From Phanerochaete sordida (lineage: Eukaryota > Basidiomycota > Agaricomycetes > Polyporales > Phanerochaetaceae), in NCBI GenBank assembly GCA_019973155.2, contig BPQB01000013.1, positions 62,001-126,000 on the forward strand: a stretch of DNA of 64,000 nt, given 5' to 3'. The position numbers and the translations under genes were made by a program. Positions 1 to 64,000 of this stretch are shown here, piece by piece. Position 1 is the stretch's first letter. Each line of letters opens with the position of its first letter. The notes beneath the pieces are model-generated. The model saw nothing but the letters and a program-made list of their open reading frames with translations. It did not search any database and had not been told where the DNA came from.

Positions 1-2245
1 CGACCTTCGGTTCGTCGCCTGGGTTCTCTTGAAGCAGCCTATCCAGCATGAATCGGAAGTCCAGACCGTACTCCTCCAGAAGCTGCAGGGTCTATTAGAT
101 ACCTCCTCCAAGCACATGGATGGGGGTTCACCTTTTTGCTATGTACATGTGTTATCTTCTTAGCATCCTCCACTGTCTGAGAGTCGACGTCCGAGATGTA
201 GACCTGTCTGCGGAACATCTCCGCGAACGCCTCCACCTGTTCCTTCGCCCACTCTACGAAGCCTGATGGTATCGTTAGCGACTGACGACCACCGTTTTAC
301 GAGCACGACTCACAACTTGCGACTTCGTTCTCCTTGAAGCTGGCGAGAAACCAGTCCGCAGTGTGCTTGATCCCGCTGAAGATGACGACAGCCAGGTCGT
401 TGATGTACATGCCGATGTGTCCCTCGAAGGTTATCATCCGCACGCGCTTGCGCATCACCTCCGTGCGGGACGCGAGGAAGGTGCTGCGCGCGGCCGCACC
501 GGCCTTGAGCCGCGCGAGAAGAGAGATCAGGCGCACGACTGCGGACTTCCTGTTGTTCGGCGAGGACAGCGACACCAGGAGGGCGGAGGTCAGAGACGAC
601 TTCAGTGGCGTAAGTTTGGGTGCGAGCAGCGGCATGGTGTCGAGCTTGCTCTCGCCTACGAAGTACAACCTCAGTACTGAGAAGGGATTCGAATAGTGAT
701 GCATACCCTGCTCAACCAATGCGACGGCATGGTCCCACTTGCGAAGAGCAATAGCTACGGTGAGGTCGTCGCAGAACTCTCCGAGCCATCGTGCATCGCG
801 CTCGGCCTTCTCCTTGGCGGACGACCCGATGTCAGACTTCCCGGTCATCTCTGCCAGGAAGTCGGGAAGCGCGGGTACGTCTGGTATTTGTGAGGCCCCC
901 TACAGGCAGAGATTCCATCAGCCATCCCAGCAGACGGAGCACGAGGACTTACATCGCCACCGCCGACCCAAAGACTCTTCCGCCGTTGGTGCTCTCCTTC
1001 GCGTTCTTTCCGTCGTTTCGCAGCAAGCTCCTCTGCCACATGCCTGAACTGCGAGAGCAGATGCTTCTTGTCCGAAGCCACCTCAGTCCGGTAGACGTGC
1101 GTTTCCTTGTTATACCGGATCTTGAACACGTTCGTCATGGCTATGGCGACAAATCAGCACAGCAAGCAAGATGTGTCGCGCATGGCGCACATTGCGTATC
1201 CTTGGTGTCGAGCACGAGCATCTCGTTCAAGGGCCAGCACCGCTCCGCGATCAGCTTGTCGCTCTCGCCGTTGTTCCTGCGCCGTCGCCGCCGGGCGACG
1301 AGCACGGCATCGTCGATCAGGACGAAATGCACAGCATGGTCTACCTTGTATGTTGCGGGGTTCAAAGCGAGGATGTTGTCCATCTCGAGAATGACATGGC
1401 GGCCAGGCGTCGTGGGTACGAACTTGCTCGAGCCTTCAATCTGATTGTGCAGGTTCTGCATCTGCGTCGCGTACAGCACGCGCAGGTCAGCAATCGACGA
1501 GCGGACATTTCTACGACGTTCTTGTGGCATGTCAATTGCGGCACTGTGTAGAGGCAAGTGAAGACGCACCAGCGACCGAGGCAGAGTCGTCTATGTGCAG
1601 CAAGGAAGGCATGCCCTTCCACTCTGCTAGCGCCTCTTTTAATTCGAGCATCTCGCTTTCAAGGGTGCTGACTTCTTTCGAGACCATGACGAACTCTGCG
1701 TAGCTGCCCACCTGTGTCACTATCTGAACGCACACTCACAGGCTGCGCAACTCACTTCTTGAACACGTTACGCTGCAGGTCACGCGAGACATCGTCTTTG
1801 GAGGCCTGAAGTGACGACTGCAGCGATCTCAGCTCCGCCTCTGTAGAGTTTGCCATCTTGAGCTTCAGGTCTGATCCGCGCTCTCATTCAACGCTAGGAC
1901 ATACACATGAGGGACGTGCTTACAAGCGTCCGGGTCGAACTCATCCTGGTCCAGCAGCCTCTTCTCAATCTCTCTCTGGTCCTCCCGCGGCTCCTCCGTG
2001 CGCGGTATGGAGATGTCTGCGCCGCGGTAGCCTGGGCGCAGCGCGAGAGGCAGCGACGGCATCGCGGGGATGTCCCCTCCGGTGGGCGACGATATGTCCG
2101 CATAGCGCATGGACATGCGCTTCTTGATCTTGTCATCGACACGGGTAGACTTGCGCTCGCCAGCACGCCCCTGCCTGATCGTCGGCTCGCGCTTCTGCCC
2201 CTTGGGGCGGGCCTGCGACGGCCGCCGTGTGCGAAGGGACTGCAT
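1..2245 (-). CDS. EXO84: Exocyst complex component Exo84 (3' end cut by window)
   Basis: Subunit of the octameric exocyst, which tethers secretory vesicles to the plasma membrane. Spliced from several exons on the minus strand. The N-terminus is basic and contains LLDQDEFDPDAC, followed by a coiled-coil segment (VMVSKEVSTLESEMLELKEAL, about 1590-1735). A PH-like domain follows (KFVPTTPGRHVILEMDNI at about 1400, then a basic RRRRRR loop). The C-terminal helical Exo84 region includes VAIALRKWDHAVALVEQG (about 720-780) and ends at the window edge with the exon EEYGLDFRFMLDRLL. The start ATG at 2245 is the only good candidate upstream of the N-terminal exon. It is divergent from the DNA methyltransferase with 268 bp between the starts, so the two probably share a promoter. 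The stop codon lies outside the window. Family assignment is firm. Confidence 0.9.
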
Positions 2246-2513
2246 GGTTGCTGTTGCTGTGTGCCGGGGGATCTCTTGCGGTTAGAGCAGACAGGCGGAA
2301 CCGAGATGACAAGAGCAAGGGGAGGGGTGGGGATAGCCTGCGGGAAAGGCGGGACGAGTCCCGGGAGGCGGAGGTGGTGAGACGGAGGACGCTGTGCGCT
2401 GTTTCCAGCCGTGACACGCGGGCGACGGCAACTGCCGCGCCACGAAGGACGCGACTACGCGCCCGGGGAACTCGTCCCACGCGCCCACATCTTCCAATTC
2501 ATGCTTCCCAGCG
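2246..2513. promoter_or_regulatory. Divergent promoter region EXO84 / DNA methyltransferase
   Basis: A 268-bp gap between two start codons that point away from each other. It must hold both promoters, since neither gene has room for another. No clear TATA box was seen. The sequence is GA/CT-rich. Confidence 0.6.
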
Positions 2514-5500
2514 ATGCCCCCTCGTAACAGGCCCACGGCCTTGGACGTCACAGATGGCTACTCGAGCAGTCACACCTCGCTCGACACATCGAGCAACTGG
2601 TCTCCCTTTGCCCGCTCGGCGACGCGGACGCCCGCGTCGACGTCCACTTTGGCTTCAAGTTCCCGCAGCTACTCGCCGGCGTCGTCTGCTGGAGCTAGAA
2701 CCCTAGTGGGAACACCTCGAGATGCACAGGGTAAGGGTGGCAAACGCCGGTACGAAGACATTGAGAAGGACAGGAGTCAGGCAGGCAAAGGGAAGCAGGT
2801 ACGCCTATCACATTAGTCCTTCATCAGACGCGTCTAACCACGTGGATCGCTCGTAGCCTGAGAAGCGGACGCGGTCTTCGCAAGCACAGAGTATGTGTCA
2901 TGAAAACTCGCTTAGTGTATCGTCGTAACTCTATCCTAGAGCCCCGTATTCCGACTGATGCCTTGGAGAACTACGACGAAGAAGGGCCAAGAACTTTTGT
3001 GGACGGAGAGGACGCGGACGACGTCGATCCGTCCGGTGACAACAAGCCCATCCGCACACTCACTGACTTCTTCGTCTGTGACCATGGCACGGAAGAGCAT
3101 GTGTCTCTCGAGGGTCTATTCGACTCCGAAAGCCGCTCGGAGCTCCGCGCCTACGGGGACGTCGGGCCCATGTTAGAAAACGAGGAGGATGCAGTGCTAG
3201 ATGATGATGCGGAGGACGCGCCGAAACGCCGTTTGCGCACGACCGCAATAAATGGCTTCTCTTTGGACTACACATCGCTAAGCCAGTGAGGTCGCCGTAG
3301 CTGCATTGCGTTGGTGAGCCAACTGACAATCTGCGTAGCACAGTCTATATTCAAACAAGATACGCGTGGTATGCACTCAAGACCCCCGCCAAAGAATACG
3401 CCGGGACATGGAAATCGTTCTATCGTCCTCATCTCATCGCCCAATTAATAATGTCATACGCGACGCGCCACCCTGCCCGGTGTACGAAAGAAAGTATGCG
3501 CAAGAGGTTCGTCAACACGTACCGTGAGGAGACTGGAGATCAGATTTTGAACGAGGACATAGACCAGGCTGTAAGTGGTTGACTTCAAAGGCAGCTTTCA
3601 TATACCAAACCAAGAGGTTTACTATCGCAGGAGCGAATTCTGATTGAGCTGCTCCAAGACGCCGAAAGCGACGTCGAGGATGATATGCCTCAGGACAACG
3701 CAAACCCATACGCCGAGGCCCTCAAGTCCGCATACATCCGCGACCTGCGCGACACCAAGCTGCCAGCGCGCGGCGGGCGCCGCGCGTGGAACAACGACTC
3801 GAAGACGCGGCGCAAGCTCTACAACACGACCGACCTCGACCTGCTCGTGCACCGGCCCGGCGAGCAGAACATCACGACGATCACGCCGCTCGTGAGCCGG
3901 CTCTCCGACGGGCTGTTCATGGGCGAGCAGTTCCACGTGCTCGGCGGCCAGCAGCACACGGAGGACCAGCGGCGCGCCGCGGAGAAGCAGCAGCGCCAGC
4001 TGCTTGTGCAGTTCCTCAGGCGCGCACAAGAGCCGGCGGGGCGGGTCGACTTTCCGATGCGCTTTGAGGTCCAGCGGCACAGCGACTTCTGGGCGGGTGC
4101 GACCGCGGACGGCGTTACCTACGAGGTATGTGCGTGTTCATCGGGATGTGCGCCGCGGAGGACTTACGTCGGGTCTGAGGTGGGAGACGTGGTGCTTGTA
4201 TCGGCGGGGCAATTCAAGGGGCGCGCGCCGCCTGGGGAGATCCCTGCTCATGTTGAGCCAGACGGATCGAATATCCCCGCAGGAGCCGCGCTGTGGGATT
4301 ACTTCTGGTGCGAACATAAGCATCCATTGCCTTCGGTGCGAAAATTCACTTCGCCAGGTTTGCGCAAATTATGTACTTCAACTTGAAGAAGAAAACGGTG
4401 CATTTGCGGTGGTTCGAGCACTCGTCGAAGACGGTAATGCAAGAGTATGGTGGAACGCACTACTGGATCCATGCGGACTGTTACTCACATGTGCCCCAGG
4501 ATCTTCGACCCGCATGAGCTGTTTTTGACAGACATCTGCGACGACGCAGATGTCCGCGCGCTAGTGGGCAAGATCGAAGGAGTCGAGCACCGCCAGCAGC
4601 CTCTACTGAAGCGTCAGCACGGGCGATTTTCACACAACCCTCCGCGCCCGCCACGAGAGAACGGTCGGTTCTTCTACAGGTGCGCCCTCTAACGACGCAC
4701 TTTCCCAAGTGTGCTCACGACTTTGCAAGCTTCAAGTACAGCGACACGAACGGCGCGTTCGTAGGACTAAGCGATTCAGACGTCCAGCCCCCGTTCAAGA
4801 GACCGCCGGACAATTGCCCCGTCTGTCTGCGCGAAGCCGAACGGCTCCAAACTGAGTATCCCCAGGTCGTCGAGGGCGGCAAGGGCGTTGCCTACCGGGG
4901 CACGAACTATCATGTCCACGACTTTGCTATGATCAGAGTCGCGGGTGCGCCAGTGTGCATGATTGCGCAGATCATTGGCATTGCCGCCGACAACAGCGCA
5001 CGCAGGCAGGGGTCGTGCAACCTCCAGGTCGTGCCGCTCGGACGCTTCAACGATATCGTGCACCTCTGCGAGGACGAAGACGCCGTCAAGGACGAGGTAC
5101 GTTCGCTTTCATCGACTGGGCGGCCGCACCTCACCCCGATTTGCAGCGCCACCTGTACATCGTCACCGACACAGAAGCCGAGTACATCGAGGTCAACGCC
5201 GCCGACCTCATCCGCCGGTGCCACGTCGCGAACTGCCACTCGCTCCCGCACTACTGGGCGCGCGACCTCGCCGCGTACCTCGCCGCATCGCCCTACCACT
5301 TCTACGCGAAGTACCGCTTCCCGCGGCTCGCGGTCGCGCGCTGGCGCGACGTGCGCCCGCTCTCGCGCGGCTCGCGCTGCCCCGACGTCTGCGCGGCGTG
5401 CTTCCGCGCCGACGAGGCGCGCGTGCGCGCGCTGCGCGACTTCACGGATGCGAGGGCGCGGCGGCCGCTCCGCGCGTTCGACCCGTTCGGCGGCGTCGGC

Positions 5501-7407
5501 GCGTTCGCGCTCGCGATGCAGGACGCGGGGTGCATGAAGCTTACGCACGCGATCGAGATCTCGCCGTCGGCGGCGCTGACGCTCAAGTACGTTGGCTGTT
5601 CTCTGCTGGGGTGTTTGGAGCTGATCGTGGATGACAGGAAGAACTCGCCCGACACGGTCGTCTACAACCAGTGCGCGAACCGCATCCTCGCAGAGGCGGT
5701 CAAGAAAGTGCGCATAGCCGGCCACCAGCTGCCGCCGAACTACAAGCCCATCTTCAAGGACAGCGCTACGCTGGCGCCTCTGCCGCCTCCACTGAAACCG
5801 GGAGATATCGACTGCATCGTCGCGGGGTTTCCATGGTAGGTTCTGCCTATCCCTGCATCTTGAGGAGCACAAAACGAGAGGGCCTCATTGCAGCCAGCCC
5901 CATTCTCGGATGAACATGTTCCAGAAGGCAGACGACAGAAAGAGCCACCTCATCCTGAACCTGCTTTCGTGGGTAGACTTCTTGGAGCCGAAGTTCTGCT
6001 ACTTCGAGAACGTCCGCGGATTTCTGCAGTACAATCTTAATGCCGTTCAGGCCAGCAGGTACAAGGTATCGGGCGGCATCCAGATGGGGGGCTTTAAGTT
6101 CTTGGTGCGGGCCCTGCTGACAATGGGGTAAGCGCGTGCTCCCCATCGCGCGCGTTCCGTGTGCTGACCTGTCGATGAACAGGTACCAAGTCCGGTTCGC
6201 CGTCCTCCAGGCCGCGCACTACGGCACCCCACAGACACGGGTGCGCTTCTTCCTCATCGCAGCGCAGCTCGGCCAGCCGCTCCCCAACCTCCCGACACCG
6301 CTGTACTCATTCCCGAACCACGAGGCGCTCGAGATCAAGTTCCTGCACGGGCTCAGCGTGCGGCCCGTCCTCACGGAGCGCAGCGCCATGCCCTTCCGGC
6401 ACGTCTCCGTCGATGACGCGATCGGGGACCTGCTGCGCTGGGACTGGTGCGCCCATGTCCGTTCACTGGCACTCCGGGGAACTGACACGACACAGGGTGA
6501 ATCCCCGCGAGAAGCGGCGCGACCGGCGCGAGCGCGCGGACCCCGCCACGGGCAGGCGCATCCCCGCCGTCGAGGTCGAGAAGCTGAAGAAGGCGGTGGG
6601 CCCGCTCGCGCCCGGCGCCGTGCGCTACCACGGGCCCCCGCGCACGCGCTTCCAGCAGCAGGCCCGCGCGAGGCAGGACGCGATCCGGGACCTGCAGCAC
6701 ATCACGCGGGTGCTGAAGCCGGACACGGTCGCGCGGTGAGTCGCGCGCGTCTGCGCGAGGGCATGGGGCTCACTGGTCCCCAGAGTCACGTTGATTCCGC
6801 TCGAGCAGGGCGCGGACTACCATGGTGAGTGGAGAACTGGACGCGGAGCGTAGCAGATGGTGACGGAGAGCGGACACAGCGCTGTTACAGAACCCGGCGG
6901 TCCCCGTGGAACTGCTCGAGTGGCACTGGGCCGACCCCAAGTCTGCCGTCGCGCGCAAGGGCTTCCGTAATGGCCTCTACGGCCGCCTGGACCCCGCGAC
7001 GTGGTTCCAGACGACCGTCACGAATGTGGAGCCCACTGCCAAGCAGTGCAAGGTGCTGAACCCCTACGTGAGTGGCCGTTGCGTGGCGCATGCGCAGTAG
7101 AGCTGACCGAACCACAGTGCAAACGCGTCGTCTCGGTGCGAGAGCTCGCGCGGTCGCAGGGGTTTCCGGACCATTTCCAGTTTTACTGCTATGGCAATTT
7201 GAACGTCAAGACTGTATGCCTTCTCCCCAAACCTCACGCTGTCGGGTACTGACAGAGTATGCACAGATGCAACGTGAGATTGGCAATGCGGTTCCGTGGC
7301 CTGTCGGTTATGCATTAGGGCGTGAGCTCCGGGACGCGCTGTTCGAAGACTGGCTACTTCGAAGGCCAGACGATTCCGATGTGGTCACGTTGGATTCCGA
7401 TGATTAG
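2514..7407 (+). CDS. DNMT1-type DNA (cytosine-5) methyltransferase with RFD and two BAH domains
   Basis: Methylates cytosine in nuclear DNA and belongs to the DNMT1 maintenance class of basidiomycetes. Domains in order: a Ser/Thr-rich N-terminus, a replication-foci-like region (PIRTLTDFFVCDHGTEEHV, about 3045-3105), BAH 1 (VGDVVLVSAGQFKG, about 4180-4560), BAH 2 (about 4880-5220), and the catalytic domain. Motif I reads FDPFGGVGAFALAM (5479-5520), motif VI CYFENVRGFL (about 5998-6027), motif VIII GTPQTRVRFFL (about 6223-6256), and motif X REIGNAVPWPVGYAL (7273-7317). Motif IV (GFPCQPHSRMN) appears only after removal of an intron at 5836-5893 that splits the catalytic Cys codon (TG|C). Many short introns interrupt the gene. 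The ATG at 2514 opens the first long frame after the divergent promoter. All core catalytic motifs are present, so activity is likely. Confidence 0.93.
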
Positions 7408-7695
7408 TGGACGTGAAAACAGGTGGTTGGGCGGGACTTGGATATACACACAAATGTACACCGAATATAGCATACTATCTTGAGATTCTGTTTGGCTGTT
7501 GTACACAATGGTATATGCTCCGTGACAGGTGTGGTAGCAATTCGAGAAAAGCTACGATTTGCAGACTTGGGAGGTCTCCTTGAACTACCTGCGGACGTTC
7601 CGACAGGGTGATCGCATCTTCAAACGATGTCAGAATGCCGGCACTAGTAATGCAGACGAGTGTACAACTTACCAAGGGACAGACAAGCGGTCTAT

Positions 7696-8264
7696 TCAGG
7701 CCTCATCCCGCTCATCATCGTCAACCATTTCATAACCAGCCCAAACCACCTCTGAGCAGCTATTGCAGCCGATCAGATGCTGGTCTTTCTCCATGTCCTG
7801 CTCTGTGATGCGATATGCGCCTCCGCAACGACAGTCATAGCTCCAGATGATGTCGTCGAGGTTCTCGTCCTCGTGGACCGTGAACTCCTCGAGTGAGACG
7901 ACCTGAGCCGGACGAGGGCCAGGGCGCGGCTTCGAGCGCGCGGTGTCGTACTTTGTACGAAGCTCGGTAGTGGAGAGTGTCACGAAGGCTCTCTTGAGTG
8001 TGTCAAGGTCGAGAGCATCTTCGCGGCGATCGGGGGCAAGCTGCTTGTCCGGATGGTGAAGAAGCAAAGCGCGGTGGTACGCAGCCTTTATCTCGGCAGT
8101 CGACGCAGATGTCTCGAGAGACAGGACCGCGTAGTAGTCGGGCTCTGCAGATGCATCCAGCGTGGCTGTTGGTGGATTGGGGACAAGATTTGTTGGCGCC
8201 TAGAGAGCATCGGAAGCGACGACCGAGTCGAGGAAGCAAATCCATGATTTGCGCATACTACCAT
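7696..8264 (-). CDS. DPH4: Diphthamide biosynthesis J-protein Dph4
   Basis: A J-domain protein with a CSL/DPH-type zinc finger that supports the Dph1-Dph2 step of diphthamide formation on elongation factor 2 and binds iron. The J domain reads EPDYYAVLSLETSASTAEIK, then YHRALLLHHPDKQ with the HPD motif intact. The C-terminal zinc module has CRCGGAY and CNSCSEVVW. The product is about 170 residues, normal for the family. An in-frame TAG precedes the J-domain exon, immediately at a splice acceptor (8200-8201). The start codon is therefore most likely the ATG at 8264-8262, directly followed by a GTAGTATG donor, leaving an exon that contributes only ATG. The reconstructed start is MAPTNLVPNPP. It is divergent from the magnesium transporter gene. 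Function is firm; the first exon is an inference. Confidence 0.85.
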
Positions 8265-8681
8265 CTCCGCAATCTTATCCCCGGCTCGAGAGCTCGTTCA
8301 AGGCAGCTCAGAGGTTTCTCTGCGTGCTATGAACGTGTGTTCTAGCTCGTGGGGGCCCCCAGAGCCTCAAGGTCGCGCGAAAGTTTGTCCGAATCGGTGA
8401 GGCTCTGCCCCAGAGCTGCTTCGATAGGACAACGTCCGGACGAGGTGCGAGCGAGAGTTTTGCATGACGCGAGGGATGGGGTTCGCTGCGAAAACGTTGG
8501 CGGGGGATGGGATGGAAGGAAGTGGGAGAGAGAAGAGACGGAGCAGTGGAGTGAGCCCGTGCCGCTTTGAGCAAGTCGCTATAGAAGCGAGGGCATGATC
8601 CCACTTCCTGTCCCAAACACCTCCCCACCCTCCGTCCCTCCCTCTCGTCGTCCGTCCAGCTCTGTGTAGGTGGGCACAGAC
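8265..8681. promoter_or_regulatory. Divergent promoter region DPH4 / NIPA transporter
   Basis: 417 bp between two diverging starts. The right part, next to the transporter ATG, is rich in CT/TCC tracts on the plus strand, as is common in fungal promoters lacking a TATA box. No gene was seen. Confidence 0.5.
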
Positions 8682-11014
8682 ATGGCGACTCCCTCAGCGT
8701 CCGCGGCAGGCGCAGACTCCCTGTCGCAGCCAAAGGAGTATAGGGCGTAAGTAACCACCGATACCCCCCTCGCGACGCGTGATCTGAACTCTCGAACCAG
8801 CATCGGCGTGCTCCTCGCCATCGGCTCTGGCGTCCTCATCGGCTCGTCGTTCGTGTTCAAGAAGAAGGGCCTTCTCAGCTCCCAGAAAGGCCATGTAGCG
8901 GGCGAAGGCGTCGCGTACCTCAAGTCGGCAAGTCGCCTCCCGCCTTCCTACGTCAGAGCCCCATGTTGACCGCCGTTCTTCCCACTGCAGCCTATGTGGT
9001 GGACCGGCATGATCATCATGATTCTAGGAGAGCTGTGTAACTTTGCAGCATACGCGTTCGTGGAGGCCATCATAGTCGTACGTCCGCAGCAGTCGCGTCG
9101 CGTCGAGCGTCCCGTTCACGCGTTCGATAGACACCCATGGGCGCGCTCTCTGTCGTCATCTCGTCACTGCTCTCGCATTTCATCCTGGATGAGAAACTTT
9201 CGCTCTTTGGCTGGATCGCATCTATTCAGTGTCTCATCGGCTCCTCGATTCTCGCTTTGAACGGACCCGAAGAACAGAGCGTGAACACGATCGACGGCTT
9301 CCGCGAGCTGTTCGTGACGCCCTGGTTCCTCAGCTACGCCGGCGTCCTCATCGTCGCTTCCATCGTCCTCGCGGTGTGGGTTGCACCGAAGTATGGGAAG
9401 AGAAGCATGCTACCTTGTGAGTACATCTCGCTGGCTGCATATACTCGTGATGTTGATGGGGCCGAACAGATATCGGCATTTGCAGTCTTATTGGAGGCAT
9501 CAGCGTGAGCTGTACCCAGGGCCTTGGTGCTTGCATTTTGACTAGCATTCGTGGCCATAATCAGGTGAACAATCATCCCGTGCCCGTGTATTCGACTACA
9601 ACTAAGACAATTTTAGTTCAAGAACTGGTTCATCTATTTCCTCATGATCTTGGTGGTCATCACTCTTTGTGAGCGTACTTCACAATATCTTATAGACAGT
9701 CTCCTCACAACAAGCATATATCAGTAACCGAGATTTATTATCTCAATGTAGCCTTGGCAATGTACAATACAGGTATGTTCGTCCAGCCCTGCCATTCAAC
9801 CACTTCTAACTCAATTGTACAGCTATGGGTACGTAGTCGATAATCTCGCACGCTGGCCAACAGCTGACATCTGGCCCATGAAGTCACGCCCACGTACTAT
9901 GTCTTGTGTAAGTGTTAGTGTCTTGTATCTAAGCGAAAGGCATTGACCGCATTCCTACAGTCACTTTCTGCACTCTTGTCACCTCTGTTGTAAGTCGGTC
10001 CTGGATAGTGCTTGCAATCGACGCTCACGAAGTACTTCCAGATCCTCTACCAGGGTTTGAAAGCGAGCGTTACCCAAATTGTCACCGTGGTGCTTGCATT
10101 CTTGATTATCTGTTCTGGCATCTTTATCCTTCAGATGTCGAAAGTCGACCCACGCAAGCTCCATAAGGTGCGCCTCTTCTGCCGGGCGCACAAACTCTCG
10201 GATCTGACGTCCGATTCCACAGGTTGATGAGCACACGACTCTCTGGCTAGAGGTCGCTCGCGCAGAAGCAGACCCCAATGCCGCACGCAGGGCCACCCTC
10301 CGCCGCGCCACCTCATTCCGGTCCCACCACTCCGACGCACGCTCTCGCAACTCAGGCATGCCTTCCCATGGCCATACAGACAGCGACGCCGCGCCCCAAC
10401 TTCACCTGCGCCACCATGTTCATAACGAGGGCAACCCTGACGAATTCGAATGGAGCTTCGAGTCCGACGCGCAGTCGACTCGTGAAATCGTGGAGAAGAG
10501 CGAGGAACCCGGCATTGACGCGCTCCGCGGAACGTTCGGTGCGATTGGTACCATCATCCGCGCGAAGCGGCGCATGAGGGCGCTCTCTGCCGCCAGCCAT
10601 GGCTCGCGCAGCACCATCAGCCAAGACACGGAGGTCCGGACAAGTACGAACGTCAGACCTAGCTGGTTGGCCGGGCACTGGGTCACACCTAAAGGCAGCC
10701 GCTTCCAGCCGATGCACGACGACAGCGACGTGGAGAAGGGTCGCGTCGAGATCACCGAAGTTTCAGAGGAAGAAAACATCACCGAGAAACCCCGCACCCT
10801 CTCTCCGGAAACCACCCCGCGCTCCCTGCCGCACCACATCCATCCTGCGACCTCAAGCACGATCCCCCTCAACGCGATTGGCACCACCAAGTCATCCATC
10901 CACTTTGCCAGCGACTCGATCTCCTCGGATAGCTTGTTGTCCTCAGAGAACAAGCACACCAGCTTGACGAACATCACGAACAGAACAAGTGTCGACAAGG
11001 CACGACTGGCCTGA
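8682..11014 (+). CDS. NIPA-family (DUF803) magnesium transporter
   Basis: A multi-pass membrane protein of the NIPA/SLC57 Mg2+ transporter family within the drug/metabolite transporter fold. The N-terminus MATPSASAAGADSLSQPKEY is followed by the first membrane segment (IGVLLAIGSGVLIGSSFVF) and the family motif FKKKGLL. Next come WWTGMIIMILGELCNFAAYAF, PMGALSVVISSLLSHFIL, a helix rich in I/V/A (about 9340-9390), and late helices including YYVLF and IVTVVLAFLIICSGIFIL (about 10077-10130). I count about eight to nine membrane segments, then a hydrophilic Ser/Thr/Glu-rich tail of roughly 270 residues (10200-11014) with no recognised domain. Several introns interrupt the membrane part; the tail is mostly one exon. 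The long C-terminal tail is typical of fungal members. Confidence 0.9.
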
Positions 11015-11791
11015 TTTCGGACTGGGTAACTTATACGGATTTTCCCATCTTTTCTAATGTACATGATACTGTTCTGTAATGATCCACCACCTTCGCATAC
11101 CGCAGATTTTGTCGATACACTCATGACGTCGTCACGAAATATCACGACCTGTCTTGGCGCTGCGTTCCCTTCATGTCTTTGTGGGAGTGAGGACTGCGCG
11201 AATCAGGTGCGTTAGCTCGAATCTGCTCCGCTGTGCAGGTCCTCGATCTGGTAAGCAGGTTCAGCCTAGTACGTTCGTCGTTTGCTGATGCTTTTTGCTG
11301 CAGGTCATCCGCCAGCTTCGGCGATGGAAGGCAGTCGCTGAAACACTTACCGCACATCCATACCCCGGTGATGACAGTACGTCCATTGTGCTCAGGGGCT
11401 CGCAGCCCGTACATGCACGCCCGGGGACGCTCTTCCCGGGTCTGGGATCCGTGCCACCGTGCTTCGCGTCCGTGCACGTTCACCGATCGCCCGCGGTGCT
11501 GTGAGGCCCGCGACGTCGCTGCGCCCGGATGCGCTGTCTCGTCTGTACTCCAGTTTGTCTGCCGAGCTCTTGCAGCACGCTCAACGGCACACGCTGGCCG
11601 ACGAAAGTCATCGGGCCTCGATGACGAGCATCCGGAGGGGGTTCCTGTGCAGACCTGTACGGCGTAAGCTGCGCGGGTGTGACGGTGAGGAGAGTTATAA
11701 AGCTTCACGAATGCATGGCCCGTCCGCGAGGGCGTTGACTTGTGACACCTTCGGTGTGGATTCTCCATCTCCCTCCCTCCCTTCCGCCGCC
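11015..11791. other. Intergenic, with a TATA box for the next gene
   Basis: 777 bp without a supportable gene. A TATAAA at 11696-11701 lies 91 bp upstream of the ATG of the following secreted protein and is a plausible core promoter. Open frames here are short and lack coding character. Confidence 0.55.
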
Positions 11792-12371
11792 ATGAAGCCT
11801 GTCGTGGACGTCGTCACACTCTTATTCTTTGGCCTCATCGCGGTCGTCTCCGCCAATTCCGTTGTGAAGCGTGATGTCTTCGTACCGAAGATCACGAACC
11901 CCCACCTCGGCACGATCCTGGAAGTCGGGCAGAAGTATAACGTCACCTGGTATGTCATGGTCTCCGTTGTAGGATGTCACCGAGGCTGAAGACAGATTCA
12001 GGGACACTGACAACGCACCGGCACAGATAACGAATCCCCTCGGCCAAATCATATTTGCCCAGGACGGCAGGCTCGTTGGCCTCGGTCAGTCACATCCTCA
12101 CAGGCCTCACTTATTATTCCCTCTCGGAAGCAGCTCACGTAGCACGTAGACCACCCGCTTACTGCGAACTTCAGCATTCTCAAAGGCTGGGAAGAGATTA
12201 CCGTACCCTTCGTGGAGACTGACTTTGACTATGCCGTCGTCCGTGAGTGCTGTCATACATCGGGTCAGTCTCAGAGGAAGACTATTCACGATTTACCTAG
12301 TCATTGGTGACTCTGGCAACTTCAGCCCCAACTTCTCCATCCTCAATCTCAACAGGCCAATCCCTCTGTAA
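11792..12371 (+). CDS. Small secreted protein with KRE9/KNH1-like N-terminal domain
   Basis: Four exons. The signal peptide MKPVVDVVTLLFFGLIAVVSA is followed by a single domain with the pattern ITNPHLGTILEVGQKYNVTW, then DNAPAQITNPLGQIIF, DHPLTANFSILKGWEEITVP, DYAVVLIGDSGNFSPNFSI and the stop. This matches the KRE9/KNH-like Ig-type domain found in Ser/Thr-rich GPI-anchored wall proteins of fungi. Introns at 11950-12001 and two further sites restore the frame exactly. Unlike many relatives, the protein (about 120 residues) ends right after the domain. It has no Ser/Thr stalk and no GPI signal, so it should be freely secreted. Its role is probably in the cell wall, which is an inference. The TATA box at 11696 suggests regulated transcription. 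Confidence 0.85.
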
Positions 12372-13594
12372 CAATCACAAGCGATAACCCCCACAGTGCT
12401 ACCTCCTGGTGGACGCTTTCAGCACTGGACAAATAGTTCAACTATGCAGCCCATGATCAATGCTTCGACCGAAATACTAGGCAGCCTTCATGTTACAGTG
12501 ACTTTCATCTTCGTTTTCTACGACACCGCATCCATCATGTACTCTATCTCTGGACATTTCTTCATGGGCATTGATCGTTACACCAAGCCTTGTACATGTA
12601 GAGCTTATCATTGCACCCATACTTACCGAAAGCTTTCCTTTCCGTATGCCTAGTCTCGTAACCAGACTTTGCGAGCGCATGCACGGCAGCCTCCGTGCGG
12701 AGTTGATCTGCGATCAATGCTGCCGGTGCGGGCATCGGCGGAGATTTAATATGGCGAAGCCCTACCTGCGCTACAAAGTCTGGCGAAATTGAACCGCGCG
12801 GGGGGGCATCGGTCGCACGCGACGCAGCCCAGCGCCCCGCTGCTCCGCTCCTGCACCTTGCGTCACGCGATGGTAAACGGGTTCTGAGACCGCATATATT
12901 CACACGGAACCACTGTGCTTGCCAGAAAGTGCGTCAGATGGGATCAGAGGGAGGAGGACGCTGCGGTATGGGGGAAGAGCAGGCAGGTGCGAGCCCGGCG
13001 CGAGCCTGGAGAAGCGGGCGGGACGAGGTGACGTGCGACCGATGCCCCCCCGCGCGGTTCAAACTCACCAGACGTTCGATCCCCCGTGGAACCTTTCAGG
13101 GTTGTAGACCCGATTGAGTTCCCGACAGGCCAGTCCTGTCGGAGTTGGGATCGGACGTCTGAGAACGAGACTACCGTATGCCCTGCCCTGCATGGGCGAG
13201 GTTCGAGCTCCACGTGGAAGAGACGCTCTAGCGCGGTCGAACGCAGTCTTGCGAGCAAGCGAGTCTTCCCTGCTTCTTTCACGCCGTTTCACCATCGAAA
13301 GGAATGAGAAAAGACAAGCAGGTGCACCACATACATAGCCGTATGTATCGATGCATTATCGCGTATTGCAGGACTACTGTATAACAACCATTTTGTGACA
13401 GACCCCGAACGCGCACGTTCACAACGCTGGCCGACTCCTCGGCGTGAGAGAGCTTCCGCGGCCCTCCCGCCCCGCGGTGCGCGTGCCACCTGCCTATCCA
13501 TCAGGGCCATCTTTCGACTGCGGTCGCTGGTAGCCTCACATACGGGTCGTGGAAAGACCGTACCGCTTGCTCCTTATCTACTCACTCAGCCACC
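12372..13594. other. Intergenic region with one perfect hairpin
   Basis: 1.2 kb with no supportable gene. An 8-bp perfect stem with a 5-nt loop (ccgacagg / cctgtcgg) lies at 13122-13142. A B-box-like GGTTCGAGCTCC at 13199-13210 lacks a matching A box and cloverleaf, so I do not call a tRNA. Confidence 0.4.
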
Positions 13595-16055
13595 ATGAGC
13601 GAGGAAGGACGTAAGGAGACAAGCCTCAGTCTCTCCGGACATGAGGGACCATCCCCGAACGCGTTCTTGTATCGCGGTGTCGTGTGGCGGTCCTTAGTCT
13701 TTATCTGCGTTTGCACGGTCGCAAAGGTGGCTCTTGGCCTGTCAGTGATCAAATATTCCTTTCCTCCGCAAGAGGCAGCCTCCACTACGCCGGAGGACCC
13801 TGAGGTCGTCTGGCAACATGTAAGTAGGTCGCATACACTCCTACCTCCAAATTCTCGCTCATCTCCATTTTTAGCTGCCTCCAAGCAGCGTCGATTCTCT
13901 GCAATGGGTACCGTGCTACGCCGGAAAGCAATGCGCCCGACTGATGGTAAGCTCGAATCCGACCATAAATTCAAATCCATGGACTGAGTTGGTGCGGAGG
14001 TGCCATTGGACTACTCTGTACCGAACGGGCCGAAAGCTGGCATTGCTATGATCAAAGTGCCGTCCAAGCTGTCCGCCGAAGATGAGAACTACAGAGGTCC
14101 AGTCCTGTTCAATCCGGGTACGCTTCCAAGTTATCAAGAAGCTTTGTTGTGACTAACTGGTGCAACGGCGGTAGGTGGACCAGGGATATCCGGCGTGATC
14201 TCTGTTCACAGGTTTGGAAACATGTTGCAGAGGCTGATCGGGGACGAGTTCGACGTGGTCGGATTCGACCCGCGGTGCGCATCGCCGGCGAGCTCTCTGT
14301 GAGACTTTATCTGACCTGATCTAGGGGAATTGCACACACAACCCCAAGATTTGATGTTTTTGCGGACGCGGCTGAAGCTGCTGCGTGGCGCATTCGTGCA
14401 GCAGCCAGTCCTGCACTCAATACGACGCCTGATGCGCTGTCGCGCTGGTGGGCACAGGCTCAGGTGCTTGGTGCGGTCGCCAATCGGACAACGCGTAGCT
14501 CTTCGCCCTATGTCAGCACCGCATCGGTCGCAAGGGATATGTACAGTATTGTGCGAGCTCATGGGCTCGACAAACTTCAGTACTGGGGTGGCTCGTAAGT
14601 ACCCTGCTGGTGTAGGGCATTCTCCGCTAATCAGTATTACAGGTACGGAACCGTGCTCGGCTTGACGTGAGTACTAAGCTCTGGATTGCAGCATATAGAT
14701 AGTTAACGGATATTTAGATACGCAGCCATGTTTCCAGTGCGTGATTTCATTCGACGAATCGCTATTCTTTGCACTAAATATATCCAGGATAAAGTGCAGA
14801 GGCTTCTCATCGACGGTCGGTCGCTTGTGATATACCGCTTCAGTGCTCTCCCTGACTCTGCTTACAGCCGTGGTTGATATCGAAGACTATTACTCCGGCT
14901 TTTGGTCCAACAATCTGCTTGACACCGATCGCGGGCTCCGCATGGTACTCCAGGCTTGTGTCGCCGCAGGCCCTGCATACTGCTCTCTCTACGAGCCCTC
15001 CACCGCTGCCGTATACGCACGCTTCTCTGCCATCCTCAACACACTGAAGAGGCGGCCCCTCGCGGTCTACAACAATAAGACCGGGACAGAGTACGGGCTG
15101 GTCGACTACACGATGACGCGTAGCGCGCTCTTCGAGCTGCTCTACTCGCCGTACTCCCGCACGAAGCCTAGCCCAGGCTACTACCCGGCCATGGAGTTCC
15201 TGTACGCGCTCGAGCGCGCAGAGAAAGGCTTCGGGCTCGAGCTCGGGCGCATCACTGGCGTCGTGCCGCCGAATCCTGAGTTCACTTGCGACTGCCCCGA
15301 CGAACCCTCACGCAGGCCTCCTCCCCCGTCCTTTGACCCACAGGCGGGCATTGCAATTCGGTGCACAGACGCAGACGCTGCGCGTGCAGAGGACACGGTG
15401 GAGGAACTCGAGGAGTACTTCGCGCGACTGCGCGACAACTCGGAGTTCACGGACATATGGACGCCCAGAGTGGACTGCGCGTAAGCTATCGCTCATTCCC
15501 GCCACGCAGGACGATCTGACTCACAAGCGTCACGGCCGCAGCGGGTGGCGCGTGAGGCCCGTGGAACGCTTCGCAGGGCCGTTCAGCGCAGACACGTCGT
15601 CCCCGATCCTCTTCATAGGCAACACCGCCGATCCTGCGACTCCTCTGGCAAAGTAGGTTCTAGCTGGAGCATCTCTGGCTGTGCGAACGCGTGCCTGATA
15701 CAGTGTTTCCAGCGCCAGAAGAATGTCTCAAGCCTTCAATAACTCTGTAGTCCTGCACCAGGACTCTGCTGGCGTGCGTCTCTGCAGCTCGTACCTCATG
15801 GAGGCACTCGACTTACGCTTCGTCTAGCATGGCTCCTTGGCAGCGACGTCGCTCTGTACCGCCAAGGCCATCCGCGCGTACTTCAAGGACGGCAAGCTTC
15901 CGCCGAATGGCACTGTCTGCGGCGTCGAGAGCAGAATGTTCCCGGTCGGCACCGAGATTCAGCTGTCTTTGCAAGGCGAAGACCGCGAAGTCATGGACGC
16001 TTGGAGAGGTATCAGGGCGTCCGTCGAGATTCCGAAGCTTGGAAGGTCGCAGTGA
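13595..16055 (+). CDS. Membrane-anchored S33-family alpha/beta hydrolase (TAP-like peptidase)
   Basis: A serine hydrolase of the tripeptidyl aminopeptidase-like branch (alpha/beta hydrolase core plus TAP-like C-terminal domain). A short cytosolic N-terminus (MSEEGRKETSL) precedes one membrane segment (SLVFICVCTVAKVALGLSVI), so it is a type II anchored enzyme facing the lumen or exterior. The family strand LDYSVPNGPKAGIAMIKVPS is present, then the oxyanion-region motif VLFNPGGPGISG (about 14100-14195) and the nucleophile elbow YWGGSYGTVLGLTYAAMFP (about 14582-14735). Near the C-terminus are the charge-relay Asp (GNTADPATPLA, about 15620-15655) and His (SAGHGSLA, about 15828). The catalytic triad is therefore complete. 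About nine introns interrupt the gene. Likely a peptidase acting on peptide N-termini; the substrate is unknown. Confidence 0.88.
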
Positions 16056-19372
<3,317 letters not shown>

Positions 19373-20070
19373 CTGCGTGGGCGTCGAGCGGAGCGGCGGG
19401 GGTAGACTGGATTGGGTGGAGTTGGACGACGGTAGAAGGTAAGGAGGAGACGTCTGCACAGGGCTGGGCGAGCTCGAGGGAGATAGAAGGGTAACGATGC
19501 AAAACGGTTCCACTACAACCCAATCCATTATCACCCCGTCATCGCTTACCTAAGCAGCCCCTAACCCTCTCCCCTTCTGGTCCCTCCCTCTCCCGGCCTC
19601 TCTTTGCCCCGCCCAGCCCTCCAAATATTTCTCCGACGCCCAGGCTGCTCGACGGCCCTCCCTGCGCAGTCCTCGCCTCTCTCCCGCCGTCCGCGAATAT
19701 TTCTCTCGTTTAACCCTACCCGCGAGCCTCCTATGACGTCGTTGGCACCTCCAGACGCCCATCGACGGAAATTGTTGCTCCCTGCAGAAAAGCGGCGCCC
19801 AGACCGCCCAGGAACACCCGCTGCACACGCCGTCCCGTCGTCTACGGACAATATTTCCATGTGACGACCCCCGTGTCGTCTTCGCAAGGATGAGCAACAT
19901 GAGAGACAGAGACATGCGCGAGTGCCGTAGACGTTGTCGTCATTGCCGTGGGATTTCGGGTGCCGGTGCGACGCGCGTGAGATGACAAACACGCCTGCTG
20001 CGAGCCGTCCGCTCCTTCACACCGACCGCGACGACTACAGGCGAGAACTCATCCCAGACGTCTACCAGCC
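19373..20070. promoter_or_regulatory. Divergent promoter region HOG1 / MCR1
   Basis: 698 bp between diverging starts. 19551-19720 on the plus strand is strongly pyrimidine-rich (cttctcccc-type tracts), which may serve one or both promoters. No gene or TATA box is convincing. Confidence 0.5.
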
Positions 20071-21403
20071 ATGTCGTTCGTCAGGGCATCCTTCCGCGCA
20101 CGCACTCTCGTATGTCGCGACCCGTTTCATGACCCTTCGCGTTCTCACGACGCGTGCTAGGTCGGCAACGCGCGCCGTTTCAACTCGACTGGCTCGACGC
20201 CGCCGCCCGCGCCCAAGTCCTCGAACCTGCCGTTGTACCTCGGTGGTGCAGGTGCGCGCCGCGTCGCTAGGTGCTTGTCGTGTTCTAAGGCTCTCTAGGT
20301 GTCCTCGGCCTTGGCACGTACGTCTACCTCGAGTTCTCCGGCAAGGAGCAGGTCAAGGCAAAGGCGCGCAAGGTGCAGGAGAAGAGCCCGCTCGACCCCG
20401 ACAACTTTGTCGACTTCAAGCTCAAGCGCGTAGAGCCTTACAACCACAACACTGCTACGTACGCAGATCCCGTTCCGCGCGGATGCCGCGAAAGCTTACC
20501 CACCCTGCAGATACGTGTTCGAGCTTCCGGACGACCAGGCCTCGCTCCTGCCCGTCGCGTCCTGCGTCGTCGTCAAGTCCGCCAGCGACTCGCCCGCGCC
20601 GCTTGTCGGCAAGAATGAGAAGCCCATCATCCGCCCGTACACGCCCACGTCGCCATCCGAGCTCGAGGGCGAGCTGCACTTCCTCATCAAGCGCTACGAG
20701 GCCGGCAAGATGTCCAACCACATCCACGGCCTCAAGCCCGGCGACAGCCTTGCTATCAAGGGCCCCATCATGAAGATCCCCTACGAGAGTGCGTCCTGAG
20801 CGTGCGATGTGACCGCGAACGGCGCATGCTCACGCGCGTTTTAGCCAACAAGTGGGAGCAGGTCGGCATGATCGCTGGCGGCAGTGGAATGTGCGTGTTG
20901 CTGACCGTGTCTCCCGCCGCAGTCTGCGCTAACCTGACTGCACCGGACAGCACGCCCATGTACCAGATCCTGAACCACGCGCTCGCGGATCCGGCGAACA
21001 AGACGCGCTTCACGCTCATCTTCGCGAACGTGACGCCGCAGGACATCCTGCTGAAGGAGAAGTTCGACGAGCTGAAGGCGAAGCACCCCGACACCTTCAA
21101 CGTCGTGTACACCCTCGACAAGCCCGACAGCAGCTGGAAGGGCGTCACCGGCTACGTGAACAAGAACCTCGTGCAGCAGCACATCCCGCCCGCGTCGCTC
21201 GCGGACAAGGTCAAGGTCCTCGTGTGCGGCCCGCCCGGCCAGGTCGAGGCTGTGTGCGGCAAGAAGGACGGCATGAAGCAGGGCCAGGTCGGAGGCATCC
21301 TCAAGGATCTTGGGTACAATGAGGAGCAGGTATGGAACTACGACCTTCTGAGACGGCTATAACCGCTGATCTTCATGATGATTCTCAGGTGTTCAAGTTC
21401 TAA
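20071..21403 (+). CDS. MCR1: Mitochondrial NADH-cytochrome b5 reductase Mcr1
   Basis: A flavoprotein that passes electrons from NADH to cytochrome b5 or ascorbate radicals at the mitochondrial outer membrane and intermembrane space. The N-terminus is a mitochondrial presequence (MSFVRASFRARTL, then VGNARRFNSTGS) followed by one membrane segment (VLGLGTYVYLEF). The FAD-binding half has LKRVEPYNHNTATYVFELP and the flavin motif IIRPYTPTSP (about 20628-20657). The NAD half has MIAGGSGMTPMYQIL, assembled across an intron near 20890-20953, and KVLVCGPPGQVEAVCG (21211-21258). The last exon encodes only VFKF and the stop, the typical C-terminal phenylalanine of the family. All cofactor motifs are intact. 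Confidence 0.93.
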
Positions 21404-21693
21404 GTTTAGACATTACATGCTGTATGAAACTTGCTACGTTGTACTATTTGCTTAGAAACAATAATCTAACAAAGCGCACACAACCCTGGCTGCTCGGCCA
21501 CTGTTACTTTCGCGCCCAAGTCGCGTCGGCGCCGAACGGTCAGACCTTGCGAGAGACATGGGCCCGCATTGCAAGCTTCGACGTGCAGGTTCCTTCCGAG
21601 CCATGGAACCACACAGAATCGCACCACATACAGAGGATGCGGCTCTCGCTATAACGGTCACTACATTCCAGCTAAGGACAACACGAAGCCAGC

Positions 21694-22402
21694 ATGAAGT
21701 CCTTCCAAGCCTCCATCCTCGCCACCCTCGCATCCGCTGCGTCGGTCTTCGCCCAATGCGCGCAGGGAAGCGATACTCTTCCTGGCACGTTCGCCATCTT
21801 CACGTTCAGCGCGACGGGCGTCATCTCGGGCCCGCTCAACCTCGTCGAGATCCTGACCGTCCCCGAGACGTCCTTCCACGTGCTCTCGGTGCGCGTCTCC
21901 CCACTCCCTCCCTTTCTCGCGAGCTCATCTGGATACTGCCCCTGCTAGACCGCGCCCGCGACAATCGACTGGCAAGGCTTCACGATGAGCGGCGGCGGCA
22001 TCGAGGCGGTCCCGCCTGCGCACACCGCGGCAGTAGGGTCCCTCGGCGCCGTGTCCGTCAATGCTGCCGACCCGGTGCCGACGCCGGGCCCGTTCCCGAC
22101 GTGGGCCAACAGCTTCGTGGCAGCGAGCCTCTGGTGCGCGCTCGTGAGTGCTTTTTTGCCCTCGCCTCCGCGCCCGAGCGATGGACGCTGACACAGTGCA
22201 GTCTGATGCAGACCGGACGCACACGCTCGCGCTGAACGGGCGCTTCGACCTCTTCGCGCTCTGCGAGAGCGTCTTCGACGCGCCAGCGGGCACGACGCAG
22301 GCGGTCGTGTTCAACGCGAGCGCGAGCGCGGTGCTGGACGGGCCTGGGACGTACGACGGCGCGAGCTGCGTGCCCGTCAATTTGCTGGCGGCGCCGCAGT
22401 AG
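21694..22402 (+). CDS. Small secreted protein, tandem family member A
   Basis: Three exons, about 200 residues. The signal peptide MKSFQASILATLASAASVFA is followed by SDTLPGTFAIFTF, LNLVEILTVPETSFHVLS|TAPATIDWQGFTM, GSLGAVSVN, PTPGPFPTWANSFV, then FDLFALCESVF, TQAVVFNAS and GASCVPVNLLA. Introns lie after VLS and after the SLW segment, at the same places as in the two paralogues downstream. I do not recognise a named family. Two cysteines (LCES and SCVP) are shared by all three copies and may form a disulfide. This copy has extra cysteines (QCAQ, LWCA), is the most divergent, and lacks the ggTATAAAggg promoter motif of the other two. Confidence 0.85.
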
Positions 22403-23240
22403 TCGCAGAGCGGCAGAGGGTTCGTGCTTGTTCGTCTGAGCCGTGCGTGACCAGGCGCAGTCATATTTGAGTCGCTCTAGACCCGCTCCCGTGTCTGCTT
22501 GGAATGACCGGTCATGTCAGTGTTCGGAGGTCTGCAGCAACGTGCATCTGTCAATACAAGGTTGGTGGCGCGGTGTGCTTGCTGAGCCGGCCTCTTGTGC
22601 CCGCCGATGCTCTATGCCACTTCACAGGTCTTGCCTTGTCGATACCATTGAGCCACCTTAAAAATTGTGGCCGCAATCACGGATGGAAGGCGATATGTAC
22701 ACGAAACACTGACGCATGCTGCCCACGGTAAGTGTTCATTTTATTCACTAGTACTATACTTTGACCGAGTAATCTGAACAGGGCCCGCCGGATATGCAGG
22801 GATGATTGCAGCATGCAATCGACATGGAACGTTGTGAAACAGCATGTGCGAACACCGCCATCCGATGCGAAGCACGCCATAGCAGCCACCCCGCATGCAA
22901 AGCATGACTCGAAGCAGTATTCCGTGCCCCTCTTTCGCGAACATCGCTGTCTCTCCCACCGATGGAACAATACATATGGTGACAAGATGCTTGTTTTACA
23001 GGGTTCAAGGCGCTGTGGCAAGGCATTAGTTCGCCGAGCGTGTCTATTCTCATGCCTAAGGTCGGAGCCGAGGCGTGAAAGGCCTTGAGCATTACGTGAA
23101 CATTGGCCTGCACCCTATCTACTTGGGCCGAGGATGTTGCCTTTCGAACTTTAACGAGGTGGGTGCTCGAGGTATAAAGGGTTGCAGGCAGTCCACTCAC
23201 TCCAGCCAAGTTACAGGATTCCTCAAACTCCAGCAGCGAT
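22403..23240. other. Intergenic, with TATA box for secreted protein B
   Basis: 838 bp. A TATAAA at 23173-23178, within gctcgaggtataaagggt, is nearly identical in sequence and position to the one before member C. The rest has only short incoherent frames. It may include decayed sequence from family duplication, but I could not align a pseudogene. Confidence 0.5.
23173..23178 (+). promoter_or_regulatory. TATA box of secreted protein B
   Basis: TATAAA, 63 bp upstream of the ATG, embedded in gctc-aggtataaagggt shared with member C. Confidence 0.65.
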
Positions 23241-23954
23241 ATGAAAGCCATCTGGTCTGCTCTCTTCACCGCTGTCGCATGTGCGACTACATCGTTCGCT
23301 GGCAATAGTCTTCCGGGAACCTTCGACATATTTTCGTACAACCCTACGGAAAGTACAACCACCAAGCTTGACTTCGTTCAGATCTTCGCCATAATTGACG
23401 ACAGCTTCTACGTCCTCTCGGTAAGCACTCATTTATCAGCCGTTACTATCCCAATGTACTCACCACCAAACGTCAGACTGCGCCCCAGACGGTTGACTGG
23501 CAAGGTCTGACCCTCAGCGCCGGGATCATCAAAACTATCCCTCCTCCTGGATACCTCGGCCCTGTCGAGTCCATCGGGGCTGTATACGCCAGCCCAGATG
23601 ACTACCCTACGACGACTCCCGGGCCGTTCCCAACGTGGGCTAACCAGCCCGAGGCGACGACGTCGTCGGAGCTGTGGACCGCCGCGGTGAGTGCCCGACG
23701 TACGGCTCATCGTTGAAGGCGACACTAATACGGGCGTGGTCGCCTAGGACAACGGCGACGGAAACAGCATCCTCTCCCTCTCCGGATCGAGCGACCTCTT
23801 CTCGCTGTGCGCGAGCTACTTCAACGGCGGGCTTGCGCTGACAGCTGTAGTATTCAACGCGAATTACAGCTCCTACGAAGAGCGCTCTGAGACGTATAAT
23901 GGCGCGACTTGCGTCCCTGTTACGCTTCTAGCCATCGCTCGAGCGTCAGACTAG
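23241..23954 (+). CDS. Small secreted protein, tandem family member B
   Basis: Three exons, about 195 residues, paralogue of A and C. The signal peptide MKAIWSALFTAVACATTSFA is followed by GNSLPGTFDIFSYNP, LDFVQIFAIIDDSFYVLS|TAPQTVDWQGLTLSAGIIK, ESIGAVYASPDDYP, TPGPFPTWANQ, SSELWTAA|DNGDGNSILSLSGSSDLFSLC, AVVFNANYSS and GATCVPVTLLAIARASD. Intron positions (after VLS and after WTAA) match the paralogues exactly. No domain is recognised. It is closer to C than to A. The signal peptide and compact two-Cys build fit an extracellular protein; its function is unknown. Confidence 0.87.
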
Positions 23955-24684
23955 GCAAGGAGCTGTACATGATATACAGGTCGACTCTGAATAGGATGAA
24001 CGGTTCCTCATGTCTTTGTTCGCCTCATGATGCACAGCGCCAGCATTTTGATCCATTCTTCAGCGTAGACGACGGAATTTGCGACGAGGATCTACTTGAC
24101 GGCATATTCCCGTGGAAGCGGTGCATGCACGCCTGAAGGAAGAGGTAATAGGTTTGCTGATCCGGCCACTCATGGCCTTCACCGTACAATCGTCGGATGT
24201 TGGATCTGTGAGTCCCCCTGGTCGCTATCTTTCCAATAGTGAGTACAAGGCACTGAGCATTCATCTGAACAAAGCGCTGATATTTATGCTGAAAGGAACT
24301 TCTATCGTAAAGCGTGCACGCTGCCATCCGGTGAAGTCCGCATCACAGCCGCAGCCCTGCACAAAAATTAAGTCCGGAATCAATGCCCGGTACGCCTTTC
24401 TGTCATAATCGCCGATGTCACAGATGACTGGATGCTCATTATCCAAGAGCGTTAACAACTCGGCAGCAAGGCCTAGATTGGTCGGGGGTGCCTGCCCCCG
24501 CATCTAGTACCGGAGCTGAGCTGTCAAAACTCCGGACATGGGGCACCGATTGGCCCATACCACATATACTGACAGCTAGAGAATTGTTGCTCGAACGTGA
24601 AGCGGGAGGAGCTCAAGGTATAAAGGGTCGCGAGCATTGTCTTAACTTCAATCGTTTAAGCAAACCCCATACTTCAGCAACAAC
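23955..24684. other. Intergenic, with TATA box for secreted protein C
   Basis: 730 bp between B and C. It holds the TATA box at 24619-24624. No gene is supported. Confidence 0.5.
24619..24624 (+). promoter_or_regulatory. TATA box of secreted protein C
   Basis: TATAAA, 61 bp upstream of the ATG, in the same gctc-aggtataaagggt context as member B. Confidence 0.65.
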
Positions 24685-25374
24685 ATGAAAGCTGTCTGGT
24701 CAACTCTCCTCACTGCCGCCGCGCTCGCGACCACGGCTTTCGCTGGCGATAGTCTCCCGGGCACCTTCGACATATTCTCGTACAACCCCGTCGGAGGCAC
24801 AACCGCCAAGCTCGACCTCGTCTCAATCCTCACCGTCCCTATGACCACCTATCATGTTTTGTCTGTGAGTAACATCGTGCGAGCTGCCATTGACTGGTGC
24901 TCACCATCAGCTTCAGACTGCACCAGAGACAATCAGCTGGCAAGGCATGACCCTGAGCAACGGCATCATTGAGGCCATCCCTCCCGAATACTACGGCGCC
25001 GCTGGGTCCCTCGGGGCCGTATACGTGAACCCAAACTACCCGATCCCAACTCCTGGACCGTTCCCGATGTGGTCCAACAGCTTTGTGAAGACGGGACTAT
25101 GGACCGCTGCGGTAAGTATCCCGGAGATGCTCGTTTCGTCGACGAGACTGAAACTGACACTCATAAATAGGACAACGGCGATGGCACTAGTACCCTCTCT
25201 CTGACCGGTTTCAGCAACCTCTTCTCGCTCTGCGAGAGCTACTTCAACCAGCCCGCTGGCACGACCAACGCTGTCGTGTTCAACGCCAGTTCAAGTGCCT
25301 ACGGGGACGGCGCCGAGACGTACGACGGCTCGAGCTGCGTACCCATCACGCTGCTGGCAATCGCCCGAGCGTGA
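24685..25374 (+). CDS. Small secreted protein, tandem family member C
   Basis: Three exons, about 190 residues. The signal peptide MKAVWSTLLTAAALATTAFA is followed by GDSLPGTFDIFSYNP, LDLVSILTVPMTTYHVLS|TAPETISWQGMTLSNGII, PPEYYGAAGSLGAVYVNP, TPGPFPMWSNSFVKTGLWTAA|DNGDGTSTLSLTGF, LFSLCESYF, TNAVVFNASS, and SSCVPITLLAIARA. Exon borders equal those of members A and B. It is closest to B over the signal peptide, the SLPGTFDIFSYNP block and the promoter, so B and C look like the younger duplication. Family unknown to me. The secreted glutamic peptidase gene follows, convergent, 168 bp away. Confidence 0.88.
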
Positions 25375-25542
25375 GGCGAGGCGAGGTGCTGTAAATAATA
25401 CGCAGACCGCTGATGAATGTGATGCACTGAGCTCATCTTCACGCATGCATGAGATTTCATTCGTTCGCTCCATGTCTAACAGAGTGCGTCCTCGCTTCTC
25501 TCTACAAGCCATCCACCTACACACCCAGGCCTTTCGTCTCCC

Positions 25543-26457
25543 CTAGTTCGCGTTGACATAGTCGATCTCGACAGTGTCGTTGCCTGCCATGACCTTCGTG
25601 ACGACCTTCCCGTTCTGCACGAGGTTGACGACAACGGCTGCGTCGTCCGCGGGCCCGGCCACGGTGCCGTTCGTGCCGCTCGCGGTGGCGTCGGTGAACG
25701 CGACGGTGTGGAAGTCCGCGAGGGGCGCGGGCACGCCCCACACGGCGTACTGCTCGACGACCCACTCCGCGGACTTCTGGCAGAGCTCCGGGCCCGCGAC
25801 GTCATGCTGCGCGCTCTTGCCCGTCGTGAGGTTCTCGATGGTCACGACGCCCGCGGACGGCGACGTCGCGTTGACGGACAGGCGCACGACGTCGTTCGCG
25901 TGCACGGGCACGTCGTACACGGGCACCGCAGTGTACGGGTACCACTGGTACCAGGCTGCGCAGCGGTCAGTGCGTGCAGGGTGCGGCGGGCACGCGACGC
26001 ACCGGTGTACGTCGTGAGCGACGGCGCGGCGACGGTGAGCGCGACGCCGGCCTGCAGGACCGCGCTCGCGCAGTCGTAGCCGTCGATGCCGACCCACGCG
26101 GACGCGGCGTGCGTGCCCCAGGAGTTCTGCGGCTCGGAGGGTGTCGGGACCTTGAACGTGCCCGTGGCGAAGGTGTATGTGCCCTGCAACGCAACGCGGG
26201 AGACGTCAGCGCAAGGACCAGCGGTGCGGAGAGGAGGGCGTGGGGCGCACCGACGCGGAGTTTAGCACGACGCCAGCCCAGTTCGACGCCGCCACACCGT
26301 GGCTGTCGCCGGCGGGGCTTTTCACGAGCTGGACGGGCTGCGAGGGGCGTTGAAAGCTGTCCGCCCGCTTCGCAAGGTGCTCTCCGGTGGAGGACGGGAG
26401 CGCCAAAGCCGACGCGACGAGCAGGGCGTGGACGAAGGTGACGGTGAGGAATTGCAT
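25543..26457 (-). CDS. Secreted glutamic peptidase (eqolisin, family G1)
   Basis: An acid-acting secreted endopeptidase of the eqolisin family, which uses a Gln/Glu pair. The signal peptide MQFLTVTFVHALLVASALA leads into a short propeptide ending in a KR site (GEHLAKR). The mature domain has the family start ASNWAGVVL, then GTYTFATGTFKVPTPS, AASAWVGIDGYDC followed by AVLQAGV (catalytic Gln), and YQWYP. After the second intron, PELCQKSAEWVVEQY supplies the catalytic Glu. The end is VEIDYVNAN. Two introns were placed by frame: near 26188-26250 (after NSAS) and near 25955-26010 (TTYT|AWYQWY). The ATG at 26457 is chosen because it begins the signal peptide. A TATA box lies upstream. Both catalytic residues are present. 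Confidence 0.9.
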
Positions 26458-27289
26458 TGCGAGCAAAGGTGTCGAGCTGAAAGAGCTGTGGACTGAGTCA
26501 GTTCGAGGTAGACTTGGAGCCTGAAGTCCTCATGTTGCGCGGCGAGGATTTATAGGCAACGCCAAAGGCTCAATGCATGGGGTGCATGAAACTCCAAGGT
26601 GTGTCGGTTCTACTGATAGATTGTCAGCAGCTTGCAAAGCCCAGTCTCTTAACAAAATTACGACATATGGAAGTTCTGTGTGCTGCTGCTGCAGATTGAA
26701 CATACACATCCCTGACATATCACTGGCTAAAGTCCCCACCAGACTGATGAACGACTGTCTAGAGAGCGGTGAGCTGGCTCAGCTGCGCCACATCTCTCCG
26801 CGACGAAGTTCAGGTTGTCTGCCGACATCACCGAGCACCATCGCAAGGTTATAAAGCTGGCGCCTCTGTGACAGCCTCGTTCCGCGACAGCCCCTCGAGA
26901 AGAGCTGAAATAACCCCAGGCATATATGGGTGATGGCGATCAGTAGGAAAAAGAAGGCAGCCATACCGAAAATGCCGTAGGTCGATGACTAGGGGACGTC
27001 AGAAGATAGGACGTAGGGGGTGCAGACTTCAATGAACTTGTTGCCAGGCTCAGACCCCCCAGCCGCCGCCGCACGAAAAGCGCCGAGTTGTCCGTCGCCT
27101 GCGCCAGACATGGGGGGCTCGACCACGGCAATCCTGCTTGACGCAAACCTGGGGGCGGCCCGCGGTGACTATGCCGGTCAATGAACATTGCAAGTCACAC
27201 AACATCCCACAGTTTCGTGAATTCGTATCCTAGGTCACTCGCATCAGCATTCACACAAGCATCGAAGGTATTTATGATCCACCTAATAT
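26458..27289. other. Intergenic
   Basis: 832 bp between the start of the peptidase gene and the 3' end of IPK1. Apart from the TATA box noted, nothing recognisable was seen. Confidence 0.5.
26549..26554 (-). promoter_or_regulatory. TATA box of the glutamic peptidase gene
   Basis: TATAAA on the minus strand, 91 bp upstream of the ATG, at a distance typical of fungal TATA promoters. Confidence 0.6.
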
Positions 27290-28696
27290 TTATTTGGTTT
27301 CGATACATTGCCTCGGTTTCCACGCATTCTTATATCCCTCCACGATCTCCTTGTCTAGCTGCTGCCACTTTGCTAGCCGGGAGATGGGCTTGACATCGAG
27401 ATCAATGAGAGTGATCGATCCTGCTCCGTCCTCGGGTATCCGGAGAATAAGTGAGCAGTCCTTGAAAGTCGCCGACAGCAGGTATGCCACGCAGTAGTAT
27501 TTCAGGTCCGCAGCGTCAGGGTGATCATGGTCCATCTGCGCATTCTTCGCGAAATAGACATCGAGGAACTCCTTCCAGTCGTCGATGGTCGGGTCGGAGA
27601 GCCCGGCACCTAGCGGGGACGCGTCCGGCGCACCGTCGTCCGGGGACTGCGTCTGAAGCGCGATGCCAGGCTCCTGCGACGCATACGCGCGCGACCACAG
27701 AAGCGCGAGGCCCTCGATATCGAGCGGGTCGAGCGTGCGCTGCAGGTTCGCGAGCAGGCGCAGCACAGATGTCTCGCGCAGCAGCGGCAGCACGCGCGCG
27801 ACGAACGCGTCGCGCACGGTGTACAGCGTAAACTCGCCCGCCAGGCCGAGCTGCGCCGCGAGAGCCTCGATCGACGTCGGCTGCGGGAGGGTCAGCGGGG
27901 CCCTACGCGGAACGCAGTGCACTCACGGTCGCGTCGGGCCGCACCATGTGCCCGTGCACGAACACGCGCAGGTTGTTCGTCGTGCCCGACGAGCTGACCC
28001 ACGTGTCCCAGAGCGCGCAGAGCGCGGTGCGCACGCGGTCAGGCTCGCCCGAGAAGAGGTCGAGCGGGCAGTACGCGTGCGCGGGGTCCGCGTCCGCGTC
28101 GCGCGCGCCGCGCACCTGCGCGTGCATGCAGAAGCGGCACGTCGTCGTCTTCACGGGCGCCGTGCCCGGCGCGAGGTGCGTCGGCGACGGGAGGAAGCCC
28201 CACTTCGGCTGGCGGCGCAGGGTATGAGGGAGAGCTGGGGGCGGGGGCGGGACGGGCGCACCTTGATCTCCACGGCGACGACGCGCCCGCCGACGAGGTC
28301 CGTCGCGAGCACGGCGCGCGTGCGCTGCAAGTCAATCGTGTCCTTTGCGCGCCGCTCGGTCGGACGCTGCGTCTCCGCCAATACCGCGAGCTCCTCCAGC
28401 CAGGCGCGCGAAACCTGCACAGCCTCGAGGCGCGGGAGGTACTCCTCAGGCAGCACACGTGCGACGACCCCGTGCTGAAAGGCGATCGCGGGGTCGTCGG
28501 GATCGTCGACTGGGGGTATAACGAGCGATGGTGAGTCCAGGGGGGACGATAGGAGGGCTTTGCGCAGCCGCAGGGCTGTCCCGCCAAACGAGTCGTGCGC
28601 GGGGCCGACGTAGGAGAAGACGATGGACGAGCCTCCTTCGGAGATGTATTTCCAGTCGCGCGGGGACGTCACCGTGATGTCGAGCGGGTCAGCCAT
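27290..28696 (-). CDS. IPK1: Inositol-pentakisphosphate 2-kinase Ipk1
   Basis: Converts inositol pentakisphosphate to inositol hexakisphosphate (phytate) in the nucleus, a cofactor for mRNA export. The N-terminal ATP-binding region reads WKYISEGGSSIVFSYVGP and ALRLRKALL. The family signature EIK+PKWGFLPSPTHLAP is rebuilt across an intron near 28190-28265. The zinc-site region CRFCMHAQVRG and the YCPLDLFSG motif follow. The C-terminal exon holds LRIPEDGAGSITLIDLDVKPISRLAKWQQLDKE, with the DLD motif that binds metal or substrate in this family. The product is about 430 residues, normal for fungi. The ATG at 28696 begins MADPLDITVTSPRDW. No motif is missing. Confidence 0.9.
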
Positions 28697-28947
28697 GGTT
28701 CGATGTGGTAGAGTGAAGAGGGGAGAGGAGGGAAGATGAGAGTCGAGGGCATAGTTGATGGTTGGAGCATCGCAAGCAGAGCGACGGGGTGGCGCTTCGC
28801 ACGTATGACGCCGTGCTCAGGTGAAATGCACTCCTCGCAGCTTGGACCAATATCGCCAGTGTGGCGTGTATATCGAAAAATAGCCTCGTAGGGCTGTGAG
28901 ATGTGATCTCAACTAACAACAGCGTAGGCGAATGCAGTACCCCGGTC

Positions 28948-30535
28948 TCAAACAGCAGCTCCCAGCATCTTCGCCCGCTCCGTCAGGCATTTCCTCGCCG
29001 CTAACCAGCTCACCAGCTTGCCTTTCGCTACGATATCTTCCTTCATCTCCTCCCAGAACTCAGGCTCCTCACATATCGTATCCAGGTCTGCAGCAGATAC
29101 GTATCCACGATCGATAAAGACCGGGGCGAGGTGGTCGAGAGGAATGCGTGCAGTGGCGAAGAATGTTTGCAGGTCGGGTGGTACTTCTGGCTTTGAAGAC
29201 GATGCTTCGGTAGCGGGGCCGTCTTCAAATGGAGCTTGCGCAGGTGGTATCGAGAATTCCGGAGTGGAGGAAGTCTTGAGTACGCGAGTTGGAGATGCGA
29301 CAGCAGATACGGGGCTTGCTTCGGGTACCTCGCGACGCTCGTGTCCTGGCATGACCAAGGGACTCTTGAACGGGGCTGGTCGCTTCGAGGCAGCTGGATT
29401 GCCCGCAGGGGGTATATTTGCCTGTACAGGTAGCTGCAGTTCATTCAGCTGCATGAGATGCTGATTTGGTGTCAGCTTAGCGAAGCCCTGCTCCCAGACT
29501 TGAGCGTGCATCTTCTGGATGGATGCTGTCGGGGTCCCCAGATGCTGCGGAGGACGAGTGATTTTGTTCGATTTTGAGCCAGCCTCGGAAGACGGCGTCG
29601 GTCGGTTTGTAGGCTCCGAAGAACTTAAAGGAGCGAACCAGTCGAGGTTCAATTCGACAGCTGGGTGAGACGGTTTGTTTGGGTCGAAGCCTTCAGGTGG
29701 CTCCGATGCGGCAGGGTACATTAAAGTGTCCAGAGCCACGATGGCCTCAGAAACAGTAGTCTTCCGAGTGGCTCTTTCTGATTTGCGAGTGGTCCACTCC
29801 ACCATGCGCGCAAGCTCCTCGCCTTGAAGCCCAGTTTTGACTGTAAATCACAGAGTCAGAAGAGACATCTTCAAACAGTTGAAGATACGCGCCTGCTAAG
29901 TCCGCTATCTCATCTGGAGTGTCCGCAGCCATGTCGAACGCGTCGTCTGAAAAACTGGTGTCAGACGCGGGGGTAAGTAGCACATCTCCGTAGGAATATC
30001 TACCTTGTTCTTCCTCGTCTTGGACGCCACTTTGCTCAAAGCCATCTTCCTCCGCCTCCCAATCGTCTAACCGTAATGTGAGGCCTGAAAACGCGAGAAA
30101 AACGCGAGAAAAACGCTGACCTTCTGCTTCCTCTTCTGCCATCACAGCGTCCTCTGGCCGCTCTCCCTCACATAGTCCTTTCCGCGCATGTTCCTAGGCC
30201 AACAAAATCAGCCCAGTCCCCAAGACGCAGCTCGTCGCATCACACCTGTATCCGCCTTGACGACCCGGCGAACGCCATCGCGCACCGTGGACAGCGCCAG
30301 AGCGCGTCCGCGTCGCGCAGCACGAGGACGCGCTCCTGCTCGCCCAAGAACAGCAGCGTGCACTCGGCCTGGTGCACCTGGCGGTGGTGCTCGCGCAGCG
30401 AGAGGTTCGTGCTCTCGCCGCAGCGCGCGCAGGCGTACCACCTGTGGGTGCGCGGGCGTGAGCCCGAGCGGTGGTGTGCAGTGAGGAGCACGCGACGTAC
30501 TCGTCGGACGGGTCTCTGCTCGTGTCTTTTGGCAT
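28948..30535 (-). CDS. Z1: split zinc-finger / SAM-like family protein
   Basis: First of seven family members here; no named family recognised. Exon 1 encodes MPKDTSRDPSDE, cut by an intron just before finger 1. Finger 1 is WYACARCGESTNLSLREHH plus RQVHQ (C2H2). Finger 2 is LWRCPRCAMAFAGSSRRIQ | EHARKGLC (C2HC), with a phase-0 intron (30194-30245) between its Cys and His/Cys ligands. An acidic, Pro/Ser-rich linker of more than 250 residues follows. The C-terminal module (about 29180-28950) is LQTFFATARIPLDHLAPVF then WEEMKEDIVAKGKLVSWLAA. It looks like a five-helix SAM-like fold (inference). Probably a nuclear nucleic-acid-binding protein. Exon borders in the linker (29800-30120) are uncertain. 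One 36-nt in-frame segment there repeats cgtttttctcg and could be intron or exon. Confidence 0.75.
30194..30245 (-). other. Z1 finger-splitting phase-0 intron
   Basis: GTGTGA...CTAG, 52 nt, between RRIQ and EHARKGLC. The same position and phase recur in all seven family members. Confidence 0.7.
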
Positions 30536-31132
30536 CGGCGGGCGGGTCGAGGGTGGATGGGCCGGGAAGGTGGGAGACTGGGAGTGGACCGAGGGAAGCG
30601 GGGGACGGAGGACGCCACGCAGGTTTAGCGACGCGCTTGCGAGGACCCGTCAAGGGGCCCGTCCGAGCGACGGCCATCTGACCATGATATGTATACGCAG
30701 CGCGGGACACCCGTTTGCCTAAGAAAGACGAGCATGCTCCGTTCTAGGGTGCTGTCTGGATGGGCAGGCCATGCGGACGTGTGCAGTGGAGGAGAAAGGC
30801 AAGCTCGTAACCTCCGAGACGCTGAGGATTGGCAGCGCATGCGGTACCAAAGTTACACTCACTTGTGGCAAGATGCGAATAAATCCAGGGTTCATAATTT
30901 TGGGTACATATAGTAGAATACACAGGATTGTACAAATGAGAAATTATAGGCAATATTGGGCAGTAGAGTCGGAGCGCGAGAATAGCAAATACAGGGAGGC
31001 GAAAGGTGGGAGATGCCACAACAGGGATGGAGAGCAGTCAAGACAGCCACGGCGCATTACTCAGGAAAGCATGATCCAAGAAGACGATAATCAAGAAACG
31101 AAGAAACACCTCAGCTCATCAGGCAACAGCAA
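30536..31132. other. Intergenic Z2-Z1
   Basis: 597 bp between the 3' end of Z2 and the start of Z1. 30860-31010 is notably AT-richer than the neighbourhood. No gene is supported. Confidence 0.45.
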
Positions 31133-32273
31133 CTACTTCTTCTGCAGCAGGTCCGCGCGCAGCCCCAAAGCTCGCTTGACAGCGAGCCAGCCGGCGAGCA
31201 GCCCCTGCGCGAGGATCTCTGCCTTCATGTCCTCCCAGTTGCCCTCTACGGGCATCGTGCAGAGTAGATCAAGCGTTTCCTCGGTGACGATGCCGTGTTT
31301 GACGAAAATCGGGGTGAGGTACTCGAGCGGCACGCGTGCCGTGGCGAAGAAGGCCGCGAGGGCAGGAGGCACGGTCGTATCGGCGGGAGGCACGATGATA
31401 CCGCCTGCCGCGAGCACAGCCCGCGTCTCGGGAGCCGGAGGGACGAGGACCACCAGGGATGGCTGCTGGGGCGTCGTCGAAGGCGGCTTCGTTGGTAACA
31501 TTCGGCCCACGTTACGCAGCGGGGTGTCATCCTCCGTTGACTCTGGTGAGAAGCGAGGTTTCTTGGCGGCCGCCTTTTTCCTGGGGACAGGACTGAACAG
31601 CGGAGCAGCACGTTTGAAGGATTCCTTGCCGGCCGGCTTCGCAGTGACAGAGAGATCTACCTTTTTGACCTTGGCCGTGTCGACGTACTTCACCACGAGC
31701 GGACGATCATCGTCTTCGTCGTCACTGTCATCGCCGCCGCTGTCTAAGATCAATCGTCATAATCAGATACGCTGACGCAAATGAATGCTGTGTCTCACCC
31801 TCTCCTCGCACATTTTTCGAACGCGTCCTCATTGCATCAGTGACCTTAGCCTTGGGCTTCGCCGGTGCCGTCGGCTGTATTGTTATCGTACCCATGTTAT
31901 GTTCGTGTTCCTCGCAATATCCAAGCCGTGCATGATCCTGATTTGATGTCAATGCATAGACAGCCTAGACGGAGGCGAGTCACTGACCTGGATCTTCCTG
32001 CACGAGCCTTCGAACGTCTGCGCGCACTTCGGGCAGCGCCAGAGGCCGTTCGCGCCGCGCATGACCTCCGTTTCCCGCCTCTCGCCCTGAAACTTGAGCA
32101 TACAACGGTACTGGTGCACTCTCTTGATATGTTCGGCAGGCGATATGTCGAGCGTGACGACGCTACCGCAGTGTTTGCAATCGTACCTGCAGCAGGCGTC
32201 AGTGCGCGTTCCTGCGAGTCGCAAAATATGTGGCAGCGCACCTCACGTTCGCGAATGCAGTCAACTTGGGCAT
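31133..32273 (-). CDS. Z2: split zinc-finger / SAM-like family protein
   Basis: Exon 1 is MPKLTAFANVR and ends just before finger 1 (YDCKHCGSVVTLDISPAEH, then KRVHQ). Finger 2 is LWRCPKCAQTFEGSCRKIQ | DHARLGYC, split by a phase-0 intron at 31938-31987. The linker carries basic stretches (PRKKAAAKK; RTRSKNVRG), which may be nuclear-localisation signals, and an acidic run DSGGDDSDDEDDD. The C-terminal module (31351-31136) reads LAAFFATARVPLEYLTPIF, VTEETLDLLC, WEDMKAEILAQGLLAGWLAV, ALGLRADLLQKK. It is the same architecture as Z1 and Z3 in the same orientation, so the three form a head-to-tail tandem array. Function unknown; a nuclear DNA- or RNA-binding role is inferred from the fingers. Confidence 0.8.
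31938..31987 (-). other. Z2 finger-splitting phase-0 intron
   Basis: GTCAGT...TCAG, 50 nt, between RKIQ and DHARLGYC, at the same position as in the other members. Confidence 0.75.
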
Positions 32274-32726
32274 GGTGCAACGTGGTAAGGAGCAAGAGGC
32301 GGGGTTCGTGGCAAGTTCGCCGTCGCAGGGTCACACCCAGCCCCACCTCTCCGCCTCCTCGCTAACCGTAGAAAAACACTAGACCATTTACGGTCATCTC
32401 GAACTGGATGGGCCCGCGACGCAAACGAACCACGCCGTGCGAATGCGTGTTCGACTTCGCCGCGAGACGCTCAGCGGTCATCCACAGCGGAGGAATGGAG
32501 GGATGACTGCGGTTCTCTCCAGTTTCGGAACCAGTGGAAATCCGATAAATAATGTCCGGGTATACACAGAGCAATCAAACCTACGGCAAACAAGAAAGCA
32601 AAGACCATGACAAGCCGTGGCCATAGATCCAAGATGATACAACCGCAACGAACCTGCGATTAGGTCGAGAGTACGAAAGTCAGCCAGATGCGGACAGAAA
32701 GGATTTATTCAACAATACCTCTGACT
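32274..32726. other. Intergenic Z3-Z2
   Basis: 453 bp between tandem genes Z3 and Z2. Nothing recognisable. Confidence 0.45.
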
Positions 32727-34253
32727 TCACCCCATACGTAACAAGAGCGCGCGCTGCTCCAGGCCTTTGTGAACGGCGAGCCATCCGGCAAGACCACCCT
32801 CTCGGAGGATCTCTGCCTTGAGCTCGGTCAATTCGCATGGCGGAGCTTCGCAGAGCAAGTCTAGGGCGTCGTCCGTAGTCATGCGTTGCCTTGTGAAGAT
32901 GGGTGCTAGGTGTTCTGAGGGAATACGGAGTGTGGCAAGAAAAGATCTGAGCGCAGAAGGTATAAATGATTCCGGTGAATGATGATTGTCCGTCACACTG
33001 GTGGCGTGTGCGTGGGATACAGAGGGTATAGATGGTGTGCGTGAAGACGAGGATGCAGCATTTGAGCCTGAGGAATTTGAACCAATCTTGACAGAGCGTG
33101 TCATAGAAGAATTTGAGTGCGAAACGTGTGGGTTCATGCGACGCAAGGACTTCGTGTCGGCGCGTGAAACGTCGTGCGACTGGCTCGAAGGGCCTATGCC
33201 AACCAAATTGGCGGTGGGTCGAAGTACGTCGGTATTGCGGCAGAAAAAATGGTCCTGTTGCTCCTCTTCTTTAACAGACTGTCGTCGCTCCGGAGTAATA
33301 GCGACACACGAGTTATTGCTTACACCATACTGCTCTTCCGATTTCATCGCGGTGGATGTGCCGGGTTGCAACAACTCCCTTTCCCAGCTTGGGGCCGAAT
33401 CCATATCCACTGTAAGCGGCGGTCAGGAGGATGGGTGTAATCAGGAGTCAGATACGAACGTTTGATTTCCACGTCTTGCGTGTCTCGTGCATCCTCCTCC
33501 AGAAGATGCTTTATGAACGCCGCTAGAAGCATTGATATTGAGTCGTCGTGGATTGACACATAGATAAGCAATACCTTCATCGTCCAATTCGTTAATGTAA
33601 TTGCCGAGAATGTCATCGAGAAAGACGACAGTATCACCTGTATCTCAGTTGAACGAACATCAATGATACGTTTTGCAACATGTTAGCTTGCCTGCTGGGG
33701 CTGCTTCACCGTGTTGGACCTCCGGTTCTTCATCGTCTTGGGCCTCTGGTTCTTCATCGTCTTGGGCATCCGGGTCTTCATCGTCTTGAACCTCCGGTTC
33801 TTCTTTCGGAACAATAACCGTTGGTTGTTGCTGCTTATTGTCGTCCTGCTCTGACGGTGGTGCAGGTTGTTCGAGTGGTACAGGCGTATTGACATCCCCG
33901 GGTACAGTAATACATTCGCCCTTGAGGCCGTGCGTCTTCAAGGGCCAGAACCCGGTTGAGCATTTCAACAAGACGCGTCGTGGTTGAAACGCACCTGAAG
34001 CTTCCTCGGCGTGCCCTCGAACTCCATGCCACACCTCGGACATCGCCATAGGCCGTCAAGATCGCGTTGACACGTCACTCGGCCTGGCTGTCCTTTAAAC
34101 TGGACCGTACATTCTTTCTGGTGCACCTTCTTGTGATGCTCTTTCAACGATATGCGCTCCCACTTCCCGCACGTTGCACAAACATACCTGACGACCGCGA
34201 TAAGCAAACCCCCGCGCGGACAGCAGAAGGACGTACTTTGGGCCTTTCGGCAT
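32727..34253 (-). CDS. Z3: split zinc-finger / SAM-like family protein
   Basis: Exon 1 is just MPKGPK. Finger 1 is YVCATCGKWERISLKEHH with KKVHQ. Finger 2 is LWRCPRCGMEFEGTPRKLQ | THGLKGEC, split by the phase-0 intron at 33936-33994. The linker contains an acidic repeat (units like EEPEVQDDEDPDAQ) encoded by about three to four 30-bp direct repeats at 33720-33815. A Ser/Asn-rich stretch follows. The C-terminal module (about 32950-32730) reads LRSFLATLRIPSEHLAPIF, TTDDALDLLC, LTELKAEILREGGLAGWLAV, GLEQRALLLRMG. Middle exon borders are approximate. It is the third member of the head-to-tail array with Z1 and Z2, and divergent from Z4. Confidence 0.77.
33720..33815. repeat. Tandem 30-bp coding repeat in the Z3 linker
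   Basis: Units beginning ggttcttcatcgtcttg recur every 30 bp about three to four times with small changes (gggcctct, gggcatcc, aacctcc). They encode the acidic 10-residue repeat of Z3. Confidence 0.75.
33936..33994 (-). other. Z3 finger-splitting phase-0 intron
   Basis: GTGCGT...GAAG, 59 nt, between RKLQ and THGLKGEC. Confidence 0.7.
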
Positions 34254-34698
34254 GCTGGCTGTAATCGGGGGAGCACGCAACGGAGGAAATAATCCACGTT
34301 GTCGACCGTTGAGTATTTAGGCTGCTAGCTCTTCCCAATATAGGGCGTTCGTTTGAGCCCTTGATGCTTCCCACGGAGTAATTGCGGGGGACTCACAAGG
34401 TCTGCTACTGTGCCGATATCCGTCCAGTGCGAGTGATTTGGGAATGTGCAGACATGCGAAAGACATTGAAGTGGACAATCCAGACGAGTCGAGATGGTGG
34501 TCGTGGGTGAAGAAGTCGCCACTGCGCCCGGTCTCTGGCCTCTAGCCGCATTAGCGCCTGCGCCACGGGAGCCCGACAGACGCCCTGGCTTTGACGCTTT
34601 GGTTCGGCTTGAACTTCACGCAAAATCCAGCGGGTGACCACGACCTCAGGCCTGTCTCGTTCCCACCCAGCCCCCTCCTGTCCCCGCGCTGCTTCACG
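34254..34698. promoter_or_regulatory. Divergent promoter region Z3 / Z4
   Basis: 445 bp between diverging starts of two family members. No TATA box or gene was identified. Confidence 0.5.
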
Positions 34699-36290
34699 AT
34701 GTCAGTACCTCTAGATGCTCTCTGCAAGCCGTATGCGCTCAGTCTTTCCCCTCTTGCTTCAGGACCGACGGCTGGCAGTGCCAGAAGTGTAATGCCCTCA
34801 TAACCGGGACTTCAGTTCGGCACCACTACCGCGCTGTCCATCAAAATTCGTCCTTCATTCGACTGCCTGGTTCTGCAGCAAGGGTCAAGGTTGAGAGGGA
34901 CTCCACATCAGGACGGTTCAAGTGCCCAAGGATTGGCTGTTCCGTCTCTTTGGAGCTAGCACAAGAGCTTCAGGTAAGTTTACACTTGTGGCGACTTAGC
35001 AGATGTGGCAACGAGCAGCCTTTCGGCATAACCTGACAGGTACATTCGCGAAACTGCACAAAGCCGCTTGACGTGTATGAGGACGAAGAAAAGCCTCCTC
35101 AGCGAAAGCGTGCACTGTCGGCTTCCCAAAGCGCGTTTGAGCCTCGCAAAACTGCGAACCGTTCGACGTACGGCCCAGCCTCCGCGTCAGCAAGATACCC
35201 GCCGCGACCCAATCGAGCGAAGGCGACAAAGAACGAGACGTCCATCTCTGCGCGCACCTCCCTCTCGTCACGAACTCTCCGTGTCCACACGTACGCCACT
35301 TCCCCTGTCGTCGATATGGTCGCGTACCTAACGCCCACCCAGAGCACATCTGCCGCAAACCGACCGAACGCAACGAGCACTCATTCGCTATTGCTTCAAG
35401 GGTAAGGAGATGGAAGTCGCTGAGATTGCGCAGTGGGTAGGGGTAGACCGCGATACGGTATGGTCGGTCGTTCGAAACGAGGACGGAGATGATCTCGCGG
35501 AGGATCAAATATACCTCGACGGGAAGAGGGGGCACATCATCAACGTCGATGCTCTGAAGAACATCCGGCCGTTCGTGAAGGGCGAGCCCATGGACGACGA
35601 CCAATGGCTCAGGTACGGCAGCAGTGTCAGTGACGACGAGTACGACTCGGAAGAGGAAATCGAGATGGAATGTGAGCTACGCTATCATCTCTCCTAACTT
35701 TGCATCCATTGAAACTGAGCCTTCAATCAGACATCCGGTCCTCGCCAGTGGCCGCTCCTCGTCGTCACCGTCGTATGTCGACAGGCAGCATCGAGTCCAT
35801 GTCCTCGCTTACTTCTCTAGGGGACGAAGATGCGCCAGGGGATCCGGAGCACATGGTGTGTTCCCCGTCTCTCTCACAGACCTCTTGCTCAAGCTGTTCT
35901 CGACACTAGTTCGAGGAAGTCGAGGAGTCTTCGCCAGGTCCCGAACCCTCGCCAAGCTCCGCTTCGCCGCCCGCCTCGTCGACCGTCTACAGCAACACTG
36001 TCCCACATTCGCCACTAACAACTCGAACGAAAATGGACGGCGCCATTGCGACCTTCGTGCGCGGTCTCGGCGGTGGGCCCTCCGATCAGTTACTGGAGGT
36101 CTTCTGCGACATGGAGATCGACAGCGCGGAGCGGCTAGACTGGCTGTGCCAGCAAGAGGGGGACTACTGGGAGGACGTGAAAGACTACATGCTCCAAAAA
36201 GGCGTGAAGCTCTTTCACTGGCTAGTGGTCAAAAAGGGTCTTCGGGAGCGAGCGGCGGCGTTAGCTGCGTCGTCGGAATTGAAGACGTGA
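34699..36290 (+). CDS. Z4: split zinc-finger / HTH-like / SAM-like family protein
   Basis: Exon 1 is MSVPLDALCK, then a very short intron (34731-34762, 32 nt) and finger 1 (WQCQKCNALITGTSVRHHY, RAVHQ). Finger 2 is FKCPRIGCSVSLELAQELQ | VHSRNC, split by the phase-0 intron at 34974-35039. A basic linker (PPQRKRALSASQ) leads to an extra module shared only with Z7: RALIRYCFKGKEMEVAEIAQ, then WVGVDRDTVWSVVRNEDGDD (about 35380-35520). It resembles a helix-turn-helix. An acidic DEYDSEEEIE motif follows, then the C-terminal module LLEVFCDMEIDSAERLDWLC, YWEDVKDYMLQKG, FHWLVVKKGLRERAAALAA (36085-36270). Likely a DNA-binding nuclear protein. It is convergent with oxidoreductase gene a, 171 bp apart. Confidence 0.8.
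34974..35039 (+). other. Z4 finger-splitting phase-0 intron
   Basis: GTAAGT...ACAG, 66 nt, between AQELQ and VHSRNC. Confidence 0.75.
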
Positions 36291-36461
36291 TTTGGAACAC
36301 ATGGACCCGTATGCCAGGTACTTGTTTATGTGTGCTCTGTTGCTTGTATGCTTCGTCGTTTGCACTTCTCAATGGATATATGCTATGGTATGCCAGACTG
36401 ACAGCCTCGTTGTAGTACTTATACATGTTCTTTAGGTTTATTGAGCAGACACGTCCGAAGC

Positions 36462-37766
36462 TCATTCGTCCGCAATCTTGATCAAAATCTTGCCCGCCAG
36501 CTTGCCTCCGGGTGTTGTAAGCTCCGCATGCGCCTCGCGCACGCCCTCTGCGCTGAATGGCACGACCCGCTCGATGCGAACCTTGAATAGTCCGCTTCTG
36601 ACCACATCCCAGAGCTCCTTCGCATAATGGTCCGTCTCCTCGGGCTTGACGATGTAGTTAGGCATGCTCGGACGGACGAGCTTGAGGTTCTTTGCCGAGA
36701 GCTTCAGCGGCGACACGGGGTCCGGTGGGCCTGACGCATTACCGACGCAGACGAGCGTGCCCTTGCGGCGGAGCATCTCGAAGTTGCTCAGGAACCTGGC
36801 CCATGCATGAGTCCACGACCCATACAGAGATCTCGAGCAGCTCACGTGTCTTTGCCAACGCCGTCGAATATTGCGTGCACACCCTCACCGTTCGTCAGCT
36901 CGAGAGTGCGCTGCACAGTGTTTTCCTTCGTGTAGAGGATAACGTGGTCTGCGCCGTACGACTTAGCAATCTCAGCCTTCTCAGGCGACGAGGTGGTGCC
37001 GATGACGGTTGCGCCCCGGGATTTGGCGTAGGCTGCGAACAGCAGTCCGAGGCCACCAGCGACCGTGTGGATAAAGATCGTGTCGCCTTTCTGGACATCG
37101 TATGCTTCCGTCATCAGCGTAATGACGGTAAGGCCTGTATGTGTGGAGTGAGAGAGGATTGAGGTTGTGAGCGGGCAGCAACATGCCTTGGCAGAGTACA
37201 GCGGACGCCACATCGAGGGAAACCTCATCCGGGACTGGGATGACATGGACCCAGTCGTTCGAGATATATTCCGCGTGGGCACCGCGGTCTCCCTACGCGG
37301 AAGGTAGCCTTCAATTTTAGCAATCACGAAATCCACATATTCGAAAGACACACGACGGCTACGCGCTGCCCGATCTTGTATCCTCGCGCCTTATAGTGCG
37401 GGTCATCGAGCACCTTAGGGTCTGTGGGAAGCGCGACGACTGTCCCAGAGCCTTCGGTGCCCAGAACGTATGGGAAGGATGTGACGGGGTAGAGGCCCTT
37501 CCTGAGGACGTGTCAGCACTGTACAACACGCCAGTCACGTTCAACAAGCCCGCTTACCGCATGTAGGTATCGACCGTGTTCACCCCACCATAGTTGATCT
37601 GTAGAAAGTGCGTCAGGTTTTTGTGGGTCATTCAGACGTCCGAATTTACCTTGATCACGATCTCGTTGGGTTGTTGCTTGGGAAATGGCAAAGTCTTCTT
37701 CTCCAGGACCTCGGGTCCACCTTGTCTGTCAAATGCTATGGCATGAATTGTGCTCGGAAACGACAT
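36462..37766 (-). CDS. Zeta-crystallin-type quinone oxidoreductase a
   Basis: An NADPH-dependent quinone oxidoreductase of the zinc-free medium-chain dehydrogenase/reductase superfamily, probably cytosolic. The start MSFPSTIHAIAFDRQGGPEV and LEKKTLPFPKQQPNEIV is typical. The middle exon has YDVQKGDTIFIHTVAGGLGL and AAYAKSRGATVIGTTSSPEK (Rossmann nucleotide-binding motif), then GADHVILYTKENTVQRTLEL and AIFDGVGKDT. The last exon reads LRRKGTLVCVGNASGPPDPV, LKLSAKNLKLVRPSMPNYIV, and GGKLAGKILIKIADE. No structural zinc cysteines are seen. A TATAAAAG element on the minus strand at 37836-37843 sits about 70 bp upstream of the ATG. It is first of three tandem paralogues; its 3' end faces Z4. Confidence 0.9.
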
Positions 37767-38157
37767 TCTCTGGTTCTACACTGCAGTTGGACGAAGGTCA
37801 GCGAGGTTCGTGGATGTCGTGAAATTAGCCCCGGCCTTTTATACGTTCCTGGCGGCGCGAGAGTGATAGCGATTGCGCAACCACCCTCTCGGTATGTCAG
37901 CTGATCGTTCTCAGCTGCCCGGAACGGCCCAGGGTGACTAATCGCATTGCACTCGTCACTAAATGAGCAAGGACGGGTACACGGTCGCAGAGGGAGAACT
38001 TCCGCTTGGCAGCAAGTCCGGAGGCAACTCCTCGCGCGCAGCTGAGACGCATGACGCGACGTGTCTGATCCGTCTTCTTCATGCTCAAAAGCTTGAACAA
38101 CTACGAAATCTGGGTCTGTCGGCCCAGACTGTTCTAATTCCAACAGTAGTACATAGT
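37767..38157. other. Intergenic, oxidoreductases b-a, with TATA box
   Basis: 391 bp. Holds TATAAAAG (minus strand, 37836-37843) for gene a. Nothing else recognised. Confidence 0.5.
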
Positions 38158-39452
38158 TCACTCATCGGCGATCTTCATGAGTATCTTCCCCGTAACCTTC
38201 CCGCCAGGCGTCGTGAGATCGTCTTGCGCCTCGCGCGCACCTTCTGTCGTAAACGGATACACACCGCAAATGCGGACATTGAACAGGCCGCTCGTCACGG
38301 CGCCCCAGAGCTGGTCCGCGTAGTAATCTGTTTCCTCGGGAGTGACGAGGTAGTTAGGCAAGCTCGGACGCAAGAGCTTCAGATTTTTGGCCGACAGCTT
38401 GAGCGGCGACAAGGGGTCCGGCACGCCTGACGCGTTACCGACGAGTACGAGCGTGCCCTTGCGACGCAGCATCTCGAAGTCGCCTTCGAAACTAGCTCGC
38501 GTGTCAGGGGCAGTCGCGAGAGCGGGAAAACGCACGTACGTGTCCTTGCCTACGCCGTCGAAGACCGCGTGCACACCTTCGCCGTTCGTGAGCTCAAGGG
38601 TTCGTTGCACGACGTTCTCCTTCGTATACAAAAGAACGTGATCGGCGCCATAATTCCTGGCAATCTGGGCTTTCTCGCTAGTCGACGTGCTACCGATGAC
38701 GATCGCGCCTCGCGCCTTTGCGTACGCGGTGAATAGAAGTCCAAGGCCCCCTGCAACAGTGTGAACAAAGAGGGTGTCGCCTTTCTGTACATTGTACGCT
38801 TCTGTCATTTGTGTAATAACAGTAAGACCTACAAAAATGTTGTCAGGGGTGTCGCCATGAGAAGAAAGATGCTGTAAATGTACCTTGTACTAGCACGGCT
38901 GCCGCAATCTCCAACGAGACCTCATCCGGGATGGGGAAAACATGCACCCAGCTGTGCGAGACGTATTCTGCATGCGTGCCGAGATCAAGCTGCGCGAAAC
39001 AGAAGTTCAGTCACCTAGGTACTGTCTCCTAAACTGAACATGTACCAGAGCAACGCGCTGGCCGATTTTGTACCCTCGCGCTTGGTACCGCTCGTCGGCG
39101 AGGACGGCCACGCTGGTGGGTAGCGCAACGATTGTCCCAGACGCTTCATTCCCCAAGACTTGGGGAAAGGACTTGAGGGGATAGGTACCCTTTCTGAGGA
39201 CACCTCAGTCACCTCTACTCGGTGGTCGTAGTCAGCGTTCGTACCGGAAGTAGGCATCAATGGTGTTCACTCCAGCATAGGTGACCTGTTTGGAACTTGT
39301 CAACTCCCTTCAAGATGCGATTTGGCATGTCATACCTTGACTACTACCTGGTCAGGTTTCTGCTCGGGAAACGGCAAGGTCATCTTCTCGATGACATCCA
39401 AACCGCCATGCCGGGCGATGGCGATAGCTTGAACAGAGCTTGGGAGTGACAT
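38158..39452 (-). CDS. Zeta-crystallin-type quinone oxidoreductase b
   Basis: Paralogue of gene a in the same orientation. The start MSLPSSVQAIAIARHGGLDV and the following MTLPFPEQKPDQVVVKV match the family N-terminus. The middle exon has YNVQKGDTLFVHTVAGGLGL, FTAYAKARGAIVIGSTSTSE, GADHVLLYTKENVVQRTLEL and AVFDGVGKDTYV. The last exon has LRRKGTLVLVGNASGVPDPL, LKLSAKNLKLLRPSLPNYLV and GGKVTGKILMKIADE. Several short introns lie at positions similar to gene a. A TATATAAGG on the minus strand (39549-39557) lies about 100 bp upstream of the ATG. The nucleotide-binding glycines are intact. Confidence 0.9.
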
Positions 39453-39887
39453 GCTCTGCTGACCTGTGTGCTGCAGGTGGGAGTTGAGTGTAGGGGAGGT
39501 GGCTGGACACAATACAAGTAGCTCCTCTGCATGTCATATGCATCTAGACCTTATATACGGTCCCAAAGACATGCGAACAATAGCGAACGGTCAACCCGCC
39601 TTCTCGTGAGACGCGCGTGATCGTCCTGCACCTTTTCTAGGATATACCAATTCATTTTGTTGTCTTGGGACAAGTGAATGATGACCCGTGGGGCTGCGTG
39701 CAGAGGCAGCAGAGCAGCAAACACTCCTGAAGAGATGACATGGTGGTCAGGTCCAAGTTCGAATTGGCGCTCCTTTGCGCTCGCGTCTGGCCATGGCACG
39801 CGTCTCGCGCATCGCGTTCAAAGCACAACGTTCTGCATATTTCACTTGTACATGTGTCATTCCTTTATCTCCTTCGCGAACCCGGTT
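39453..39887. other. Intergenic, oxidoreductases c-b, with TATA-like element
   Basis: 435 bp. Minus-strand TATATAAGG at 39549-39557 serves gene b. No gene is supported. Confidence 0.45.
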
Positions 39888-41240
39888 CTAGAACTCATCC
39901 GCAATCTTGATGATCAGCTTCCCCGCGATCCTCCCGCCAGGCGTGGTAAGCTCCTTCTGCGCTTTGCGCGCGCCCTCCGTCGAGAACGCGAATACGCCCT
40001 CGATGCGCAGCTGGAAGAGCCCGCCCTCGATCGCCTCCCAGAGCTCTTTGATGTAGTGGTCTGCCTCTTCGGGCGTGACAATGTAGTTCGCCATGCTGTA
40101 CACGTCGTGAGTTCCCATGTCATGACCTGGAGAACAGAGTGGACCCGCCTTGGCCGGACAAGCTTGAGGTTCTTCGCAGAGAGCTTCAGCGGCGAGATGG
40201 GCTCGACTGGGCCTGACGCATTTCCGACGTTCACAAGCGTACCCTTACGGCGGACAAGGTCGAAGTTCGCCATGAAGCTAACCCTCCAGTCAGTGCACAC
40301 TCGCCAACAACATGTACATAGCATTGGACTCACGTATCCTTCCCGACGCCGTCATACACCGCATGCACGCCCCTGCCGCTCGTGAGCTGGAGCACACGCG
40401 CCACCGTATTCTCCTTCGGGTAGAGGATGACGTGGTCTGCGCCGAAGCTCTTCGCAATTTCCGCCTTGTCGGCCGAGCTCGTCGTGCCAATGACGGTCGC
40501 GCCGCGCGCCTTCGCGTACGCGGTGAACAGTAGCCCAAGCCCACCTGCGACGGTGTGCACAAGGATCGTGTCGCCCTTCTGCACGTTGTACGACTCCGTC
40601 ATCTGCGTGATGCACGTCAAGCCTGGCGCGACGTCAGCTGGATGGCATGGCAAGCATGAGGGCGGGAGCACCTTGCAGAAGCGCAGCGGCTGCTGCGGCG
40701 AGATCGATGCCGTCGGGAACAGGGAAGGTGTGCACCCAGTTGCTCGCGACGTACTCGGCGTGCGCGCCGAGGCCATACTTTGTCGCGACGCGTCAGAACC
40801 TGAAACAGACAGCAGAACTTTGGAGCGTACGATTCCGACTCGCTGGCCGACGTAGTACCCGCGGGCCTTAAACCGCGGGTCGTTCAGCACCTTTGGGTCT
40901 GTGGGGAGCGCAACGATGTAGCCGGCAGCCTCATTCCCGAGGACCTGAGGGAAGGACTTGATAGGATACAGACCCTTTCTAGACGCGACTCAGAGGATGG
41001 ATGCGTGTGGATCGTGCAAGCGTGCCCACCGGAAGTAGGTGTCAATGGTGTTCACGCCGCCGTAGACTACCTACAATGGACTGCTGTCAAGTATTTTCAA
41101 CCCGAGAAAACTGCAATACGTACCTTGACGATGAACTGGCCAGGGCCCTGCTGAGGGAACGGCACAGTCTGCCTCTCGACCACCTCGAGATCACCGGTCT
41201 TCGAGATAGCAATCGCCTGTATTTCCTTGGGGAACTCCAT
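39888..41240 (-). CDS. Zeta-crystallin-type quinone oxidoreductase c
   Basis: Third tandem paralogue. The start MEFPKEIQAIAISKTGDLEV and RQTVPFPQQGPGQFIVKV is recognisable. Core exons give AAGYIVALPTDPKVLNDPRF and KARGYYVGQRVGIV, YNVQKGDTILVHTVAGGLGL, FTAYAKARGATVIGTTSSAD, GADHVILYPKENTVARVLQL, AVYDGVGKDT, then NFDLVRRKGTLVNVGNASGP, LKLSAKNLKLVRP, YIVTPEEADHYIKELWEAIE and GGRIAGKLIIKIADEF. One extra intron falls near the PNYIV position (about 40100-40155), where genes a and b read through. It is more diverged than a and b, but all cofactor residues are kept. Confidence 0.88.
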
Positions 41241-41674
41241 CTTGCTCGAGGTCGCACCTGTGCTGTACAAGTGTTGTGAAAGCTGGTGCACGCGAGTCCT
41301 AGCACGTATGGCTAAAGGGGAGGGAGAGGCAGCGGACGTCCTGGTGCTCGAGCGGAAGGAAGAGACGACGGTGTTCCGCAACATACGCAGACAAATAGCG
41401 CGATATTAGGGTTCGTTTCTCACATGTAGGTGGATTATATATGTAGCAGCGATGTGGGAATTGGCAAGACGGGTATACCGGGCGGTCAAGCACGGTGGCG
41501 GCCCGACGGGGGCGCACGCTGTCCAAAGTCGACGTCACACGCCTCGCAAACGTGAGGGACAACGGTATACGCGAGTATTTTAGCAACAGGCAGGATATGG
41601 ACAAGTTCCAAAGGACAAGACGCGTATCACAGGCACAGTCTAAGGCTCCTGGTATCTATACGGTCGTAACAAGT
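41241..41674. other. Intergenic, PTP-oxidoreductase c
   Basis: 434 bp upstream of gene c and downstream of the phosphatase gene. An AT-rich tatata stretch near 41433-41440 is the only promoter-like signal. Confidence 0.4.
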
Positions 41675-43012
41675 CTAAGGGGTCGTCGACTTCGCGGTGG
41701 CGAACGCCATCACCAAGCATTCGTAGATGAGTTGTACTTGGTCTGGCCGCTGCACCATACCAGGCCTCTGCTCCCTCAACGCATCAATCTCTTCCGCAAC
41801 CCTGTCTCCGCGCACGTCTTCTGGCAGGGGACCCAACGGACTCGGCTCGAGCGGGGGCAGTTCCTTGTTCGGCTCGTGCAATAGCGAGCACGGCGCAGGC
41901 AGAAAGCGGTACGCGCGCAGGAGGGATGAAAGCGCGATGAAGCTGCCTGTGCGCCCGATGCCTGCGGAGCAGCCGACAATGATTGGCGGGTCGGGGTCGA
42001 GGCGGTCGCGCACGCTCTCGGGCTGCGAGGAGAGGTCGCGGTTCGTGCGGTCGACGAGATGCACGAAGCGGAGAAGCGCAGCGCGATCCTCGGGCTCGGG
42101 AACGCTGTGGTCTGGCCATGACGAGAAGAGCATGTGCTTGAACACGACGGGTTCGCCAACGGGCTCGTTCTTGGGTGTCAGCGGTTGGACGGAGACGGTA
42201 CTCTGCAGGCAGTGCGCTTCGTCTATCTGCGCGACGTCCAGCAGAGTAATTTTCAGAGGCTTGGCATTGCAGTTGGGTTCGGGTGCGGAGATCCACGAGT
42301 CACCGACATTGGGTGGAATGTATGCGTGCGCTTTGCGCATGCCGCTTTCGATGTCTCGAGTCAGCTGCACGACGGTGCGTACTCGACTGATCGATCCCGT
42401 GAGGGGCTTGACCTGCGGTGCGACTGCGGGTGGCGGAGATACTGGTTCTAGGATGACGGAGAGGAATGCATGTATCGTGTCCGGTAGGGGCGCCTGCGAT
42501 GCGATCCACCACTTTCCCCCGGCAAGCTCTCGCACCCAACTGGCGTTAAGATATCTCCCTGAAGGCTCCTCCGACCCATTGTGCCCGACAACAACTCGAG
42601 TACGATCGTAGGGCGTCACGTCCGAGTAGCGATTGAAGTTTCTATGCTCGGGGTCGCAAGCGATGGATATGGAGTAATGTTTCACAACCTCGTCATTCTT
42701 TAACAGGGTCGAAGGAAGATGAGCAATGCGGTGGGTGAGCGATGGGCTGGTCTTATGCCGGGAAGCATTGCTGAGCGCGAGTCTTTCCTTTTCACGCTTG
42801 AGGAGGACCTGGAGGACAGTGGCGAAATGGCCTGGGGTTTCTGCGTCCTGGAGCCACTGTGGCAGACGACAGGGACTACTGGTGGAGCTGGTCATGGTCG
42901 TGGTGGGATTCGTGAACGGTTGTTTCGGGGGAGAGGGGTGCTTGTAGGAAGATGGGGCTGCGAGTTTGGTCTTGTGCTTGGCGGAGACTCTACGAGTGCA
43001 CAGAGCAAGCAT
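41675..43012 (-). CDS. Classical protein tyrosine phosphatase with variant signature
   Basis: Single exon. A cysteine-based phosphatase with the class I fold. Motifs in order: FNRYSDVTPYDRTRV (the phosphotyrosine loop, normally KNRY), RYLNASWV, WIASQAPLPDTIHAFL, FSSWPDHSVP (WPD loop with general acid Asp), the P-loop IIVGCSAGIGRTGSF, and RPGMVQRPDQVQLIYE (Q-loop). The catalytic Cys and Arg of C-x5-R are present, but the His that normally precedes the Cys (HCSAGIGR) is Gly here. That His tunes the Cys pKa, so activity may be altered. The frame is open from an ATG at 43012. A second ATG at 42895 (MTSSTSSPCRLPQW) leaves more promoter space and may be the true start. It is divergent from the NR2C2AP-like gene. 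Confidence 0.88.
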   Translation of the reverse strand: MLALCTRRVSAKHKTKLAAPSSYKHPSPPKQPFTNPTTTMTSSTSSPCRLPQWLQDAETPGHFATVLQVLLKREKERLALSNASRHKTSPSLTHRIAHLPSTLLKNDEVVKHYSISIACDPEHRNFNRYSDVTPYDRTRVVVGHNGSEEPSGRYLNASWVRELAGGKWWIASQAPLPDTIHAFLSVILEPVSPPPAVAPQVKPLTGSISRVRTVVQLTRDIESGMRKAHAYIPPNVGDSWISAPEPNCNAKPLKITLLDVAQIDEAHCLQSTVSVQPLTPKNEPVGEPVVFKHMLFSSWPDHSVPEPEDRAALLRFVHLVDRTNRDLSSQPESVRDRLDPDPPIIVGCSAGIGRTGSFIALSSLLRAYRFLPAPCSLLHEPNKELPPLEPSPLGPLPEDVRGDRVAEEIDALREQRPGMVQRPDQVQLIYECLVMAFATAKSTTP

Positions 43013-43130
43013 CTAGGCGCCAATGACGCCACAGCAGACGAGGAGTCACGTGGAGTACTTTGCTTTCTGCGGTCAGCTTGGGCGGAAGACGAGGAGGCGA
43101 GGCCTAACACAGCGTCGTCTTGCACTCAAG

Positions 43131-43677
43131 ATGGGAGAAATGATCCAGCTGATAGATGCGAACACGAAGATCAAGTGCGTGGTGTCAACGAGGTGTGAAT
43201 GATATGAAGGAGCTCACAAGTCAATGCTAGAGTCAGTTCGACGCTTGACAAGTCCGTAGGCAAGAAGTACCTTACGGACGGCAGCCCTGAGACATGCTGG
43301 ACTTCTCAGCAGGTGACTCCAAATGAGATCAAACGACACGCGCACCACTGACTCCAATTCCCTAGGGAATACCACAGTTCGTCCAGCTAACCTTCACCAC
43401 TCGCGTCATCCCCAAGCAAATCCATTTAACGTTTCAAGGCGGGTTTGTGGGCACCCGATGTGCGCTCGAGGCTGCGGAAGAGGAGGAGAAACCCCAATGG
43501 AGGCCGTGGACAAAGGTCTACCCAGAAGATGTGAACCGGAAGCAAAGTTTCGACCTCCCCAGCAACGAGATTCCAGAGGGTATCCGCAGCCTGCGAATAG
43601 TGTTCGAGGAAAGCTCGGATTTCTTTGGACGCATCACAGTGTACGACTTGCGGCTACTAGGAGAGAAACATGCATAG
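43131..43677 (+). CDS. NR2C2AP-like (galactose-binding-fold) protein
   Basis: A small discoidin/galactose-binding-like protein related to animal nuclear receptor 2C2-associated protein; its role in fungi is unknown. Spliced product about 130 residues: MGEMIQLIDANTKIKCVVST, RVSSTLDKSVGKKYLTDGSP, ETCWTSQQGIPQFVQLTF, IHLTFQGGFVGTRC, YPEDVNRKQSFDLPSNEI, then LRIVFEESSDFFGRITVYDL and LLGEKHA. The TFQGGF, YPEDVN and DFFGR-Y-L-LLGEK blocks match the animal protein in order and spacing. The ATG at 43131 is the only one in frame with exon 1. Joining exons 1 and 2 needs a 38-nt intron (43193-43230), which is short, so exon 1 is less certain. The stop is at 43675. Confidence 0.75.
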
Positions 43678-44123
43678 TCGCCAAGTCCTAGAAGTCGTTC
43701 GCGTCGGGTGCTCTACGGCCTGAAGCGTGTGGGAGGCACAGAGGTAAGACAAGTGACTGTGGCGCCATAGTTTAGAGACTCAAGGAGTGTGGTCATCCAT
43801 GTCCACAACGAAGAACGAAGGGCACCGTTCGCCACGTTCGCCGGGGACGTTGAGGTCGCGGTGCGGGCGTCGCTCCTGGGTCACAAGTGACATGACATGT
43901 GACTCACGTGACCACTCGCAGTTTAGTGCGACGCGTGACGCGTTTGGTCTTCGGCTCTTCGTTGCTCTCGTCTGGTGTTGCCTCTGCTTAGACCTTGTCG
44001 ATCCAGCGACCGCGTAACATCGTCTACATATGACTGCAAAGCGTATGCTACTACTGAGGGGTATATTGGCCGAGATTTTCAATGTGTGGCTGACCAGAAC
44101 CGGCAGAAAATACTCAAACCGCG
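43678..44123. other. Intergenic before the F-box gene
   Basis: 446 bp with no supported gene. It contains a run of overlapping cgtga/tcacg words around 43880-43940, seen but not interpreted. Confidence 0.4.
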
Positions 44124-45533
44124 ATGCCTGTCAAACCGAACGCGGTTCACCGACCGAATATCGACAAACTACCCGTCGAGCTTCTCTCACACTTATTCAC
44201 ACTATGGTCTCTGGTAGACAACGACGCACCGTGGATGGCAGCAAGTGTCAGCCAGGAGTGGCGTCGCATTGTGCTCAGGTGCCCCAGGGCTTGGAGCAAC
44301 ATCTCGGTAATTCTCAAAGCACCCAACGAGACGACGGAAGAGGACCGCGCGTGGTGCATTGAAGAGGACGAAGAACTGGAAGACGAGCACTCCCCGCGCG
44401 GAAAACGGCGCCCGCTCGACCTCTGGTTCGCGCGCAGCGGCAGCGTCCCCATCGCCCTCACCCTCGCCGTCGCACAGACACACCCGCACATCGAGTTCCG
44501 CATCGCCGAGTGCGTGCGCGTGCTCGAAGCGCACGCGCCGCGCCTGCGCCGCCTCAGCGTGCAGCTCGAGTCCGTGCCGCTCGCCGAGGGGCTCTTCTGC
44601 GTGCTCCCGCGGCTCGCGCTGCACATGCTCGAGGTGCACATCCAGCACACGCCGCGGCGCGGCCCACTGCGCGGCGCGCACACTGCGGGCGAGGACCCGC
44701 ACCTGCCGACGCTGTGGTCCGCGGTGCGTGCCGCGCAGCACGTCCGCCTCAGCGGCTGCTTCCCGCCGCGGCGCGCGCCGCAGGACGCGTTGGGCACCGA
44801 GAGCCTGGAATTGCACTCCACGCCGCTGAGCGTCCGGGAGCTGGCACCGCTCCTCGCGCAGCACCAGTGCCTCACGGCGCTCGACCTGAGCGAAGTCTGG
44901 GGCGCGCCATTCCCCTTCGAAAACTACACCCCCGAGCCAGTCCAGCTGCCGGCGCTCACGCGGCTGACGATAGGGCGCGTCTACATGGACCTCCTCACAA
45001 ACGTGTTCGTCTGGCTCAGAGCTCCGGCGCTGACACACCTGACCATTGGTACCGGTGGCGTCACCGAACTCGTGTGGACGATGCGTCGGTCCGATGAGAC
45101 GTCGTTCGAAACAACCGCAAGGTACGGTGCGGCTTTGGCAGAGTTCGTCTCGCACTGTCCAGCCCTGGAGTCGCTGTGTCTTATGCGCGCCACCATCCAC
45201 GACCGGCACCTCGTCGACGTCTTGGGCAAGGTGCCTTCCCTTTGCGAGCTGCGCATCGAGGACAGCCTCGTCGGAACGCCTCTCCTTCGCGCCCTGACGC
45301 TGCCGATGTCAGCCACGGCCGCGACGTCTAAGAAGCACAAGCCCGTCCTCTGCCCAAACCTCCAGCGCCTCAGCTTCAAGAAATGCGACTTGGTCGTGGG
45401 TGAACACCTCATCGCCCTCGTACAGAGCCGAAACCGTGCTGGCTCGCCTACAACGCCGCTCACGGACATCCACACGCTTCGCTGTCCGAACGTCTCCGTC
45501 GCACATCTTCACGACCTTCTACACGCACTGTAA
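44124..45533 (+). CDS. F-box / leucine-rich-repeat protein
   Basis: Intronless gene for 469 residues. The N-terminal F-box spans residues about 10-58 (IDKLPVELLSHLFTLWSLVD, then WMAASVSQEWRRIVLRCPRA) and would bind Skp1 in an SCF ubiquitin ligase. An acidic insert (EEDEELEDEH) follows. Leucine-rich repeats run to the end: LRRLSVQLESVPL, CLTALDLSEVWG, PALTRLTIGRVYMDLL, PALTHLTIGTGGV, CPALESLCLMRATI, VPSLCELRIEDSLV, CPNLQRLSFKKCDLV and TLRCPNVSV. The repeats should select the substrate, which is unknown. F-box/LRR genes are strongly expanded in Agaricomycetes, so orthology cannot be judged from sequence alone. The middle is very GC-rich. Confidence 0.88.
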   Translation: MPVKPNAVHRPNIDKLPVELLSHLFTLWSLVDNDAPWMAASVSQEWRRIVLRCPRAWSNISVILKAPNETTEEDRAWCIEEDEELEDEHSPRGKRRPLDLWFARSGSVPIALTLAVAQTHPHIEFRIAECVRVLEAHAPRLRRLSVQLESVPLAEGLFCVLPRLALHMLEVHIQHTPRRGPLRGAHTAGEDPHLPTLWSAVRAAQHVRLSGCFPPRRAPQDALGTESLELHSTPLSVRELAPLLAQHQCLTALDLSEVWGAPFPFENYTPEPVQLPALTRLTIGRVYMDLLTNVFVWLRAPALTHLTIGTGGVTELVWTMRRSDETSFETTARYGAALAEFVSHCPALESLCLMRATIHDRHLVDVLGKVPSLCELRIEDSLVGTPLLRALTLPMSATAATSKKHKPVLCPNLQRLSFKKCDLVVGEHLIALVQSRNRAGSPTTPLTDIHTLRCPNVSVAHLHDLLHAL

Positions 45534-45649
45534 TCCTAACCCGTCCATACTGTAAATCCCATTATAACCACAATCCGATTGTAATATTGTACACGATGTC
45601 AAGAAGCAATGCAAGACTTAATCCACGTAATATGTTCTGGAGGGGTGTT

Positions 45650-47875
45650 TCACGAGAACACCTCGAATGACGTCCAACTTGGGGCGACGGTTCCCCGGTT
45701 GTCGAGGTCGATCCACCGCTTTTTGGCGTCGTTGATGCTTCCGTCCGAGGGGTCGTCGTCGTGACCGAAGCCGAACGCCCGCTCCCAGCCGAGGCCCACT
45801 GCAGACAGCCTGCAGACATTCGAGCTGCACTGTGCGTAAGTTTCCACAGTACGGCATGACCACCTTGCGCCTCACCTCAACGTGCAGATCGTGGCCCCCG
45901 GCACCACGTCGCCCTCCCACGCCCACATCCCACTGAGCATCGCGAGGTCGACGACCATGCCGCGCGTGAGGCGCACGCGGTCGTCAGGCTCCATGCGGTC
46001 GAACTCAGCCTGCGCGTACTCGTGCTGCGGCGCGAGCGCGCGCAGCGCAGGGTCCGTGCTCGAGTCGAGCGAGAACACGGCCGTCGACGCCGCGAACGCG
46101 CCGGCGAACTCGTGCGCCGCGGCGTGCGCGTCCGACGCGACGTACACGATCGGCGGCGCGGGGAACGCCGCGCCGTCGGCGTCGTCGCCCGCGGCGTGCC
46201 CGTACAGCCGCGCCCACGCGCCGCGCGCCGCGTCGACGAAGTGCGCGAGCGGGACGTGCTGCCCCCGGAACGGGAACGCGCTCGCGTGCCGGTCGCCGCG
46301 CCGGATGTGCACGGCGATGTACGGGTCGGGGTTGTGCGGTGGCGTGGACGCGGCGTCGCGCTGCGACTGGAACATGTCGTCGTTCCGTGCGTGCGGTGCG
46401 TGCGGGGGCAGCGACAGCACAGATGCGAGCTCCGCGCGCGCGGAGCGGATAAGCTGCGCGTTATGTGCGTTTGGCCGGATGGTCTCCTCAAAGGAGCGCA
46501 GCGCGTGTTCAAAAATAGGTCTTTGGCGTTTGATTCCTTGCTGATACCTGCGGAGATAGGTCAATAGGGCTATCGATGCCGTGAAGAGTGACTGCGCACG
46601 GGTCTTCGTAGTTCTCATAGAATCCGTGGCCGAAGTGGAACTTGGCTGTGCGCGCGTTTATGACCCAATGTCTCGCAAAGCGAGGGCAAGCAACGAGCTC
46701 TAGAGAGGGGTTAGGAGTTAACGAAGGGCGTACGACGGAACCATACCCTCTGGAGGAGGGGCCCTACAGCCAGGTTCCGGCCCAGGCTGTCGTGTGCGCA
46801 CATCCTGGAAATGGTCTGTCCATCTGCCAAGAGCCTTGAGCAAGGACACCAACATCACAGACATCAGTTACCAACTTTCCGCGTGTCCAATGGGTGTCAT
46901 CGACGAGGAACGTCCTGTTGCGCTGCGTGACGATGAGTATGATGTGCTGGAGAGAGGGTAGGGCTGGGAGCTGCACCCGAGCACTGCCCTGCGTGACTGC
47001 TGCCAAATCGTCCAGAACGCGGCATACACGCACGAGAGAGCTCGGGGGTACCGCCAAGAGCTGTGCAGACGTACTTCTCGTGCCAAAGCGGCGGCCTGCG
47101 CCATGAGAGCCAGGTCTGCCGCCAAGCCCACCGTACCGTCCAGCTGATACGTGACCGTCTTCGAGCAGACCCTCGTGCGTTCTCCCTCGGGGAGGTGGTA
47201 ATCCGTGACATCGTCGTGGTGCGGAACGTCCATGACCCCGTGCATCGGCGGGTCCCAGTATGCCGAGTGGTGCATGAACTTGCCGGACATGAGCGTTGCA
47301 CACTCATGGCGGTATTGCATGCCCGTGAGCGGGAACTGCGTGTAGTTTTCGTATGAAATGGTGTTGCCTTCCGCGGGGAACGTGTCCACATAGGAAGGGG
47401 TCGGAGGCGCGGCGACGGCTGCCTCCACGGGCTTGCTCGGTGTTGAACTGGGCGCGTAGCCGACCGCGCGGTCCAGGGCACCCGGCTTGTTGTACGAGAA
47501 TACGATGAGGGATAGCAGTATGCCAGCAACAACCGTACCGAGGACGAGGGGAGAATTGTGCCAGACCTCTTTCGGAGAGAGATGCTTCTGCCAGCGCTTT
47601 ATGGGCTTCGCAGTCGCGTCCACGTCGTCGCCTCTACTCCGGTAGCCCGACGCGGGAAAGCTCGGACTCGTGGACGAGGCAAGGAGAGGTTCCGCCTGCT
47701 GTTGGCGATACGTGGCATATGAACCTGCGTCGTCGTCGTCGAGGTCTAGATCGGTGATGGCTTCCTCGGCACGTCCTGAGCGGGAGTGCGGGGTGCGTGG
47801 TGTGAGAGGCTGGTAGCTGTTGCGCGATGTGGAGAGCCTGCCAGAGGCGACAAAGTTGAGAGGGTCCACGGGCAT
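45650..47875 (-). CDS. Type II membrane glycosyltransferase, fucosyltransferase-like
   Basis: The N-terminal cytosolic tail (MPVDPLNFVASGRLSTSRNS) is followed by one membrane segment (SPLVLGTVVAGILLSLIVFS, about 47490-47550), so it is a Golgi-type type II protein. The lumenal part has CATLMSGKFMHHSAYWDPP, then across introns ALPSLQHIILIVTQRNRTFL, VDDTHWTRGK, HFGHGFYENYEDPC, and the large exon with NPDPYIAVHIRRGDRHASAF. H-x-RRGD-R is the GDP-fucose-binding motif of the O-/alpha-1,6-fucosyltransferase superfamily. It also has VYVASDAHAA and VFSLDSSTDP, LTRGMVVDLAMLSGMWAWEG, and the end WTSFEVFS. Exact donor and acceptor are unknown. Introns between 46600 and 47060 are approximate. Confidence 0.75.
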
Positions 47876-48734
47876 GGTGGTGGAAGAAGAAGAAAAGACA
47901 GGGAGGCACTGCCTGCGGAGCGAGTGGGCGTGAAGCAAGCCGAGGCAAGCGTCGCACCCGCCGTCACATCCTCTATGGGCGTCTCTTCCATTGTGGCGTC
48001 TGATGGTCGTGAACGCGCACCATCCCTCTCTTGTTCTCGCCTTCGTCGGGACTATTCACCACACCCACTACGAGCAAAATATTCTACTGAATTCTACAGC
48101 TACAGACTTCGACACCTCAGTGCGACGGACACCTCAGTGCGACGGCGCCTGCCTTCTGGAACTTCTGGTTGGCCCCACAAGAGCGCTTGCCTTAGATAGA
48201 GCGCCCAAAGTTGCCTGCAAAGGCAGGTGTCGCATTCTGGGTGTCCGTCGCATTGAGGTGTCGAAGTCTGTAATTCACCATCTCTGAAAGTGATGCTACT
48301 TGCGCGATATACCTCTCAGCAACATGATTAGGAGGTCTTTGCGGAGCTCGGACTCGACCAAGGAACTTGGCGAAATGAGACAGACTCGCCTGCGCTCTCG
48401 TTATAGCACGCGCGGTCCATAGAATCTCAGACAAGACAGATATTGATATCAGGTGGGATACATCATTGCGAGAACTGGGCTATGGATACAGTGGTCTAAT
48501 CAAGAAACGATGGGTTGTCGAACGAGCAGATTGCATGAATGCGGCGGAATGTCGAAGTGTGCCGATGGAACCGTCGTGGGTCTGGTGAGCCTGCTGCCCT
48601 TGGGTGCTGCTCTGCTTCCCCTGTCATAGGAGCCCTCTCCTCCTCTCCTCTCCAAGCCTCCTCCCGTGGGCCGCCCAGCGGTGCGCCCCCTCCTCTCCCT
48701 CTCTCCGCCTCTCCAGCTGACCCCAGCCGGCCCC
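47876..48734. other. Intergenic carrying a foldback repeat
   Basis: 859 bp between the glycosyltransferase start and the next 3' end. It contains the inverted-repeat element listed separately at 48088-48277. Nothing else is recognised. Confidence 0.5.
48088..48277. repeat. 190-bp inverted-repeat (foldback, MITE-like) element
   Basis: The left arm (48088-48154) contains acagacttcgacacctcag and cgacggacac. The right arm (about 48221-48277) is its imperfect reverse complement (gtgtccgtcgcattgaggtg, tcgaagtctgt). Both ends finish in TGAATT/AATTCA, with an 8-nt difference (ctacagct) just inside. The left arm also holds a 17-bp tandem duplication (gacacctcagtgcgacg twice, 48111-48144). There is no open frame, so a non-autonomous element would need an outside transposase. 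A clear target-site duplication was not found. Confidence 0.7.
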
Positions 48735-48959
48735 TCACTTCCGCTTCACGAGCCGCTTAAGCGAGCTCCCGACGCCCTTGCCGCTGCTCGCGGCCCCGCC
48801 GCCCTGGCCGGGCGCACACGCGGCGCCGAACGCGGCGTACATCGCGTGCCCGTCGCGCGGGGACTGGTGGAAGGACGCGAAGGCGTGCGGCGAGGACGGC
48901 GCGGTGGGGAAGAAGCCCGCCATGGGCGAGGACGGCGGCGCGGAGTAGTAGGACGACAT
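48735..48959 (-). CDS. Small 74-residue protein with basic tail
   Basis: A single short open frame starting MSSYYSAPPSSPMAGFFPTA, then SSPHAFASFHQSPRDGHAMY, a Gly/Ala stretch, and the basic tail GVGSSLKRLVKRK. Codon use is strongly GC-ending, like real genes nearby. A long 5' region free of genes lies upstream (to 49740), and a C-rich tract lies downstream. No domain is recognised. The repeated S/T-P and SP motifs and the basic tail suggest a small regulatory or membrane-associated protein, but this is weak. It could also be a chance open frame in GC-rich DNA. Confidence 0.5.
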   Translation of the reverse strand: MSSYYSAPPSSPMAGFFPTAPSSPHAFASFHQSPRDGHAMYAAFGAACAPGQGGGAASSGKGVGSSLKRLVKRK

Positions 48960-49740
48960 GGCGCGGGGCGGGTGTGTGTAGCGCGAGTAGGGTGGGTGCG
49001 GAGTTTAGCGTGTGCGGATCAGCAGTGTCGGGTGGACGAGCAGCTGGCGTGGTGATGCGGGCGAGGTGTGGCGGGTGTTGGCGAGTGCCCGGGTAGTGGA
49101 CTGGGTGCGCTTTGCACTGATGCTCTCCAGGGCCCGCCAGCCATCTCTTATACGCTTTGCTTGCACCCCGCTGCGCCCGCGTCCTCGGGCGCCCTCGACA
49201 GAGCAGAGGGCCCCCAAGGACGCGCATACAAGGGGACTGCCGTTCTCGGATGAAGGACGCTGATGGGCGGCCTGCGTCTAGTCTGCATCGGGCACAAGGA
49301 GCGTGCACGGATTGGCGTGGCGACGCGTTCCCACTGCGCTCCCGGCGGCATGTGCAGGTCACGGGCTTCGCGAGTACAAGGTCATTCCAGAATCGAGGAC
49401 ATACGGGATGGCATAGGCGGCATAGGGGGGCATAGGTCATCACAGATAGCGGGCGCGCCGCCATCGCGGGAAGATCTACGAGCAGTTTCTATAGTGCGCA
49501 GAAAGTCCGTGAGGCGAGGGATGCGGGGCTGCCTAAATATGATAGTGTCAGGACAGGATGATGCAAATGGTACAGCGTGCAAGTACTAGTAGCTATAAGA
49601 GTACGGTATTCCGGGCAGTGAGAAGAACAACGAGCATGAAGCGACCAAGTGTACGTGCAGAGTGCGACAACATGAAGACACCACGAGAACCACAAAGTGA
49701 GTACGAGAGAGAAAGCGTGCAGGGCGGTGTGTGCGGAGCG
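48960..49740. other. Intergenic, TBC gene-small protein
   Basis: 781 bp. No gene is supported. Frames here are short, overlap on both strands and share no motifs. Confidence 0.45.
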
Positions 49741-52105
49741 CTATAGGAGCGCAGAGCCGTCTTTGCCTTCTTTCACAAGACGTTTCCATTCTTGTCTCCA
49801 GGCTTGCATCTGGGCTCGCAGCTTCTTGTCAGAGACGACCTTTTCTATCCAGAACAGAAGGGCATTTTCGTCTTCGGGGACGAAGAACGACGACAGTAAT
49901 GAGAGGACGCTTTCGAAGTTAGCTGAACTTGACGTTATGTGGTCTGGTAGAGCAGTCAGTCTTGCAGTAGGCAGCCACTATGCCTCAGAAGACTCACCTC
50001 GGTACACCCATACTATTGCTACTGCCACGATAACGAAGATGTCGTGACCCTCCAGAAGGAACGCGTCCCACAACCTCAGCTGCGACTGGAACGGCACAGA
50101 GTTGGCGAACAGGGTGATGTACCACTTCGTCGCATAGGACGTGGTTGAGATCATGTGCTTCTTGAAGGCCGCGTACACGTCGGGCATCATCTGCTCCGTG
50201 ATTCGCTCCTGAACGTAGATCGCCTCAAGCAGGCCAGGGAACCCAGGGCTGAAGATGTCGTGCATCGAGTACGCATCGTGTATGCGCACGAGCGACGCGT
50301 ACACACGTTCCGGGTCGAAGTAGCACAGGAGCGTCGCGGCGATGGGGCCCATGCCCTGGCAGTACCCGCACGTCTCGCAGCGCAGCGACAGGCAGTGCAG
50401 CACATGGAACAGCGATCGTTGCCTGCGTGGGGATCAGCCAAGCGGGCGGCACCTGGGGGCACGGGCGACGTACCCTTGCCCGTAGCGTGTGCGGAACATG
50501 ATGTTCCCGCTGATCGTGCGCGGGACGTCGAGGTCGATCTGCACGTCGTACGTCGACGGCTGGTCGAGCGCCTCGCGGTACTCCTCTGCGAGTCGCCGGA
50601 GCTCCCGCCGGCCGGACTTGGTGAACCTGTTCATGAGCACCTCCCAGGCGGCGCTCCGCCAGCAGTCAGGGATGCCCTTGAATGTCCGTTCCCTGAGTTT
50701 CGGCTCCTTGCTCGGCTTGATGCTCCAGACCTCGACGTTGCCCCCTTCGTCCCGAACATCAGCGACAAGCATCCGTTGCCATTTTGCCGTTCTCGAGAGT
50801 TCCTTGACAGGCGGCTGGGTTGGGGGCTGTGAGCGTAGCAGCGGCGCGCTCGGCGAGCAGGAAGTGGTCGGGGTGGAGACGCGGGCGAGCGGCTTCGCTA
50901 ATGGCGCTGCGGGCAGCAGAATGAGCCTGTCATGGGACGGGGTCACGAAAAACCCGTAGCTAGACGAAAATGAGGATAGACAGCGCAGAGTATTGTGGAA
51001 GGACTGACCGGTCAAGACTTGACAGCAGCTGTACCTCCTGCGGTGTGAGTTCCCGCGTCTTCTCTGTGCCGTCGCCCAACGCCTCCTCTGCCCTGAGCTC
51101 GCTCTGTCTGCTGCCTCCGACTCGTGCCCGCGTCCGCTCGACGCCCTCCTCGACCCCATCACCTTTGACGCCGATCATGTCGAGCTGAGCATAGGTGCTG
51201 CGAACGTGGAAGGCGTCCGCATCCTCGCCCTCAGACCGCACGAGCGACAGCTGGCTGTGTTTGCTTTCCGGCGTGCTTGCGTTCGAAGGCCGCCTGGGTG
51301 AGGAGGCGGGCGTAGACGGCACTGCGAGCAGGGGCGAATGCAGGTGTTCGGCGTTAGGCAGAGGGCCAGATGACAACGGCGGGGTAGAATAGGGTGACGG
51401 AGATCGCCCGCTCCCGTTCGCGTGGCCGTTCGATTGTGGGGCTTGTGGCGGACGCTGCTGAGAGCGTGAGCTGGAACTGGCGTGGCTCACAGGACGGCTG
51501 CCTGGTCTGCTCGCACTGGCGGGCCTGTTTCGGGTAGGCGCGCTTGCGCCCGCGGCGTCGCTCGACGTCGAGGGTGCATCGCCGAGGCGCGGGCTCTCAG
51601 ACAGGCTGTTCATGCGCGTGCCCGTGCCGGTGGTCGACGTGCGGGCGTAGCTTGAGGGCGGGCGGCTGTCGGTGTACGCGAGCTGCATAGAGTCGTCAGA
51701 GGTGTCGGAGAAACGATTCTCGTGGGGATTGAGGAGCTTGCTGGGGGGACGGATCGCGTCGTACGTTGCATCGTAGTACCCGCTGTCCTCTGCGGGGCGG
51801 CCGTGGGCGGGGATGTACGGGTCGCGGGCGTCGGAGACGGCGACGGCGACGGCGGCGTCGAGGTCCTTAGAAGGGTGACGGCGGTGGGGGTCGGAGGTAG
51901 ACCAGCTTTCCTCCTCCTCTTCGTACATGGAATAAATGGTGACTATGGTAGTTTCGGATGAGCTGCGGTCTCTATCAATCGCAGACGGGGCGAGCTCTGG
52001 CAAGGATGATCCCGAGACGGTGGTGTTCGTCGAGAGGGGTGACGGCTGGAGGCTTCTGATGGGCTGGGGCGTGGGCGGAATGAGTATTAGAGACGGTGGG
52101 TCCAT
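49741..52105 (-). CDS. TBC-domain Rab GTPase-activating protein
   Basis: Stimulates GTP hydrolysis by Rab GTPases in vesicle traffic. The N-terminal 380 or so residues (MDPPSLILIPPTPQPIRSLQ onward) are disordered, rich in Ser/Pro/Arg with SRP-type repeats and an EEEEES acidic run. A linker with VKELSRTAKWQRMLVADVRD follows. The TBC domain begins FKGIPDCWRSAAWEVLMNRF, carries the arginine-finger motif IDLDVPRTISGN (I-x-x-D-x-x-R), the glutamine-finger motif GYCQGMGPIAATLLCYF, then MMPDVYAAFKKHMISTTSYA, and FANSVPFQSQLRLWDAFLLE with the G-HDIFVIVAVAIV helix. Both catalytic fingers are intact. The start at 52105 is the first ATG before the Pro-rich region. It resembles the yeast Gyp family; the Rab target cannot be told. 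Confidence 0.9.
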
Positions 52106-53333
52106 GAAGGCGGCCGGTCGCAGATGAAGGCCTGAAGCAAGGAGTGTACGATAAAAGAAAGGAGTGGACGGGAGGACACTTGTCGGGAACTCGGCAGCAG
52201 ACAATTGACCGCGGTAGCGCAGGACAAGCACCGCCTGACTGCGACGACCACAACGTTGAGGCGCATCAGACCCCGCTCTTCACTGTATCTAATTACCCTG
52301 TGATACAATCACTCGCAGCTATCACATCCTCGTGTTTCACGACGTTCTCTGCAGCGAAGACAGCGTAAAAACGCGTTTTTACTAGGGAAGCGCAGGCCAC
52401 GCGCAGGGTGTGAAAATACTCGCTAGTCCCACTCCAAGGGTCTTGTGACTACTGCCTCATGTAAATGAAAGGCAGTAGGCAGTGCTCCACGTCAGCACAG
52501 AACGGTCGCTGCGAAGGGCGGTGTGCCGTCGTGGGAAGCTTTCTTGATAGCCTCCTGCCTCGCATCGTCTCGGACATGACATAGCGAGAGAACGAAGCAC
52601 AGCGGCGCAGCAGATGATGGGAAGACGAGCTCCACCCTATATCTCAGGAGTCTGTGCCCGTGTACGTCGACCCGAGCCTCGGGTAGTAGTTGACGAGCTG
52701 ATTTCACCCCGACGCTGCCAACGCCCATGTCGGCCTCCGGTGGCGGACTGGACTGGCTGATGTGAGCTGGCGGGCGCCGCAGTCCGTGCTGATGACACTG
52801 CTTGTGGCACCCAATCACTCTCACCCCGCCCCGGGCTCCTGCAGCCCGACGCAATGCATTGCTTTGAATTCTACAACGGGAGGTTGCGTTGGACTTCCGC
52901 GTGCTGCTCGTAGGGGTTGTCGTCTTGCCAAGGAGAGTCCAGTTCTCAATCCGAGCAATGATTTGGGCGTGTGAATTCCCGCTGTCAGGCAAATTCTGTC
53001 CACGCCGCATCTGCAGGCAGCATGCATGCGACATTGCTCGAAAGCTGCTCAGCGCTCAGGAAATACACTCGACTGTGATCATTTCTGCGAATGCCCGCCG
53101 CAGTTGGATGCCCCGCCAAGGGCTCGAGCCTCGGAGGCATCGAATCTGAATCGACATGCGTCGATCCGTCTCGGCGCTCCATACACGTGGCCGCCACAAA
53201 GTCTGGGGCAACTGTCCCACGCGCACTGCGCAGCGTCTGCCTCCGCCCGCCCGCCGCTGTCCTCCGCCAGATCTAAGATAGGAAACTCGTCGGCCATCCT
53301 CCGCTGCTCTCCAATATTCTTGAGCTTGGAGCT
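52106..53333. other. Intergenic with an 18-bp palindrome
   Basis: 1.2 kb between diverging TBC and Z5 genes. It contains the perfect palindrome gtaaaaacg-cgtttttac at 52365-52382. An open frame of 180 codons on the minus strand (52492-53034) has no domain and atypical composition, so it is not called. Confidence 0.5.
52365..52382. promoter_or_regulatory. Perfect 18-bp palindrome containing ACGCGT
   Basis: GTAAAAACGCGTTTTTAC, a self-complementary site whose core ACGCGT equals the fungal MBF-type cell-cycle box. It lies 260 bp upstream of the TBC gene start and about 950 bp upstream of Z5. A binding role is inferred only. Confidence 0.4.
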
Positions 53334-54310
53334 ATGACAGGCATGGCCCATGCTGCGTATGAGTGCAAGCAATGCGATGCCAAGTTCTTCTCCAAAGAGG
53401 CGAAGAACGAGCACAGGAAGATCGCCCATGGCGTTGAGAGCTGCACGTTCACATGGGAGAACGGCATCACCCTCACGATGAAGCGCCCACCAAACCAACG
53501 CAAGGTGTGGCCATGCCCCTGGTGCGGCGCGTTGTTCAAGGGCACCTCGTCGCGACGGCTCAAAGTGAGTGAGGTGCCGTCGAGGACCGCCGTCGCCTGG
53601 ATGCTGACCCCGTCCTTCGTCAGGAGCATTGGATTCTGGCGGGCCACGGAAAACCTCTTGAGGGCGAGGCAAGTAGTACGGGAGTGAAGAGCGAGTCTGA
53701 TTCTGGTGCGATGCTTATATGCTCCATGGTGGGCGATCTCTAAGGCTGAACCATGTGTGCCGCATAGATGACGACGGCGAGCCTGAGATTGTATGCACGG
53801 GCATGAAGAGCAGAAGCGAGAAGCTCGAGGAGCGTGCGATTGAGCAGGCTCTAGGTGCGTCAACCCAGCTTTCCGATCCATAACATCGAAAGTGGCATTC
53901 ATCCTGATCAACCGCCAACAGCCGAAGACGGCATGGACGTCGATGTTAACGCCGCCAAAGTACCCGCCGCGGAAGAGTCACAGAATCCCATACAGCCGGA
54001 GATTCCCATTCATCAGGTGGATCCATGCCCTACAGTCGCATCTCAGCCCATTCCGCCTGCCCTAAAGGCGTTCTTGGACTCCACTCGCGTGTCGATGTAC
54101 CATACCGCGGACATCTACGTCAAGTACCAGTTCACCTCGGACGCAACTCTGGACTGGGCTGCGGGGATCGAGCGAACCGACCGCGGCTTTGCCGAGATTA
54201 AACAGGAGCTTATCAGCCGAGGAAAGTTAATTGCCTGGTTTGCCTTCGACGAGGCGTTGAACAGGCGAGCGATCGCCAAAGGTATCACGGTTAGGAAGAT
54301 TACTCGTTGA
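53334..54310 (+). CDS. Z5: split zinc-finger / SAM-like family protein
   Basis: There is no intron before finger 1, unlike Z1-Z4. The start MTGMAHAAYECKQC continues DAKFFSKEAKNEHRKIAHG (C2H2). Finger 2 is WPCPWCGALFKGTSSRRLK | EHWILAGH, split by the phase-0 intron at 53565-53623; its last ligand is His rather than Cys. A short linker (SSTGVKSESDS, then DDGEPEIVCTGMKSRSEKLE) crosses two more introns to MDVDVNAAKVPAAEESQNP. The C-terminal module is LKAFLDSTRVSMYHTADIYV, FTSDATLDWAAG, RGFAEIKQELISRGKLIAWF and AFDEALNRRAIAK. It is the shortest member (about 240 residues). It is convergent with oxidoreductase gene d, 198 bp apart, repeating the Z4/gene a arrangement. Confidence 0.8.
53565..53623 (+). 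other. Z5 finger-splitting phase-0 intron
   Basis: GTGAGT...TCAG, 59 nt, between SSRRLK and EHWILAGH. Confidence 0.75.
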
Positions 54311-54508
54311 CCTCAGACAATGTCACAAGATGTCTCTACATAATGTGCAATTCTAACCCCTGGTCGTTGCTAGAGTATATGCGGCTCTGGTGCTTGGAAA
54401 TCTATCCCCATTTTCTTTACTGTACAACATTGTATACCATGCCGTCATTCCATGTGCTTTGGTTTTTTTGCCTAGCTTTCTTGTTTGTTATGTACCCCGG
54501 AATTCTGC

Positions 54509-55858
54509 CTACTCCTCAGAAATCCGAATCAGTAATTTGCCAGTGACGCTGCTCCCTGGCGTATTGATCTCCTGCTGCGCCTCGCGGGCGCCTTCGGCGG
54601 TGAAGGGGAAGACGCGGTGCACCTTGATCTTGAAGAGCCCGCTCCGGAGAGCTTCCCACATCTCACCAAGATAGTGATCCGCCTCCTCCGGAGTCACAAT
54701 ATAATTGAACATGCTACCGAAGGAAGTATGAGCCCGCAGAATCATTGAAATACGCAGCGTCCCACCTCGGGCGAACGAGCTTCAGGTTCTTCGCCGAGAG
54801 CTTGAGTGGCGAGACCGGGTCTGGCGCGCCCGACGCATTGCCGATCGCGACGAGCGTGCCCTTCCGGCGGAGCATCTCGAAGTCCGAGAGGAACCTGCAC
54901 GGCAAGCACATCAGCTCTCTGCCCGCCGTATACCAGGACGCGCCAACCCACGTGTCCTTGCCGACGCCGTCGAAGACAGCGTGCACGCCCTCGCCGCCCG
55001 TGAGCTCGAGCACGCGCTGCACCGTGTCCTCCTGCGTATAGAGCACGACGTGGTCCGCGCCCGCCGCCCGCGCGAGCGCCGCCTTCGCGGGTGTGCTCGT
55101 CGTGCCGATGACCGTCGCGCCGCGCGACTTTGCGTATGCGAGGAACGCGAGGCCCAGCCCGCCTGCGATCGTGTGGACGAGGATGACGTCGCCTTTGTTG
55201 ACGTGGTAGGACTCGGTCATCGTCGTGAGCGCGGTGAGACCTGGAAGGGCATACATGCGTGAGCAACGAGTGACTGGCATGGGAGACGCGCATACAGTGA
55301 GAAATGCACGACGACGCGATGTCGAGCGGGATGTAGTCGGGTACAGGGTACACTGACTTCCATGGGTAGGACACGTATTCTGCGAACGCGCCCAGCGCGT
55401 TCTAATGAAGAACATGATTAACATATTGTACGGTAGCGCGTCTGGAAGAGCACGTACCAATGCGACCCTTCCGCCGACCTTGTAGCCGCGCTTCTTGAAC
55501 GCTGGGTCGTTGAGCACCTTCTCGTCTGTCGGCAGCTTGACGATCGTGCCTGAGCCCTCAGTACCGAGGATCAGGGGAAACTTCTTCGCAGGGTACAACC
55601 CCTTGCTGAAGACAGCTGAGCAGCAGAAGGAACTGTCGTCACATCCACTCTCACCGGAAGTAGGTGTCAATCGTGTTCACTCCACCCCAGACGACCTGAT
55701 AGCCGTGAGCAAAGGACTTGGGCTGCGAGGATATTACTCACTTTCACTATGATATCTTCCGGACCTCGTTCGGGAAACGGAAGGCTGATCTTCTGCACGA
55801 CCTCTGGGCCGCCATGCGCGGATATAGTGATCGCTTGGACGGTCTCAGGCAGCGACAT
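54509..55858 (-). CDS. Zeta-crystallin-type quinone oxidoreductase d
   Basis: Fourth paralogue, 13 kb from the tandem trio. The start is MSLPETVQAITISAHGGPEV, then KISLPFPERGPEDIIVKV. Core: YPAKKFPLILGTEGSGTIVK, LPTDEKVLNDPAFKKRGYKV, YHVNKGDVILVHTIAGGLGL, AFLAYAKSRGATVIGTTSTP, GADHVVLYTQEDTVQRVLEL, AVFDGVGKDTW, then LRRKGTLVAIGNASGAPDPV, LKLSAKNLKLVRP, and YIVTPEEADHYLGEMWEALR with the end GSSVTGKLLIRISEE. Like gene c it has an intron just before the YIVTPEEADHY exon, so c and d may be the closest pair. The nucleotide-binding motif is complete. Its 3' end faces Z5. Confidence 0.9.
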
Positions 55859-56486
55859 GGTTGACTGAAGTGGACTGTGGGTGGTAGTATTGGTTAGTGG
55901 CGCAACCCCTTTTATCCCTACGGAGTTCCCGTCCCTGGTCTACGGTGACCGGCGATCTTGGGACCCCTTAACGCACGTACACATGATTCCAGCTGAGTAA
56001 TCGTTGAATCTATGCGAGTAGCGGGCGCACACGGTTCCCTGGCCGGGGCTGAATGAAGCGCGGTGTTGCACGGACGATGACTACTTACGAAGCTCAGGCA
56101 GGCAATCGTGACACAGTAGCGCACACGCACCTCATCGCACGAACGCCCCTGGGATGCCGTGGAACCGTAGCCGACAGCAACACGAAGTCGGCATGAGGCA
56201 GACACAGCCTGACGATTATGAAGATCAAGCTGTCAAATTCGCCTGCGAGACTCGCAGATGCCGCGTATTTTGTACCTGCACGTCGAGCACGAGTGAGTAG
56301 CGCGCCGCAGACCACATAGGAGGTTCCTAGGCATGGGGAGGGGCACACGGCAGAGAGCTGCAAGCTGCTGCAAGGCGACGTCGGGCACAAGTCTGACGCA
56401 CGTGTTGGCGCCCATGAAATTCGAAGGAAGCGCGGCGGAGGCACATCTTCGGCACTCTCACCTCTCTCCTCCAACTTTCCTCCAAC
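55859..56486. promoter_or_regulatory. Divergent promoter region oxidoreductase d / Z7
   Basis: 628 bp between diverging starts. A minus-strand GATAAAAG at about 55907-55914 is the only TATA-like element for gene d. No gene was seen. Confidence 0.45.
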
Positions 56487-58022
56487 ATGTCTAAGTACCG
56501 CCCACCCGCCCTCTCCATCATGTCCCTTGAGGCTCTCGAGCAGGTCTATGTGAAGAACAAAGGCTCCTCGAAGAGGTATGTTTGGTTTGAACAGCAACGA
56601 CTGCAGTACTCAAAGCGCGCCGTTTTGCAGGAGGTACAACGGCCTGCCATACCCATGTTCACTGTGCAAAACGGACGTCTCGGGCCTGTCTCCTAACGAA
56701 CATTATCGGATAGTGCACCAAAACAAGGTGTCTATACGCTTTGGAGACGAGAAGCGGGAGTACGAGATCAAGCGGTCCCGGTCCAACAGCCTGTTCGAGT
56801 GCCCGCGGTGTGATCAGCTCTTCGAACACCCCAGGCATGTGCAGGTGCGGACGTCTGTTTACATACATTGCAGAGGTCGTGCTGATCATCTGACAGAACC
56901 ATGCCGCGGGATGGCGCGGAGCCTGCCCTATAAGCAGCACCAGCGTCGACCCGCCTGTCAAGCAGTCGCGCTCGTCCACCTCTGCACTCAACACCCCACA
57001 AACGAGGCGCACGCGGCGGCCAAGAGGCGAAACGACTCCACGGACACCCCAAGGCCGCACACCGAAGAGCGTTGCGCGACCGCTGAAGACACCAACGCGA
57101 ACACGGTGCGTACCGCCCCTTTCAGACATGAGAGTCGCGTTCTCACTGCGCATGGCCACGCAGAACCGGCATACCCAACATCTCGCGGACGTTCCGCGCC
57201 GTGATCCGCCAGTGCTACAACCAATGCACTATGAACAACAAGGAGATCGCGGAGTACTGCGGCTGCGACGTGCGTGACGTGTATTTCGCTATCAACAACG
57301 AGTCTGGGGACAACCTGGACGAAGACAAGGCCTATCTCGATGGGTCACTCGGAGACATCGTCAACATTGACAACGTGGACGAGAGCATGCTCCAGTCGGC
57401 CTATCATGTGGAGGAGAAGCTGGACGAGGACGAGGATGCCATGGGCGAGACGGACGCGGAAGAGGAGGTCCCTCAGACGAATAGGAACGACCCCCGGCTG
57501 AAAGCGTACCCCACACCAGAGAGCGACCCGGCATACGACCCCTCGTATGACTCTGAAGAGGAGATTGAGCGGATGCTCAGCGCTATGGATGTGGATACCC
57601 CCTCAGACGAGGAAATGCACGACGTGAGTACATTAGCCACCCTACCTGATTCATGGCTGATGTCGGAACAGGAGGGTGCTATATATGCCGGCAAGAGCTC
57701 TCACGACGTATTCATGTCAGAACCCGCACCGCTAGCGCCTCGGCATCATGCGCCTCTCTTTCAGGTTCCTCCACCTGACCCGATCCGCGCATTCTTCTCG
57801 TCGCTGCCAAAGTCCACGCCCGAAGAGGTCGATAAGATGACGGTGGTCTTCAAGGTGTACGGCGTCGAGAACGCGGACGACCTTGACATGCTCTCGCAAA
57901 TGGAGGGGTGCTGGCATGAGGTGGAGAGCTACGTCTGCGGCCGGGGACTGACGCGAGGTCAGTGGCTCCGGATCTGTGACGCGCTGCGGGTGCGGCGGAC
58001 GATGGTGCTCGGAACGCGGTGA
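56487..58022 (+). CDS. Z7: split zinc-finger / HTH-like / SAM-like family protein
   Basis: Exon 1 encodes MSKYRPPALSIMSLEALEQV and ends before finger 1 (LPYPCSLCKTDVSGLSPNEH, YRIVHQ). Finger 2 is LFECPRCDQLFEHPRHVQ | NHAAGWRGAC, split by the phase-0 intron at 56845-56896. A basic, Thr/Pro/Arg-rich linker (TRRTRRPRGETT) leads to the module shared with Z4: FRAVIRQCYNQCTMNNKEIA, EYCGCDVRDVYFAINNESGD, NLDEDKAYLDGSLGD (about 57200-57360), which resembles a helix-turn-helix. The acidic YDSEEEIERML motif follows. The C-terminal module reads IRAFFSSLPKSTPEEVDKMT, VENADDLDMLS, and CWHEVESYVCGRGLTRGQWL. The HTH exon frame stays open from 57201 to the stop, with one possible intron near 57622-57672. Confidence 0.8.
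56845..56896 (+). other. Z7 finger-splitting phase-0 intron
   Basis: GTGCGG...ACAG, 52 nt, between RHVQ and NHAAGWRGAC. Confidence 0.75.
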
Positions 58023-58330
58023 CATCTTTCGCCGCACTTCATTTTTGAGCGGGATTTATTTTGATTGAGCTCAGGAGCAGGATACGTGTCCGCAGTCTCG
58101 GCTGTGGGCCTCTTGTATGCTCATTGACAACCTATGCTATCTCACTGTAACGTACTCGCGGAATCTCCAGCATATATTCTCGAGCGCTTCAAGCGCGACG
58201 CGACGAAGGTGTGGGAAAGGTCAGTCGCGAGTCCAATAAGATGCTCGCGGAGATCCTACATGGATCAAAACAGGACAGCTCAGGGACTGTCACCCTTGAC
58301 CACGCCCTCCACCACTGACTCCCCCCAACA
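58023..58330. other. Intergenic Z7-Z6
   Basis: 308 bp; must hold the 3' end of Z7 and the promoter of Z6. No TATA box or other motif was seen. Confidence 0.45.
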
Positions 58331-60033
58331 ATGTCCAAACGACCAAGAGAGCACGGCGCAGACGCGTTGCCGCCTCCCAAGAAGAACCCGGCGCGTCGAA
58401 CTAAGCAAAACGAAGTCATCTTCTTGGACGGCATCAAGCTCATCGCCACGAAGAGCAGCACAGGCGAATATTGGCTTTGTCCGCGGAGCGGATGCACGCA
58501 GCAGTTTAGTCAGAGGGAGGGCGGCTTCAAGGACCTCGAGGTATGACGCGCTTGGGTCTCGCATTGTGCATGGTATCTTAACCCTACCCAGAAACACGCA
58601 CAGTCCGGAGCATGTATCCCTGCTGAGGGCTTCATTGTTGTACCAGGGCACGTCGAAGGCACAAGCTTGCTCCGGACATTTAAGCCACGGAGCCAAGGTC
58701 CTACCAGTGCCTTCAGAAGTCATGTTCAGTTTTGGTCACGGGGATCTCAAGACAGACCGTCGGGCTCGTCTGGCGGAGCCACGGCGCAGACGGGTGAGGG
58801 AGGACAGGGGGGCGGTATTGGTGCGTGGAAGGCATGCGCTTATCAGAGACTGCAGGGAGATTAACATCCGTGGCAGACGGAACCCAAAGCGCCACGGGGG
58901 TAGAAGTCTCAGATTCTAGCGCAAATGTCGCGTCCACTTCACAGCCTGTCCTTCACGGCACACCATTGGGATCTGTTACAGAGGTGCAATCCAGCAGCGA
59001 CCCTTCTTTATCACGCGAATTCCGCAGCTTAAGCGTAGCGGACGAAGCAGCGCTACCCACGCGACCCCAAACCCTCGCAGACGTCACGCAGGCCATCGCA
59101 AGGCGGCCCACCAGCCCACCCCAGGTTCAGCGCCCCGTCCTCCCCACCCGCACACCCACAGCGGACGCACCACGCGCGCCCGGCGCGAGCGCGCGCTCGC
59201 CGTCCGTCGCGCAGCTCCAGTACCCGCTCACGCCCGCGTCGATGTGCGACGGCTCCGCGCGCGGCGACTCGCCCGACAGCGACATCGAGGAGCTCGCGCC
59301 GGAGGTCGCGAGGACGATCGCGTGGGCGAAGCCCGCCGCGCGCGCGTCGAGCTACTCGCGCCAGTCGCTCAGCTACCTCTCGCCGCCTCCGCGCCCGGCG
59401 CCGCCGCGCGTGTCGGCGGAGGCTGAGCCGCCTGCGCCCGTGCTACCTGTCTCTGGGGCGTCCAGACCGGCGACAGACGCGTCTGAGCAGCCTGCACCGC
59501 CTGCGCCCGTGCCTCCTTTACCTGAGCTGCCTGCCCCAGAACGGCCCAGTGTTATGACAGCCCTACCTAAGGAGCCCGCGCCGCCTGTGCCGCCCATATC
59601 TGCGCCGCCTGTCCTACCCGCCCCCGCGTCACTCGATCCCGCACCCCCTGCACTCCCACCACCCGCGCAGCTCGCGTTGCCCGCGCCCGCGCCGCCAGTC
59701 GTCCCTGTGCCCGTACCGCCCGCAGCACCAGCGCCCGCGGCGCTCCCCGACGCGCTGCGCGCCGCACCGCTCACGCGGGCCGTGAAGGCCTTCCTCGCGA
59801 CGCTGCACGTGCTGCCGGGCGTGGACCTGCCCGCGGTCGGCGCGTGGATCGAGGAGACGGGGTGCACCTCGGACGAGGCCCTCGACACGCTGGCGAGCAT
59901 GCGCGAGGCCGCGTTCAAGGAGGACTTCGACGCGCCGCTGCGCCGTGAGTTCGGTGTTCGGGGGCATATGGTCACCCAGGTGGTGAGGGAGGGGCTGGCC
60001 TTGCGGAGCCAGCAGCGAGGCTTGGCGATGTAG
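58331..60033 (+). CDS. Z6: single-finger, long-linker family protein
   Basis: The start MSKRPREHGADALPPPKKNP is basic, with a likely nuclear-localisation signal (PPPKKNPARRTK). The usual finger 1 is absent. Finger 2 is YWLCPRSGCTQQFSQREGGF-KDLE | KHAQSGAC, split by the phase-0 intron at 58541-58591. The linker is the longest of the family, about 350 residues. It starts Ser/Thr-rich and then becomes Pro/Ala/Val-rich (repeats such as PAPPVPPIS, 59430-59760). The C-terminal module is diverged but recognisable: VKAFLATLHVLPGVDLPAVG, EETGCTSDEALDTL, FKEDFDAPLRREFGVRGHMV, GLALRSQQRG. Exon borders between 58700 and 58850 are uncertain. It appears to be a derived member that lost one finger. Confidence 0.72.
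58541..58591 (+). other. Z6 finger-splitting phase-0 intron
   Basis: GTATGA...CCAG, 51 nt, between KDLE and KHAQSGAC. Confidence 0.75.
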
Positions 60034-60358
60034 ATGTAGGATTATGGTATCATTGGTTTTCATGCTCTTCTTGGATATATAGCATACACCGTCTCCTTTT
60101 GTAGCGATATAGTCGTGCTAATTCTAGTGTACTGCTGCTGTGGAGGATTTCTCGCTCTTATATGCTGCTTTGTCTCATGTTCCATCTCTAGCTATCCTCT
60201 CCTTACCATGTTCCGTCTTGTTTTGGCTCGTCGCAGCTCACTCGTTTAAGAGGGTCCGTCAAGTCATGCAATCATAATCATTCCCAGCCGTGATATCTCG
60301 AATCCAGAAGTCTCGAATCCAGAAGACCACTAGTACCAGCAACTCTCCACCTCCGCGC
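60034..60358. other. Intergenic between convergent genes, with a short direct repeat
   Basis: 325 bp between the 3' ends of Z6 and the secreted protein gene. A 15-bp direct repeat (tctcgaatccagaag) occurs twice back to back at about 60296-60325. Confidence 0.5.
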
Positions 60359-61391
60359 TCAAGCAGACTCCGTCGGGTAGTAAGGCGCGCCGCTCGACGT
60401 CTCCGTGCCATTCGCAGGGTAGGTCGCGTTGTCCTCGTTCGAACCCGGGTTGAACAGCGGCGGGGAGCTCATCGCCTGCGCCGCGGGGGTGTTGGGCGGG
60501 TTGGGCGGGAGGCCGGGGGAGAAGGGGTTCGGGAGCTGCGGGGGAAGGGGGGCACCTGCGGGGGTACCAGGGCCGGCGGGGGTGCCGGGCGCGAGGCCAG
60601 CGGGCGGGCTAACAGGCGGGCTGATTGGAAGGCTGGGGCCAGCGCCGAGCGGGGTGCCGCCGGGGATGACGTCCATCTGGAGAGGGAGCGCGACGCCTTG
60701 GGCGCCGGCACCGCCGTTGCGGTTGCCGTGGCGGTCGTCGGCCCACTGCGGGCTCTCGCGGCGGGCGTGCTCGTGCGCGTTCGTCGTCGTGTTGCCCGTG
60801 CCGCTCGTGCTGTTGCTCGTGCCGTTCGTGCTGTTGCCCGCGGTGCCGTTGTGCGCACCGCCGGGCGCGCCGCCCGTCACGGTGTCCGCTACACCGTTCG
60901 CCACGCCGTCCGCGGTTTTCGTCGCGCCGGCAACAGGGTCTGGGAGGCTGGAGATGGGGAGCCCGCCGGTGGCTTGCAAGACGAGGCTCTGGATCTGGTT
61001 GAGCTGGTCCTGCGGCAGCGCAGAGGCGGTGCTCATAGCATCCTTGCGCACGAGACCGAGCGCGGCGAGGACGGCGTCGACGACGGGGGCCATTCCTGCG
61101 ACGGTGTCCAAGAGGCCGCCAAGCTGACGCGGTTCGACATCGACCTCGCGGCGACCTTGTTCGGATCAGCATCGAAAGCGGACCAAGTAACATCGGAGAC
61201 ATACCGAGGCTAGGAATAATACCACCAGCAAGACCGGTTGCAGCTCCAACGGGGACAGCGTCGGCGCCAGGAGCTGAGGCGACCCCGGCAGAGTCTTGGC
61301 CGTCCGTCGGGGCGGCGTTCACGAGAGCGGTGAACGACGCGGAAGACGCGAGGGTAGCGAGGATAACCGAGGAGCTGGATGGCATGCGCAT
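60359..61391 (-). CDS. Secreted Pro/Ser/Thr-rich protein
   Basis: Two exons, about 326 residues. The signal peptide MRMPSSSSVILATLASSASF continues TALVNAAPTDGQ. The exon join (intron about 61155-61204) gives GGIIPSLG|RREVDVEPRQLGGLLD, where RR may be a Kex2-type processing site. Next come DTVAGMAPVVDAVLAALGLV, LNQIQSLVLQATGGLPISSL, an Asn/Ser/Thr-rich stretch with repeated NST/NGT N-glycosylation motifs (TAGNSTNGTSNSTSGTGN), and a Pro/Gly/Ala-rich C-terminal half (PGTPAGPGTPAGAPLPP). I recognise no domain. The composition fits a cell-wall or extracellular-matrix protein. No GPI-type hydrophobic C-terminus is present. Confidence 0.8.
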
Positions 61392-62547
61392 GACGATAGA
61401 TGTAGTAGGGGTATAATGCAAGAGTGTAGGTATAGAAATGTGGTGGGGGTATAGGCTGTAGTGCAGATGGTGGGGGTTGTGGGACAAGGGGTGAAGAGGG
61501 CGGAACCGACGCGAGGTTGGATTTAAACCACCCGAGGCTGACGACGTCGAGGTCGCTTTGGGACTCTTCCTGCGCGCGGTCAGCCTGTGGCGGCGATCGA
61601 GCCCAGCTTCTGGGCCGATGGCATGCGATGTGGCCCGATATATGCCCCCAAAACAGACTCACGATCTGCAGACACGCCTCGGCCTCGTCTGCAAGAGCAA
61701 AGCTCTCTCGACGTGCAGCCAGACTCCAGGTATACGCAGTTGAGCAGAGGGATCCACTACAAGCGCCCAGGCAAACAGGGGAGGGGGTGCCGCCAGCGCG
61801 AGCCACGATAGCCCACCAGTCAGCCGCAAGTGTGTATATATAGGGGCTGCGTAAACGGCTGACAGTGCTGGAGACCCTTGAGCGAGACGAGAGCAGTGCA
61901 GTCAGGATCGCGAATGGTCATACGCACCTGCAACGGGAATGCGCGTAATAGGCCTGGACGGCGGGAGAGCACGACTGTAAACGGAGCACTGAGTCGCGTC
62001 GATAGAAGTAAGACAGATATAGAAGCACGTCCGCCATATACGCGCTGCTCTGCTATCCATAGCTTTGAATGTCGAATTCAGAAGAACCGCCAGACGCGCT
62101 CCAAGGCGGGTACACAGGCCGGCGGAGATGGGTGGAAGCATGCGCTTCAACAGATAATGCACGAGGGCGTGCCCAACGTGCATTCAGTGGCCTGGGAGAA
62201 CCGTGCGCAATGGAGCCCATCTCCGAGGGCGCGCGGGATGGCGAACGATGGCTGCAGCCAAAGCGACTGAACTCTGTCGTACGCATGGCCCAGGTGGAAC
62301 AAGGCGCGCTCCCGAGAGTTCCGCCGTTATATGGTGGTCCACAAGGTGCACTGCTATTCTAGGCCGATGTTTGCGGGAACGGAGACACATCTTCGGGTGC
62401 AGTGACGTGCGCTGCCTAGCCGTGTCGTGGTGGTCGCTGCGAAACTATGGATGACATACTGGAGAGAACCTGTGAACTCGACGGACCGCGTGACACAGTG
62501 GCACTCACCTAAATGACACAGGGAAGAGCGTAGCCTACGCGACAGAA
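61392..62547. other. Intergenic
   Basis: 1.16 kb. A tatatata run lies at about 61833-61841 on either strand. Frames are short, and no gene, RNA or repeat is supported. Confidence 0.45.
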
Positions 62548-62842
62548 CTATGCAGCACGATTGCGGCCTCGGTGCTCCATCTCAAACTCGTCGTCTATCC
62601 AGTCTCGGCGGCTCCGCCAGGGCTGAGAATGGCGGCTGGCCTGCGCGCTGAGGACGAGTGCATTCCAGAACTCGCCGAGAGATTGTCCCAAGCACGAGGA
62701 GATCATGCACCACGCCAGCGCTGCGAAGCTATAGAAACGCGGCGGTGAGTGTTTGGACATTGTGCGGGATATGGCAGGGTATTCACAGGAGGATGGCGAG
62801 GAAGACCAGGAGGGGCGCGAGGGCTGATGCGGCGTCGTTCAT
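62548..62842 (-). CDS. Small two-exon membrane protein (hypothetical)
   Basis: Exon 1 (62842-62787) encodes MNDAASALAPLLVFLAIL. A 58-nt intron with a good donor (GTGAAT), an internal actcac branch-like site and a ctatag acceptor joins it to FAALAWCMISSCLGQSLGEF, WNALVLSAQASRHSQPW, then RRDWIDDEFEMEHRGRNRAA and the stop. The spliced protein is about 80 residues. It has one long hydrophobic segment at the N-terminus and a charged C-terminal tail, so it is probably a single-pass membrane protein. The frame is kept exactly across the intron, which argues for a real gene. I do not recognise the family. Confidence 0.55.
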
Positions 62843-63539
62843 AGTGCGCGGTGCTGGGGGTGGGAAGCTAGGTCATGCCCGCTGGACGGTGGGCGTCGAG
62901 AGGGATGGAGGACGTCGGCGGGAAGGCCTGGGAGCGGGTGGGGAGACGCTGGGTGGCGGCTTGGCCGGGAAGTGATCTTATCTGATAACCGGTGGGCTCT
63001 GTGGACGCGGTCCTGCGAAGAGAGGGCCCTGCCTGGGCTGCCCATGAGTTTAAATCGTGTAAGTTGGCGAGGACACTGCCAAGAGGCAAGTCCGCGGTGT
63101 GCGTGCGCAAGACTGACATGGGCGACATGGGGAGGCGGCGATAAGCCCAAAGCGGTATTTTCGTGATAAGGCCGAAAGCGAGCATAAAATTCACAGTCCG
63201 ACGGGGGCAGGCCATAGCCCCAGGCCCCAGTTCCCACCCGCCCTGCCACGCAGCCTACCCCCAGACAACCCCTGCACGTCGCCGCAGCCAGCGTCGGAGG
63301 TGAGCAGGCGGCCGTGGCGTTGTAGACCGCTGTGTAACGCGAGATCCAGCAGAACGGAACCAGTTGCGACCCAGAACAGAGGAACGTCGAGCCTTACCAC
63401 TCCCTCGGATCCCCGCCAGAGCCTGCAACCGACACCGACGCCCGAGCCGTGAGTATCCTCGTCCTCTCGCAATTCATCTCCCCATGCATCTTCTCAACAT
63501 CACGCATTGCCACAGCGCATTTTATCAGCGCAGACCATC
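62843..63539. promoter_or_regulatory. Divergent region before the CDF transporter
   Basis: 697 bp between diverging starts. GATAAG-type words (about 62972-62978 and 63164-63170) could bind GATA factors, but single copies are weak evidence. Confidence 0.4.
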
Positions 63540-64000
63540 ATGGTCGTTGTCCAAACTACCGAGGACCACACTCTCTCGGTCCGCCAGATGGACCTCAGGC
63601 CATCCACTCTCGTGCGTGCCCAGCGTTCTGCCGTCCATCCGACCGCCGCGTAATGCTGCTTGCCCAGAGCGACCAAGGCTCGGCCACCGACGCTGATCTG
63701 CGGGACCTCGAGCAGTCCCCGAAGATTGGAGAGATCAAAGATCCCTACGAGTTCCGCAACGGCGTCACCCCCGAGGCCGACCTTGCCGCCATGCGCAAGC
63801 GCAAACGCGGCAAGGGCCTCGAGAGCTACCACCGCAGGCAGAACACCGTCCGTCGTCCTCTCCACCATGTGCCCGCAGAACCCCTGACCCCGCGTACTAG
63901 CTGATCGCCGATTTGCTCAAGCCCATGGAAGAGCATACCGAGGACGCCAGAGTGGAAGAAGATGCGTCCAAAGTATCGGTAATTGAGTGTCCTGGGGGTA
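63540..64000 (+). CDS. Cation diffusion facilitator family transporter (5' part)
   Basis: N-terminal cytosolic portion of a CDF-type metal/H+ antiporter; the membrane region lies beyond the window. Best model: MVVVQTTEDHTLSVRQMDLR + PSTL, intron (about 63612-63668), SDQGSATDADLRDLEQSPKI, GEIKDPYEFRNGVTPEADLA, MRKRKRGKGLESYHRRQNT, intron 63848-63900 with an unusual GTCCGT donor, then LIADLLKPMEEHTEDARVEE and DASK before another donor (GTATCG). The YHRRQN-x-LI-x-LLKPMEEHT-x-x-A-x-x-ED block is typical of fungal CDF proteins just before their first helix. An alternative start at 63653 (MLLAQSDQG) is possible. The metal cannot be inferred from this part. Confidence 0.75.

What the first reader, a model, noticed from the sequence alone, without database searches (positions are those of the whole stretch)
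28948..60033. Seven-member undescribed family: split zinc fingers plus a C-terminal SAM-like module
Seven genes (28948-30535, 31133-32273, 32727-34253, 34699-36290, 53334-54310, 56487-58022, 58331-60033) share one plan. N-terminal: C-x2-C...H-x-x-VH-Q finger, then C-P-x2/3-C...|x-H-x3-7-C/H finger. Middle: long variable linker. C-terminal: a module of about 75 residues with the pattern F(F/L)ATxR(I/V)P.E.L.P(I/V)F, then T.E.LD.LC, then W-E-(D/E)-(M/L)-K-x-(E/D)-I-L-x-x-G-x-L-x-(A/G)-W-L-A-V, then L-x-x-R-A-x-x-L. Z6 keeps only the second finger. I know no named family with this combination. The two-finger head suggests DNA or RNA binding and the tail suggests oligomerisation; both are inference. 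Local expansion with hypervariable linkers resembles families under diversifying pressure.
Basis: partly seen in the sequence, partly recalled or inferred. Interest (0 to 1): 0.88.

Follow-up and report, generated by a model that had tools for sequence, protein, structure and literature searches.

The report
Clustered fungal zinc-finger and SAM genes
A white-rot fungus carries seven neighbouring genes, and an eighth further along, for proteins that look built to grip DNA at one end and to stick to each other at the other; no named protein family was found to cover them, and their function has not been tested.

The parts
28948..30535 (-). [not shown]
   Evidence: P0008 maps exactly to 6 exons here; leave-one-out E 1e-26 head, 1.2e-23 C-module
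31133..32273 (-). [not shown]
   Evidence: splice sites around the head; leave-one-out E 5.9e-22 and 1.8e-24; no deposited protein retrieved; linker exons unsettled
32727..34253 (-). [not shown]
   Evidence: splice sites around the head; leave-one-out E 1.5e-22 and 6e-20; no deposited protein retrieved; linker exons unsettled
34699..36290 (+). [not shown]
   Evidence: P0010 maps to 35410-36287 only; fingers from my model; leave-one-out E 2.3e-12 and 5.4e-16; relatives P0011 (P. carnosa), P0012, P0013, P0014, P0015
53334..54310 (+). [not shown]
   Evidence: P0009 maps exactly to 4 exons 53343-54307; leave-one-out E 1.5e-8 and 3.1e-13
56487..58022 (+). [not shown]
   Evidence: P0001 maps exactly to 5 exons; leave-one-out E 2.3e-18 and 5.7e-8; P0002 of Phlebiopsis gigantea has the same architecture
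58331..60033 (+). [not shown]
   Evidence: splice model; leave-one-out E 1.7e-4 and 2.6e-3, the weakest member
35343..35562 (+). [not shown]
57164..57383 (+). [not shown]
   Evidence: 80% identical to P. gigantea P0002, 56 of 70; predicted helices, pLDDT 87-90 over P0001 residues 181-210; solved HTH matches

Best explanation
[not shown]
Confidence: 0.55

Rival explanations
1. RNA-binding post-transcriptional regulators: fingers and SAM bind RNA, as recalled for Smaug and Vts1.
For: Zinc-finger pairs and some SAM domains bind RNA; PMC4844672 passages list RNA among SAM partners.
Against: Helices 2-4 are net acidic in 13 of 14 modules, and two members and their relatives keep an HTH, mostly a DNA-binding fold.
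Confidence: 0.12
2. Remnants or domesticated pieces of a mobile element: zinc fingers plus a transposase-type HTH without a catalytic domain.
For: HTH resembles those of Tn3 resolvase and CENP-B and IstA in fold, and weakly HTH_23 and HTH_Tnp_ISL3.
Against: One cluster plus one distant copy on the same contig, not dispersed copies; intron-rich genes; same architecture in other genera; no catalytic domain among the Pfam results for the ten window pieces or the 13 proteins.
Confidence: 0.12
3. SAM-based cytoplasmic signalling adaptors in which the fingers are protein-binding.
For: Many structural matches are signalling SAM domains (Eph, Sans, ANKS4B) as well as chromatin ones; weak zinc-finger profile scores.
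Against: HTH in one branch; finger ligands kept in six of seven heads for finger 1 and seven of seven for finger 2.
Confidence: 0.12
4. [not shown]
Confidence: 0.09

Closest known systems
LEAFY (plant pioneer transcription factor with SAM oligomerisation domain)
   Different: LEAFY has SAM at the N end and its own DNA-binding domain, no zinc fingers (recalled in part); no sequence similarity found here.
Polycomb SAM proteins Polyhomeotic/PHC, Scm, Sfmbt
   Same: Zinc finger (recalled) plus C-terminal SAM; Scm, Sfmbt and PHC3 SAM are among the 16 best rows.
   Different: FCS fingers and MBT repeats (recalled) not seen; no significant sequence match in Pfam or the PDB.
Fungal C2H2 zinc-finger factors (PF00096)
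Fungal SAM proteins (Ste50, Ste11, Vts1; recalled)
   Same: SAM fold.
   Different: Pfam SAM_2 finds other loci in this genome and none of these.
OrsD (PF12013)
   Same: Considered for its paired fingers (recalled).
   Different: No match in the heads at E <= 1; one sub-threshold match in the genome, elsewhere.

Membership tests
SAM domain (fold) | compact five-helix bundle with long last helix | tested here: met
   Five helices in both models; the 16 top rows are SAM or SAM-like. Prediction only; Foldseek alone was not significant.
SAM domain (Pfam) | profile score over the curated cut-off | tested here: not met
   No Pfam match in any of 7 C-modules at E <= 5; the SAM_2 (PF07647) genome search hits none of them. 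Profiles can miss divergent SAM domains.
Polymer-forming SAM | complementary ML and EH faces that give head-to-tail polymers | tested here: inconclusive
   Charge polarity in 13 of 14; interface residues not mapped, no biochemical test.
Death fold (CARD) | six-helix death fold | tested here: inconclusive
   [not shown]
C2H2 zinc finger (PF00096) | profile score over cut-off 25.2 | tested here: not met
   [not shown]
LEAFY | LEAFY DNA-binding domain | tested here: not met
   Not among the Pfam results at E <= 1 for the 10 window pieces or the 13 proteins.
Helix-turn-helix | three-helix core with recognition helix | tested here: met
   [not shown]
OrsD (PF12013) | profile match | tested here: not met
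   Absent from the results at E <= 1; 1 sub-cut-off hit in the genome outside the cluster.

The most novel reading that the evidence does not exclude
A Polyporales lineage evolved a locus of eight or more SAM-polymerising zinc-finger proteins whose paralogues mix into different head-to-tail hetero-polymers, giving combinatorial chromatin binding in a fungus, a Polycomb-like or LEAFY-like strategy reached independently.
Probability: 0.2. Interest if true: 0.75.

Novelty: new variant of a known kind. Interest (0 to 1): 0.5.

Why it matters
It puts a testable architecture on proteins that databases list only as hypothetical or uncharacterised in white-rot fungi, and shows a zinc-finger, HTH and SAM combination not found in the families and paper listings searched here. 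If the SAM domains polymerise, these would be fungal counterparts of SAM-driven chromatin regulators known from plants and animals, in a species for which transformants exist (PMC8530024).

Tried and rejected

Weak genome hits: C46:35526 (E 0.006), C142 (0.10) and C11 (0.14), C2:480197 (0.45), C129 (0.03), C57 (0.89), C46:198297 (0.055) were read by eye and none looked like a member; the C142 one has an ordinary zinc-finger string, and the C46:35526 one has a partly similar string without the ligand spacing. They were not tested further.

My own error: I read the minus-strand loci L015 and L021-L023 on the wrong strand and first judged L015 to be chance. Searches showed that it is the eighth member; the other strands were then read.

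Full report
Identity of the window. Proteins deposited for Phanerochaete sordida YK-624 (PsYK624_055820, _055850, _055950, _055970) map exactly to this window, and their contig length, 631314, equals that of C13, on which the window lies. The genome announcement (PMC8530024, whole text) says genes were predicted with BRAKER2 and curated by hand; it mentions no transcript data.

Verdict. A real, uncharacterised family in Polyporales, joining known kinds of modules in a combination not found in the libraries and paper listings searched. It works, most likely, like other DNA-binding factors with a SAM oligomerisation domain, but it did not test as a member of LEAFY, OrsD or any Pfam family over its cut-off.

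Noticed in passing
G000:C13:276300-277420 minus strand (L046, L064): Eighth family member, outside the window: finger-2-like exon, shared intron place, SAM-like C-module without the charge polarity of the others.
   Followed up: yes
G000:C160:19170-19385 minus strand (L068): Possible very distant C-module at the end of a 193-aa frame (E 0.004, 0.18); may hint at a wider SAM-like family in this fungus.
   Followed up: partly
[not shown]
   Followed up: partly
[not shown]
   Followed up: no
window 6121-6825: Exon of a C-5 cytosine DNA methyltransferase (PF00145, E 9.7e-7) upstream of the cluster.
   Followed up: no
window 36462-40989 and 54509-55939: About four NADPH:quinone-reductase-like gene copies interleaved with the cluster, seen by eye as open frames; one tested (38161-38889, ADH_zinc_N, E 2.3e-21).
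   Followed up: partly
[not shown]
   Followed up: no
[not shown]
   Followed up: no
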